Assembly: GCA_963930775.1 (NCBI GenBank)
Contig: OZ005703.1
Span: 3,472,001 to 3,536,000, forward strand
From: Cliona cf. orientalis
Taxonomy: Eukaryota; Porifera; Demospongiae; Clionaida; Clionaidae
Direction of reading: 5' to 3'
DNA length: 64,000 bases
This document shows positions 1 to 64,000 of this stretch, in pieces (position 1 is the stretch's first letter; every line of letters begins with the position of its first letter). The position numbers and the translations under genes were made by a program. The notes under the pieces were generated by a model. That model had not been told where the DNA came from and searched no databases. It was given only the letters and a program-made list of their open reading frames with translations.

Positions 1-134
1 GGGATCACCACAAACATAAATACTCTAGCTAACACACAATGTTGAAAGATGATTCTATAATGTTCCTGCCAGTACAATATCCAAAATTACTCCCTTTGTC
101 TACTCTTGACATCCATCGTGTGTATGTACTGCAG

Positions 135-1377
135 GACACAGTACAGGGAGTTCACCAATGATGCCATGGCCATGCATACATTGAGATCAACTCTCATGGC
201 ACAGTGGATTGGAGCACCATCACAGAAAGTGATTGTGGACTACCTTGACAATCCACACTTTCAAAACTGGGACATAGCTGTGTTTGACTTCATACTGGAG
301 ATGAGTGGTATGTATCTGGCTGACAAGTGGGGAGTGGTTGTTGTCTTCAACTCTGTCACTCTCTCCTTCACTCCAATGCTGCTTCCTTCTTGGCCTTTTC
401 CAGTCCTTGGATCTCAATTTTCGGACAATCTGACATTCACTCAGAGACTTATTAATACGTTGATGTTGCCATTTGTTCATGCCGTCAAATTAACGGTTGT
501 ACTGCGAAATGTTCATGTGATGGGTAGCAGAAAATGCCCACCTGTTTCTAAGGTTCTCTTCAATGGAGCTGCTGTAGGACATCCCCTGCTCATTAATTCA
601 ATCATTGGATTTGAATTTTCTCGCAGTCGTCTGTCTGCAATGACACATTACACGGGACCACTTGTACAACTTAATATGACTTATTCTCCAGCTAAAGTTC
701 CACTGCCCATTGCAGCCTGGCTGGAATCGCAAAATGACTCCAATGGGGTCATCTTCATCAGCATGGGGAGCACTGCTCATCTGACCCATTCTATGGCATA
801 TTCAATCATTGAAAGCATACAGCAGACTAACTACAGTGCAATCTGGAGCCTAGGTGCAAGTGAGCAAAGCATTCTTGATGGAATTGAATTCAACGAGACC
901 CAAATCCTCACTGTAGGTTGGATGCCTCAGAAGAATGTGCTAAGTCATCCACTGATTAAGATTGCCATACTGCACGGTGGTTTAGGTGGAATCCAGGAGG
1001 CACTGTCATCGAGAGTACCAATCATATGCTTGCCTCAGATGTTTGATCAATGGGACAATGCTGCTCGTATTGAGCATCATCACCTAGGTGTTGCAATCAA
1101 TCCCCAAAGTCTGTCCAAAAATAAGCTGGTTGTTGCGATTAATACAATCATGAACAACTACCCATCTTACAACATTGCAATTATCAAAGTGTACAAAATG
1201 TTTCTAGCTGCCCGAGGACTACAGAGAGCCTCTGAATTGATTGAATTTTATCAAGAAATAGGATACACAAACTTAAAATGTCTGTATCATGTACAGATGA
1301 ACATATCCAATTATAAGATGTTCTTATTAGTGATTGTCATCGTTATGCTCATGATAATATTTAAAAAATTGTCATAA
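135..1377 (+). CDS. UDP-glucuronosyltransferase, 3' part (upstream exons outside window)
   Basis: GT1-family glycosyltransferase that would transfer a sugar from a UDP-sugar to small lipophilic acceptors at the ER membrane. The C-terminal sugar-nucleotide domain is clear: VIFISMGS opens it, and the UGT signature region runs from GWMPQKNVLSHP through LHGGLGGIQEAL to PQMFDQWDNAA. A hydrophobic segment near the C-terminus followed by KK (FKKLS) fits a single ER membrane anchor with a short cytosolic tail. Roughly the first 90 residues of a normal ~530-residue UGT, including the catalytic-His region, are missing. A splice acceptor at about 133-134 (tactgcag) suggests this is the last exon and that the N-terminal exons lie before the window. 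An ATG at 106 is open in frame but is probably intronic. It converges on the next gene, with stops 22 bp apart. Confidence 0.9.
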
Positions 1378-1399
1378 ATAATGATCTAAAATGCATTTC

Positions 1400-4300
1400 T
1401 TACTGTAATAATTCACTAGTATCCATATCAGTCTCACTATCATCGTTTTCCTCTTCTGACTCCTTGAATGCACTCTCGTTCGGTTTCAAACCCAGCTTTC
1501 TATACATGAATACGATTCCAATCAAGAATGGTAGATGGGTTGCCAACAGCACAATCATTGCTGCAAAAGTCCTTTTCATTAGACCTTCATAAGCTGCATC
1601 CACTATGAAAACATAATTAAATTAGTTAGTTGTGTATATACATTATACCGATGACTTACACCATAAAGGGCTGATGCTCCTCCCTATTGCTGTGAGAGCC
1701 ACTATGATTCCCATTACCAGTCCCTGCAGAGAACAGGATGCCAACATGTACAAGTTGGAATGTAATTAGGTAGAGTAAACATGCATGGCCTCTACAATAA
1801 GATTATGGATGAGGATGCCTGCACGCATACATATACCCAATATGTAAGACCAGTGCTAACTGCTGGTTCCACTTCATTTTTGCTTTCATCCATTCCCTGA
1901 AGTTCACACTTGTATGGGTCTCCAAATTGTATGAACAAATTGGCAAGGACCAATTAATCATTTCAGGGAATTCGCTTCAAAGTTTATTGATATTGAGAAA
2001 CACTTGGTGTTCCTATGGTAACACTAGATCATCAAACTGGTTCCTAGAAGTAGGAGTTGGCTAATTTCCATGTCATGCTTCATTAGAACTAACCTGAGCT
2101 TCTTTGTGAACCCTATCGGATATCAGGGCTGCAACAGGTACCCAAGCTATGGGAATGGAAACCATGAGTAATGCAGCTCCAATGCAAAACTGAGCAAATG
2201 TGAGGGAGTGTTGCAGGCTTCGGCAGATAGGTGGACAATCACTGCAGTGCCTTTTGGTGATGATAGAGTTTGGGATCCAGTAACATTGATGACCATGAAC
2301 ATTTGTACTCTCACACTTATTTACAGCTATTTCGTACAAGTCAACTTCCAGCAGTTGTAATGCTTGTGAATGCACACTATATAGGCTCTCATTGACGGAT
2401 TCATTCATGAATGTTTCTTGATAGATGGTTATACACAAAGAGTATAGTGGCAGCTTGCACAGAAATTGACCTATACCATAATCCTTGGAGTTATTGGCTA
2501 TTGTGATGTTGTTTCTTTCTTGTATGCACCAGTTTGTATCTAAGGCATAACGCAGACATTGATCAAATGCGTCGGTGCAGTGTTCTCTGCTGCAGGTGTC
2601 CACCTCTCTGCAAGTCAATCCATCAGCATTAACTGGCTCCTGATGCAGAGTAACTTGAATGCTTGCATAAGTAGTGGAATCAAGTTTGTTTTGATAAGGG
2701 TCTCCACATTTCATGTCTCTCTTGTTTGGATATTGGGTTTTTGTGAAAGTGTTTGTTGATTCTAAATCTCTATAGTGCGACACTATGTTGGGGTGGTGGA
2801 AAGGGCTACGTTCTGTGCAAGGGTCGTAAGGAATTGACTGCCAGTCAGCCATCAATATGCAGCTCATAACTGTCATTACTAGTCCAATGATTGCAATAAT
2901 TCTGCTATTGAATCTCAGGTACTGAAATACCAACCTGTAGTGGGATCACGGTTTCATTTCAAGTGAAATGATGTGTGAAAAATTCATATGCTTGTGATAA
3001 ATTTTTTAGGAATAGTCACCTAATTGCCACTATAATTATTAACGTGGCATGCATGGATTCTAGGATTATTCATGCACATCACTATCTATGGACCACAAAA
3101 TCATGCAGGGGTTGGTTGATCATCAAAATGTTTTACATTAGATCCCAGTTGTAACAAATATTATGATATGCAGGAACCATATGAACTTGTAAAAAATTTC
3201 CATATAAACTCATAAAATGTTGCCTATGATTAGGATTGTTGCTAGGCTGCAGTTTATATGTCAAGTTTATGGATATGTTGCTAGGAACTAACACTGTTTA
3301 GTCGGTTTCTGTATGGTTTAGAAGATCACAGGGCTCTGTAGAACCCTCACTTTGCTCAGGATTCTACATAGAGCCCTTCGGTCTTCTAAATCACATAGAA
3401 ACCTAAACAGTATCTAACTATATTATTAATTTTAATATGTGACATACAATAATAAAATAATATGTTCATGCATCACTCACAATAAAACTGTTCCTGATGT
3501 TTGTGCTATTACCAATCCAAAGAAGAAGTATGAGCTGTCTCTCTCAGTGAGTCCAAAGTAGTCACTTAGGACAGGGTTATAGATAGTCTCATACGCACCA
3601 AATCTGAAACTAAGTACACCTCGGCACAGAATGAGGAAACACAATATGTAGGTTTCTGTTAAGGTTATGACACTGACAATCAGTGATGTGCAAACACAAT
3701 AATAATAGTACCGGTAGTTGTACATTTGAGGATATAAATATTTCAATCACACCTATGCTTGGATTACGAAGTTGTGATTGACACAATTGGCATCTTTTAG
3801 CAGTTTTGAAGGTGCTTTCTCCACGAAATAATAGGATTTGTAAAACCATGAATAATACCCCAAATGCCACATTGTACCAAGCAATTGACCTGAATTGGTC
3901 GATTTGAAATTGTGCAAAAACAGCAGCAGCACCTAATTGAAGAAGATGTACAGTATGAGGTTAAGAACATTAATTAACATTATTACCTGGCCCAAGAAAA
4001 TATCCAATGTTAACACCAATGTTGTGCAGAGCAAAGAGGTTATTCCTAACCGCCTCACTGGACTCAACTGACTTTCCAAGCTCTTTCATTGCTGCTTGGT
4101 AGTCAATGCTACTCTCAGCAAAGTAAGAGAGTGCTAATGTTAATTCTGCCCCAATAAAGAATCCAGAGAGCAGTTTAGACGTCATAATCAGCCACCCTTC
4201 ATTACTGACAGCATAGACAACATAGCCAACAGTATGAAGCACCAGGCTGACCAGAACAAGGTACCAGTATGGAATAAACTTCACCAGACACCCCGTCCCA

Positions 4301-5687
4301 AATCCTCCAATTAGAGCACCCACATTGAAGAGAGTGATGACCCATGAGTAAAAAGTTTCTGTTTGTCCAAGACCTGGCTCTATCTATAAAAGAAATAGTG
4401 TTATATATAGCAATGTCTTGGTTTTCATGCTCTAGCTACGGAATTGTGAAACTGGAAACGATTGGAATATCTCAAACCTCATGCATTCTTGGCAGTAATC
4501 ACTATAATATCTATTTTTTTAAAACAATCCTAAATCTCGATTCCTTTCCGTAGCATCTAGCTATGTAATTAATTTCATGTTTTCAATGGTCAGGGCTATT
4601 AGCTGTTCTTTCAGATTGCTGGTGGCAGCTTCTGTGGCTCTAAACTATATAGCTATAGAGCTGTTGCCATGATAGCTTCCCGCTACCAATGCTGCTACGG
4701 TATCATCATCCAGTGGGGGGTGCATGGGAGGGGGAGAAGCAAACACCCAGCTTCTCCACCCCCCCCCCCCCCCCCCCCCCCCCCCAAAAAAAAAGAGAAA
4801 GAAAAAAGGGAAAGGAAGGAGAGAGAGAGAAAGAGAAAGATAGAGAGAGGAGGTGGGGGAAGGGGAATAGCTATGTTAGCTATTTTTTTGCGTTACGGTG
4901 CAATTGATCAGTAATCCCTTATAGTTAATATGCAGATAAAACCATGTAATACCTCAGTAACATCCAAAAACACATCTTAATCAGGGTTTCATCTAGCAAC
5001 AAAAATTTGGGGTGGAAGTGCGATAAATGAGTGGGCGTATTTAGCATACCAAGTTCTTGGGAGGAGAATTCTTTAATTCCTCCAGATGGTTTCGGGTAGT
5101 TTTTGATCAAAAACAAATGCTAATGATTTGATTTGATGACTTATTGTGATATTTTGATGCTTAATTTAATTAAAGTCAAATTCTTAGGGGGGGAAGCTAG
5201 AGAGTTTGGGGGGGAAGCTTCCCCCCTGTTCCCCCCACTGGATGAAACCCTGTTAATCCATATTAATGGTTGGGGGAGGAGGGGACATGGTGCGTGTAAC
5301 TGCCATGCCCACTTCTCCCCCAAATATTTTTTCTGGATGAAATCCTGCAATGCAAATAAGATTGTGCACACATAGTTATTGTGGTACCTTCTCAAAGAGT
5401 GTATCATTGAAACTACCGATCCTAGGATTGGTCATAAATTGATGAAATGATGAAGAGATGGCAGTGTAACTGATGGCATATAAGGATCCAATGATAATCA
5501 GGAATAGCCAATTCAATCGGAGTCTCCAAATTTCTTGCCGTGGATCTACAATAATAATTGTTTGTATAATTGAACACACATTTAAAAATACAGTGAAGCT
5601 CCACTATAGTATAGGTTGTGACTTACTTGATTTAGAATCCTTTTGTGTGTAACTAGTAGGACAATGACAGCACATTGATTTCATCAT
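1400..5687 (-). CDS. MFSD8 (CLN7)-like major facilitator transporter, 8 exons
   Basis: Exons in transcript order: 5627..5687, 5388..5545, 4383..3987, 3932..3753, 3655..3481, 2934..2094, 1723..1660, 1602..1400 (minus strand, high to low). All joins are GT-AG and in phase and give 692 residues. The start ATG at 5687 has an in-frame stop upstream. About 12 membrane segments can be read. A very large loop of about 190 residues, rich in Cys and with at least four N-glycosylation sequons (NIT, NNS, NES twice), lies between TM9 and TM10 in exon 6. Human MFSD8, a lysosomal chloride channel/transporter-like protein of 518 residues, also has its glycosylated lumenal loop between TM9 and TM10, which is why I favour that subfamily. 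The assignment is by topology; the substrate is unknown. The start lies 479 bp from the divergent beta-hydroxylase gene. Confidence 0.82.
3120..3420. repeat. Repeat family I, copy 1 (hairpin-ended), in MFSD8-like intron
   Basis: This matches 51325..51672 over most of its length. The right-hand ~130 bp is an inverted repeat around the stretch reading gtagaaccctcacttt, with arms ending gtttct / agaaac. It is a non-autonomous element with no coding capacity seen. Confidence 0.65.
4759..4862. repeat. Poly-C tract followed by A/G-rich low-complexity tract
   Basis: A run of about 27 C is followed by As and a purine tract of GA/GAGAA repeats inside an intron of the MFSD8-like gene. Proline-rich reading frames across it are artefacts of the poly-C. 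Confidence 0.9.
4982..5346. mobile_element. MITE family Q, ends CAGGGTTTCATC
   Basis: Imperfect terminal inverted repeats: CAGGGTTTCATCTAG at the left and the complement of CTGGATGAAATCCTG at the right. A further internal copy of the word lies around 5241-5252. A related piece is at 63832-63900. CAGGG ends resemble hAT-type elements, but no target duplication was resolved. Confidence 0.5.
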
Positions 5688-6166
5688 GTCTGTAGTATGA
5701 TAAAGTCAATTGTAGCTGCTGCATCTATATCATCATTGGATGCATAGCTACATGCCCACTGCCAGGATAGCCTTCAAGCTTCACAGCAGGTGATGAGATA
5801 CTAGAGTTCTCCCTTATTATCACTCTTCCATGTTTACAAATCAGTAGCTATGAAATCGTGACAAATTAAACCTCGAATATTTATTACAAAATCTATGCTT
5901 ACGTTTTAAGTTATGATCATGCAGCTACCTACATGCCTCTTGGTACTTACTTTAATACATGCACAAAATTACCTTGCTCTGAATAGTTGCACACGGTCCG
6001 ACTATCTGGTGTTAGTTCAGTCTGCGAGCCAACGCCAATTTACAGTGTTTTTTGCAGTTAAGCCGGAAATAGCTGTACTCTGGTGACGTTGGCAGGATTG
6101 ACCATAAATACATGCACCAGCTAGGTCCTGCATTGCAAACCGCGAATCAGTTCTGCGATTGCAAAA
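5688..6166. promoter_or_regulatory. Divergent intergenic region between MFSD8-like and beta-hydroxylase-like genes
   Basis: 479 bp separate the two start codons on opposite strands. This region must hold both promoters and 5' UTRs. No TATA box or other element could be assigned with confidence. Confidence 0.5.
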
Positions 6167-7420
6167 ATGAAACTATACTTTCTACTGATAGCTGTGGCTT
6201 GCAATGTCGGGACATTCGCCAACCATTCCCTCTGTCCTTGCAATAAGTTCATTCAGCCGCCAACAGAGCTAGCTACGAAGCCCGAACTTTATCGAATTGC
6301 AGTTGGAGGGTTGGATGATTTCATTTTGAGGTACGGGGATGATCCGTGCCACGAGCTGCGCTCCTATTGCGCCAATCAGCTAAGTAAGCATTGGTGTTTC
6401 AGCAAATTGTATTCAGAACTTCTGCGAGAAATTTTGCATTTTTCAAGTGACCTGCAATTTCTGAACACAGACGCTAGATTGTTTATGAGATGCGCGTCCA
6501 CACGTGCACTTGTCATAGACAACACAACCTTAGCGTCGCCAATGATGGATAAATATTCTTTGGATCACATTAAGTTGCAGGAGGAATTACTCCAGCTTCT
6601 CTGTGTAAATCATGAAGGTGATGATCTTGAAAGCAAAATAAAGCTCTTTGATATGCGAAGAAATGAGGTAAGAATGATGCCACAAGAAAAGTTAAATCTC
6701 TTTCAAAAAGCAATTCTTATTCAGCCGAATAGTACTTACGTAATTAGCCAGTTAGGTTTGGCATTATCAGCTGTAGGAGAAGATGACCTAGCAAAGGTAC
6801 TGTTCGAAAATGCAGTTGAACGTGGACTTTGGCCTAATATTCTTCAAAGACCGGAATTTACATTTGTTCCTGGGCTGTCATCAAAACCATGGCACGATAT
6901 TCAAGATTTCCCTTTTATGATTAAGTTAATGGAGCACTATGGTGTCATTCGAAATGAATTATTGCACAATTTAGTCGAAAGATCATATATATTTAATAAT
7001 GAGCAAGAAAATGCCAATGTTTTTATCGGTGGAGACTGGAAAGCATTACAACTCAAAACATCTCCTGGCTTCAATACTGGATACACAAAATATGCTGAGT
7101 ACTTTCCTAAGACAGTGAAGATACTCAAAGAATGCAATGAAGACTTCCTTCTTGTCAAATTCTCTGCAATCAAACCTGGAACCCACATTGAACCACACAC
7201 TGGGCCATCAAATGAGAGACTGAGATCTCATTTAACCCTTATCCACACTGGAGGGGCTAGAATTCGAGTAGGATCAGAGTGGAGAACATGGAAAGAAGGA
7301 GAAGGCATGATACTAGACAGCTCCTGGGAACATGAAGTAATACATGAAGGAAGAGATATCAGGGTTGTTTTAATATTGGATATTTGGCATCCAGATTACC
7401 AGCCCTCATTTAGAAAGTAG
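6167..7420 (+). CDS. Aspartyl/asparaginyl beta-hydroxylase-like protein, secreted/ER, intronless
   Basis: A Fe(II)/2-oxoglutarate dioxygenase of the ASPH family (Asp_Arg_Hydrox domain), which hydroxylates Asp/Asn side chains in EGF-like domains in the ER lumen. The 417-residue protein starts with a hydrophobic signal peptide (residues 1 to about 18). A TPR-like helical stretch lies around residues 175-225 (FQKAILIQPNS, LGLALSAVGEDDLA), as in ASPH. The C-terminal catalytic domain contains GTHIEPHTGPSNERLRSHL and SSWEHEV, then DIRVVLILDIWHPD. By comparison with human ASPH, H344 and H389 are the iron ligands and R399 should bind 2-oxoglutarate. As in ASPH, the usual acidic ligand is absent. One uninterrupted exon is unusual beside its multi-exon neighbours and may reflect an ancient retrocopy. 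Unlike full-length ASPH it has no N-terminal cytosolic and transmembrane module. Confidence 0.88.
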   Translation: MKLYFLLIAVACNVGTFANHSLCPCNKFIQPPTELATKPELYRIAVGGLDDFILRYGDDPCHELRSYCANQLSKHWCFSKLYSELLREILHFSSDLQFLNTDARLFMRCASTRALVIDNTTLASPMMDKYSLDHIKLQEELLQLLCVNHEGDDLESKIKLFDMRRNEVRMMPQEKLNLFQKAILIQPNSTYVISQLGLALSAVGEDDLAKVLFENAVERGLWPNILQRPEFTFVPGLSSKPWHDIQDFPFMIKLMEHYGVIRNELLHNLVERSYIFNNEQENANVFIGGDWKALQLKTSPGFNTGYTKYAEYFPKTVKILKECNEDFLLVKFSAIKPGTHIEPHTGPSNERLRSHLTLIHTGGARIRVGSEWRTWKEGEGMILDSSWEHEVIHEGRDIRVVLILDIWHPDYQPSFRK

Positions 7421-7836
7421 CCACACTATCCCCCCCTCAAAATTTTGATACATTTCAGTTCTGATTAACATCGTCAACATTAATTGCCATAAATATGCGC
7501 ATGCGCAACACAAATGTGTTTACCCCCGCGCATGCGCAACAACAATTACTATATCGTGCACCGTTCCCATTAATAGCTACAGGAATTCGTAACAGCGCTG
7601 TCAAAAGCAACTGTATATTATGTGAGATCCATGCGAATAACATACAAGTTCTGCTTACTCGAGTGTCCAAGTTAGGAACTATAAACAATCTGGAATGAAT
7701 GATTTGTAGCACTCAAAACCTACATGTATACATTATAATTTATATACCAGTTATAACGTAGCAGTATATACAATGATAATACTTTTATCATTATAGGCGA
7801 TCAACTGATAATAATTATTGTTGAGACAACGAGAAT
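7421..7836. other. Intergenic region between convergent genes
   Basis: 416 bp between the stops of the beta-hydroxylase-like gene and HDDC3. It contains two close copies of the word gcgcatgcgcaacac / gcgcatgcgcaacaa (about 7496-7542) and otherwise AT-rich sequence. No gene is seen. Confidence 0.6.
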
Positions 7837-10366
7837 TTATTCACTAGGCTCTCTGCTGTTGAGTGAGATGCCTTGAGCAGTAAGAACCTCTTCTAGCTTG
7901 TCTTCAAGTGCTTTGTTAGCCCCCCGCATACCCTGGATGACCTTTGCACTCCACTCAAAGTATTCACCGACTCTCTCTTTGCTCCATCCTAAAGGTACAG
8001 TCTCACTGAGGTCTCTCAGATTGTACAATTTATCACCATACGACACCAGTCGTGCTTTGTGACTCTTCTTTGGAGCATTAACAATCTGCATGGACATAAA
8101 TTTAATACCAACTCTCATGATATGTTTAACATTTGTTATGTGACGATTATATAAGTCTAAGGATGTCTAGCAGGATTCCATTCAGGAATTTTGGGAGATG
8201 CAAAAGTGATACTAATTATTGCTGAATTAAGGGGGGAGCAAGGACTACAGTAGTACTTCTATGAACACATTTATGAAGGCATGCACCTCTGCAGGAACTT
8301 CTTGGAGACTTAGCACCCAATTTAGAAAGCTACCCTGATTACATAATGGATCTGGTAACCTTTACCACCTTTAAAATAATATAGCATTGGTAAGAATAAT
8401 ATTACATTCTCCAGTGAAGTATATATTTCTTCTATAAAATAAAGTATATTCTTAGTAGCTCACACAAACACACCTGCAGTCGTTTTCTCTCCATCTTTGG
8501 CAGAGATTTATCATCTGATACATCGCGTACAATTTGACAAACTTCAGCTCCAAACTTGGCCTCTAATTCTTCAAAGGTAGTGTCAGTATCCTCAACTGTA
8601 TCATGTAGAACAGCAGCCTGAATCACGTAATGTACACACTCGTAAAGGTATAATAATATTATAATAATATAGTTCATGCCATAAGCACACGGTAAACGAA
8701 CGCTGAGCAGGGCAGATGGCTGATAGATTTGCATGTACATTCCAATTTGCCCACTGAGGCTCTCTCTGCTGTGTGTTTAACTTTCTAGGCATCATGTAGG
8801 TTCTTGATCCTTTACTTACTTGTATTCTGCTGTCCATAACTAAAGACTGCAGGCTTATCACCTCTACCACCACAATTGTCTTTGCGCTGCATGCACTTGA
8901 TCTTCGTGGACAATACCATGATACTGGGTATGCTCGTACTCCTGTACCCACTAATGAGCAAGGCTCCATTGAGGACCTAAATTTTCTCATAATTATCTCA
9001 TAGATTACACCATAATTATCTCATAACCAAATGCTACTGGGAATAATTATAATGAAAACTTACTACATTCCTCGTCCCTCATGAAAAGTATTACACCGCG
9101 CTACTGTATGCCGCCCACTATCAACCTCGGCACACCGACAAACTGCGCATGCTCCATATATTGAACACTACTGGGGCATGTGGCTTGAGCCGGTTGACCC
9201 GGATGTGACCTTCACCTGCCATGCGTTATATAGACTGAATAGGGAAATCCCCCTCGAATACAAACTTGCCAAAGAAAACGAACCGAGAGAATTACCATAT
9301 TATATCATCAATAGTCCATGATCTCTTCTACGCTAGGTTCGAATTCTGGGTCCCAACAACCTTTTATTCGAGCTAAAGATTTTGAAACAGTCTTCATAGC
9401 AATTACATCATAGGTTTCATCATAAATTTCATCATAATAATTTTCATCATAGGTTGGCCGAATTTTTTTTGTTAATTGGGACTCGGGATGTAATTAATTT
9501 TGTACTGGACTCCCAGGTCTATAGTGATAATACCATTGGCTATGACATTGTACACCTTGACTAGTGTCGTGTCCAGCCCCTTCTCATATCTCCCACGAGA
9601 AAGGTTCTGCATATCTGACGTGTCCCAGGGGATGTAGTCAATAATTGATCAATACTGATCAGTTATTGACTACATCCACTGGGACACGTCGATCAATACT
9701 GTTCAATTATTGACTACATCCACTGGGACACGTCAGATAAAGGTGTACATTGCCAATGGTACTGCCACTATAGACCTGGGAGTCCAGTACAAAAGTATCC
9801 TATGTGTGAAAAATGATTGAGTCATCATGTACCACATAGTGCAACCTAATTAATTTTGTACTAGACTCCCAGGTCTATAGTGGCGGTAGTGGTATGTACA
9901 CCTTGATAAGAAGTGTTGTGTCCAGCCCCTTCTCGTATCTCCCAGAGAAAGGTTCTGCATATCTGATGTCGTGTCCCAGTGGATGTAGTCAATAATTGGA
10001 CTGTGTGAAAAATGATTGAGTCGTCATGTACCACATACTGCAATCTGATTGGTGCCTGGAAATTCCTCAACTTATAATACAAACAGAATGTGCATGATAC
10101 CTTTCTGATACCAAGCATTACAAATACTAATAGGAACTAATACGGGAAGCGAAGAGTGATATCCCTCTTACTAATAGTAGGCTTACCTGTAAAACGGCAA
10201 TGTCTGTCACCCCGCCCTCTTTCCATAGGAGGTAAGCCACTCCAATTGGGTGATTTATGTAAGGCGTCTGATGCTCATCTTTTCGTCTTTGATCACGGTG
10301 TTTTCTTGCAGCAAAGTCCACTGCTTCCAATAACATACCGAGAAGTTCTTTTTCTGGTGACTCCAT
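7837..10366 (-). CDS. HDDC3: HDDC3 / MESH1, metazoan SpoT-type HD phosphohydrolase, 3 exons
   Basis: Exons 10187..10366, 8474..8617 and 7837..8085, all phase 0 with GT-AG junctions, give 190 residues (human HDDC3 has 179). This HD-domain enzyme is the animal counterpart of bacterial SpoT hydrolase. It removes pyrophosphate from ppGpp in vitro and acts as an NADPH phosphatase in the cytosol. The metal-binding HD motifs are visible: [20 protein letters not shown] in exon 1 and [19 protein letters not shown] in exon 2. The HDDC3-typical end DKLYNLRDL ... [17 protein letters not shown] is in exon 3. Intron 1 (8618..10186) carries two repeats (families J and K). The ATG lies 207 bp from the divergent hydrolase gene. 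Confidence 0.95.
8950..9490. repeat. Repeat family J, copy 1 (HDDC3 intron 1)
   Basis: Shares about 0.55 kb with 59345..59905. The inner unit 9066..9490 is bounded by CATTCCTCGTCCC and GGGACTCGGGATG, inverted and flanked by TA. Both copies carry a similar minus-strand reading frame beginning MKT and containing [11 protein letters not shown]. Confidence 0.65.
9498..9794. mobile_element. MITE family K, complete copy
   Basis: Terminal inverted repeats of about 28 bp beginning TTTTGTACTGGACTCCCAGG and ending with the complement. The interior repeats a segment around ATTATTGACTACATCCACTG in both orientations. A second, one-sided copy follows at 9852..10005. Confidence 0.8.
9852..10005. mobile_element. 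MITE family K, truncated second copy
   Basis: Matches the left ~150 bp of the element at 9498..9794 (TTTTGTACTAGACTCCCAGG onward to the GTGGATGTAGTCAATAATTG word). It lacks the right terminal repeat. Confidence 0.7.
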
Positions 10367-10573
10367 GATCGATTCAGTTCACACAAGCTAGCTGCGATTG
10401 CGAGAAAGGGGGCTGGGCACGAGACTAGATCCCACCCTCGAGGCGATCGCGAGGAGATTGCATTGAGCTGCGGCAGGAGGTGACCTTATAGCATTAATTT
10501 AATTTTATATTGATTATTTCTTAATAGATCTAATCACCTGATTGTACACACAGTGTCCCCAGCACAAAGAAAG
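10367..10573. promoter_or_regulatory. Bidirectional promoter region HDDC3 / alpha/beta-hydrolase
   Basis: Only 207 bp separate the two opposed start codons, so both promoters must lie here. The half nearer HDDC3 is G+C-rich (about 10390-10485), the other half AT-rich. Confidence 0.55.
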
Positions 10574-12130
10574 ATGAAGGCTTTCATCGTGGTAGTTGCG
10601 GTGTCGCTTCTGTTTTCTGTTTCTTACAGTGATGACATGATATGGAAGCCCAAAAAGGTGCTCCAGCAGAGTGTTGGCTTGATCATCATCCAAGGAGCTC
10701 AGATAAAACCTCAGCAATATGCCCCTCTGGTTGATGTTTTGCAAACTCTTTCACAGTGCTCCCTTTGGGTTGGAATTCCTGACTACCACTTTGATGTCCC
10801 TGAACCACTTGAGATTGGCAGCGGAATTGACAGGATATTAAAGTCAATGAAGGCAAAAGGTATGAATGATTCAATACCCCTTTTCTTCAGTGGTCACTCT
10901 TTGGGTGGAGTCATCCTGCAAGATTACCTCCAGAATCACTCTACAATTGCTAAAGGCCAAATTCTAATGGGGTCATTTTTGTTGGAGAAGTATCGAGGTG
11001 TTACATACAAAGTGCCTACTCTTACGATTGGTGGAGAGCTTGATGGGCTGACAAGAGTAACACGTATCATGGAGGCTTATTACCACCAAGTCTTCAATAC
11101 TACTGATTCAACAAAATTAACTAATTTTCCAGTGATTGTCATCAATGGAATGACCCATCTTCAGTTTGCATCTGGTGAGCCACCAACGCTGGTCAAACTT
11201 CGTGATCTAGCACCTGAGATTAGCTACAAGGATGCACATACAAAAGTTGCTACCTACATTACGGCATTCATGTCCCTCCACACAGGGGACTTAACTGCAG
11301 CAAAAATCATAGTAAGTGCTGTACAAAGTAGCAAGGAATTTCTTGCACCAATAATTTCAGCTTACACTCTAGAAGGATTTTACCAATTTAAGCCACCATG
11401 TTATGACAATCCACCTAGCTCCAAGTGCACTTACGGATGCCCATGGACTGAGCATGCTCAAATTACTATGGGTGGACTTGATGGGGCTACCCTTGTGGAC
11501 AAAGATGCATTCCACCCTGTGTACCAGGTCAACCCTGTACATTTACCGCATATTCTCAATAATTGCTCTCAACCTAACAATAGTTGCACTCTACGGACAG
11601 TAACTGTTAGCCAGAATGTTTATGATACTGGAGACAGTTTAGATACTGGATTTATATCCACCTCAGCAAATGAAATTAGGGCAAAGCTAAAATCCCGCCA
11701 GGCTGTAATGGAAGCAGTAGGGTACAAGAATGTGGATTTCAATACTACTGATGGATCATCTCTCTGTAAAATAATCAATGAACAATCATATGAGTGGGCT
11801 AAGAGGAATGCTGGTAACAAAACACTTTCTAGATTTGAAAGGTTTGGTGTTCCAATGGTGATGGGTGAGGACAAAGGTCCCTACAATGCTGGACCACTTT
11901 GGATATGGACACCACTCTCCCTCTTCAAGACAACCAACTCTTCTGGAGGAGCCATTCTGGAGGTCAACGCACCTATGATGCGTACACCTACTGACTACTT
12001 TATCAAGGCATCAGCAGGATTCCACTACTGCAAACTGCTTTCACCAGCAAGAGCTACAGAGTGGATTTATGTGGATGGACTACGGGAATACTATTCTGTC
12101 AACAATAAGACATCCAGTGTGCATTACTAG
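10574..12130 (+). CDS. Secreted alpha/beta-hydrolase with long novel C-terminal half, intronless
   Basis: The 518-residue protein starts at the second in-frame ATG, chosen because it places a signal peptide at the N-terminus (MKAFIVVVAVSLLFSVSYS). An upstream ATG at 10553 would put seven polar residues before it. An alpha/beta-hydrolase fold is indicated by the nucleophile elbow GHSLGG (Ser108) and plausible triad partners D157 (GGELDGL) and H195 (NGMTHLQF). Many N-glycosylation sequons fit a secreted or lysosomal protein. The last ~300 residues are Cys- and Gly-containing (CTYGCPWTEHAQ, RFGVPMVMGEDKGPYNAGPL) and I do not recognise them. Substrate unknown; lipase/esterase chemistry is the default guess. 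It has one exon and sits divergent to HDDC3. Confidence 0.75.
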   Translation: MKAFIVVVAVSLLFSVSYSDDMIWKPKKVLQQSVGLIIIQGAQIKPQQYAPLVDVLQTLSQCSLWVGIPDYHFDVPEPLEIGSGIDRILKSMKAKGMNDSIPLFFSGHSLGGVILQDYLQNHSTIAKGQILMGSFLLEKYRGVTYKVPTLTIGGELDGLTRVTRIMEAYYHQVFNTTDSTKLTNFPVIVINGMTHLQFASGEPPTLVKLRDLAPEISYKDAHTKVATYITAFMSLHTGDLTAAKIIVSAVQSSKEFLAPIISAYTLEGFYQFKPPCYDNPPSSKCTYGCPWTEHAQITMGGLDGATLVDKDAFHPVYQVNPVHLPHILNNCSQPNNSCTLRTVTVSQNVYDTGDSLDTGFISTSANEIRAKLKSRQAVMEAVGYKNVDFNTTDGSSLCKIINEQSYEWAKRNAGNKTLSRFERFGVPMVMGEDKGPYNAGPLWIWTPLSLFKTTNSSGGAILEVNAPMMRTPTDYFIKASAGFHYCKLLSPARATEWIYVDGLREYYSVNNKTSSVHY

Positions 12131-12660
12131 AGTGTCAATCATTGATGCTGTACTAGGCTTGTTACAATCATGACTATAATATTATTATGGTGTGCTCCAT
12201 GTGTGTTTCTAAATTTTATTATAATTGGGGAAGTGCTTATCCGCCAATCTAGGTTTAGTGAACGCGTGCAATCATACCAATTATGCACTGTTCAATTGTG
12301 TGTATTTCATGACATTGTGTTTTTTCGTGAATTAATAGTATTACACCCTATCCGCAAAAACTTCCTGCTATATGGTATAATAGTATTTTATTATACACAG
12401 TGCAACTTCTCTGCTATAATATATAATCCCCACTGGACTCCATACCCTTTCTCCCAGCATGCAGCCTTCACAGTGCCCCAGACCAACTGGAAGAGGTACA
12501 TGACACTGTCCTATTCCCAGTGACAGTAATCTGTAATTACTCCTACACAGAGGTGATTCAGTACTAGAGAAGTTTTACTGTATATTTTTAATGTAATTAA
12601 ATAATTAGGGAGATTTCGGGTGCAGAAGATGAATTAGTTGAACGTCAGTATAAATTTTAG
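12131..12660. other. Intergenic region between hydrolase and ELOF1 3' ends
   Basis: AT-rich, 530 bp between convergent genes. A 117-codon open frame (12170..12523) has the composition of chance sequence and no recognisable motif, so it is not called. Confidence 0.5.
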
Positions 12661-14126
12661 TCAATTGTTTGCAGCTTCACAAGCATCAATCCAGTCACTG
12701 TACACATCGGCAGGTTCAGATAGATCTAAAAGAGAAAGATTAGAGTAAACACTAGACCTCAGCAGGAAATTGAGCCCAAAGTGGGGGGTGGGCCGACATT
12801 CCGTAGTGGGCCCTCTTTTGTGAGGGTACGGTTTTCAATTATTCGAAAATCAACCCTAAAAACAAGTCTATCGTGTCATTGTCACTAAGGGGCGTTGCTC
12901 CAAAATTAATAAAGCCGCCCTCGATTAGTAGCCGCACTCCAGCAATTATTTTTATCATCACTAGTAATAATACTAGACCCCTTACAGTAGCTGCATGGTT
13001 GAGGTGGTGATTGTTTTTATAACTATGACTTGATGACCCTTTCCCTTGTAACATGCAGAAAGCACACGTTCAGCTGACTTGACGACCCTTTCCTACGCTG
13101 AACTTAAGCATGTGCAGTTGCATCAGCTTATGCCAGTGGAGTGGGTGTGGTCAATAAACCATAGGCATGCTAAACAGAAAATGCACGATTTATAAGTGCT
13201 AGTAAGCCATTTTTAGCAATTCAAAGTGCGTAGAAACCAGTTTTTCACTCATATCTACTAATTGGTTACGCGCATAGATACCTAGAACTCGGATTTCATG
13301 CCGATAACAATGACAGGCAGATAAACTGATTGCTTTATCCCTTGCGCATGAGCGTGGAATAACAATTATTATAGCACATTTTTGTATGGGGGGGGGGGGG
13401 TTATGCACAAGACAAAATTATACCTACACTGTACGTAGGAACTTGAGGTAGCTAAAAGTGTAGGGGAGTGTAATTGCGGGATTCTACAGTATATCAGTAA
13501 GGGGATATGCCCAGCAACCTATTCTAAAAAAACCTTGGTATGTGATGAAGGCTAAGTTAGCAGCAGGGAGCCACGACAGTATAGAGGGAAACAATGCAGT
13601 ACTTATTGCACTGTCAGTCAGACTACATGTACATGTATGATTAATCTCAGTCGTGATAGTTTAACAAAGTTACAGGTGCCTATGTATACCTTGTCTAACC
13701 ATGAATGCTGCACTTACAAGTAATTGGTGTTTGGAAGTCCTCCAGGCACACTGTACAAGTTATTGTCCCTGTATTTCTTTGTCGATTCCTGTTGGTATAA
13801 AGATAAGCCAGTTATGTCTAGCGCTATTGGGACCCCAGATTCAGATTCAGTATTAACCACACTACAAGTATAGCGGAAGAGGGGGGTTAGGGACCTGGCA
13901 CCCTCCAACACCACATCACTAATATAGTATTTGATGACAGGGACCTACATGTATCCCCCAAGGACCCCCTGGATCCACAAAATACTAACGTGTTTAAATC
14001 CCTCACTTACATTTCCACTTCACAGGACCTTTCATGGTTACAAAATGGGCATGTAAACTGAGTATCCAATGGCTGGGTCATCTTCTTCTTAGGAGGTGGC
14101 TTCCTCTTACTCTTACGACGCCCCAT
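12661..14126 (-). CDS. ELOF1: ELOF1, transcription elongation factor 1 homologue, 3 exons
   Basis: Exons 14011..14126, 13718..13788 and 12661..12725 join in phase to exactly 83 residues, the length of human ELOF1. This zinc-binding factor travels with RNA polymerase II and supports elongation and transcription-coupled repair. The protein begins [16 protein letters not shown]. It has the two zinc pairs CPFC (exon 1) and CTVC (exon 2, within [15 protein letters not shown]) and ends [18 protein letters not shown]. All splice junctions are GT-AG. No exon exceeds 120 bp, so ORF scanning alone misses the gene. Intron 2 (12726..13717) contains a fragment of MITE family C. Confidence 0.96.
12835..12940. 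mobile_element. MITE family C, fragment in ELOF1 intron 2
   Basis: Matches the inner part of the family C copy at 49711..50093 (attcgaaaatcaaccct, then gtctatcgtgtcattgtcac, then cgattagtagccgcactcc). The ends are missing. Confidence 0.6.
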
Positions 14127-14390
14127 GGCGATTGGTGGGCTTCTAATTAATGCGCACTTAAATTGGTAAATGGTCGTCTCCCCACATGCGAGAGTTGTTT
14201 AGGTATAATGCAACAACAGCTCAAATATCATAATTATGTGACCGAATATGATCTGAGAAAATAGACCACCAATTTTGAAATAAAATTTCATTTTCCAATA
14301 GTAGGCAAAATGTGGGAAAATTGATATACAATGTATACCGGTAATTATAATTAATATGCAGCATGTAAACATTAGTTATGAGTGAAAGTA

Positions 14391-14571
14391 CCGTAAATCG
14401 CGAATATTTCGTTGTTAAAATATTTTCGGACAGCATGGCTTGTACGAAAATTAAACGCACGAAATACATGTGCAATATTAACGATAATGCGGTACAGGGT
14501 CGTTTGTCCGAAAATTATTAAACGCGAAAATTTATCACATGTTTTAGACACGAAATATTCACAATTTACGG
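14391..14571. mobile_element. MITE family A, copy 1
   Basis: 181 bp, flanked by TA on both sides, with ends CCGTAAATCGCGAATATTTCG and its complement. Other copies are at 20234..20419 and 44879..45054. The internal word is CGAAAATTAAA/CGCGAAAATT in both orientations, and the core reads ggtacagggtcgtt. Confidence 0.88.
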
Positions 14572-14612
14572 TATTTGCTTGGATACATACAATTTAATAC
14601 TAAATTTAATTA

Positions 14613-15198
14613 CCGTATACTTTCTAATATAGGCGCCACCAAAAATTAATTACAGATCGCGCAGGCGCCTCCAATTAGAACTGAAAAATTCACGAGCAGG
14701 TCAAAGGGCGCCTAAATTAGGGAGGCACCTAAGAGCTGCAATTAGAACGGTTCTGGAAGTTTTGCCAGAGCACAAACGCGATCACTAATCGGTCCTATTT
14801 AGTGGCAGTCAATATGATAGTGGCGAGAACAACAAAAATATGGTTCTAGTTTCAGTTCTTTTTCTGATCGCTGAATCATTCTCGAGTTGTCGGTACCGTA
14901 GCCATCAGAACGATTTTCTCTAACTCTAGAAAGACTCATCAAAGTAATCGGTAAGTGCCCATATAAATGTATGAGAGAGCTTAGTTTGACATCTAAACTA
15001 CTAGCTCCGATAAATCAATTGCTGGTATCGCGGTATTGCCATATATGCATATGGCACGTGGCAATACGTTCCAATTAAATAGGCGCCGCCTAAAAATAAT
15101 TGATCTCCGGAAAGGCGCCTTAAATTAGAACCGAAAAAATTGCGCAGGTCTCAAAGGGCGCCTAAATTAGGGTGGCGCCTATATTAGAACATATACGG
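14613..15198. mobile_element. MITE family B, copy 1
   Basis: 586 bp, TA-flanked, with ends CCGTATACTTTCTAATATAG and CTATATTAGAACATATACGG (inverted). Near both ends the word GGCGCCTAAATTAGAAC is repeated several times in both orientations. The second copy is at 42863..43456. Confidence 0.88.
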
Positions 15199-15667
15199 TA
15201 AAAATTCATATTTACCAAAAAATGAATGTATCTACCTGACTGTATACATAAAAATGGTCACTTGTGATCAATTTGTTTTTTTTTTGGAAACTTGCACCGT
15301 TGGATTCAGCACACACAGGGCTATCAATCCATGCCAAAAGCTCAGTTTTTAATTATGAAAAATTGCAAATGGTCTATTTTTCCACAGTGTTTTTCCCCCT
15401 CCCTGCATTAGGAGGGGGACGTTTTAGGCCAAGTATAGCGATCAGAAACTGCTACTTAGGGAGCGAATTTTAGAGGCCAGTATGTACGTTTATTATTGCT
15501 ATATTTATCACTAAGGTACTGAGCTGGCTGTTGTGCTAGGGGTGCCCAGCACCCTGAGCACCTCCCAGGGTAGTATAGCTAGGGATCGTTATACGGTTTG
15601 AAGAGTGACGATGGTGATTGTACTAGGCTGATAAATCAGTGGACTCGCCCACTCCTCCCCCCTTTGT

Positions 15668-15862
15668 TCCCCCCGGTCCATATATTATTTCGAAATATTT
15701 GGACCCCTGGCCCTTACATTTCTGGACCCCCATTCATGTTATCAATTATAGCAGAGATTGGTTCTGGGTATAAATGGTTAGCAGGGTTAGTTTCCAGGGT
15801 CTGTATGGCAGGGTTAGTCTGCAGGGGGGGGGGTCCGAATATTTAGGGGGTCCAAATATCAC
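15668..15862. repeat. Word-rich inverted-repeat element (family W)
   Basis: The left side contains CGAAATATTTGGACCCC and TTTCTGGACCCCC. The right side contains GGGGGTCCGAATATTTAG and GGGGGTCCAAATATC, an inverted array of the word ATATTTGGACCCCC. Only one copy in the window, so boundaries are approximate. Confidence 0.45.
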
Positions 15863-16049
15863 ATGATAGCTAGGGCCTGTCATCTGATGTGAATCTATTG
15901 GTCATCCTTTCATACCATAGTGCAGATCACTCAATTTGTCAAAAGTGAGGTCTGCATGTGCACAGCATATCATTTCGATAATTATATTATAGAAACTGCA
16001 ACCAATGAACTCAAAACATTGAAATCAGTGATAAATAATAATATTATTA

Positions 16050-17713
16050 TCAAGGTGTGGCAGACCTCCAACCATCATGCAACTGCTTCCTAAGTTGTTT
16101 CACTAAATTTTTCATCTCTAATTTATTAGCAAGGTTTTCATTCTCATCATTAAAGAAGACAGTAGGGTTGGTGTGGTCATAGAGTTCTGTGCCCCAGATT
16201 TTATCAAAATATGGTGTAGCTAACGTGCGATTAAAGCTGTACCACTCAGTGAAACGATACTGGTCCACACGCATAGTATAGCCCATTACACTTTCATCGT
16301 GTTCACCAGAAGGAAATGATGGTTTGTTCGGAATTTGAGGAAGACCTGAAAGTGGTCGAGCATACTGTGAGAACGCTGCTTTCTTCCATTGTGTGCTTGG
16401 ATTCTTAAGCAAGGGGAAAACACTGGTCCCTTCAACACACGTAAGAAAACTGTTATTACCCTCAGGGCAAACAGTGGGAACCTTCAAACCAGCTAGTTCA
16501 GTTAGTGATGGAAAGATGTCAATTAGTTCAACAAGAGCATTGGAACGCATGCCATTATCAGTCATCCCCGGTACACGAAGAATGAAGGGAACGTGAACTG
16601 CATCTTCAAAGTTGGTGTATTTCTCCCACTCATTGTGTTCGCCTAGCTGCCAGCCATGATCGCCCCAGAGAACTATGATAGTGTTGTCATCAAACCCCTG
16701 TGCTTTCAATTCCTCAAGGATTTTTCCAATTTGTGCATCAGTGTAGCTAATGCAAGAATAGTAAGCTCTCCTCAATTCCCGAGCCTTTTCATCAGGCATG
16801 TGACACCTTTGACTGTGTATGGAAGCTTCTGCGTCGCTAGTACAATCTTTATCAAAGTTCATATCTTTAAAGGTACGGAAATACGACCAGACACTCCATG
16901 CGATATCAGGCATACCATCAGGTGCATCTTTGTTCATTGCTAGTTTAGTTTCATTGATTGGAGGATACATGTCGAAGTATCGGTCCGGAGCATACAGAGG
17001 CATGTGTGGTTTGTGAAATCCAACGGCCAAGAAGAATGGTCTGTTGTCTCCATTTGATCTGTTTTGACCGAGTTCTTTCAAGACTGAAACTGCATTATCA
17101 GCAATTTGTCCATCAGGGAGTTGGTTGTCCTTGAATCCCTCAAATGACCACCATGATGAGGTTTTATTTCCAGGACCATAGTTATTTTCAATGGGAGAAT
17201 GATAGTATGGAAGGCCTTCTGGACTCCAGGAATACATTTTGTCATCGTTTCCACTTGCCGCACCTGGGTGAAAGATCTTCCCCATTCCAATGCTGATGTA
17301 GCCATTCTCCTTGAAGTATTGTGGAATGGTGGTGGCATTGGTGACTGGCCTCCAGTACTCGTCTCCTGAGATCTTCCATACGTGATTTGTATCTGGTCTA
17401 CGCCCTAGAGAAATATATGCATAGACGCCTAGTAATAATTACATTCTTAGTGGATTTATAGGATTCAACTCTTACCTGTCAGTAGAGATGCTCTCGAAGG
17501 AGAACAAAAGGCCACCTGACAGTATGCACGATCAAACACCATTGATCTAGCTGCTAATTGATCGATGTTAGGACTCTTGATGTAAGATTGATTGTACGCA
17601 CCCAGTTCTATACGCAGGTCGTCAACGGCAAAGAAGAGGATATTCTTCTGTGCATTGCACTGCGTATAATTAGGAATAGCAAGAAACGAAACTATTACTA
17701 CTATGCGAAGCAT
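16050..17713 (-). CDS. Iduronate-2-sulfatase-like sulfatase, paralogue 1, 2 exons
   Basis: Exons 17476..17713 and 16050..17404 give 530 residues (human IDS 550). Lysosomal sulfatases of this type remove 2-O-sulfate from iduronate in heparan and dermatan sulfate. Signal peptide at residues 1 to about 20. The formylglycine site [11 protein letters not shown] (Cys70) and metal ligands DD31-32 are present, as are [22 protein letters not shown] and [14 protein letters not shown]. The motif [10 protein letters not shown] after the active site is IDS-like. The start is the first ATG that opens with the signal peptide; the in-frame codons before it are not ATG. The exon 1/exon 2 junction falls directly after LLTG, at the same place and phase as in paralogue 2. 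Whether iduronate is the real substrate is inference. Confidence 0.9.
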
Positions 17714-17734
17714 ATTAAGCACCTTCCCTGAAGG

Positions 17735-17748
17735 GGGTGGGGCTGCTC
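17735..17748 (-). promoter_or_regulatory. Conserved 14-mer upstream of sulfatase paralogue 1
   Basis: GAGCAGCCCCACCC on the minus strand, 22 bp before the ATG. The identical 14-mer occurs 32 bp before the ATG of paralogue 2 (23164..23177). It is a 5' UTR or core-promoter element kept since duplication, or simply residual homology. Confidence 0.5.
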
Positions 17749-17771
17749 CTCGGCCTCGAGCTCGCTATATA

Positions 17772-18007
17772 GTCTTCTAAAAATTCGGCCCTCCTAATTA
17801 TTCGCGGTACCTTTACGGATAGTCTCGTGCCCAGACCCCACCCCCGTTATACCGGTAGTCTCTAATTTTTCGGCAAAGGTCGTCATGCGTATAATAATAT
17901 ACTATAAACGGGAATGGAATGCGCACGCAGACAGAATGATGAATAAAAATTCGGCGAAGCTAAAGCAATATTATTATTTTCATGCCGAATTTTTAGAAGA
18001 AATACGG
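17772..18007. mobile_element. MITE family F, copy 1, about 60 bp upstream of sulfatase 1
   Basis: The right end GCCGAATTTTTAGAAGAAAT ACGG is followed by TA; the left end is decayed (CTTCTAAAAATTCGGC). The family word GCCGAATTTTTAG is repeated in both orientations. A full copy is at 48533..48747. Its position places it in the likely promoter of sulfatase 1. Confidence 0.8.
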
Positions 18008-18340
18008 TATATATAATTGGGGCGAGCCCCACAAAACGGTTCCTCAATGTTCGTTGTCTATATACATATATATTGGATACGTCGGTCACGCGAAATTATA
18101 TCCCCAGCATGAATCTATGGATATAAACGCGAAATATTCTACTACGCATTCTCATATATAGGCCGTATATACGCTGTTTCTAATTTAGCGAATTGCAGGC
18201 AGAGTTTTAGTACGTACAGTATCGCCATCGCATGATCGTGGCATCAACGTTGAACCAAGTGTAAACCAGAGAAAAGTAAGGCTGCAAAGGAGGACAGAGC
18301 TCGTTGTTAATCATAGTCAGCTCAACCGCGCAAGGAGCGG

Positions 18341-18869
18341 TTAAGGGTTACGGGTGACAGTTTGCATCTAGAAATTTTCGCGAGTAACAAGCTAACATGA
18401 TGATAGAGAACATTGAAGCGACCTTCCCGTCGTGAAAGTCAGGCAATGGCCGCAATTGTCACGAACTCTTGCGTCAAGTTTTACCTAGACAAAAAGGAGT
18501 CTAGTCCTACTATCTACAGCTTATTTATGAAGTACTTAACTTACTCCAGTGCTGGAGTTGGTTCCCAAGTTCATAGAGCCTCCACAAAGAGAAAGCTACA
18601 CAAAAGAAGGTAATTTACGCCAAGCGTAATGGCGGACCAGGTCGTCAACACGGCTGTCTAGCAGGTTTCCGACAGGTGGCCTTCAAATTTACACCAACTC
18701 CAGCCCTGCCCAGATGTCTGAGTAATAAGATAAACACTTCCTTACGGTCAAAAGAGAAACAGACGCAGACGCAGACGCAGAATTTTCATTTGCGGTTCGC
18801 CTTGGTATGCTCCATTACTCACTATGTGAAATGCCCGTGCGTGGGCGAACTGTCACCCGTAACCCTTAA
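18341..18869. mobile_element. TTAA-flanked MITE (family O)
   Basis: About 529 bp with inverted ends TTAAGGGTTACGGGTGACAG and CTGTCACCCGTAACCCTTAA. TTAA targets occur in piggyBac and Kolobok elements, and a GGG start after TTAA fits Kolobok better. Open frames inside are short and unrecognised. Confidence 0.65.
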
Positions 18870-19211
18870 GAAGGCGATCAAGATAGACGGTAACTTGCTG
18901 CTCACTGAGACCGTAGCCTATAACAGAGGTAGTTATGCGGCTTAGTCTTAACTGTTGGCTAGCCGCGTCCCAGGCCCCTCCCTACGCACTGAGAGGGCCC
19001 TGAGGACGAGGCTAACTGTTGGCATACACGGCATAGAGTAGACACTAACTACGTGGAGGAGGCTATCGCATGGTAGCTATGTATACAGCCACGCCTCAAC
19101 GTAAAATTCGACAAAATTCGGCGCTCGCTCAGGCAAGCTCCCAAATGCCCTGCATTAACACTAGTTATATCATAGATAATATAAGGTGTATATTATCTAT
19201 GGTTATATAAT

Positions 19212-19327
19212 AAAATTAATAGGCGCGATCTGTAGAGCACATAATTATAATAATACTGTAGAGCACATAATTATAATAATATTATTATAATTATTATGTG
19301 CTCTACAGATCGCGCCTATTAATTTTA
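19212..19327. repeat. Near-perfect palindrome (hairpin U)
   Basis: Arms aaaattaataggcgcgatct / agatcgcgcctattaatttt continue through gtagagcacataattataat. The left arm carries an extra partial repeat of the gtagagcacataatt unit. Confidence 0.85.
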
Positions 19328-19329
19328 GA

Positions 19330-19827
19330 ACAGATTTTAATAATTATTGCGTAGTTTAATGATTGCGTTCTAGTCAAGTCAGGCCAAATTGCGAATCCAA
19401 TAATTGCGATAGACGACCCCGTACCGTGCCGTAGTACCGACCCGTTAACGTTTTTATATACGATCGCGGGTGCATTTCTTCAGCCACCGGATGTAATTGT
19501 CGGTGTACTTCTTGATCTTGCGAACTTCCGCGGTATTGCCGCTTGACCACCAAAATGGCGGATAGCAACGATTGCTATGCACGCCTGTTAAGCGCATGCG
19601 CTTATAACTTCACCAAGATGCGCCTAACAAGAAGGGGTATCAGTGGACCAATCGCGCAATCATTCGTGTTGCATTCCGCCCAGCTCGAAGTATGTCATAG
19701 CAGTAGCCATTGTGATAGGTTAAGGGTCACATAATTATGCGCCTATACGTGCATGTTTATGTTTGCGAATCTATTAATTGCGAAACGTAGAAATACTCGC
19801 AATTCGCAATTAAAACCCGACTTACGG
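19330..19827. mobile_element. MITE family E, copy 3, interrupted
   Basis: The left part (cagattttaat...gacgaccccgtaccg) and right part (gtgcatgtttatgtttgcga...aaacccgacttacgg) match family E at 39811..40016. About 300 bp of other sequence (roughly 19441-19742) lies between them. The right end abuts family L at a shared TA. Confidence 0.7.
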
Positions 19828-19829
19828 TA

Positions 19830-20603
19830 CCCCGCGCGCACATTGCGCAATCTATAGAATTGTTTTTGTGTGCATCTGTGAACTTCAGAAAGTTGGTGGA
19901 AGTGCTGCTTAAGAGTTAAGTTAATCAGCTACCAGAGGTCCCGGTGACAAAAAGCACTCTCTCTGCACCAGATCTAGACTACTAGGAGATATGAACTCTG
20001 ATACTTCCAATAATATATATTATTGTGTTGTAATAGTATAGCCATGGAGCTGCAGATTTTAGCTCTGTCAGCGGATGGACGATAGATTTCACGATTTCGA
20101 CTATCTTTACCAGTCATATTCTTGGCTAAGCTTACTTAGTTGTGCGCATGAGCAGAAAACACAATGGCATGCATTATGCATTGAGTAGGCACTGTCGATA
20201 GGCGTGGCTACGTTTGCCAATAAAAAGGCACTACCGTAAATCGCGAATATTTCGTTGTTAAAATATTTTCGGACAGCATGGCTTGTACGAAAATTAAACT
20301 CACGAAATACATGCGCAATATTAACGATAATGCGGTACAGGGTCGTTTGTCCGAAAATTATTTAACGCGAAAATTTATCACATGAAATATTTTAGACACG
20401 AAATATTCGCGATTTACGGTATTTGTGACGCCCGTGGACCGTGTCCATCGATTTGACGCACACTGAAGCTAATTTTTCGCCGAATTCGATTGATTCGTTG
20501 CTCTTACGAGTCGCTTAGATGCCTATATCTCGAGATATGGCGATTTTTGTGCTCACGACAATGACACAACCGATTACTTTACCCCTTGCGCATGCGCGCG
20601 GGG
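19830..20603. mobile_element. MITE family L, copy 1, carrying an inserted family A element
   Basis: Inverted ends CCCCGCGCGCACATTGCGC and its near-complement GCGCATGCGCGCGGGG, TA-flanked. It matches 62894..63474, except that the family A element at 20234..20419 plus one duplicated TA is inserted here. Confidence 0.88.
20234..20419. mobile_element. MITE family A, copy 2, inserted in family L
   Basis: 186 bp, ends CCGTAAATCG and CGATTTACGG. The uninterrupted family L copy reads ggcactatttgtgacg; here the TA of that site is duplicated on both sides of the element. This shows a TA target duplication, as in Tc1/mariner-type transposition. Confidence 0.93.
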
Positions 20604-20668
20604 TAGTAAATTAGTATATTAAATGCAATGATGAGGCCATAGCATGTGCGAACTTCATTCGACTATCG

Positions 20669-21187
20669 TAGAATTCCGCGATTACGCCCCATTGGGCAAA
20701 AGCGGGGAGGGGGTTTATACGCGGGGTCCTAACATTTCCGTGTGACGACCATTACAGATCGTCAAATGCCGATCTCGTCAAGTAAGGCATAAAAATTTAA
20801 TGATAATATTACGACACAAATATGTTGTGGCTACTGTCTTACCTGGCTTATGATCTATAATGCAGTGCCTCCAAGTATGCGGATTTATCAGTATTTTTAC
20901 TGAATTCTGACCATAAATACTGATAAAACTTCAAAAATACTGAAACTGGGAGAATTTAGTACATACATCATATATGGAGCCCTTTGAAAAATACTGAAAA
21001 TGCATGCAAAATACTGAAAAATGGAAAATTTTATACTAAAAGACAAGAGAGTAGCTTGGAGGCACTGTAATGTCTGCATTAAATTAGTCAGAGGGGGTAC
21101 GCGAGACAAAACTACCTATGCGAGCTAAAAATGCAGGGGGGGCTTATGCGCGAGGTGGGTGCATAAACGTTAAACGTGGGATTCTAC
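20669..21187. mobile_element. MITE family Z, copy 1, carrying an inserted CAGTG element
   Basis: Ends gtagaattccgcgattacgc and gtgggattctac. The family word GCGYATAAGCCCCC recurs inside. Related copies: 30372, 35188, 45828 and 60419. It is interrupted by the element at 20863..21067. Confidence 0.7.
20863..21067. mobile_element. 205-bp MITE with CAGTG ends and 5-bp TSD TAATG (family R)
   Basis: Inverted ends CAGTGCCTCCAAG and CTTGGAGGCACTG, flanked by TAATG at 20858..20862 and 21068..21072. The interior repeats the word AAAATACTGA. CAGTG ends with a 5-bp duplication resemble the hAT5-type group. Confidence 0.85.
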
Positions 21188-21455
21188 TTTATTTCTTCAG
21201 GAGAACAGGGCACTACTAGAAATTTATTACATATCAACTTGCTAAATTTTAACCACTATAGCTTTATCACTACACCTATTTATGTGGTCACGGTCATCGA
21301 GTTTTTAAATTGCACAGCATGCATATGAAATGGTTCACGTAGAATCCGATATTTCAGTAGATAGTGATTTATCCTGTGTATTATCAAGAACCTCCATAAT
21401 AAAAAAAAAAAAAAAAATACAATGAAACACAAATCCTGTTTTTGTTCGTTTTTTA

Positions 21456-23132
21456 TCACGGTAAGGCAGCTCTCCAACCAGCCTGCAGCTGTTTTCGCAG
21501 TTGCATTACCACACTCTGCATCTCTTGCTTACTTGCAAGGTTTTCATTCTCATCATTAAAGAAGATGGTAGGATGGGTATGGTTATAAAGTTCAGTGCCC
21601 CAAATCTCTTCAAAGCGTGGCTTTCCTTCTGTACGGTTGAAACCATACCATTCAGTGAACCTGAACTTATCCACACGGATAGTGTAACCCATCACACTTT
21701 CACCGTGTTCACCAGATGGGAAAGCTGGATGGCCAGGGATTTGAGGAAGTCCAGAGGAAGGTCGAGGATACTGAGAGAATGCTGCTTTCTTCCACTCCAT
21801 ACTTGGATCCTTGAGTAAGGGAGCAACGCTTGTCCCCTCAATGCATGTGAGCTGGTCATTGCTACCCTCAGGGCAAATATTCGGAACTGCCAAACCAGCT
21901 AGTTCGGTTAGTGATGGAAAAATGTCAATTAGTTCAACAAGAGCATTGGAACGCATGCCATTATCAGTCATCCCTGGTACATGAAGAATGAAGGGAACGT
22001 GAACTGCATCTTCAAAGTTAGTGAACTTTGCCCACTCATTGTGTTCGCCTAGCTGCCAGCCATGGTCGCCCCACAGAACTATGATGGTGTTGTCGTCAAA
22101 CCCCTGTGTTGTCAATTCTTTTAGGACTTTTCCAACTTGAACATCTGTGTAGCTAACACAAGAATAGTATGCTCTCCTTATTTCTCTAGATTTATCATCA
22201 GGCATTTGACATTCCTGGCTGTAGATGGCTTCTGCATCATGAATACAATCCGTCTTGTTGAATATCACTTTCATGTCATCCCATGAACGAAACGTTGCCC
22301 ATGTACTCCATGCTATATCAGGCATTCCATTGGGTGCATTTGGGTTATCAGGTAGCTTTGTTTCACTTACACTTGGGTACATGTCAAAGTATCGATCAGG
22401 AGCATACAGTGGCATGTGCGGTTTATGGAATCCAACGGCCAAGAAGAATGGGCGATTGTCACCGTTAGATCTATTCTGTGCAAGTTGCTTTAACACTGAG
22501 ATTGCATTATCAGCAATTTGTCCATCAGGGAGTTGGTTGTCCTTGAATCCCTCAAATGACCACCATGATGAGGTCTTATTTCCAGGGCCATAGTCCTTTT
22601 CAATGGGAGAATGATAGTATGGAAGACCTTCTGGGCTCCATGAATACATACTATCGTCGTTACCATTAGGTGCACCTGGGTGAAAGACCTTCCCCATTCC
22701 AATACTGATGTAGCCATTCTCCTTGAAGTATTGTGGAATGGTAGTGGCATTCGTAAACTTCCTCCAATACTCGTCTGCTGAGATTGTCCACACATGGTTG
22801 GTATCTGGTCGTCGTCCTATAGAAATTAAGAATAATATTATTATTATTCTAGATACCTGTATGCATCTGGATGGCATTATCCGACGTTTATAGATAGGCT
22901 CACCTGTGAGTAAAGCCGTTCTGGAAGGAGAGCATACGGCTACCTGGCAGTATGCTCGCTCAAACACCATTGACCTATCTGCCAATTTGTCAATGTTGGG
23001 ACTTTTCACTTCGGGATGGTTGTACGTACCTAACTCTGTGCGCAAATCATCGATGGCGAAAAAGAGGACATTCTTCTGTCCTACTGCAGAGCCAACAGAA
23101 AACGAAATAAAAAGGATTAGCAAGGACAACAT
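21456..23132 (-). CDS. Iduronate-2-sulfatase-like sulfatase, paralogue 2, 2 exons
   Basis: Exons 22904..23132 and 21456..22816 give 529 residues, closely similar to paralogue 1 along the whole length. Signal peptide at residues 1-18, formylglycine site CSPSRTALLTG (Cys67), DD ligands in FAIDDLR, and GFHKPHMPL and [14 protein letters not shown] present. The 87-bp intron (22817..22903) has GT-AG ends at the same position and phase as in paralogue 1. It is also a multiple of three and free of stops, so an unspliced transcript would read straight through, adding 29 residues right after LLTG. The LTR element's 3' LTR ends 133 bp upstream of the ATG on the same strand. Confidence 0.9.
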   Translation of the reverse strand: MLSLLILFISFSVGSAVGQKNVLFFAIDDLRTELGTYNHPEVKSPNIDKLADRSMVFERAYCQVAVCSPSRTALLTGEPIYKRRIMPSRCIQVSRIIIILFLISIGRRPDTNHVWTISADEYWRKFTNATTIPQYFKENGYISIGMGKVFHPGAPNGNDDSMYSWSPEGLPYYHSPIEKDYGPGNKTSSWWSFEGFKDNQLPDGQIADNAISVLKQLAQNRSNGDNRPFFLAVGFHKPHMPLYAPDRYFDMYPSVSETKLPDNPNAPNGMPDIAWSTWATFRSWDDMKVIFNKTDCIHDAEAIYSQECQMPDDKSREIRRAYYSCVSYTDVQVGKVLKELTTQGFDDNTIIVLWGDHGWQLGEHNEWAKFTNFEDAVHVPFILHVPGMTDNGMRSNALVELIDIFPSLTELAGLAVPNICPEGSNDQLTCIEGTSVAPLLKDPSMEWKKAAFSQYPRPSSGLPQIPGHPAFPSGEHGESVMGYTIRVDKFRFTEWYGFNRTEGKPRFEEIWGTELYNHTHPTIFFNDENENLASKQEMQSVVMQLRKQLQAGWRAALP

Positions 23133-23163
23133 AATAATTTAATATCACTACTTGGATCCTTAT

Positions 23164-23177
23164 GGGTGGGGCTGCTC
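23164..23177 (-). promoter_or_regulatory. Conserved 14-mer upstream of sulfatase paralogue 2
   Basis: Identical GAGCAGCCCCACCC to that before paralogue 1, here 32 bp before the ATG. Confidence 0.5.
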
Positions 23178-23264
23178 TAGTACTGCGCAGCAGCCCCTCC
23201 CACATTGTCAGGTCTCAGCCAGACGAGCATTACTTCATGCGCGAGGGTCAAGTTCATCGTAGTA

Positions 23265-23390
23265 TGTCGTGACTTGGCACAGTGAAGTAAAACTTTTTCA
23301 TTAATACTTTTTACTTGTCGACAATATTGCAATGCACACATATATATAGAATCACAAAACAGGATACACAAAATAACCACGAACATTACA
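23265..23390 (-). repeat. 3' LTR of the Ty3/Gypsy element
   Basis: 126 bp, identical to the 5' LTR apart from a 9-nt length difference. A polypurine tract (AGAGGGAAGGAAG, within 23391..23404) lies immediately upstream on the element strand. Confidence 0.93.
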
Positions 23391-23508
23391 CTTCCTTCCC
23401 TCTTAAGATAATAATTACACAAACCAAAATTTGAGGAAAGCATGTACATGTGTATGCATGAAGTTTGCACAAATGAATAAGCATAAAGTGATACAACCAG
23501 GAAATAAC

Positions 23509-24909
23509 TCAAGTCCAGGTAGGTTCAAATCTCTCAACAGGAACACGGTTACGCTTTGGATAGGATTTCTCACGAGTAGGATTTACTCTCACTGCATCTG
23601 GGTTAGTTGGAATAGGATCAGGTGATGCAGGCTCTGAATTCGTGTTCTCAGTTGGCATAGTCTCAGAAGCAGGACTAGCAGTAGAAGATTCAGTGTTAGC
23701 AGATGTAGTTTCTGGTGAAGATGGTGGAATGACAATATCTGGAATATCAGGCTCACGATGAGAGTCCTGAGGTACTTCCACTGAACGTTTGCGAACTTGA
23801 TCTTGATGACAACGTCTAATTTTACCATTTGCAAGTCTCACTCTGTAGGAAACAGGACCAGTTTTCTGTTCAACAGTACCTGGCAACCATTTGTCTCCAT
23901 GATGGTAATTTCTCACAAAAACATCATCTCCAGCTTCAAAGTTTCTCTCTCTGGATCTAAGATCATGTTTCTCTTTCTGTTTCATCTGATTCCTCTCTAC
24001 TCTCTCAGCAGTATTGGGTTTCAAGAGATCCAGTCGTGATCTAGGACGGTGTCCCAACAATAGTTCACTCGGAGAGATTCCAGTTGTGGATTGTGGAGTG
24101 AGGCGGTAGGTTAGAAGAACTTGAGCAAGGCGAGTACGCATAGTACCATGAGTGATCTTCCTCAATCCTTTCTTGACTATCTGTACAGCGCGCTCAGCAA
24201 GCCCATTGGAGGCAGGATGATAGGGTGCTGAGGTTAGATGCTTGATGCCATTACTTTTGAAAAATGCTTCGATTTCTGCACTGACAAAACACGTACCATT
24301 ATCAGTAACAACTGTTTCAGGAATTCCAAATTGTGCGAATATCGTTCTCAGTTCCTCAATCACGGCGGTAGAAGTAGCATTCGGAGTGCAAATAGCCTCA
24401 ATCCATTTGGAATGAGCATCGACCATGACGAGTATCATCTTTCCTTGTACCGGTCCGGCGTAATCGAGGTGTAAGCGTGCCCATGGCCTAGTAGGCCAAC
24501 TCCACGGGTGCAATGGGGCAACTGACGGTGTTGATTGGTGCAATTGACACGCAGAACATTGTTGGACGGTTCGTTCGATATCCTTCGTGATACCAGGCCA
24601 CCATACATACATCCTAGAGAGTCCCTTCATTCGTGTGACACCAGGATGACCTTCATGAAGCTCAGTGAGTACAGCATCTCGGCAGGCATGAGGAACAATG
24701 ACCCTAGTACCCCACAGTAGACAACCTTCATAAATTGAGAGCTCTGCTTTCTTCTCGAAAAATGGGGCAAGCTTGTCCGGATCTGGACATACACTAGGCC
24801 ATCCCTGCTGTACAAACTGAACAATTGGAGCGAGCTGTGGATCCTTTCGAGTGTACTCTTTAATTTGGTGAGCAGTAACAGGAGAATTATCAAGGTGATC
24901 CACTAGCAA
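23509..24909 (-). CDS. LTR element integrase open reading frame (fossil)
   Basis: 466 codons: an HHCC zinc-binding module (HEGHPGVTRMKG ... CSACQ), a DDE catalytic core (LDYAGPV, TDNGTCF, NGLAERAVQ), a GPY/F-like C-terminal module (KTGPVSYRVRL) and a low-complexity Ser/Pro/Thr tail. Confidence 0.92.
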   Translation of the reverse strand: MLVDHLDNSPVTAHQIKEYTRKDPQLAPIVQFVQQGWPSVCPDPDKLAPFFEKKAELSIYEGCLLWGTRVIVPHACRDAVLTELHEGHPGVTRMKGLSRMYVWWPGITKDIERTVQQCSACQLHQSTPSVAPLHPWSWPTRPWARLHLDYAGPVQGKMILVMVDAHSKWIEAICTPNATSTAVIEELRTIFAQFGIPETVVTDNGTCFVSAEIEAFFKSNGIKHLTSAPYHPASNGLAERAVQIVKKGLRKITHGTMRTRLAQVLLTYRLTPQSTTGISPSELLLGHRPRSRLDLLKPNTAERVERNQMKQKEKHDLRSRERNFEAGDDVFVRNYHHGDKWLPGTVEQKTGPVSYRVRLANGKIRRCHQDQVRKRSVEVPQDSHREPDIPDIVIPPSSPETTSANTESSTASPASETMPTENTNSEPASPDPIPTNPDAVRVNPTREKSYPKRNRVPVERFEPTWT

Positions 24910-24942
24910 TACAATCTCCGGTGGCGGCTGCTTAACAGACGG

Positions 24943-27564
24943 TTAAACGGGTAAGGGAAGGCGACTCAACGCATCGGCATTTGCGTGAGCGGTCGTATTT
25001 CGGAATTTCAACTTGTATTCGAACATCGATAGGTACAGTGACCAACGTCGGATTCTCGCTGATGCTTGCGGTGAAGTAGGCTTCTGGCTATCAAGGAGGC
25101 CCAGCAGCGGCTTGTGGTCTGTGATTAGGGTGAATGAATGACCAAACAAGTATGAATAAAACCGCTTGATTCCAAACACTAGTGAAAGGCCCTCCTTCTC
25201 GAGCTGTGAATAATTTCGCTCGGCGGAATTCAAGGTACGGGAGGCGTACCCAATCGGCTTCTCTGAACCGTCTGGCATTCGGTGAGCCAGAACTGCGCCA
25301 ATGCCGTAAGCAGACGCATCGCAAGCCAGAAGTAACGGAAGTTTCGAGTCGTAATGGACGAGTAATTGCGAGGACGTGAGTAACTCCTTCGATTCGTTGA
25401 ACGCTTTGTCTTGTGCGGATGTCCATTCCCACGATTCTTTCTTGCTTAGAAGCTTGTAGAGCGGTGCTAGTCGAGTCGATAAGTTCGGCAAGAATTTCCC
25501 GTAATAAGTAAGCAATCCGAGGTAGGACTTCAACTCATTAACATTATTGGGAGTAGGGGCTTGGCGGATAGCTTCAACTTTCTCAGGGAGCGGATGTAGA
25601 CCCTCTGAGTCAATCACACGACCAAGGTAAGGTACGGACGGTACCATAAATTTGCATTTTTGTTTCTTTACCTTCAACTCAGCCTTGGCCAACCGTTTGA
25701 AAACTTCCTCCAAGCTCTTCAAGTGCTCAGCCTCGGTCTCGGAATGGATCAAAATATCATCGATATACACGGTAACGTGCGGAATACCCTGCAACAACTG
25801 CTCCATGGCTTTCTGAAATATTCCTGGGGCAGAAGAGATACCGTACGGCAGGCGTGTGTAGCGGAAGAGGCCCTTGTGGGTGCTGATGACCACGTACTTG
25901 CTTGACTCCTCCTCCAGCTTGAGCTGCAGGTACGCCTGACTCAGGTCTAGCTTGGTGAATAATTTCCCTTGCTTAAGTGTGGCGAAAATATCCTCTGTCT
26001 TAGGTATGGGGTAACGGTTCAGCTTGGACACGGGGTTAATCGTCATTCGAAAATCTCCACAGATACGTACACTCTTACGGTCACTCTTCATCACTGCAAC
26101 GATAGGAGCTGCCCAGTCGGAGTAGTCAACTGGCTCCAGTGTTCCTTCAGCCACTAGTCTGTCCAGCTCCTCCTCGACCTTCTCTCGCATCGCATAGGGA
26201 ACTGTGCGGGCTTTGCAGAAGCGGGGTGTAGCACCTGGATCCATCTCAATCTTTGCCTCGTAATCTTTGAAGGTTCCAAGGCGTTCCTGAAAAAGCTCAT
26301 CATACTGGCTCAGTAAATCATGCAACTGGGGGCTCTGCATGTAGTGGATCTTCTCCCAATTCAATTTAATTTTAGTCAGCCAATTTCTTCCCAGAAGGGT
26401 AGGCCCATCTCCCTTGACAACCACCAAAGGTAGTATAGCTGTCTGACCTTGGTAAACAACTTGTACATCTATGCTACCCACCACTGTAATAGGCTCCTTT
26501 GAGTAGGTCTGCAACCTGATAGTGGATGTACTTAGGCTCCTCCCCGGCCACAACTTGTGGTACCTGTTCTCAGAGATTATGGAAACACAGGCACCTGTAT
26601 CTATCTCCATGGAGATGGAGACCTTATCTACTTCAACTTGTACCTTTATGGGAGGTGTGCGGCCATCTCGTCTTTGGCCAATAGTCAGGATTGGCTGCAT
26701 GGAGTCATCTGTGTCCGAATCGTACTCCTCGTCTAGCTGGCGAACAGGTTGTGAAGTAGTTCTCTTAGTCGACTTTCCTTGGGGTGCAGGTTGGGGTTGA
26801 GATTTGCTCTTGCAGACTCTAGCTAGGTGTCCCTTCTTTTTGCATTTGTGACACACACTGTCTCGGAATCTGCACACAGTTGCCAAATGGCCTGGCTTGC
26901 CACAGCGGTGACAAATCACTCGAGCTCCACCCTCTGCTGTGCTGGCTCTTTTCCCTGCTACCTTGTGCACTGGCTCTGACTTGACATGTACCCCTGTGCT
27001 GCTTCCAGAGGTTGACTCAGCTTTGCCGGGCGATTGCATCTCTTTCAGGTTCTTAGTAGCCGTTTCGAATCCTTTCGCTATCGACACAGCTTTAGCGTAG
27101 GTGAGGTCAGTCTCCTGTAGTAGCTTCTTTTGAATCGGCTCGCCGTTTATTCCCCAGACGATTCGATCTCTGAGCATTTTATTCAGAGTCTCGCCGTAGT
27201 TACAGTGCTGTGCAAGACGACGCAGCCCCGCTACGTAAGCGGCTACGGATTCTCCAGCCTGTCTCGACCTGGAGTTGAAGCGAAAACGCTGCATGACCTC
27301 GGAAGGTGTCGGACTGTAGTGCTCGGTAAGTTTTGCAACCAGCTCGTCGTATTTCTTTTCTTTTGGCTTCGCAGGAGCAAGGAGGCTTCTCAACAGTTTG
27401 TAGGGCGCCGGCCCGATGACCGAGAGGAAAGTAGCCCGCCGCTTGTCCGCTTTCGCGTCTCCAGTGAGATCGTTAGCCTCGAAAAATTGCTCTAGCCTCT
27501 CCACGTACTGAGGCCATTCCTCCTGCTCGGGATCATACTGCTCTATCTTTCCCAGCAGTGCCAT
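24943..27564 (-). CDS. LTR element Gag-protease-RT-RNase H open reading frame (fossil)
   Basis: 873 codons. Gag ends in two zinc knuckles (CHRCGKPGHLATVC and CHKCKKKGHLARVC). An aspartic protease follows with the DTGA active-site motif, then reverse transcriptase with YIDD, then RNase H (ACDASAYGIGAVL). Encoded by the LTR element, not a host gene. Confidence 0.93.
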   Translation of the reverse strand: MALLGKIEQYDPEQEEWPQYVERLEQFFEANDLTGDAKADKRRATFLSVIGPAPYKLLRSLLAPAKPKEKKYDELVAKLTEHYSPTPSEVMQRFRFNSRSRQAGESVAAYVAGLRRLAQHCNYGETLNKMLRDRIVWGINGEPIQKKLLQETDLTYAKAVSIAKGFETATKNLKEMQSPGKAESTSGSSTGVHVKSEPVHKVAGKRASTAEGGARVICHRCGKPGHLATVCRFRDSVCHKCKKKGHLARVCKSKSQPQPAPQGKSTKRTTSQPVRQLDEEYDSDTDDSMQPILTIGQRRDGRTPPIKVQVEVDKVSISMEIDTGACVSIISENRYHKLWPGRSLSTSTIRLQTYSKEPITVVGSIDVQVVYQGQTAILPLVVVKGDGPTLLGRNWLTKIKLNWEKIHYMQSPQLHDLLSQYDELFQERLGTFKDYEAKIEMDPGATPRFCKARTVPYAMREKVEEELDRLVAEGTLEPVDYSDWAAPIVAVMKSDRKSVRICGDFRMTINPVSKLNRYPIPKTEDIFATLKQGKLFTKLDLSQAYLQLKLEEESSKYVVISTHKGLFRYTRLPYGISSAPGIFQKAMEQLLQGIPHVTVYIDDILIHSETEAEHLKSLEEVFKRLAKAELKVKKQKCKFMVPSVPYLGRVIDSEGLHPLPEKVEAIRQAPTPNNVNELKSYLGLLTYYGKFLPNLSTRLAPLYKLLSKKESWEWTSAQDKAFNESKELLTSSQLLVHYDSKLPLLLACDASAYGIGAVLAHRMPDGSEKPIGYASRTLNSAERNYSQLEKEGLSLVFGIKRFYSYLFGHSFTLITDHKPLLGLLDSQKPTSPQASARIRRWSLYLSMFEYKLKFRNTTAHANADALSRLPLPV

Positions 27565-27597
27565 GAGTTCGAGATCCCGTAACTCGTCGCCAAAATA

Positions 27598-27732
27598 TGT
27601 CGTGACTTGGCACAGTGAAGTAAAACTTTTTCATTAATACTTTTTACTTGTCGACAATATTGCAATGCACACATATATATAGAATCACAAAAACCACAAA
27701 ACAGGATACACAAAATAACCACGAACATTACA
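27598..27732 (-). repeat. 5' LTR of the Ty3/Gypsy element
   Basis: 135 bp. It reads TGTAATGTTCGTGG...GTCACGACA on the element strand and pairs with 23265..23390. Confidence 0.93.
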
Positions 27733-27805
27733 TAGTATATGAGCGGTTAAGGGTCATTTTTTGCACATGCATAGTGGAAATTCAAATAGGATAACATTAA
27801 TTTTG

Positions 27806-27914
27806 TTAGCCTCGTTCCCAGGCTCTTAATCTTTCTCTCTGCACAATAAGTTCGCGTAAATAAAATTGCAGGTATAAAATAAAGAGGAGGGGGAGAGCCT
27901 GGGAACGAGGCTAA
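27806..27914. mobile_element. 109-bp MITE with ends TTAGCCTCGTTCCCAGGCTC (family T)
   Basis: 20-bp near-perfect terminal inverted repeats. Variants of the end word (GCCTCGTCCCCAGGC) also occur near 18990, 31060 and 62190. Confidence 0.8.
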
Positions 27915-28491
27915 ACATTTGTGGCTTGATATGGGGCCTACTTACTTAAATTATTTGTTTATAAAACTAGTCTTTATGGTTTTAAGGTTTTAACACTGTG
28001 CACATACTAGACCGGACTGAAATTAGGCCACAACATCACCAGGACCATACGATCTTAGCTTTCTATATATGCTAGGACTGAACATTCTATTAAGGCCTCT
28101 ATGGTTTTAAGCTTGACTGGTTTAATTTTTAATATGCTGAAGAATTATTATGGGTGATTTATTAGGTTTTTATTGGTTTTAAGCAAGGTTTATAGGCCTT
28201 AGCTACTGTATCTACCCCATACTACTGTAAAACGTACTATAATAATTATTATTATTTATTTTTGAATTCCATTTTTATAAATAAATAGGTATTGAACTTA
28301 ATAAGTACGTTCCTTCTCCTGGTTAGGGTGGGGCCTGGCAACAAGGATCTAATACTCAAAGTTAATGGCCAATCTTATCATAATAATTATTATCAATACT
28401 GGAGATAAAATTGACAGAATAGGAACAACAGCGCAGCATAGGTCAACATAATCAATGATAAACATGGAACGATGTTTTTGAAGTCACATTG
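27915..28491. other. AT-rich intergenic DNA downstream of NIPBL
   Basis: 577 bp before the NIPBL stop. It would contain that gene's 3' UTR. No further gene or repeat recognised. Confidence 0.5.
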
Positions 28492-31400
28492 CTACACTCT
28501 ATAGTCAGGATCATCCTCACTTTCATCAGAACTGATCATCTACACAGGAAGCTAAGGAAAAGCATTACCGTAATGTTGATTAACAACAACATCCTGACAA
28601 TAACATCATGCTATTTATACTCAAGGATACAACTCTGTGCTTCCTTTTAGGCTTAGGTTCTTTTTCATGAGTTGAGCTCTTCCCTCTGTGAGAGCCAGTG
28701 CTACAGGTGGATGATGCTCGAGATCCACGACTGCTAGAATGAGCAGCTGTATCCTTCTATATATTATACAAAATTAATTGCATTCACTCTAAAAATAAAA
28801 TCTGTTAACTAGAAATGTGCCTTGCTTGCGGTGAATAATTTATTAGCCAAGCATGTGTGCATACCTGAGGTAGCTGCTGTTGCTGCTGCTGTTGTGGTTC
28901 GTTGTCTGTGTCAGGGATGGGGGCTGGAGGATTAGCCTCACCATCAGAACCTTCCTCATCACCCTCGAATGGATCAAGCTTGTTCATGAGTTGTTTGAAC
29001 TAATGAATACATTAATATAAATTTGGGTTCAACTACATGACACTGTTACTACATAAATTATATAACGGGAATAAAATTTAACCGATGGATGTTACGCATT
29101 GCAGTAGCCATAATAATTTATAAAGTGGGTAATAAGGCTGGTTGAGGCAGAGTTGTGGTGCAGTGTAAAGGGTCACGATCTATGTGGGGACATGTGCTAC
29201 TTACCTCACCAAACTGAAACCCTTAATTTTAACAAAATTCTATAGAGTACGTCTATTATGAGTACAGATGATAATTATCATATCCTATTAATTTTTGCTT
29301 TGCACATTTTTAAGTAACACTAGCTTGGACTATGGCATACACATCTACAAAGCAGACTGGAATGCTCAACAACTTATATGTAGGCCAAATCAAATTTTTT
29401 TGCATACACATGCATAACGATTTCAATCACTGGTCCAGGTCTTGAAGTGGACTTACCTCGAGATAGTGCTTGATATATTCATCCTTGCTGAGAAGTACTT
29501 TTCTAGCTCCAGTAATATCAGCTCGAATTTTCTCAACAACTTGTTTTGGATCAAACACAACTCCTTGTTTACGCGAGACGGCTTTGTCATAGGCCTTGGA
29601 TGACTCAGTTGGGGAGTACTTCTGACATTTACTGTGATAGTTACAAGGTACATGTAGCTCTAATAACAGACCCTCCAAAAGGCAGAAAATCTCTATACAG
29701 CTAACAACTTCGATTGCGAATCCTAGAACATTTGGAATCTCGGAAAAGCAGACACATTTACTCTGGACAAAATTTATGACAACCAGTGACCCTGGCTATC
29801 TATATAAAATAATTTCCAAGAGCAGATAGACCAAAGCTGCGAGCACAAGATCACAAGAATGAGATTAGTGTCCACTTCTCTGTTTTGCCCATGTCGAGCA
29901 TGATTCAGACCACACTTTTTTGTATTAAATAAGCAAGTTCTATAATAATTATAAACCCCCATATAAGGCTTAACTTGGGTAAGAATCCATACGTTAAACT
30001 AAAACTCGCTTGCATATAAATGTGTTAATCCACTTATAAACCGAATTAATTAACCCGGGTTGTAACCCACATCCTGATATGGATTAGAAATGGGTTACGT
30101 GCATAGTAGTAGGCTATGAATATGTTACTCAATTAAGCACTTGTGTGTAAATGCAGTTTAATCCGGTCCAGTTTAAACTGATGTGGTACGTGTAAATGAG
30201 GCGATACTATAGATATTGGGAAGGGCAGCGTATAGCCAGCTCCCCAGTGTGTCCGCTGATCATGTAAATGGATATTTGCACTCATTAGTAGACATGGAGG
30301 CAACTATGTGCACTATGCAAGAAGCCTATTTATTGTTGCTAACATAGGTTGTCATCAATTATTGATGAGGTTCCATAGAATCCCGCGATTATGCCCCCTT
30401 GCGCATAAGCCTCCTGCACTTTTAGCTCAAGTTTCTGCATAGGTAGTTTTGTCTCACGTATAAGCCCCCACCCCCTCTGACTAGATATTTACAGATCATA
30501 AGCCAAATAAAACAGTAGCCACAACTAATAAACTAGCTATTAATTTTTTGTCGTTATTTTCCCATCAAACAGCCAGGGAAAATACAGAGATTGTGTGCCC
30601 ACGGCATTCTATGGTCGGTAATGGTCGTCATATGGAAATGTTAGGCTCCCGCATATAAGCTCGTCTCCAGGCCTTCTGAGGGGGAGGGGGAAAGAAGGCC
30701 TGGTATCAACTGCATGCATATGCACTACATTTTGCATATAATTTACTGTAACAGTGTCTGTACACTAGTTCCTACAAGTGAAACAGTCCATGTGTCTAAA
30801 GAATATGGGATGACCTCCGTACTAGTGATCGATTGCATTAAACGTGTGCCCACGCTGTTCAGGCCTTTGTCGATTGATGGACAGTGTCGCTTGGGCTACC
30901 ACAAAATCTCGCTCAAAATTTGAACTGTCTAAGCCTGCCATTTCTAGGTACGTTAAGCATGATACATAAAGGTCAAAGGGCAAGTATACTAGACAGTATC
31001 TGTACGTAATCAGTGGATACCAGGCCTTCTTTCTCCCTCCCCCCCCCCCCCCTCAGAAGACCTGGGGACGAGGCTAGCCCCCTCCCTGCTTTTGCCAATG
31101 CTAGCATGCACAAAGGGGGGGGGGGGCAAAGGGGGGGGGGTTCTATGGTATACACGTTAAGCATGCATGTTCGCAATTGCAAACATGCACGCGTTCTCAA
31201 TCTTATGTGTGTTTTATCTTCTTGCATGCATGTAGGTACAGCTGTCCATCATCGAGAATAAATCTACTTCGATTCTTCAAGCCAACTGTCAACCTGCCAA
31301 CACTCAGGCAGGCGCAACTGTCACTCGAGTAGCATGAATAATAGTCTTCTCGTTTGGCAATTCGCAATCATTAGCACCATTCACAATCGTTCAACTACGT

Positions 31401-34400
31401 ATTCAAAACCTGACCTATGACAATGAACACAATCTCAAATCTTATGCAGCTAAAGCTGTGCCCCAGATTATTTGTTGTTTCACTGCCTACAGGCTGGTGT
31501 ACAAACAAAAATGCGTGAAGTGACTACTGATTTGTTATCTGCTGATGAAGCAGTTATGTAATAATAATAATTACAAGGAGTGAGCTTGCTTCGCTCGCTC
31601 ACTCCTTTTATCCCTGTGCTATTACTAGACTGTGTATGTGTGGTCGACGACCTTTACCTACATATTTGTGCACATGCGCAGACAGCAAGCTAGCGCACGT
31701 GCACATCCTGCCTAATCATGTGACTCTGTCAATCTAGCTAGCTAAAGAATTCGTTACTTGTCTTGCAGCTTCGCTAGTAAGGGGTCCCAAGAGAAGACGC
31801 TTAGAATAGAATCGCCTCCCTCTGGAAAGCACCTATGGGCAACATCGACTCCAGAATGTCACCCTTTCGCATTCTCCAGGCTGCTATATGTAATGCACCT
31901 GTCAATGGTATGCCCCAGTATCCCCCTCCCGCTCCAAGTAGGGGCATACTAGGGGATTTGACAATCATCATTTCAATTGCCCCAGGGTCGGAGCAATATT
32001 TGAAGTCAAATCCCCTATTCAGTACATAGTATATCCTAGGGGATTTGATTGCCTTCATGCTGGTTCTGTTGTGACATGGCAATCATAGTCTCGTATGCCA
32101 CATCCTCTAGTTTACAAATAGTTTACGTTAATGTGCACGGAAAAGTCAAATGCCCCACCCTAGGTCCAGCTTCTTCTGTAAAAACCCCTTGGTACCCCTT
32201 GTTTTTGCGCGGGAGGGGGATAGTGGGGCATGCCATTGACAGGTGCATAAGTGTACAGTCATAGATTATATATTCCCCTACAGTTCAGTCTAATTCTGCC
32301 CTGCCGTTTTTTGGAAGCAGCTCACTTTAGTGGCTGCTGGGCCATAGCCAGCCGCCGTCAGTGGGCTGTCTGCTGTATCGTCCCAAGTCCAGTGACGCCG
32401 AGAAAGAAAACTTTTAGCTTGGGTCAAATCGCTTCCGGTCACCTCCCGCTTGTACACACGCATGCACGCACAGACAACTATAATCTTATAATGATGTACC
32501 TGTCTGTCAGTCCATAGCATCGTTTCAGATGCTGTTTCAGTAAGAGCAGCAGAAAGCAGCCTTGACAGGAGTGACAGCACTCTGACAACTGCTGCACATC
32601 ACAGCTTTGTTGGGCTAATAAAACATTCATTTAATAAATTAATGATAGTACATTTGTGAAAGGTGCGACCTTACAGAGACTATCAATATTCTCTTCATCA
32701 TCATTAACACTAGCTCCACTGGCACTCAGTATCTGAAGCATACAAGCAATGTCCAATACAGTGACCTAGTGAACACAGAGGTGGCAACGGCATATATACC
32801 TCTTTAAACTGTTGCAATAGATTTGATCCAGTTACAGATATGGTCATGTCAATGTGATGAACAACAAACAGTGGCTCCTCTTGAGTGTTGTACGGGAAGT
32901 AGGCCAAATTGTCAGCAAGGTAGAGCAGAAACACAGGAGAATTCCTCTGAGAAAGCATATCAAACTAATGTCAGCAATCAGCAACTTTTAATAGTAAGGT
33001 GTACCTCATAATCTTCAAAATATCTCAGCAAAGCTCGTAAGAAAGCCCTACGATGCTGCTTGGTTGAACGCACTAGAGAGTATACATGAGCCAGAAGGCT
33101 ACTCTGGTTGCCTAAACTATCACAGTAGTAACCTCGAGGTATTTCCTGCATGGCAAGATAATAATGGTAAATATCAAAACAATCAAGCAGCAATAGCAGA
33201 ACCCATACCCCAGCAACGACTCTCTGAAATGCAAATGATTTCTTCACACCAGCCATCAATTGAGTCTAGAGTTGTACACAATAGAATGCAATTGTAGGAT
33301 AAAGAGTACTGAGCAATCAAGTTTACCTGCATTAGATGTCCATATCTGCTGGTATGCTCTGAAAGTTGCTTATCAGCTTTAGCTTTTACTGATGGATCAG
33401 TATCTGTACTCATCGCCATTAGATATGAGATGCACTGAAGCAGGGAAAAATGCAAGTCCATAATGTGGCAAAAATAAATACATGTAGATTACACACTGCA
33501 AATTGCATTAAACTCGATACCTGTGCAGGATGGACTAGTCCTTGCCTCAGGATGAGAATGATGGCTTGCAGTGCAGCAAGCCTCACCTGCAGCTCACTGT
33601 TCATAAAGGACTCTAGCACAGGCTGCAGAAAGGCCTGCGAGACACTGCTACTAACACTGCACAACACAATAATATTAATATTAATCTGTACAATAGAGTA
33701 CATAATTATAGCCTCACCTTGAGTGTTGATCACCAAACTGAAGCAGATCTTTCTTCTCCGAAACAGATTTATCACCTGCTACTGTAACATACAGTGTCAT
33801 GCAAATAACATCAAAGTATGAAGCATAATATCGTATGCTGATTAATTTTCAGTGTGATAATTTTCACTATATCCATTGTTGACTAGCAGGCACAAACCTT
33901 TCACCCAATGCCTCTAACATGCACAGTGCATGGAAGGTATTAAAGTAAGGGGCGTGGGGAAACAACAAAAATACTGGAAGCATAACCGTTCTCAGTATTA
34001 TCTCACCACTACTGTCACCCAGCGTGTTTAACTCTTAGACTAATGATTTTCTAGCTGATGCTATTTGCCCCAACTTTTCTTCAGAGGTGGCTTGACAACA
34101 AAGAAATCATACAAGGTCCACGAAGTTGTACAGTGCGAGATTGAGATTATGTATTGTCCGTTTATCGCCGGCAAAGTGCCAGGTTTCTGTCACAAAATAA
34201 AAATTAATTTGGGAGCTTTCTCCAATTTTCAATAAACACTAGCACCCCATGAAAAGTAATCTCACTTGTATGACTGGTATCAGCTGTTTTCAATTTGGCC
34301 TCCACTTCTTTCAAATAGTTGTGCAGGTTTCTTAGCACCTGAAGGTTAATATACATCTGTCAATTAGCCATCTTCTGAAGCCCATCCCTCCTTCCCTCAG

Positions 34401-34707
34401 CTTAAGATGCTCATCAACTGTATAGACACTACAAGCATAATAATATTAACCAGTGCATTTCCAACTTCGTGCTAATATATACTATCATTATTGTTGGATA
34501 TAATATACATGACCAAATACTACACATGCAGATGTTCCCCCTTCTTGCATACATATACAATGGACATATAGAGGATAAGGCTATCCAGTGGCCATACACA
34601 TACCTCAATTTTCTTCATTGATCCAAAATCTTTGACAAGCCAGTCATTGTAGAGCTGCTTAACATCGGACTCCAGCATACTCTCAGGGAAACGAATGCAA
34701 AAGAAAC
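28492..34707 (-). CDS. NIPBL: NIPBL exons 33-46: last HEAT repeats and acidic tail
   Basis: Exons 34604..34707, 34266..34338, 33718..33775, 33521..33656, 33327..33434, 33209..33265, 33005..33145, 32800..32946, 32675..32765, 32500..32614, 29457..29631, 28865..28999, 28634..28756, 28492..28539, encoding about residues 1320-1822. Conserved: RLAALQAIILILRQGLVHPA, CISYLMAMSTDTDPSVKAKA, KQHRRAFLRALLRYF, FLLLLLKQHLKRCYGLTDR. Exon 44 encodes a Q-rich run (PQQQQQQQLPQ) after an acidic stretch. Exon 45 is Ser/Lys-rich. The last exon ends SSDESEDDPDYRV. The last two exons have no human counterpart I recognise and are supported only by phase and splice sites. Confidence 0.9.
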
Positions 34708-37700
34708 CTTTGGAACAAAGAAATTATTAATTACCAGTGGTAGTGTGTGGGGTGAGCCTTCGCTAAAGTTGTAAGATTTCTTTGAAAGTGCAAAGGCATG
34801 AGACTGGTACTAAATTCTATGTACAACAGTATGTCAGTCATCAGTTGCACAAGTAGTAGCTGTAATAGCATAGGCCTGACAAGCTACCACAAGAGTGAAA
34901 ATATCACATATAGACTGCTAGTAGGCTGTAGCCATAGAATAAGCGTCCATGCAGTCAGCTTCTGACATGGTATGACGCTCAGGGAAGTAGATCTACCAGT
35001 GATATTAATTGTGGACCTGAGCATTGCCAGCATGGTCCCACACTCACCTTTTCAGGCTTTGCCTACACTGGATAGATCATCTTAGAGCCGAAATTGTCAC
35101 ACAGATCACGTGCAGTGCAAGTGCGCATGATGACCAGCATTCAAAATTCAACTTTCCTCACTGAAATGATCATCCCACAAACATATACCATAGAATCCTG
35201 CGGTTACGCCCCCCTCGCACATAAGCCCCCCCCCCTGCATTTTTAGCTCAAGTTCCTGTATAGATAGTTTTATCTTGCATATAGGTCCTCCCTAGCTGTA
35301 AAAATTAATGTAAATATTTGCAGACCATAACTACTAAGCTAAGTAAAAACAGTAGCCACAACTAACAAGCTAGCTATTTGTGTCATATTATGCCTTACAT
35401 GTACTTTGCTGTTTTTTTTTCTCAAGTTTTGCCCATCAAACAGCCAGAGAAAGTATAGAGATCGTGTGCCCACGTGGCATTCGATGATCGGTAATTGCTG
35501 TCACATGAAAATATTAAGATCCCGCGTATAAGCCCCCTCCCCACTTTGGCCCAATGCTAGCATGCACAAAAGGGGGGGGGGGGCGTAATCGCAGGATTCT
35601 ATGGTATATATATTCGGACCCAAATTACACCAAGCCGATATCTATTTAAATTGGCTACTCCATGTACATGTAAACTATCTATGACACCTTATTGTTGAAA
35701 TAAGAAAATGTCACTGATTTGAATCCGTATAATATTATCATAGAGTCGGTAGACTCTATAAGTAGGGATGGCCCGGACATGCCATATATATAATACATTA
35801 CAAATACCCAAATATCTCAAAATAGGTAATTTTATGAAATTTCTAAGTGTGAAAATCAGAATCTCCAGCAAATTATCTATCTAAGAAGACCAAGATCATT
35901 CATCAAATCAATTGTATATGCCAGAACCAGATGTTCAAAAAAATGGCCATTTCTCAATCTTTCTTTCTTTCTTTCTCATTTCCAGGGCTAACTCAAGACT
36001 GTCTGGACCTCTCACCTCAGTTTCCATATAAATCCACTCTATTTTGTAGCGCGCAGTGCAGTGGCACGCTAGTTTGGCATTAATATCTCAACAGTTACAA
36101 TAGTGGGTGTGTACGGCGCATTAATGATTGGGTGTGTCTGATACGCCATTTTTAAATATAATGCGCATGCTCGGAATGGGTTGCCATGGTGAAGTCATGT
36201 GACTGCGCCTGGCCCTAGGCGAGGTCTAGTCTAGTCGAGCTCTAGCGCTAGCGCTATCGCTAGTGCGTGCAGCAGTACGCTGGATCGATCATGGATATGA
36301 GTATGAAGGTGCAAGGCTCGGGGAGCGGTAAGGCGCTAGGCATAGGTGAGCTACTCGCTAGCGCGTGCAGCGCTAGTGCTCCGCTGGATCGAATCATACC
36401 ATCGCAAGACTCGAGGAGCCGGGTCAAAGCACAGATCATAAAATTATGCCGGGTAGCTAGCTGCTGCCAACAATAAAACTTAGAACGTTATTTTCTCCCC
36501 AAGCGGAAGAGTCTCATCACTACTTGGGCCGCCTAAAGCAGCCTTCTTTGTCAGCCTGCTTCATCATAATGATACAAGGCTAGTTAATGAGGGGCGTGGC
36601 TACGAACTTTGCAAACTTCGGTACCTCCCATCTTCCACTTATTACACTGGACAAAAATTGTGAGCAACCCATGTAAGATGGCATTGATAAATTACACTAA
36701 GTGCATTAAAAAAGAACAGAAACAAGTATAAAAACAATTGAATAAAATTGAAGAATGAAGTAGGGATGGCAGGATCAAAAAGTACACAAACAAGAGATAT
36801 CGCAACTACTATACATCCCTACGCTTGCTTTTTGAGGGATGCAAAAATAACCAGTAATAATGCGATTGAATCAAAACTGATAAACCCAAACCATCGTGAC
36901 AACTAGGGAACAACCTGAATGTCTCCCATATACCACACTCAACAAACACATTGACATTAATAGGTGCATAATAGTCGAGAAAAGCAAGCGTAGGGATGTA
37001 TAGTAGTTGCGATATCTCTTGTTTGTGTACTTTTTGATCCTGCCATCCCTACTTCATTCTTCAATTTTATTCAATTGTTTTTATACTTGTATCAAGAATA
37101 CAGTACTAAGTATGGCTTTTCAAACAAGTGATGCAATAAAACTCTTGACAGTCATATTGGACCATTAAATTTTGGTAATCTACACGTACAGCTGTATACC
37201 CTTTGATAATGCAATATTCTTGACATACCGAGTCCCTTTACAGTCTTGATTTGAACTTCATCATCCCCTTGCTTGAAAAAGTACACCAAATGTTGTAGTA
37301 CTTGACGACTAACCAATGTCTGACAAATGAAAATGTATGTGATATAATCATAATTATGTAACAGTATGTAGCTCCTGTATGTTACTACAGTGCAACCCCT
37401 CTATTTGCTAGGGACAGCTTAATGTATCCTAATAAAAGGAAGTGTCCTCATTTCAGGGGCACTGTTGTACACATCTATCTATGTAGCTGGGATTATGGGT
37501 GGTGTCCTCATAGAGGTTATTGCAGATGGTGTGTTATAGTATGTAGCAGATAACAGATAAATGATATACAAGCACAATTTTATGAAAACTGTGCAGCCAC
37601 TAGGATAGTGTTTGCAAATCAGATAAAATTATTAAATGTGATTCCATGATCAGTACCACCTACATGTATATTGTATGTTTGCGAATCTATTATAAACATA

Positions 37701-40700
37701 GATGAAATCGTCCTATTGTATTGTTGTGATTTTTAGCCAGTGTTGAGAAGGAAGACCTGATACACTACTGGGGCAAGGTTACTCTAATGACTATTGTTCA
37801 CTCACAGAAGATCTCTGAGTGAAAGAGTCAACATCAAAGAACTTGCAGACCACACCCACTGAAAACAGTGATCGTAGAAGAGCTGCTCTGTGAGACTTTA
37901 GCTGAGGATGGGATGAGTTTTGGGAGTGAAGTGCATGCATCTGCTCCAAGCATCCTGAATAAGACACCACACTTGATAGAATGTCAAGCATTTAAATGGA
38001 AACTCAGACTTACTTAGAAATTTTTGGAAGCAATCTTTAATGAGAGTGTAGTTGTGAGTGACATTGTTTACAATAGCACCCAAGCACTCCAAGCAGCTGT
38101 GAATAAGCTAAAATGAAACATTTCAACATTAATAGATTGCACTGGGAAGAATACTAAACCAGGAGAGTGTTTGAAGCTCAAAAGCACTTCAGGATCAGTA
38201 AGTAGGAGGTAAACTAAAGTAAATGAGGCAATACAGGTTGCTACACCACCAGAATACTAAAATGACATTGGCCAATAATAAAATACCATCACAATACTTT
38301 CACTATCATAGTGATTGGCTCCATCCCAGTTGTATGCTGAAAAGATCGGGAATTCTGGGGACAAACAAGGCTAATTGTATAACAAAGGGAGAATACCCAT
38401 CTACAAGGCACACACATCCCCATTACTATAACTCTGTACCAGCTGTCCATGCTTCATTGTAAGTTTAACAAGATCCTCTTCGAGAGCAGCTAAGAAGGAT
38501 TCGCTAGGATGCTCCATCAGCGGCACAACTTCTTTCAGGATCTTGGAGACATAGTGAAGTACCATGACATCTCTCTGAGCCTGCAAGCAGCTAACTCATG
38601 AATGTAACAAATATGGAAACGTGACTTACAGCACAGGTTGAGCTTAGGTAGGGGTGCAGGGTAGTGGCATGATGCAACAGCAGACTAGGCTTCACATTAC
38701 AAAACAGGTTGAGAGTAATGACACACGAGACTAGTTTTGATGAGCTGGAAGACTGATCCTTTGCTAAAATGGACAAGACATCCGGTTAAATATGTGCTAT
38801 GACTCTTATTATAACATATCCTACCAGAACTCTCATCAAGAGTTAATAAAACTTCTACCAAACAATCGACCATTGATTGGGAGACAGATAAAACAGCCTG
38901 CACTGCGGCCTGGTCTTCACATTTCAACATCTAAGGAAAAAGCAAAGACTTTCGTTGTATGCTGAATCAATATTACAGACCCTGCAAACAAACAGCCAGC
39001 TAACATGGCTTTGTAGGAACAGTAAAAAATACATGTAGCCAGTTTACAATAACAAAACAAAATCCTTCTAAACAGAATTCTTCAGCTACAGAAACTTTGG
39101 GTACTGAACTCTCCCATGAATTCACAAACATCGTACCTGTTCAAGCAACTGCTCAAACCACTCGTATTCTTTACACAGTCCAACCTAGGATCAAAAGTGC
39201 ATCATTAATCGTAAATATTACAATAAAAAAAACAAAACTGACCACAGCAGTAATGTTTGTCACTCTCCTGACCAAAATTTCCTTCTTCTCTTGACCTTCC
39301 GGAGGTGCCGTAAACCACAGTTCACGGAATACACTAGTTACCAGTTGCTAAGCAAACAGCAATATTAAATTACATATCGTATAGCCGGAAAATCTGGCGG
39401 GGAATTAATTTTGGCTGTTTGGCTGTTTGGGCCTTCGTATCACTTGCTCGAACCTCCGCTTACCTAGGCTTGTTTTCGGTTTCTTTCAGTGCAGGATATC
39501 AGAGATTCTCTCGCCGATGACTGACATGGAGTCCAAACATTCCTGAAAAAAATGATGCCCTCGTTCGCAGCTACCAGTTTCAACTCGATCGATGGAAGCT
39601 GCAGCAAACCACTCCCTTGATCATTAATGGTATAGGTAGGCGCACATGCAGGTGCCAAATTTGGGGCATGGCTAGATCAAACTCAAGCTTTCCGCCAAAT
39701 AAAAATCCGCCAATATTTTTGTTCTCACTGAATGAGGCTAATCTGCCAAATTTAATTCCCACCAAATTTTCTGGCTATACAGTACTGTGTTTATAATATT
39801 TTTCTATATACCGTAGGTCGGGTTTTAATTGCGAGTATCTATTAATTGCGAATTGCGAGTTTTTCTACATTTCACAATTAATAGATTCGCAAACATAAAC
39901 GTGCACATATACTACAGTACGGTACGGGGTCGTCCATCGCAATTATTGGATTTGCAATTTGGCCTGACTTGGCTAGAACGCATTTATTAAACTACGCAAT
40001 TAAAACCTGTCCACGGTAATGGAATTTGAGCTAAAAAAATCAATAATTACAATTAATTTTTAACTTTTGCAGAATTTTCTGATTCTTGCGTTAACTACAG
40101 CTGGCTTTTTTATTAGCATAAACACGGTATATGTAATTAATATGCTCAACAACCCTCCTCCAGCCAATCATAAATCTAGGTAAACCATCAAGTGGTAAGC
40201 CTTGTGCAGTAGAGAGGTACAAAATATCAAAAGTGCTCAAACAGTTACTAATATGCACATGATCATAAGATGCTGAGCATCTGTTTTGTTAATACCATCC
40301 AGGATATTTGCTATGCTATTATGCAAGAAAGAAATAGATGTAGTGATCCATGTGAGTCACTAACACTGTTTAATAATAGTCACCTTGATGCCTTCCTCAT
40401 CTCCAATTCTCCTGATCATTCTGACACAGATGTCACTGATTTGAGGGAAATCAGGTTGAAGGACACATATGTCCTTCAGAATCTTTATCACTCGCTTTCG
40501 TACACTAACTCCAGCATCCTAGAAAGTTACATAGGAATCTTAAGAGAAATATCAATTGAATGATTACAGTACTTTCTGTCACTATCCACTGGAGGGAAGG
40601 ATCATGCATTTGTGTTGTTATTGTCATCGGTATATTGCTTTCATACAAACACTGCTCATACTATGATAATACGGGACAACTCCATACTGTTCATTTGTGG

Positions 40701-43700
40701 TGCAATTGAAGGAATTAAGAAGAGGTTGTGTTGATCCTATGAGCATTTGAACCTTTGGCTACTACATGTAAGCTTCAACATCCCAAAGTGTTGCCTGATC
40801 AAACACACTTAAAAAGTTCATTCAAACGTGCAACTACATGTAATAAGTTTTAAGATGTACATTGTGTAAGCTCACCCGAATGCGCTCACAGATCATGTCA
40901 TAATATTGTGAAGTGAGTTCAGGTCTACTGAGTACAAAGCGACCCACAAGATCCACTGCAGCTTCTCGGACAAGTGTGGATGTGTCTCTAAAACGAAATT
41001 CAACAGCACGTTGCATGTCAGGCTGTAGGAACAAATACAGGGCAGTGTTTATGGCAGGATAATTGGGGGGGGGGGGGTGCGCTAAAATTCAAAGGGGTGG
41101 AAACATAAATTCAAGGAGAAACCCCATAAAAAGTATCATAATAATTATGGAAAGCCAATTTGATTAAAAGCATCCCACTCCCTGAAATAGGTATGTATCA
41201 ACAGTAGGGAGTGTGGGAACAATAATACGTGCATAAATCTAGTATATCTGAATACCCTTGAGAGAATTCCTGGATCAGCTGCAATGATAGTAGAGAGGGC
41301 TTTCATAGCTCTTGTTCTCACATGAACAGCAGGCTCATTGGAAACTCTAATTAGCTGTGTTGAAACACCATACTTAGTAACATTTTAAAGGAAGAATATG
41401 GTAATATGCACACCTTCTGTAGGTACATGTCAAAACTCCTAGAGAGAGTTCTAGTAGATCCTAGAAACCTGGTTACAATAGCAGCACTCTTCTCATCCAA
41501 AATCCCTCCCATAGATTTCAGTTCAGATTCGGCTTTTGGATCTAATAGTGACTGAATTTTCTCTTTCTTAAATTCTGATTGTTGTAGAATGACAGCAGAT
41601 GAGCTTATTGTAGGAATATCATCATGGTCATCTAGTAGATTATTTTCAGCTTGTGCAGTAGGAGACTGTGGATTGTCTTTTAAGGCTTTCTCAAGATCCA
41701 GCTGAGTATCATACAACCATTGCCCAATGTAGAAATCACGGGCAAACTGGTACATGTGAGTGTGTGTATAAGTGCAAGGCAGACTCAGTGAAGTGAATAT
41801 ACCACACATAATATACGTACATGTATGTAGGTCAACACTTACAGCACAAGCAGGGTCAGACTTTCCCCTCTTGTTGAGATAGGCAATCAAGACTTTCTGC
41901 AAATGCTGAGCATTCTCAGAGAAGGCATCCTGGCATAAAAGCATCAAAGTTGCATAATAATAATAATGTTATTATGGTACACTGATGTTACTATTATATA
42001 CATTGTACTACGTTTATCTGCTCAGTCTATCTAGCAACCTTAGAATGACAACCATTTGCAGCAAAATCTAAAATTTACCACTTCCACCCCCCAGTAGCCA
42101 ATGGAAACAAGAAGTATTTGCAGAGTAAGGAAATTTGGCATATTATCATAGAGTCAGTAGACTCTATAAGTAGGGATGGCACGGATACTCCATATATTAA
42201 TACATTATAAACATCCAAATATCTCAAAACTGATAACTTTTTGAAATTTCTAGCGTCAAAATCAGAATCTACAGCAAATCGTCTATCTAACAAGACCAAG
42301 ATCATTCATCAACTCAATTATATATGCCAGAACCAGATGTGCAAAAAATAGCCGTTTGTTATTCTTTCTCTGTTTTCCTCGACTAACTCAAGACTACCAT
42401 GACCGCTCACCTTAATTCGAGTATAAATCCACTCCATTTTGGAGTGCGCACGCCTGTGGCACGCTTGTTTTGTGATATCAGGATAGTGATTTAATTGTGG
42501 GTGTGTACAGCACATTTTGCAAGTAGGTGTGTCTAATTAGCCATTTTGTCATATAATGCACATGCTCATACGGTGTTGCCATGGTGAAGTCATGTGACCG
42601 ATGTCAGTGGCGTGCGTGCACCAGCACATCTATGACCTGCATGCTCGAGCGCTCAGCTGATCAGCTCAGTGAACTGTTGATTATGGTTTCTATTATCAAA
42701 AGACTGCCTGGGATTTGCACTTACAGGAGTATTCAAGTTTGAACTCACGGTGTGTTTGGGGTACCATAGCTGCCTGACTCAATGCTAGGATCGCACAAAC
42801 ATGCCGCTGAATCAGTGGTGTACCTGCTTCCCTATAATATCGTTGGAGCACGATTGGATGTACCGTATACTTTCTAATATAGGCGCCCCCAAAAAATAAT
42901 TACAGATCGTGCAGGCGCCTCCAATTAGAACCGAAAAATTCACGAGCAGGTCAAAGGGCGCCTAAATTAGGGAGGCGCCTAAGAGCTGCAATTAGAACGG
43001 TTCTGGAAGTTTTACCAGAGTCCAAGCGCTATCACTAATCGGTCCTATTTAGTGGCAGTGAATATGAGTGGCGAGAACAACAAAAATATGGTTCTAGGTT
43101 CAGTTCTTGTTGGAAATTTCACTCTGATCGCTGAATCATTCTCGAGTTGTCGGTATCGTAGCCATCAGAATGATTGTCTCTAACTCCAGAAAGACATCAA
43201 AGCAGTCGGTAAGTGCCCATATAAATGTAGGAGACAGCTTAGTTTGACATCTAAACTGCTAGCTCGATAGATCAATCGACGGTACGGTACGGTACCGAGG
43301 TATTGCCATATTGCACGTGGCAATACGTTCCAATTAAATAGGCGCCGCCTAAAAATAATTGATGTCCGGAAAGGCACCTTAAATTAGAACCGAAAAAATT
43401 GCGCAGGTCTAAAAGGGCGCCTAAATTAGGGTGGCGTCTATATTAGAACACATACGTTTTGAAGTTGTAGCTAGTTCCATGCATTTAATAACAATGAATA
43501 GGCAAACCATAATATTAGGTCATAATACTATGTATAGTCAGCTAGGTGGCATTGAAGAAAATTAATGACAATCATAAACTACCCTGAGGGCACTAAAAAA
43601 GAACAGTGACAAGTATAAAAAACAATTGAATAAATTGAAGGACAAAGTAGGGATGGCAGTGCCAAAAAAATACACTAACAAGATTTTGTAGGGATAATGT

Positions 43701-46700
43701 ATCATATACACCCCTACGCTTGCTTTTTGAGTAGTCGTGCACACACACATTATACCGATATGGGGGCACATGCAGGAATGGAAAATCAATAGTTGATCAA
43801 TATCAAAATATAGCGATACTTTACATACTGAATCAGAAGTGTATGATATTAAATTAATTATTGAGAAAAGCAAGCGTAGGGTTGTATAGTGGATGTGATA
43901 CATTATCCCTACAAAAACTTGTTTGTATATTTTTGGCACTGCCATCCCTACTTCATCCTTCAATTTTATTTAATTGTTGTTTTATGCTTGAAATAAATAT
44001 AAAATACCGTATTTATTCGAATACTAGCCGCGGCTACTATTAATTTCAGCCTTGCTGGAGTGCAGCTACTAACCAAGGGCAGCTCTTATGGTGGCTTTTA
44101 CTAATTTTGGAGTGACACCTTGGTGACATTGACATGATAGACTTGTATTTCAGGACTGATATTCGAATATTTGAGATAATGATTGATAAGTAAGCAGAAT
44201 TTTTGCCTCGAACTAACGATTGTGCATGGCTTGCAATTGTGGCCACGCCCACTTAATTGTGTTTGCGCATGCGTGCAGCTACTATTAAATTTTGAGGGCG
44301 GCTACTAATCGGGGGTGGCTTCTATTTGGTATGTAAATTGACTACCTTAGGCTACAATTATTTCCGGGTACAAGTTTTAGCAGATTTTGGAAATAGTGTG
44401 TTTAGCTGGTACTAATTTTAGCAATTTTTCAAAATTTAAATCCTATTACCGTATAGCCGGAAAATTTGGCGGGGAATTAAATTTGGCGGTTTGGCAGTCT
44501 ATATTACAACCGCCAAATTAAAACCCGCCAAAATTTCCTACTCGCATATATACGTGTGGCGACCCCGTACCAAACCGCCAAATTTAAATCCGCCAATATT
44601 CTTATAATAGCGATTTTTGGCTCAACCGCCAAATTAATTCCCGCCAATATTTCCGGCTATACGGTAATTCAAAAATGTTGATAAATTTAATATTTGCGGG
44701 TACAATTTATAGCAAAAATTGAGTAAATCACTAATTTCACTAAATTTAGTACCCGCAAACAAAAGTGTCCTTAAGATTTTATCTTTAAGCTATGCCATTT
44801 TAAAGCTACTAGTACGATACTTACATACATACATAATGACCTTTACCATAATATTACCCTGTCTAATACCGTAAATCGCGAATATTTCGTGTCTAAAATA
44901 TTTCATGCAAAAATTTTTCGCGTTAAATAATTTTCGGACAAACGACCCTGTACCGCATTGTCGTTAATATTGCGCATGTATTTCGTATGTTTATTTTTCT
45001 CACAAGCCATGCTGTCCGAAAATATTTTAGCATCGAAATATTCGCAATTTACGGTAATCATTATACTATGGATATGGCAAATACACTAGATTTGCCAATA
45101 GTAGTAAGATCATAGAAATCTCTGTTGATACCTCATCTTAGAGAGGAGGCAACAGAAAGTCAGAATGTTATGATCTACATTTTGGTAATGACCACCTAAC
45201 TTATCATTCTTGGAGAATAGAATTTGCCGGTACCCTAGGTTATGTGAGAGTACGTAGCTCTTGTATGTTAGTATTGTGCTTATGTATATAGTGTGATAAT
45301 AGTGTCACAACACACAGTCATACTATATACAACGAAAAATATTTTTCAGAGCGACAATTTCCTTATATAGTCCGTGTCCTAACCTGGAGGGCACAAAAGA
45401 TGCGCTCTTCTACAAGTTCAGAAGGCTCACGATTGGTCTGAATTGTAGTGCCGTGTGCACAAACGAGGGTGGCCATAGAGACACATTCTTGAGCGAACGG
45501 CGCCAAGCACTGGGCGTTTCGAGAGGCCTGCTCAGCAGGCCACCGAGCCTCAAGCAAAGCGAGGGGTGAGATCTCTTCTTTGTCATAGCTTGATGGTAAA
45601 TTCAATGTTCGAGCAGAGTGAAAATGTTGCCATGCATTACACGGTGAGTTCGAGCAGCTGCTCTTGGCAGGCAGTGTGGGGTGTGGTCTATGCCATAATA
45701 GCATAGGTTCAAAGTTCGGTGCTACATTCATCTGCACATGCGCACTGTACTAACTGGTAGCTCATGTGATATTAGCCCATGATTATGACATCAAACATAC
45801 TTGCAGATAAATGCTGTATAAGTATTGTAGAATCCCACGATTACGCCCCCCCCCCCCCTTTGTGCATGCTAGCATTGGGCAAAGCAGGGAGGGGGCTTAT
45901 ATGCGGGATACTAACATTTCTGTGTGATGACCACTACCGACCGTCGAATGCCACGTGGGCGTGCGATCTCTGCACTTTCTCTGGCTGTTTGGTGGGCAGA
46001 ACTCGAGAAAAAATTAATGATAAAGTAAGGCATAATACCGTAGGATGGGTTTTAATTGCGTAGTTTAATAATTGCGTTCTAGTCAAGTGAGGCCAAATTG
46101 CGAATCCAATAATTGTGATGGACGACCCCGTACCGTACTGTAGTATACGTGAATGCAGACATTACAGACCATAAGCCAAGTAAAAACAGTAGCCACAACT
46201 AACAAACTATGTAGCTATTAATTTTGTGTCATACTGTAGGTCGGGTTTTAATTATGAGTATCTATTAATTGCGAATTGTGAGTTTTTCTACGTAAATTGA
46301 AGGATGAAGTAGGGATGGCAGTGCCATAAAATACACAAACAAGATTTGTAGGGATAACATATCACATCCACTATACATCCCTAAGCTTGTAAGTGCAAAT
46401 CCCAGGCAGTCTTTTGATAGCTAGCTCAGACGTCTTCTTTTGCATCATGCATCAGTGGGGTTTCCGAGACAGCTCAACATCTGGATTGACCTGAGAATGA
46501 AGCCATGCCCCTCGTTATCTCGATCCTGAAGCTGGCTGACCGGCAAACTTGAAAGAAGGCTGTTTAGAACCAAGTAGCGACAAAAATCTTCTGTTTCGGG
46601 AGCATATTTTATAGGCCAGTAAGCTTACTGTTGGTAAGTAGCCACCATATTAATCGACAATTTACTGAGTTAAGGTCCTGGCGCATGCGCGCCACTTACA

Positions 46701-49700
46701 TCAATCACATGACTTCACCGTGGCAACACTGTATGAGCATGCGCATTATATGACAAAATGGCTAATCAGACACACCCACTCGTAAAATGCGTTGTACACA
46801 CCCAATTAAATTGCTTTGTACACACCCATAATTAAATCACTATCCTGATAACACAAAATGAGCGTGCCACAGACGTGCGCACTCCAAAATGGAGTGGATT
46901 TATACTCGAACTAAGGTGAGCGGTCATAGTAGTCTCGAGTTGGCCCAGGAAGACAGAAAGAAAGAAAGAAACACTGACAAATGGCTATTTTTTTGAACAT
47001 CTGGTTCTGGCATATACAATTGAGTTGATGGATGATCTTGGTCTTGTTAGATAGATACTTTGCTGTAGATTCTGATTTTGACACTTAGAAAGCTCACAAA
47101 GTTACCAGTTTTGAGATATTTGGATTTTTGTAATGGATTACATATATGGAGTATCCGTGCCATCCCTACTTATAGAGTCTACCGACTCTATGATAGTGCA
47201 AGTTAGCAGGGAATTTGAACCTAGCATAATCTGGCTCCTTCAGTAGGTATGCACACAGAGTGAGACAGTATTAGTGGGTACTTTTCAGGCAATACATACC
47301 AGTTTTCCACTAGGTGAAGGACTCCTGTGATCTATTTTACTCTGCAGGACCTGTGAGAGAATCTCAATGAGTTCTTCATGGTCCTCTTCAGAGCAAGAAG
47401 TAGCATCCTTTCTCAATCTGGCTGCTATGACGCCAAGGTGCTCTAGGGATGTCAGACGGAGGCTCTGCTCATTGCTACGGTTACTGAACGAATGAACCTA
47501 TAGAAGCAATATCAATTGTATGGATACATTGCATCTATATCCCCATACGAATTTAGCACTCTTAGTGATACAGGTAGTATTGTATTCACATGGTATATCA
47601 AATGATACAGAACCCACAATATTGGATACCTTTATTCAGTATAGCACTACATAACATAGTATGTGGACTACAAAAGAATGAGTGTACATGAATAGCATAA
47701 ATCACTCATATGCATATCCATTAATTTTCATTAACTTACCAGCAATATTCCCAGAAGGGTCAGCAGCACTTCAGAGGCAGGCCACTCAGGCAGGTTCAGA
47801 GTTGTAAGAAGATCTTGGACAAAATTTTCAAAAAGTGGTCTAAAATCATCCTCATCTTTGCCACTACCACACCTACAAGAGTAAATATATACATACACAT
47901 TAATATATTTTATGGACATAATGTTATTGAGATCTACTTCTTCAGGAATTTAGAGAGAAAGTTGTTTCCAGTAGATAAAGCTAAATCATAACTTGTGGTC
48001 ATCTGAAAATGAGCATCAGGCTACAGAAAATAAAATGAATATATTATTGTGCAGAATACACTATTGTATCTACATTTAAAGTACATGTATGCATTCTCAC
48101 CTTCTTTTCCTTCTGCTGATCATCTTGTTCTTCAGAGGTTGTCTCACTAGTAGTATTCTTTGCTGGTGTCACGATGCACTGGATCAGCTGCAGCACAAGA
48201 GCTGTCAGCATCTGAATGTGTTGACCATTGTACAACCTGCATTAACAAACTCAATAATATTCAGCTCACAGGCATGGAGTTTGTTTTAATAGCCATCTAT
48301 TGTAGCCTCCTCCCTAAGCCACTCCCAGGTTTTCAGTGTTATGTATAGAAAAATGGTGTGGCCAAGAGATGTAGCTACATGTACATGTACATGTATGTCC
48401 GTCCATCTACTGTACCAAGGCCTAGAGCTTACATACTGTATATAAGTTGTAACTCGCACATACATAATTATATGTACATGTATATACATTTACCATTCTC
48501 TAAGCACAAAAATACACTTGCATATACATGTACCGTATTTCTTCTAAAAATTCGGCATGAAAATAATATTGCTTTAGCTTCGCCGAATTTTAGCGGTTAA
48601 TATTCAATATTCTGTCTGCGTGCGCATTCTATTCCCGTTTATAGCATATACATGTGACGACCTTTGCCGAAAATTAGAGACTTTTTTCAATCATTCGGTA
48701 AAGGGTGCCGAATAATTAGAAGGGCCGAATTTTTAGAAGAAATACGGTACGTGCATTCTATTCTGTACATGTATATGCACATGTGTGTGAGTAGTATACT
48801 GTTCAACAACTAACTTGAAGCTCCTTAGATTTCTCTTTGTGGTAGGCAGCCTTCTAAGGGAGGCAAAGATGTCTTCCAGGATCAGATCTCGATGCTTCTC
48901 ATAGCGTGAAAAGACCTGTGATGAAGAAATATAAATCAAAGTAGCAATAGTGATGAGATAGGATCACTTACAGCCCTCACTAGACGAAGGGCACTAAGCT
49001 GCAGTAGGTTGATGTTCTCCACAAAGAAAGGATAAGTACCCAGAGAGGATAGCTGAGGGAACAGTGGATTTATTCACATAAAAAAAAAACAATCATAGTT
49101 TCAAATTAACAGAGTGATACATGTAGTTACATGTGCATATCAACACACACCATCAATAGAATTGTATCGGTGAGAGGTTGTGTCTCTACAAGTAGTGCAA
49201 TATTCTCCAAGACTTCAGTCATTTTGTGGTAAACTGCCTGGGCCTCCTTGCTTGCAGACTGATTACCAGCCCGTCGCTTCTGTCTAGATAGGGCTCCTCC
49301 CACTGTACAACAACAAATACACACAACCAGATAAGAGCCGTTATGCCAGTGGTCCAATCTTCCACAAGAATACCTTTATTTTCAGCTCTGTATACTGGAT
49401 CAAACTGTGGGTAGATATTGGATTCCAGATGATACTTTGTGAGGGTAATGATCTGCTCAATGGACTCCTCTAAGTGAACATTTTTAGGCATGTTGGAAGC
49501 AGTTGTAATGTGCAATATTATCAGCGCTGCATCAGCTGAACGAAGAATTCTCTCCTTGGCTATATCCCTCCACACTTTGGGATCACAATCCATTTCATCC
49601 TGAAGTTAAAATGTGTGCATGCATGTTGCTAACGGCATCCAGTGCCACTACAGAAAACACCTCGTTAATTAATGTAACAATTACCACATCCCTAGTAGCT

Positions 49701-52700
49701 TCATTATATACCGCATTTATTCGAATAGAGGCCACACCTCGATTAGTAGCCGCACATGGAGCTCTGTGAAAGAAATAGTAGCTGCCCTCAAATAGTAGCC
49801 GCACGCATGCACGAACACAATTAAGTGGCGTGGTCACGATCACAAGCGCTAGTTCGAGGCAAAAATATGGCAGAAAAGGTCCTTGGCTTGGTTCTGCTGT
49901 TGTTGATCAATCATCTATCTCGAATATTCGAAAATCAGTCCTGAAAATAGAGTCTATTGTGTCAATATCACCAAAAGGTGTCGCTCCAAATTAATAAAAA
50001 CCATCCTCGAATAAGAGCTGCCCTCAATCAGTAGCCGCACTCCAACAAGGCTGAAATCAATAGTAGCCGCGGCTAGTATTCGAATAAATACGGTAATATG
50101 GTAAAGGGTCACTATGTGTACATTGTAAGTAGCATATGCAATGTTACATAATCGTCAAATGCTTTAAAGTGGCACAACTTGAAATGAAAACAGATGACAA
50201 ACTTTAAAATATTTATAGAACCATTTTTCATATTCACCTGTATCTGTACCAAATTTCACGATTAGATACCCTTACTGGGCAAAATAATATCGTTTGTTTC
50301 AGAAGAGTGAATTGCTACTAGGGATATAACTTACAGATGCAGAGGTGAGACTTAGATTAGCAGTGTCCAGTAGATGCTTATCCATCACTCCTATTAACTG
50401 CACTAAATTGTCCACTGATACCTGCAATGCAGAACACATGATAGTCTTAATACAACTAAATTATTAGCACCCTACCATGTGGAGAATGCCCATCTGCTTG
50501 AGACTTGCAACATGAGATAGGATGGCCATCACTCCACTTCGCTCAAGGAGGTTATCTGCAATAAGGCTTCTATCACAAAACCATCACCACCACCTCTACA
50601 TGCATTTGCAAACAATGCAAACACACCTAGGCAAATTTCCAGCCACCAGAGGGGAGTGGAACTTAATTGGGGTGCATTGATTGTGCACATAAATAACCCA
50701 ATTTAGAAATAGCTATTGAGAATCCTGCTATCTGATTGGTTAAAATAGTGCACTGTTGAGCTGGTAGTGACAGAGAGCTGTTTAGGCTCTAGAGTTTGTT
50801 GCTAACTCACAGTTCTTGTTCTAATTAGCTTTGACTTGTCCTTTTGAACTTTCTTGCTGTCATGGTCAGTGGCACAGGCAGAGAAAAAGTCTGCACTACA
50901 AGGCTCACCTTATTGCCTCCACGAAGAGGAATGGGCTGCGTGTTTCGAAAGGCCTGCTGAGCAGGCGCTGGCCAACAGAATCTATACTCTTTAGAGACCC
51001 TCAGGCCCTTAGTAGCACCCTCACTGCACTTGGAATGTTACAGCCTCAGCCCTTCGGGTCTCTAAATCACATAGATCCCTCGGATTCAGTATTTATAGAT
51101 AGATCTTGCAACTACTACAGCCATGGTAAGTTAATTCAATAGATCTTTGTAACTCTGCTATCTAAAAGCCAAGCATACATGTAGTATTCACATTATTTGC
51201 TTAAGTATAAATACATGTATACTGAGCAGTATATGTAGCTACAAAGTGGTTCCAAGCTGACAGCAATGTCATGTAAGTACCTCAGCAACTATAGCAGGCA
51301 GGCTTTCGTACATGAGCCCACTACATACATTTAGATCCTACTTGTAACAAATACAGTGATCTGATTGGTTAAACTAAAGTAGCTATCCTTCATAAAAAAA
51401 CCTTGTAAGCCCCATAAAAGACCTTGTAAGCTCCATAAAAAACCTGGTAAATTTTGTTAGCCTATGGCTAGTTTGTTGCTAGGCAGTTGTTTATAGACAA
51501 AGCTATTGGGCATTGTTGCTAGGATCTAAAGTAGTTAGACACTGTTTAGTCAGTTTCTACGTGATTTAGAATACCTCAGGGCTCAGTAGAACCCTCGCTT
51601 CACTCGGGATTCTACACAGAGCCCTTCTGTCTTCTAAATCACATAGAAACCTCCTAAACAGTGTCTAACTATTATGTAAAACAGAAGGCTTGCAGGTCCA
51701 AAGTATAGCAAGGCCTCGCTAACTAATGATGGTAGTCTTGCTTGTTATATGTATCTACACAAACGCGGCACTTACATGTATGTACAGAGTGTTTTACCTT
51801 CAGAAATGACTTGGTCAAACAATGATTCCAGTATATCAGTGAATCTCTGAAGATTAGCCATCTTGGTGGGATCTACAAACATTACATGAAGAAAATATAA
51901 TATGTGAGCGGATTTGAGAAAAGGGCCCACTTCGCGCATTTCCCGAAATTTCGTTTTAAATCGCGCATAACTTCTGAACTGTAGTAGCTATGAGCTTCAG
52001 ACTTGGAGCAAACATTCTTCAGTCATTAGTCAACACTCGCTGTAAATTTCGCGCCCCGCCCACATCTGGTGTGGGCGTGGCGCCCGCGCGTATCGATCGC
52101 GTTCGAAATCGGCCGTTTTATGCCTCACTTCAAGCGTTCAGTGCTTTGGACAGGAGCTTTGCCAGACTCTCTAACGTTGGATATATTTAGTAGAAGGCCT
52201 GATCTGCTTACAAACCAAGCGAGAAGCCTAAGGCTCTTATAGTTTTTGTGTGGTGACAGCTTGAAAAGTGCCAAAAATTCGCGTTTTGCGCGAAGTGGGC
52301 CCTTTTCTCAAATCCGCTCACATATAGTAACAAAATTGTAAAATGTTTGCATGGTTATAGCATATGCATGTATCAGGAATTCCATACAGTAACATGGGCC
52401 ACAACATAAAAATCTTATAGTATTCAGAGTAAATAACGAATTTTATTTCATGAATCTCCTCATAGCACTAACATCAACTATCAACATATGAATGGACCAC
52501 ATAACAGATGACAGCTGAAGTTTGTATTGTAATAAAGTTTATCACATTTGTACTTTCTTGTGATTTATGGCGATATCTATGCATTGGTGGGCGTTATGCC
52601 TCAGTATCGATCAACAAGTAAATTCACTATAATGTTCTAGGTTTGTACAGGGCACTAACAATAGTAAAATGTCATGTACAATGTATGTCTGCACTCGTAC

Positions 52701-55700
52701 ATACCTCCGCTCTGCCGGGCATGCTTTTTCTTCTTCTTGTGCACTACGTGTACACAATGACATAATTAATTACTAAATTATTATGATCAAAAATTCCACC
52801 TTTTGGAGGTTTTTCTCCTGGCACAACTTGGTCTGCTCTTACGTTGACAGCACCATGATACTGACCACCCTCTGTTGCAGTTTGGAATAAACAATAAAAT
52901 TAATGCTAGAGTTGGCTTAAAGGGAGGAGGGGATGCTTTTGTCCTAGTCCCCATGGATAGGTACAGAAATGCTGTTTTCCCCCTGGATTAGAAATAAACT
53001 CTTGAAGTGAATTACTCACTCACCATTTCCAAGAACATCATAAGGAACATCACTATGAGCAGCTGGGTACATTGTGTTGAAAGAGGATCTTTGATGGCCG
53101 TGTCCAAGTGATCCCCTCAGCTTAGATCGTGGTACTTGTACAGTCATCATAGACTCTGGTGGGCTTGACGGCTCTGACAGACGACTCCTTCCAATTGATA
53201 CTTTCAATGCACTTCCTCCCTTCTGCTTAGGTCTTGGTGGCTTTCTCGGCTTTACTTGAGTTTCACCTACACATACATGTACATGTACATGTACATGCAA
53301 AAATTAAAGGCATTGTGCCACGATATAAGGGCTATTTTTAGTAAATTAGTGTCACACGTGATGTAACCGCGCCCATTAGATTGAAATCTGGCAGCCACTT
53401 TTCAATCAATGGTTATAGTTCGCGGTAGCAGAACGCGATCGGTCCAAGAAAGGCTCAATTGTTGGAGCTGGAAGGTCTTCAGCTAGCGGAAGAAGGTAAG
53501 AGATCTATCAGAAGGACGGGCGAGAGTCGGCTGTGCCAGAGTAGAGATATTTTTATCTAGCTAGATCTACCACGTGCAAGGTAGTATACCACGAGTAGAT
53601 TTACCTTTAGCGAGCGAGAGTAGGTCGAAAAGTAGACAGAGATACCAGTCCTCTAGCAGCGCCACCAGTAGCTAAGTCCTTTCCTTGTCTTTCGATGGGT
53701 TCTGGCGTCCACGGGGAGTGCGCGACAATATTTTGTATGTGCGCTATTTTTGACAACGCGAGTCCGTATACTAGATCTAAATTTAGTAACAATCACCACT
53801 TATATCGTGACACAATGCCTTTAAGGAGAGTATTTACATGTATAGGGTAAATATCCAGCCTGCACAATATTACTTTCTAGGGATCATGTGCTGCTGCAGC
53901 AGTGAACACAGCATTCACTTACCATATAGCAGAAAATCTTGGTGAGGTTTTTAGATTTGGAAAACTGGGTGAAGATCCCCAAATCAAAAAACTCACCAAT
54001 CACTTATACATACTACATGCACACATAATTTATTATGGTCACCAGGTAATAAGCAATTCACAGTAAGTTAAAATTGTTGGTAACTGTACTGCGTGTACCT
54101 GAACTGGAAGAGGAGAGTCGTCTTCTTTTTGGTTTGTGGATAATTTTCTGAAGAGCAGCATCACTCTGTGAAGATGGATCTACAGATCTTTGCTTCCGTT
54201 TCTTCTTCTTCTTTCTAGGCTCATCATTTTCAATACCCACACCTGAAATTAATGTCAGGGATTATTAAGGACCCATTTCCTTCCAATTGGGCAATTGCTA
54301 TAAATTTTGTAAGGCAATTAGGGGTCGAGATTTTTTTTTACTTTTTCAGGGGTTCCCTACACACTAGCCCCAGCCATTTTTGTCATAGTTTCCTTCACAA
54401 ATGCCTTTAAGGTTAGCACCAGCTGGCGATATCTTTAAGAAAATGGCTGTAAGCTTCGGAAACCTTGCTTTTTATTTTCTGTATGGGCGATCTGGGTATA
54501 CATGGGTAGAGACTTCAAATTTGCAGAAACAATAGTTTACAGGTTGTAGTTTGTATTACTGGCCTAACTCAAAATCAGTCGTCAGTGCATTATACATGTA
54601 CGTGTACTTGGTTTGTCATGGAGGGTCACATACATGTATAATTATTTATGTATAATAATTATTATGCAGAAACTCTAAAATTGCAGTTTTCCTGTATCAT
54701 ATCTTACACACATGTACCTTGAGTGGCCTGTAGAGGTACGACTGCATCTTGAACAGGATAACCACTGCTTCTTATTGGACTCTTGTATTGAGCTACAGTA
54801 ACAGTTACATGCAGATAAGGGCAGGCATATTATGATTATTTATTGTCATAAATAAGGTGGTGATATCAAACTGAAATTTACTGAGATCTAGCTTCTCCAA
54901 TCTGACAACAGGCTGTGGAAATAGATCGTGAGACACCAAGGCATTGATGAGGGGTGGAGCCTTCATGGAGGATGCCAAGGGAACAGTCTGACAGGGCTCT
55001 TTAAATTCCCTAAAATGAAAAAAATAGTACTTGTGTACAAATGATCTGAAAACTTACAAAAAGCCCATGTCCACTGCAAGTAATGTTTCAGTGATTTTAG
55101 AGCAAACAGTTGAGCTGGTACTGTCAAGCAGCCTCTTAGTGTCAGCACTGAGCTTCTTGGCAGCTCCAAGTATAGACTCCTCAGTTGGAGTTGGCAAGGC
55201 AACAGGGAGAGGAAGATCAGCCAGAACTACATGCATATGGAAACGGATGCAAAACAACTACAATAAGTAGCATAGACTCCAGGAAAGTCACTAGAGCAAA
55301 ATCAAAGAGCAATGCAGTGGTTAAACGTTAAAGGGCATTTGTGGGCACTCTACTGCTCTTTAGTGACTTCCCTGGACTCAAGTTATTAAGTGCATGCGCC
55401 AAACTCTATAGGAAATGTGGCATACTAAACGACCTTTTCCATAGTGGATCCAACTGTACCCTATTGCAGAGTTGAATTGTGGTATACACCCATTGCACGT
55501 GACGTCAGCGCACGCAGTGGGCCACCCTGGAGGACAACTGGAGCCGTTTTCTATGGCGAAGATGTACAGAGGCTGCCTTTACCGCTCGTTTGCGAACAAG
55601 GTAAGCATCCATTTTTCTCGTGGTTTGACGTGCTTCGAAATACAATTTAGTTGGCTGGCGTCCATGCACAACGATAGAGCAATAGCACCATTTAGCGCTC

Positions 55701-55960
55701 ACTAGTACAAGTTTATACTGACGCTTGTATTCCAACATGGCAGCCGTTGGAGGACAATTTATGGAGTTTTACGGATTTTTCTTGTATGTGCAATGGGTCT
55801 ATACCCAGAAGCTAGCCCACTGTAATTGCACCCCCCCCCCCTCAAAAGTATCCCCCTAACATTCTTACCATACACTATCATGTACCTCCTTACCATCTGC
55901 GAGAGGAACTGCTCCCACAAGGCTTGTGAACTGGTCACGGTATACACCAGCTGAGTCCAT
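28492..55960 (-). CDS. NIPBL: NIPBL / SCC2 / Nipped-B cohesin loader, complete, 46 coding exons
   Basis: Forty-six exons with GT-AG borders join in consistent phase to 5,469 nt, or 1,822 residues plus stop. Exon coordinates are given in the four part entries that follow. With MAU2/SCC4 the protein loads cohesin on chromatin and stimulates its ATPase for loop extrusion. The N-terminus has the MAU2-binding-type segment (LADLPLPVALPTP). A charged, disordered stretch follows, then HEAT repeats that align with human NIPBL block by block: RPLFENFVQDLL, VREAAVDLVGRFVLSRP, RKRVIKILKDIC, PLMEHPSESFLA, LADNLAYFPYNTQEEPLF, SPTESSKAYDKAVSRK. It is shorter than human NIPBL (about 2,800), mostly in the disordered region. 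Its C-terminus is a short acidic tail, not the vertebrate end. The start ATG (55960) has an in-frame stop upstream and is divergent to a WDR18-like gene 294 bp away. Confidence 0.95.
30372..30662. mobile_element. MITE family Z, copy 2, right end missing
   Basis: Starts CCATAGAATCCCGCGATTATGC and contains the GCGCATAAGCCTCC and GTATAAGCCCCC words and the family core. It ends at gcatataagctcg without the terminal repeat. Lies in NIPBL intron 42. Confidence 0.75.
31894..32247. mobile_element. 354-bp MITE with TAA target duplication (family S)
   Basis: Terminal inverted repeats of about 38 bp begin TGCACCTGTCAATGG and end CCATTGACAGGTGCA, flanked by TAA on both sides. TAA duplications fit PIF/Harbinger. 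The interior repeats the word AGGGGATTTGA. Lies in NIPBL intron 42. Confidence 0.85.
35188..35604. mobile_element. MITE family Z, copy 3, complete
   Basis: 417 bp with ends CCATAGAATCCTGCGGTTACGC and GCGTAATCGCAGGATTCTATGG, flanked by TA. It is the best full-length copy of the family and lies in NIPBL intron 32. Confidence 0.88.
35760..37054. mobile_element. Repeat family G, copy 1, with palindromic right part
   Basis: The left end AAGTAGGGATGGC is next to an atagagtcggtagactctat hairpin; the right end is TGCCATCCCTACTT. The right 0.37 kb (36725..37091) is itself a hairpin with arms over 100 bp. Copies are at 42168..43953 and 46307..47171. Lies in NIPBL intron 32. Confidence 0.75.
37229..41929 (-). 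CDS. NIPBL: NIPBL exons 20-32: central HEAT hook
   Basis: Exons 41843..41929, 41414..41746, 41256..41354, 40876..41022, 40384..40518, 39243..39347, 39137..39184, 38825..38930, 38630..38763, 38440..38580, 38014..38107, 37806..37954, 37229..37319, encoding about residues 764-1319. Conserved blocks: FARDFYIGQWLYDTQLDLEK, STLVREAAVDLVGRFVLSRP, DEEGIK, ELWFTAPPEGQ, EYEWFEQLLEQ, HHATTLHPYLSS, LECLGAIVNNVT, RAALLRSLFSVGVVCKFFD. Intron 19 upstream is 5.4 kb of repeats. Exon 25 uses the weaker donor GTCAGT. Confidence 0.95.
39378..39782. mobile_element. MITE family D, copy 2, diverged, with extra interior
   Basis: Ends tatagccggaaaatctggcg and caccaaattttctggctata. It carries the family word CCGCCAAATT near both ends but holds about 200 bp of unrelated interior absent from the copy at 44449..44664. 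Lies in NIPBL intron 24. Confidence 0.7.
39811..40016. mobile_element. MITE family E, copy 1, complete
   Basis: 206 bp, TA-flanked, ends CCGTAGGTCGGGTTTTAATTG and CAATTAAAACCTGTCCACGG. The word AATTGCGA is repeated at least five times in both orientations. The core reads ggtacggggtcgtcc. Confidence 0.88.
42168..43953. mobile_element. Repeat family G, copy 2, carrying nested family B
   Basis: Same layout as copy 1: AAGTAGGGATGGCAC at the left, a terminal hairpin at about 43610..43990, and TGCCATCCCTACTT at the right. The family B element lies inside it. NIPBL intron 19. Confidence 0.72.
42863..43456. mobile_element. MITE family B, copy 2
   Basis: Closely similar to 14613..15198 along its length. 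Starts TA-CCGTATACTTTCTAATATAG. The right end is slightly decayed (attagaacacatacg). Confidence 0.87.
44007..44330. mobile_element. MITE family C, copy 1, right end decayed
   Basis: Starts TA-CCGTATTTATTCGAATACTAG and contains repeated GGCTACTA / TAGTAGCC words. Related to 49711..50093 in inverse orientation. Confidence 0.75.
44449..44664. mobile_element. MITE family D, copy 1, complete
   Basis: 216 bp, TA-flanked, ends CCGTATAGCCGGAAAATTTGG and CCAATATTTCCGGCTATACGG. The word CCGCCAAATTAA and its complement occur at least eight times. The core reads gtggcgaccccgtacc. Confidence 0.9.
44879..45054. mobile_element. MITE family A, copy 3 (inverse orientation)
   Basis: 176 bp, TA-flanked, ends CCGTAAATCGCGAATATTTCG and CGAAATATTCGCAATTTACGG, core acgaccctgtacc. 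Lies in NIPBL intron 19. Confidence 0.88.
45333..45750 (+). repeat. Repeat family H, copy 1
   Basis: Begins acgaaaaatatttttcagag and contains tatatagtccgtgtcctaac, gagaggcctgctcagcaggc and gaagcctcaagcg-like words shared with 56715, 57300 and 58115. No terminal inverted repeats or ORF found, so its class is unknown. Confidence 0.65.
45828..46291. repeat. Rearranged family Z and family E fragments
   Basis: The left part is family Z (gtagaatcccacgattacgc to gtaaggcata). A family E end (CCGTAGGATGGGTTTTAATTG to gaccccgtaccg) follows, then a family Z piece in the opposite orientation (about 46155-46231), then the opposite end of family E (CTGTAGGTCGGGTTTTAATT). The layout implies an inversion between E ends after insertion. 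Confidence 0.6.
46307..47171. mobile_element. Repeat family G, copy 3
   Basis: 865 bp bounded by AAGTAGGGATGGCA and TGCCATCCCTACTT. Inside are the atgcgcattatatgacaaaatg and ccaaaatggagtggattta segments, inverted relative to 42168..42600. The atagagtctaccgactctat hairpin follows on the right. Confidence 0.75.
47300..51872 (-). CDS. NIPBL: NIPBL exons 9-19: first HEAT repeats
   Basis: Exons 51798..51872, 50476..50555, 50335..50421, 49374..49599, 49151..49302, 48972..49052, 48815..48915, 48101..48236, 47938..48020, 47740..47872, 47300..47497, encoding about residues 313-763. Clear human counterparts: KYHLESNIYPQFDPVYR, GTYPFFVENINLLQLSA, VFSRYEKHRDLILEDIF, RPLFENFVQDLLTTLNLPEW and LTSLEHLGVIAARLRKDA. 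Introns 8, 9, 11 and 15 carry repeats M, I/H, C and F. Confidence 0.95.
48533..48747. mobile_element. MITE family F, copy 2, complete
   Basis: 215 bp, TA-flanked, ends CCGTATTTCTTCTAAAAATTC and GAATTTTTAGAAGAAATACGG. Word GCCGAATTTTTAG in both orientations; core atacatgtgacgacctttgcc. Lies in NIPBL intron 15. Confidence 0.9.
49711..50093. mobile_element. MITE family C, copy 2, complete
   Basis: 383 bp, TA-flanked, ends CCGCATTTATTCGAATAGAGG and CTAGTATTCGAATAAATACGG. The word TAGTAGCCGC is repeated in both halves. Lies in NIPBL intron 11. Confidence 0.85.
50870..50980 (+). repeat. Repeat family H, short fragment
   Basis: Carries the actacaaggctcacc and ttcgaaaggcctgctgagca words of family H only. 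Lies in NIPBL intron 9. A partial family I hairpin end follows at about 50985..51075. Confidence 0.55.
51325..51672. repeat. Repeat family I, copy 2
   Basis: Matches 3120..3420, including the terminal hairpin whose arms read tttctacgtgatttagaa and ttctaaatcacatagaaa. Lies in NIPBL intron 9. Confidence 0.7.
51903..52322. mobile_element. MITE family M, complete
   Basis: 420 bp, TA-flanked, with about 36-bp inverted ends beginning TGTGAGCGGATTTGAGAAAA. A truncated relative is at 59975..60150. Lies in NIPBL intron 8. Confidence 0.88.
52705..55960 (-). CDS. NIPBL: NIPBL exons 1-8: MAU2-binding N-terminus and disordered region
   Basis: Exons 55894..55960, 55058..55226, 54882..55009, 54718..54792, 54099..54242, 53024..53266, 52800..52871, 52705..52743, encoding about residues 1-312. 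Exons 1-2 read FTSLVGAVPLAD then LADLPLPVALPTP, matching the human N-terminal segment LAGIASLTDLLNQLPLPSP. Exons 5, 6 and 8 are rich in Lys/Arg clusters (RKKKKKRK, PKRRRLSSSS, HKKKKKH), plausible nuclear localisation signals. Most introns here are phase 1, so exons could be skipped without frame change. Intron 5 holds MITE N (53308..53820). Confidence 0.92.
53308..53820. mobile_element. TTAA-flanked MITE (family N)
   Basis: 513 bp, flanked by TTAA, with ends AGGCATTGTGCCACGATATAAG and TATATCGTGACACAATGCCT. AGG after TTAA fits Kolobok-type ends. Lies in NIPBL intron 5. Confidence 0.8.
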
Positions 55961-56254
55961 GCCAGTATTCCAAAAAACGCCCACCTAGTTACATGCACAC
56001 AATAATAAAATTATAGCTTTGTACAATGCCATAAATCCTTTTTCCTAGCCGTACTTGTTACACTAATTCCAGTGAGACCTACAGTACACTCGATACAAGT
56101 ACAGTGGTATAAAAGTCAGACATCATCTCTTCTATGGGACCAGCTGGGATGATGGATTCAAAGGTCACACTGTGTAGCATAGCGCACGCGCATGCGCATG
56201 CACATGCATGATCTCCTATATATACCCACGTGGCTATATAAATGCAAACTGAAA
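55961..56254. promoter_or_regulatory. Bidirectional promoter region NIPBL / WDR18-like
   Basis: 294 bp between opposed ATGs. It contains a gcgcacgcgcatgcgcatgc alternating tract (56180..56200), a likely factor-binding or Z-DNA-prone site. The upstream NIPBL sequence could also act as an acceptor for a non-coding exon. Confidence 0.5.
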
Positions 56255-56539
56255 ATGAGCAGGCTTACACTGACTCCAGCAGCACGTCAAGAGAAGGAAA
56301 GTACTTCGATCAGTAGAAGATTCGAATACTGCTTCAGTTGTTACCAGAGTGCTGAACAGGTCAGCGTTTCCCTATGTGAGGTAGAAACTGGAACTGTTCG
56401 AAGAACCTATAGTTGTACCGCAGGAAGTGTGTCTAGTCGTGGTGATGGAAAGGCTGTGAACATCGCTCTACTAGGATCCACTTACTTGTTTTGTGCTCCA
56501 AGAGCTGTACCATTCATCTATGTCTGGAATCTAGCAAGG
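56255..56539 (+). CDS. WDR18-like protein, first coding exon only
   Basis: 95 codons ending in phase 0 at an AAGG|GTAAGC donor. WDR18/Ipi3 is a WD40 protein of the PELP1-TEX10-WDR18 (Rix1) complex in 60S ribosome maturation. The exon reads SVSLCEVETGTVRRTYS, then a Gly-containing linker, ALLGSTYLFCAPRAVPFIYV and WNLAR. This lines up with the first blade of human WDR18 (IVWELHSGANLLTYRG ... [25 protein letters not shown]). The ATG chosen begins MSRLTLTPAARQEK; upstream in-frame ATGs would add Met/His-rich sequence. Downstream exons were not found before the window ends, so the first intron is over 7 kb and filled with repeats, or the gene is broken. Confidence 0.6.
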
Positions 56540-56714
56540 GTAAGCAGTTTATTGTACTTGGCTGATATAATTATACTAAGGGAAGTGAACCAGTTATGAA
56601 ACATGTACCAGTTATGAAACAAAGAGCTAATTAGATCTAGTTTCACCTAAAAGTCAGTTTATAACTCACTGTTTCATAACTGGAATTGTTTCATAACTGG
56701 TTCATTTTCCTTGT

Positions 56715-57180
56715 ATACAATGAAAAATATTTTTCAGACGATCATTTTTCTTTTTTGTCTGTGTCATTACATGAGGGCATGGATACGCGTCTTGAATGCG
56801 CCCGGTTGCTATGAACGCGCAGCGCGAGCAGAGAGAAATTCAGCACTACAAGGCTCAGGATTGGTCAGGACTGTAGGGCCGTGTGCACGAAGAAGAGTGG
56901 CCTTAATGCCTCTGGCCATAGAGACGCATTGTCGAACGATCGGCGCGAAAGCGCCACGCGTTCCGAGAGGCCTGCTAAAGCAGGCGCTGGCGCTAGCCAC
57001 CGAGCCTCGAGCGAAGCAAGAGGTGAGGTCTGTTCTTTGTCATACCTGTCAGTAGTCCAGTAGCAACATTCGAGCAGAGCGAGAACGTTGCTACCGGGCA
57101 GTTGCTTGCTATGAGGGGTGTGGCCTCTTTAACCGCCTCAATCTGCGCATGCGCACGGTACTAATGGACAATCTTGAACA
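56715..57180 (+). repeat. Repeat family H, copy 2
   Basis: Begins atacaatgaaaaatattttt. Contains gaaattcagcactacaaggc, ccatagagacgcattgtcga and cgagaggcctgctaaagcag, and ends near catgcgcacggtactaatg. First of three same-orientation copies in 1.9 kb. Confidence 0.7.
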
Positions 57181-57299
57181 GGCAGGATACTGTTTGTGCA
57201 TAAACTACATGTACGTCTCTATATTTTGTGAGCATGTACTGTTAATAGATGATCATGCATGCTAGCCACATTATCCCATGATTGTGACATCAAACATAC

Positions 57300-57570
57300 T
57301 TATTTTCCCATGTTGTTTATATAACGAATGATAAAATTTCAGACAATCACGTTTCTTATATAGTCCGTATCCTAACCTGCAGGGCACAAAAGATGTACTC
57401 TGCAACAAATTCAGAAGGCTCACAATTATTCAGAATTGTAGTGCTGTATGCACAAATGAGGGTGGCCATAGAAATGCATTCTTGATCTTGAAAACTGCTC
57501 AAAGCACCGCTCATTTCAAGAGGCCTGCAGAGCAGACGACCATGCCTTGAGCGAAGCAAGAGGCGAGTTC
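57300..57570 (+). repeat. Repeat family H, copy 3, truncated
   Basis: Shares ttatatagtccgtatcctaa, gtgctgtatgcacaaatgag and aagaggcctgcagagcagac with the other copies, then departs from the family at about 57570. Confidence 0.65.
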
Positions 57571-58114
57571 TAGTCTCGTGCCCAGCCCTCTTCATGCACG
57601 CGCAAGAAAGGGTCTGGGGAATTGTGCACATCCGGCATGTCCCTACCGAATGCATGACATGTGCAGGGCGTAGTCAATAATTAAATGCTTTTGGTTAATG
57701 CTCTGTGCGCGTTGCAGCTCTAAACGTTACTACTATTATGAGCACGTGAAATTAATTACATTCCATACGTTCTTGAGTTGTCATGTACCGCATACTGTAA
57801 TCTGATTAGTGCCTAAATGGGGACAAGCCGGATGTGCATGATTCCTCAGACGCTCTCTCTCTCCCCAGGTGCGTTAGGAGGGGCTAGGTACAAGACTAGG
57901 TGAGGTCTCAGGTCTATCAATACTCTGCTCTAACATCGCTATTACACGCTTCTGGTGGTGAGGTCAAGCAGCTGCTGTTGGCCTGCAGTGGGGGTGTGGC
58001 CTACACAGTCTAATAGGTTCAGTGTTTGTCCCGCTTTCGCATGCGCACTGTACTAATGAGCAGCACTCTAGGGAGATGATACTGTTTAGCCCCATGATTG
58101 TGACATCAAACATA

Positions 58115-58570
58115 CTTGTTATATACAACGAAATTATTTTTTAGAACAACAATTTTCTTATATAGTCCGTATTCTAACCTGGAGGGCACAAAAGATGCGC
58201 TCTTCTACAAGTTTAAAAGGCTCACGATTGGTCAGAATTGTAGTGCCGTGTGCATAAACGAGGGTAGCCATAGAGACGCATTATCGAGCAAACGGCACGA
58301 AGCATTGTGTGTTTCAAAAGGCCTGCTCAGCAGGCCACTGAGCCTCAAGCGAAGCGAGAGGCGAAATCTGTTGTTTGTCATAGCCTGATGGTAGACAACG
58401 TCGCCATTACATGGTGAGTTCAAACAGCTGCTCTTGGCAGGCGGTGAGGGGTGTGGTTTATTATGCCATAATAGCATAGGTTCATAGTTCGGTGTTACGT
58501 GTTCATCTGCACATGCATGCTGTACTAACTGGCAGCTCATGCATATACTCGTGATATTAGGTACATTGTC
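58115..58570 (+). repeat. Repeat family H, copy 4
   Basis: Starts atatacaacgaaattatttt, contains ttatatagtccgtattctaa and gcctgctcagcaggccactg, and ends in the same gcatgctgtactaactggc tail as copy 1. Confidence 0.7.
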
Positions 58571-59344
58571 CCATGATTGTGATATCAAACATACTTGTAT
58601 GTGTATTAAAATTATTTCCCAGAATTGTTTCAATGGGTGTATTCCTGGTAATTGCTCAACTGTTCTGAGTTTTGAGCAGTTAATTTCAATATATATATTA
58701 AGTACATATGTATGGCATTAAATTTTTGTTGTTGAAAGATAAAGTCTTGGTAGTCTTTGCTAGAAATTTTCCAAAGAGGAAAAGTGTATACTGTAGCTAT
58801 CCCCCCCCCCCCAAGGTTTGCATGCTGCATATACAAGTACTAATCAATCAATCTTCCCCTCAGAATGAATGAATGAATGAATGTTGGCTGCTTGATTAGT
58901 ACTTGTATGAACACTTGACCATATCCCCAGTAGCTGCAAAGTATAATGGTGCATGTGGTAAAAGGTCGTCAATAGAATGCGTACATCGATCGATGCTGGC
59001 CTCAGAAATCATGGAGATGGTGTGTAAGATCGACTCTCAACCTTGATAGAGACAATTTTGGATGCTTCAATCACAGAGGTGAACTCGACAGCACAGTATT
59101 CCTTCCGAACTTCAGGTTGGTCGCGCTGCTGCGGTCTCGTGCGGGCCAGCCCCTTGTGACGATGCGTGCTATATATAGCGCAAGGCTAGCTTTATTTATC
59201 CACGGCATTACGTAAGCTAAGAAAACACTTAAAGTTCAACCAACGGTACTTCTCAGAGAAAGTAGCGCTCAGCTTGTAATCTATTCGCTGGATACACGTG
59301 TAAGATACTCTACATACAGTGTGTATTTACTGATTTTCAAGTCC
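58571..59344. other. Non-coding stretch without recognised gene
   Basis: AT-rich sequence with a C12 run (58801..58812), an (AATG)n microsatellite (about 58864..58882) inside a small acaagtactaatcaa / ttgattagtacttgt hairpin, and nothing else I can name. Confidence 0.5.
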
Positions 59345-59905
59345 CAGAAAGGCTCCAGCGAGGCCCTAGATTTTTTCATAATTACCTCATAGGTTGCATC
59401 ATGATTTCATCATAATTTCACCATAGATTACACCACAATTACCTCATAACCACAGAAAAGGAAATTGCTACTGGGGATATGATGAACAACTTAGACTACA
59501 TCCCGAGTCCCTCGTGAAAGTAGCCGCCATAAAGGACACGTCAACAAACTGCGCATGCTCCGTACACATGTATATTGGGGCGCGCGGCTTGAGCCGGTTG
59601 ACTCCCGAATGTGACCTCCACTGCCATGTGCTAGACTGAATAGGGAAGTCCCCCCGAGTGCGAGCTTGCCAAAGAAAGCAAACTGAGAGAATCGCCATAT
59701 GACATCGATACTCCACGATCTCTTCTACGCTAGGTTCGAATTCTGGGTCCGAACACCCTGTCATGCGAGCTAAACATTTTGAAGCAGTCTTCACCCCAAT
59801 TTCGTCATAATTTCATCATAACTTTCATCATCATTTCATCATTACTTTCGTCATTAATTACCTCATCGTGAGGCTGAATCGATTTGTGAATTGGGACTCG
59901 GGATG
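59345..59905. repeat. Repeat family J, copy 2
   Basis: The inner unit 59499..59905 has inverted ends CATCCCGAGTCCC and GGGACTCGGGATG flanked by TA. A minus-strand open frame (59468..59794) shares [11 protein letters not shown] and LSVxFLWQ with copy 1. Confidence 0.7.
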
Positions 59906-59974
59906 TAATATGCAGCATGCAAACCTTTGGGGGGGGGGGGGGGGGGGGAGGGGGGTGATAGCTACAGTATACAC

Positions 59975-60150
59975 TTTTCTATCTCATGAACCATGGTACG
60001 GGAGGCTCGTTCCAGCTTCTAACATTGGATCTGTGCAGTAGAAGGCCCAAATTGCTACTAACAGAAGCCTGGGGTACTTGAGGCCTTGGAATAGTGACAG
60101 TTTGCAAAAATCGCGTTTAGCATGAAGCCCTTTCTCAGATTCTGTCACAT
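59975..60150. repeat. Truncated family M element, next to a poly-G tract
   Basis: Shares ctaacattggatctgtgcag, tagaaggcc and the right end (caaaaatcgcgttt ... ccctttctcagattctgtcaca) with 51903..52322. A G-run of about 25 lies upstream at 59933..59957. Confidence 0.6.
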
Positions 60151-60418
60151 ATTTTAGAAGTGAAATGTCGTCTACTGATATCTACCATGTGACGGATTTT
60201 TTAAGGCAATGTTTATTGGGCTGAAGCTTGCAGCGTCTGAGACTATATACCACAAAGCTTATCAAGAGAAATGTTTCTTGGATTGAAGACGTTTAGCACT
60301 GTATCCACTATTTCGGATGCAATACTGCCAGGTAACTCCTCCAAACAGAGAAAGCGTGTGTGTACTGTACTAATACATAACCACCAAATTAACCTAATTC
60401 GATCATAATATACATGTA

Positions 60419-60775
60419 CCATAGAATCCCGCGATTACGCCCCCCCCTGCATTTTTAGCTCAAGTTCCTGCGTAGGTAGTTTTGTCTCACGTATAAGCCC
60501 CCCCTCCCTGACTGTAAAATGGAGTCCATGAGTCAATAAAAACAGTAGCTACAGCTAGCAAACTAGCTATTTGTGTCACAATATGCCTTACTTTGTCGTT
60601 TTTCTCGAGTTTTGCCCACCAAACAGCCAGAGAAAGTACAGAGATCGCGCACCCACGTGGCATTCGGCGGTCGGTAATGGTCGTCACACGGAAATGTTAG
60701 GATCCCGCGTATAAGCCCCCTCCCCACTTTTGCCCAATCCTAGCATGCACAAAGGGGGGGGGGGGCGTAATCATA
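60419..60775. mobile_element. MITE family Z, copy 5
   Basis: Starts TA-CCATAGAATCCCGCGATTACG. Contains two GCGTATAAGCCCCC-like words and ends gggggcgtaatcatatacc (right end decayed). Confidence 0.8.
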
Positions 60776-61069
60776 TACCGGCATATTATAGTAATCTCTG
60801 GATGTGCCTCTTAGTACATGTACTTATACCCATGATGTAGCATCATAGAGCATACTGTTTTGCATCGAGGATCTCCCCTTTTTGTACTCAACATTAGTTT
60901 GGGCGATAAGGTCAAGGGAGTTCCGGATCTCTCTTGAGCACCCACCCAAGGATCAAGACCTCGCCCAAACCTTGTTACCATGCACAACCCATTCCCTTTG
61001 AAATTGACATTGTAAGTATAATACAATTCCACTTTACACACCACAATTATTTAAACTAGCTGCACAATC

Positions 61070-61690
61070 TAAATGAAATACTAGCCAGCTGTCCTCTTGG
61101 GGTTTTTATATAGCGTAAGTAAGCCGAACTTTCCCATCTCCCTAGCATTTTGACAGTAGCTTCACTTACTCCTTGGTGGCTAGCCGTGGTTGCCGCACCA
61201 ATGCGGAAATTGACCCGCATAGTTCTTTGGATCCACTCCAGACTGCAGTAGCAATTTATGGACTTTAGACACAAACCGATCCTTTGTGAGGAGTCGACCA
61301 TCCTTAAACTGAAATAAGAAACCTTGTTTGTCCCCCCTAATTGCTAAGTATGGTAAAATCGCTTCCAGGGGGCTTAAATCTTTGTTGGTTCTTCCTAGGT
61401 AGACATCCACACCCTTACAGAATGGGTCCATCTTAGACGCCTTGATACAAACTCTTAGAATGGAAGATTTCTCAGGGTCATCAATAGCAATATCACCATA
61501 GTATAGATTCGCTCCTGGATCAAATGATGATTCCGATTCTAGAATCATTTCTCCAGCTCTCAGAAAGCCAAACAAGCATAAGCTCATGGCTGCCCACAGC
61601 ATAATATTGTCTTCATCCTTCCGATTTTTCATCAAGATGGATTTCATTCTTCGCCCCGATCTTTTCAACTGCACGCGAGAAAAGAGGGGG
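61070..61690 (-). mobile_element. Tyrosine-recombinase element remnant (DIRS/Crypton-like fossil)
   Basis: Minus-strand coding remnants read AAMSLCLFGFLRAGEM, then SILRVCIKASKMDPFCKGVD, and end with IGAATTASHQGVSEATVKML and GRWESSAYLRYIKTPRGQLA. These are the C-terminal catalytic blocks of transposon-encoded tyrosine recombinases (Arg...His...Tyr order), as in DIRS-like elements and Cryptons of aquatic invertebrates. It is broken, with about one or two breaks plus the foldback sequence abutting its 5' side. The class cannot be settled without a reverse transcriptase, and none was found. Confidence 0.75.
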
Positions 61691-62180
61691 AGCCTGGTAA
61701 AACTTATCACGTGCGTGACGTCAGGTGGAACCAACTTCCATATATGGCACAACAGCAAGTTGGCCAGCTTGAGGCACAGAATTTCTCACCGAAGTTCGAG
61801 CTTTTCGATCTGAACGTTACAGTCAGCTATGGATCAGCAAGTCAGGGCCCTTCAGTCCCTTCGCTGGGTGTCAAAAGCCGCAATTTGCGTGGTAAACTCG
61901 ATCGTGCCAACGTCCAAGTCGGTTCCACCTGAGCGTGGACACGATTGAGTTACCATGCAAATCGCAGTTTTTGACACATAGCGAAGATGCTGAAGCGTCT
62001 CCTCTTGCTGATTCATAGCCGATTGTAACGTACTGATTGAAGAACTCGAACTCTCGGCTTGATCTTGGCCAACTCACTGTTGTGCCATATATGGAAGTTG
62101 GTTCCACCTGACATCACGCACGTGATAAGTTTTACCAGGCTCCCCCTCTTTTCTCGCGTGCAGTTGAAAAGATCGGGGCG
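61652..62180. mobile_element. Foldback element: about 530-bp long palindrome
   Basis: Two arms of about 260 bp in inverse orientation, ends cgccccgatcttttcaactg and cagttgaaaagatcggggcg. The outer ~100 bp of each arm are nearly identical (tatcacgtgcgtga, ttccatatatggcacaacag); the inner parts are more diverged. It sits at the upstream edge of the recombinase remnant. Confidence 0.8.
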
Positions 62181-62351
62181 CCTGGGGACGAGGCTAAGGT
62201 AAGGGTACCTTTTCTGCACGGGACTGTCCTGCCTGCCATACGTATCTGCTGCATGTGCATAGGTTGTGTGTATTTTGTATTCGGTTTAGTAACTGTTATC
62301 CTTTAGCAATACTAACTATGCACTGACATATAAGTGATAAGGTGATACGTA

Positions 62352-62757
62352 CAGTGTAGTCCACTTAAATCGAATCTCAAAATCCATGAGAAATATTTGA
62401 ATTAAACGAAAATTTGAATTACAGAGATCCATATAAACCACTGTATTGAGACCCTGCAGTGCTTATTAGTGGAGCATTCAGCCACGTATGAAGCTTTAGA
62501 ATTGTTCTGAGAGTGATTTAGGTAACAAATGCTTACAGTTTCATATCTCAAGGAGGATTGTAGTGATCTCCATGTGATCTACTTTCTGTATTTATATAAA
62601 TATGTGTACTTTTGTGTGCTAAAGCTGGCTTTAATTTTTCTAATTAAGCGAAAAGACCAGTTCAAATTTATGCATTAGCTCTATGTAGGGAATCTGAAAG
62701 AATTTGAATTAGACAAAAATTCGTCTTAAGCAGATTTGAATTAAGTGGACTACACTG
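62352..62757. mobile_element. MITE family P, Tigger/pogo-like ends
   Basis: 406 bp, TA-flanked, ends CAGTGTAGTCCACTTAAATC and GAATTAAGTGGACTACACTG. The word TTTGAATTA recurs in the subterminal regions. CAGTGTAGTC ends with TA targets resemble the pogo/Tigger group. Confidence 0.85.
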
Positions 62758-62893
62758 TAATGAGATGACTGGTTGCTTGGGAGGCTAATGATATGAATAG
62801 CGAGGTGGATAATCGATGATGTAATGTAAGATAAGGTGAGATAAGGTGATTAATGATGATTAATAAGATAACTAGAGCTCTGTAGAGCACATA

Positions 62894-63474
62894 CCCCGCG
62901 CACATATTGTGCAATCTATAGATTTACTTTTGGTGCATTTTGTAACTTCAGAGAAATAGAAATCAGTGCTGCTTAGGTTCCGGTGACACTTGAAAAAGCG
63001 CTCTCTGCACCTAAACCTAGCCCAGACTAGGAAGATATGAATTTCTACCTATTTTTTTTCGTAACAATAGTAGTATAGCTGTCTTACATTATGATTGGTT
63101 CCAGGTTTCAGTCACTATAGACATCACGAGCATTATTTAGAACATTGACAATCTTTACCAGTCATATGTTTGGCCACTTAGTTGTGCGCATGAGCAGAAA
63201 GCACAGTTGGTATGCATATGCATTGATGGCACTGTTGATAGGCATGGCTACGATGGTCAACAAAAAGGCACTATTTGTGACGCTCGTGGACCGTATCCCT
63301 CGATTTGACGCACACTGAAGCCAGTTTTTCGCCGAATTCGATTGATTCGTTGTGATTACGAGTCGCTTAGACGCCTATATCTCGAGATATGGCGATTTTT
63401 GTGCTAGCGACAACAACAACAACGACAACGACGACACAACCGATTACTTTACCACCTTGCGCATGCGCGCGGGG
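62894..63474. mobile_element. MITE family L, copy 2 (uninterrupted)
   Basis: Inverted ends CCCCGCGCACATATTG and GCGCATGCGCGCGGGG, TA-flanked. It lacks the family A insertion of copy 1 and so serves as the empty-site control. Confidence 0.88.
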
Positions 63475-63637
63475 TAATGATGTGACCATGATGCAATTGC
63501 AAACATGCACATATCAGTAGCTGTCCAGCTGTTGTGACCTAATGAATTTCTCTTTCTCACTCCTCTAGCGGTGGTTCCTTGTATTGAGAAACCGGGTGAT
63601 CACATCTTTCTTGTAGCTGCTACACACATGGCAGAAT

Positions 63638-63919
63638 CTACAATTCTTGCCAAAATTCAGCACTCAGGGCATAATTTGTGAAGCTTTGAACGTACACTCC
63701 TGGGTCTGGCCTTGCCCATGTAGTTAGGGTTTCTTCTGTTGCCAGCTGGCGAAAGTGCTGGTCGTAGACGACCCGCATTGGCCATTTGAACTTCTGACTG
63801 CATTTAGCTATGAATGCTGCATACCCCAGCAGGGTTTCATTTAGGGGGGGGGGGCGGGAGGGGTCACTCGCCCCCCCTTGGAAGCTGGCTGCCCCCCCTT
63901 GAGAGTAGCCACCATCCAT
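63638..63919 (-). mobile_element. Possible second ORF remnant of a tyrosine-recombinase element (fossil)
   Basis: The frame contains RVVYDQHFRQLATEETLTTW, resembling the conserved YDxxFRxxAA...W block of the companion ORF carried by many DIRS/Crypton-like elements. Same strand as the recombinase remnant but about 2 kb upstream. Short and uncertain; the upstream G-rich portion is repeat Q-like sequence. Confidence 0.35.
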
Positions 63920-64000
63920 ACACGTAATACACGTACAAGTAAAAGATTTAACCAGTGAAAGTGTCTAAAGCGGCAGTTTTGCTTATTTTTAAGCCATAAA

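Follow-up and report, generated by a model that had tools for sequence, protein, structure and literature searches.

In hAT elements of the Ac/Ds kind and in CACTA elements, short repeated subterminal words serve as transposase-binding sites; the target duplications of these groups are 8 bp and 3 bp, respectively, and PIF/Harbinger elements duplicate a 3-bp TWA. Tc1 and pogo elements have tips of the CAGT type. The terminal repeats of Tigger1 combine an A/T run with a GCG key, with a spacing of about 15–17 bp between repeats; the CENP-B box has a length of 17 bp. A search of the open-access literature found no paper with these Tigger repeat letters. The passages of one published account that treat the pogo superfamily (IS630-Tc1-mariner) describe terminal repeats of at most 40 bp in most families, a TA target duplication in all pogo families except part of Fot and Fot-like, transposases with CENP-B_N and/or HTH_Tnp_Tc5 domains, and the occurrence of Tigger in Porifera (PMC7386202). 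Among the matches listed in the open-access literature, none was a paper on the families described here.

The window, a stretch of 64,000 nucleotides from contig OZ005703.1 of the sponge Cliona cf. orientalis, contains six inverted-repeat families (A to F) with a common TA-CCGTA start and a seventh, G (35186–35606, + strand; word ATAAGCCCCC), which has ends reading TACCATA and conforms to the same plan. What is new here is a fixed key register: the first G/C key stands at position 22 or 23 from the terminal T in eight of eight families, the seven of the window and one outside relative, L016.

Family A comprises A1 (14389–14573, −), A2 (20232–20421, −) and A3 (44867–45056, +), all given with their flanking TA; the CCGTA of A3 begins at 44869 and not, as an earlier note on this DNA had it, at 44879. 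B1 (14611–15200, +; word TTAGGCGCC) has a further TACCGTA near its centre (14894), and B2 (42861–43460, +) has a degraded right end that is placed approximately. C1 (44005–44330, +) has lost its right end, so that its limit is also approximate, and C2 (49709–50095, −; word ACTAGCCGC / AGTAGCCGC) has the left tip CCGCA. D1 (44447–44666, +) has nine matches to its word AATTTGGCGG at no more than two mismatches, and D2 (39375–39784, +) is mutated at both tips and differs from D1 in its interior. E1 (39809–40018, −; word TTAATTGCGA) is one base off at the right tip, E2 (19346–19829, +) has a broken left end and about 300 bp of other sequence inside, and the span 46036–46291 (+), made up of E3 and, from 46232 on, another incomplete E copy, appears as two adjoining partial copies. 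F1 (48531–48749, +) carries the word AAAATTCGGC; F2 (17765–18009, −) has a degraded left end and an approximate start. The intact left ends claimed for E2 (19330) and F2 (17772) do not exist.

The earlier observation that these families end in CCGTA next to TA, part of a description that holds on most points, is true of all six families but not of every copy: TA-CCGTA is perfect on both sides in six of the 14 copies (A1–A3, B1, D1 and F1), on one side in seven (B2, C1, C2, E1, E2, E3 and F2) and at neither tip in D2. Such ends exceed chance. The window holds 11 inverted pairs 100–2500 bp long, with ends at no more than one mismatch to TACCGTA and a terminal score of at least 10, whereas none of 10 first-order Markov random sequences gave more than one such pair. 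Elements listed above make up eight of these pairs (A1, A2, A3, B1, C2, D1, D2 and F1), and the others are the repeats 35186–35606 and 58789–59969 and a pair joining F1 to C2. The repeat 58789–59969 (H, TACTGTA ends) was rejected as a further family, its left end failing the 16–18 bp test described below (p 0.98). Rfam returned no family at the gathering score, and no tRNA gene was found.

The elements have terminal inverted repeats and occur in several copies, as MITEs do. The repeat that carries A2 also exists without it, as a paralogue at 63147–63423 (+; 86.7% identity over 286 aligned columns) that reads GGCAC-TA-TTTG with a single TA at the junction, and A2 therefore inserted at TA. When flanks were joined for 13 elements (A1–A3, B1, C2, D1, D2, E1, E2, F1, F2, G and H, the bounds of E1, E2 and F2 being imprecise), a match across the junction was obtained for A2 only; TA adjoins the intact ends of the other elements. 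The target-site duplication of a MITE and the TA target of IS630-Tc1-mariner are thus both observed, at A2 alone, and this junction, which fits TA only, does not show the duplication of PIF/Harbinger or hAT. No transposase was found among the 10 of 31 long ORFs of the window scanned with Pfam. No stop-to-stop ORF of at least 110 aa, of which the window has 31, lies inside the elements of A to F, which hold shorter open stretches of up to 80 aa (D2). At this ORF length the elements have no transposase gene of their own, as is usual for a MITE or non-autonomous DNA transposon.

An A/T-rich stretch usually precedes the first key, and one or both ends carry a second key copy 16–18 bp deeper in the element. 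The G/C contrast between positions 22–26 and 15–21, averaged by family over 26 ends of eight families, is 0.71, a value that none of 20000 circular shifts attains, and 27 of 20000 shifts attain the contrast for the second key, for register positions, words and a spacing range selected after inspection. Self-matches at offset 17 sum to 42 over eight left ends, one per family, against a shuffle mean of 18.2 and maximum of 32 (n = 2000), the maximum over all offsets being 35. Two of the aligned ends, E1R and E4L, were taken three bases off register and affect only the listing and the average over all ends. Same-strand word pairs 10–40 bp apart in eight elements are separated by 15–18 bp in 13 of 21 cases (matched in none of 5000 random placements), and interior pairs in four of six (matched in 31 of 5000); most same-strand words keep this phase or about twice it. 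A 16–18 bp repeat is significant at p ≤ 0.01 in seven of the 14 family ends tested, spread over seven of the eight families, with G at p 0.0165, and in none of 14 control arms taken from other inverted repeats of the window. A significant second unit is missing from the other seven family ends. C entered this test through the left end of C2; the left end of C1 and the right end of C2 are without such a repeat. Among 130 TACCGTA-like non-element sites, eight score at least 7, the value of the weakest family ends (the left ends of A, C and G), and one of the eight scores 14. The register is not uniform, the key of A being only CG, the A/T stretch of G three bases long and that of C interrupted by two G/C. 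Letters at positions 8–19 (TTTNTTCKAATA-like) are common to B, C, F and L016, and the families are therefore not fully independent. The common key distance and the 15–18 bp phase support and sharpen the earlier view of one architecture with swapped keys.

Family-specific word arrays had also been claimed, and their excess over shuffles is clear in A, B, D1 and E and weak in C, D2 and F. The best de novo 9-mer (at most one mismatch, right 30 bp omitted) was compared with 40 dinucleotide shuffles, of which none reached the score of A1–A3, B1, B2, D1 or E1, one that of C1, C2, D2 or L016, and six that of F1 and F2. Among 40 real non-element segments, none reached the score of A1–A3, C1, D1 or E1, one that of B1 and B2, five that of F1, seven that of L016, 10 that of C2, 11 that of D2 and 14 that of F2. 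Counts of a family's own word, with one word per family picked from the same elements and both ends included, are above the maximum of 200 shuffles in A2 (6 against 5), B1 (11 against 6), C2 (6 against 5), D1 (9 against 4), E1 (6 against 3), F1 (5 against 3) and L016 (5 against 3), and tie in G (4 against 4). In the word, empty-site and spacing analyses, E1 was extended to 40022, four bases past its end.

The insertion of A2 at TA, the tips, the register, the phasing and the family words are best accounted for, at a probability of roughly 0.6, if these are non-autonomous transposons that target TA and the words are putative phased transposase-binding sites that diverged under a fixed geometry. 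The elements would be non-autonomous cut-and-paste DNA transposons (MITEs) entering at TA, with the outer TA-CCGTA tip assumed to be a common cleavage signal. The inner terminal repeat holds phased units of about 17 bp, in which a G/C key follows an A/T-rich stretch, and each unit would form one binding site read by the transposase DNA-binding domain. As unit letters vary by family and their place is constant, related transposases may have changed the letters they recognize, word and enzyme diverging together, while keeping the protein–DNA geometry; interior units would be extra sites arising by local duplication. Purely as a lead, the likeliest owner would be a two-helix-turn-helix transposase of the pogo/Tigger type; tandem units are present in the terminal repeats of the window families.

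The words had previously been proposed to bind either transposases or host silencers that diversified together. What recognizes them may be a host factor that follows the elements, a DNA-binding repressor or a silencing system, rather than a transposase, host binding having kept or enlarged the arrays; words occur in the interior of B, C and D, past the needs of end recognition, and relatives of the internal core recur in the window. A core common to A, D and E was part of the original description, and it is real for A, D1 and E, with seven exact copies of CGACCCYGTACC in the window (three in A, one in D1 and three in E). In D1 it reads CGACCCCGTACC at 44560–44571 (+), and the other exact sites start at 14491 (in A1, on the − strand), 19414, 20334, 39921, 44943 and 46123. 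The related core of F and the preceding ATATACRTGT stretch, described for D and F, are present in F1 and, for the stretch, D1; D2 lacks the core. The motif also recurs elsewhere: allowing two mismatches to CGACCCYGTACC gives six more matches, all outside the A, D1 and E cores, and eight window sites that are not A–F cores hold relatives of the central core, the expectation for all sites being 0.29. A host repressor gives no reason to expect the key at one common distance from the cleavage end. Because the first key is equidistant from the end and the words are phased, transposase sites are favoured over freely placed silencer sites, and we consider the host reading unlikely; that the sites and their readers diversified jointly is what we infer.

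Two further ideas about the core were rejected. The core runs into TACCGCA in A and TACCGTA in E and was for this reason compared with element ends as a possible buried end, but five of 49 comparisons fell below a shuffle fraction of 0.02, and these do not include any comparison of a family's core with that family's terminal repeat (0.22 and 0.08 for A with A, 0.034 for D with D). The alternating purine–pyrimidine stretch beside the core is not special, since the window contains 71 such runs of at least 12.

It is rather improbable that the arrays are by-products of replication, in which fold-back DNA and slippage would make 15–18 bp simply the length of a duplicated unit with no binding role. 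The local units of D1 are about 90% alike, which would also suit the spread of arrays by copy conversion that was suggested earlier and may have occurred; D1 and F1 form strong hairpins (z −9.4 and −5.9), and a strong 16–18 bp repeat is found at a non-element poly-C site (31150, −). Slippage would nevertheless need a near-equal unit length and an equal key position anew in each family, and the 14 control arms are free of the repeat. Descent from a single ancestor, with word differences due to ordinary drift and a register merely inherited and uninformative on binding, could draw on the shared letters at 8–19 and the core common to A, D1 and E but is very unlikely, as own-word copies are alike within an element and unlike between families (less so in C, D2 and F), and drift would blur both.

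The outside relative L016 (1214–1409 of its locus on contig LFLC01000066.1; word AATAATCGCC) has the tips, key position and phasing of the window families. The tip pattern occurs at 74 loci in genome contigs, close to the 60 or so expected by chance on rough arithmetic, and at 12 in viral contigs; when these 86 loci were scanned for terminal pairs and compared by blastn, L016 was the one relative to remain. L001 has a weak pair, and L008, L021, L057, L064 and L070 have short tip matches only, and four further viral-contig scans gave no relative. Among 95 genomes of its group, L016 1214–1513 is present in its own genome only, and the flank 640–1213 has short matches in six others. Our guess is that L016 is host DNA at a contig end; it may be a transfer into the archaeon.

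If the words are transposase sites, the pairs of family and transposase in the host genome would provide matched addresses and readers at constant geometry, a picture of related jumping enzymes each reading its own address label. Changes in transposase specificity, and how such enzymes avoid moving each other's elements, would then become directly testable. A bolder version is possible, though we would not expect it to hold: a single transposase lineage gave rise to many specificities at fixed geometry and hence to at least seven MITE address labels, the arrays record change in a two-helix-turn-helix code, and the core, akin to a motif that recurs in the genome, recruits a host factor. The grammar of tip, A/T-rich stretch, key from 22 or 23 and next key 16–18 bp further in is itself a search pattern and could unite families that letter-based repeat searches separate.

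Compared with known systems, the families may resemble hAT Ac/Ds and CACTA elements in their short repeated subterminal words but differ in target, the duplications of 8 or 3 bp there contrasting with the A2 junction, which fits TA only. With Tc1/mariner MITEs they have in common a TA target (at A2) and short elements with terminal inverted repeats, whereas phased word arrays here reach the interior and the tip is unlike the CAGT type of that group. They are like Tigger/pogo in the TA target, may be like Tigger1 in the repeated units of A/T stretch and key, and are unlike Tigger/pogo in the CCGTA tip and in the coexistence of several families that each use a different word.

The key, which is the G/C part of each family's repeated word, keeps a fixed register at the element ends, and this is the main new result. 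It first starts 22 or 23 positions from the terminal T in the MITE families A, B, C, D, E and F, in a seventh family with TACCATA ends (G, 35186-35606) and in a relative found outside the window (L016 1214-1409). For A, B, D, E and F, the main rows consist of A/T alone at positions 15-21, before the key; C and the outside element come close to this, and in G it holds for the last three bases only. A second copy of the key lies 16 bp further on in A (whose key is CG only), 17 bp in B, D, E, F and G, and 18 bp in C and the outside element. This second copy was observed at the right end in B and F, at the left end in G and the outside element, and in C only at the left end of copy C2, being absent at C1 left and C2 right; its offset is 15 at D1 right and 16 at E3 left. 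In a circular-shift test over 26 ends, the first key was reached by 0/20000 shifts and the second by 27/20000 (0/20000 and 39 to 52/20000 under three alternative family choices), with words, key positions and spacing range all set after inspection and with evidence from eight families, a small number, four of which have common outer letters.

The earlier note described each element body as an array of one family-specific word, which a de novo word test supports well for A, B, D1 and E1 but weakly for C, D2 and F, against real segments too. Using one word per family, picked by inspection, own-word matches number 6 in A, 11 in B, 6 in C, 9 in D, 6 in E, 5 in F, 4 in G (the maximum of its shuffles) and 5 in the outside element; foreign-family words match 0-3 times per element, except in D1, which has four matches to the F word. 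Among 21 same-strand word pairs 10-40 bp apart, 13 are spaced at 15-18 bp and six at 32-36 bp, about twice the unit, the remaining two being at 24 and 29 bp. A 16-18 bp repeat was detected at p<=0.01 in 7/14 family ends (8 left and 6 right, leaving out the E and G right ends) versus 0/14 arms of other inverted repeats in the window, which served as controls and were not trimmed to true element ends. The repeat scores 10-12 in D, E, B-right, F-right and the outside element, and 8 of 130 TACCGTA-like sites outside elements score at least 7, the level that A, C and G show at their left ends. One of these eight, 31150 (-), scores 14; as in G, long poly-C runs occupy the key positions behind a TACCATA tip, so that the site may represent either another G copy or an effect of the poly-C.

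A shared distance from key to cleavage end, near-constant doubling and family-specific letters would together be the mark expected from recognition by a putative transposase. Words serving as targets of a host silencer would not be predicted to share a common register. Nor would words that are functionless products of slippage.

Insertion at TA is documented by a longer dispersed repeat (20100-20620 and 63147-63480), the first copy of which carries A2 while the second is empty, with the empty site within 63147-63423. The empty junction reads GGCAC-TA-TTTG and the filled junction GGCAC-TA-CCGTA...TACGG-TA-TTTG; A2 therefore went in at TA, though strictly an element bringing one TA of its own without duplication would leave an identical sequence. 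For 12 further elements, joining the two flanks produced no match spanning the junction.

The elements listed for A-F are present with small corrections: A3 is at 44869, E2 and F2 are without left ends, and E3 is composite. The TA-CCGTA ends ascribed to all 14 copies are perfect on both sides in six, on one side in seven and on neither in one. The 64 kb, which contain no N, hold 27 TACCGTA or complement versus ~3.5 in random sequence, and 11 terminal inverted pairs versus 0 or 1. A further inverted-repeat family with GTAGGGATGGCAGTGCC occurs at 43632-43966 and 46294-46389. By eye, the window also contains two similar sulfatase-like reading frames on the minus strand (16050-17438, with a Pfam sulfatase match, and 21456-23138), a gypsy-like retrotransposon with long, open gag-pol frames, also on the minus strand (23509-27630), and a tyrosine recombinase-like frame (61180-61785; no Pfam match at E<=0.01) overlapping long inverted repeats (61652-62180); Pfam identified a Nipped-B fragment. 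The sulfatase-like gene, the Nipped-B fragment and the retrotransposon mark the DNA as eukaryotic and probably from an animal.

The internal core attributed to A, D and E is indeed common to them as CGACCCYGTACC, within D in copy D1 only, and was found nowhere else in the window; this core or its F variant lies near the middle (0.43-0.60 of the length) in the six elements measured. Its relative RYGACCCTTWACC, a consensus picked after looking, has 11 sites with at most one mismatch in the window versus 0.29 expected, comprising three A cores and eight sites outside the A-F cores (13033, 14165, 18339, 19718, 27745, 29164, 50100 and 58957), one within the non-E sequence inside E2 and one directly next to C2. 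Site flanks are mostly unrelated, the nearest pairs including 13033/13082 and 50100/44836. Because RYGACCCTTWACC recurs beyond these cores, the core may lie outside the signal for transposition, and one unproven guess is that it serves as a site for a host factor. By eye, RYGACCCTTWACC resembles a direct repeat of GGTCA-like half-sites.

A tip-pattern scan of the genome contig collection returned 74 loci, one with a full element (L016 1214-1409), on a contig labelled Nitrosopumilus sp. LS_AOA, a MAG that we take to come from the glass sponge Lophophysema eversa. This element carries TACCGTA tips; its first key starts at 22, the units at its left end follow one another at 18 and 17 bp, and it ends 104 bases before the contig does. 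It has no second copy in its own genome at E<=0.01, none of the 94 further genomes in that group matches it, and the likeliest explanation is that host DNA was joined at the contig end. Two contigs from a single archaeal MAG (L021 1-140 and L070 1-140) have in common, near their starts and in opposite directions, a stretch with a tip-like pattern, which by eye looks like an assembly overlap and no element.

As to known systems, the terminal repeats of Tigger1 are a point of likeness, and the CENP-B box is 17 bp. Together with insertion at TA, and with the Porifera record and transposase domain list in PMC7386202 (also PMC7325037), these features suggest a possible pogo/Tigger-type affinity, as a lead and not a membership.
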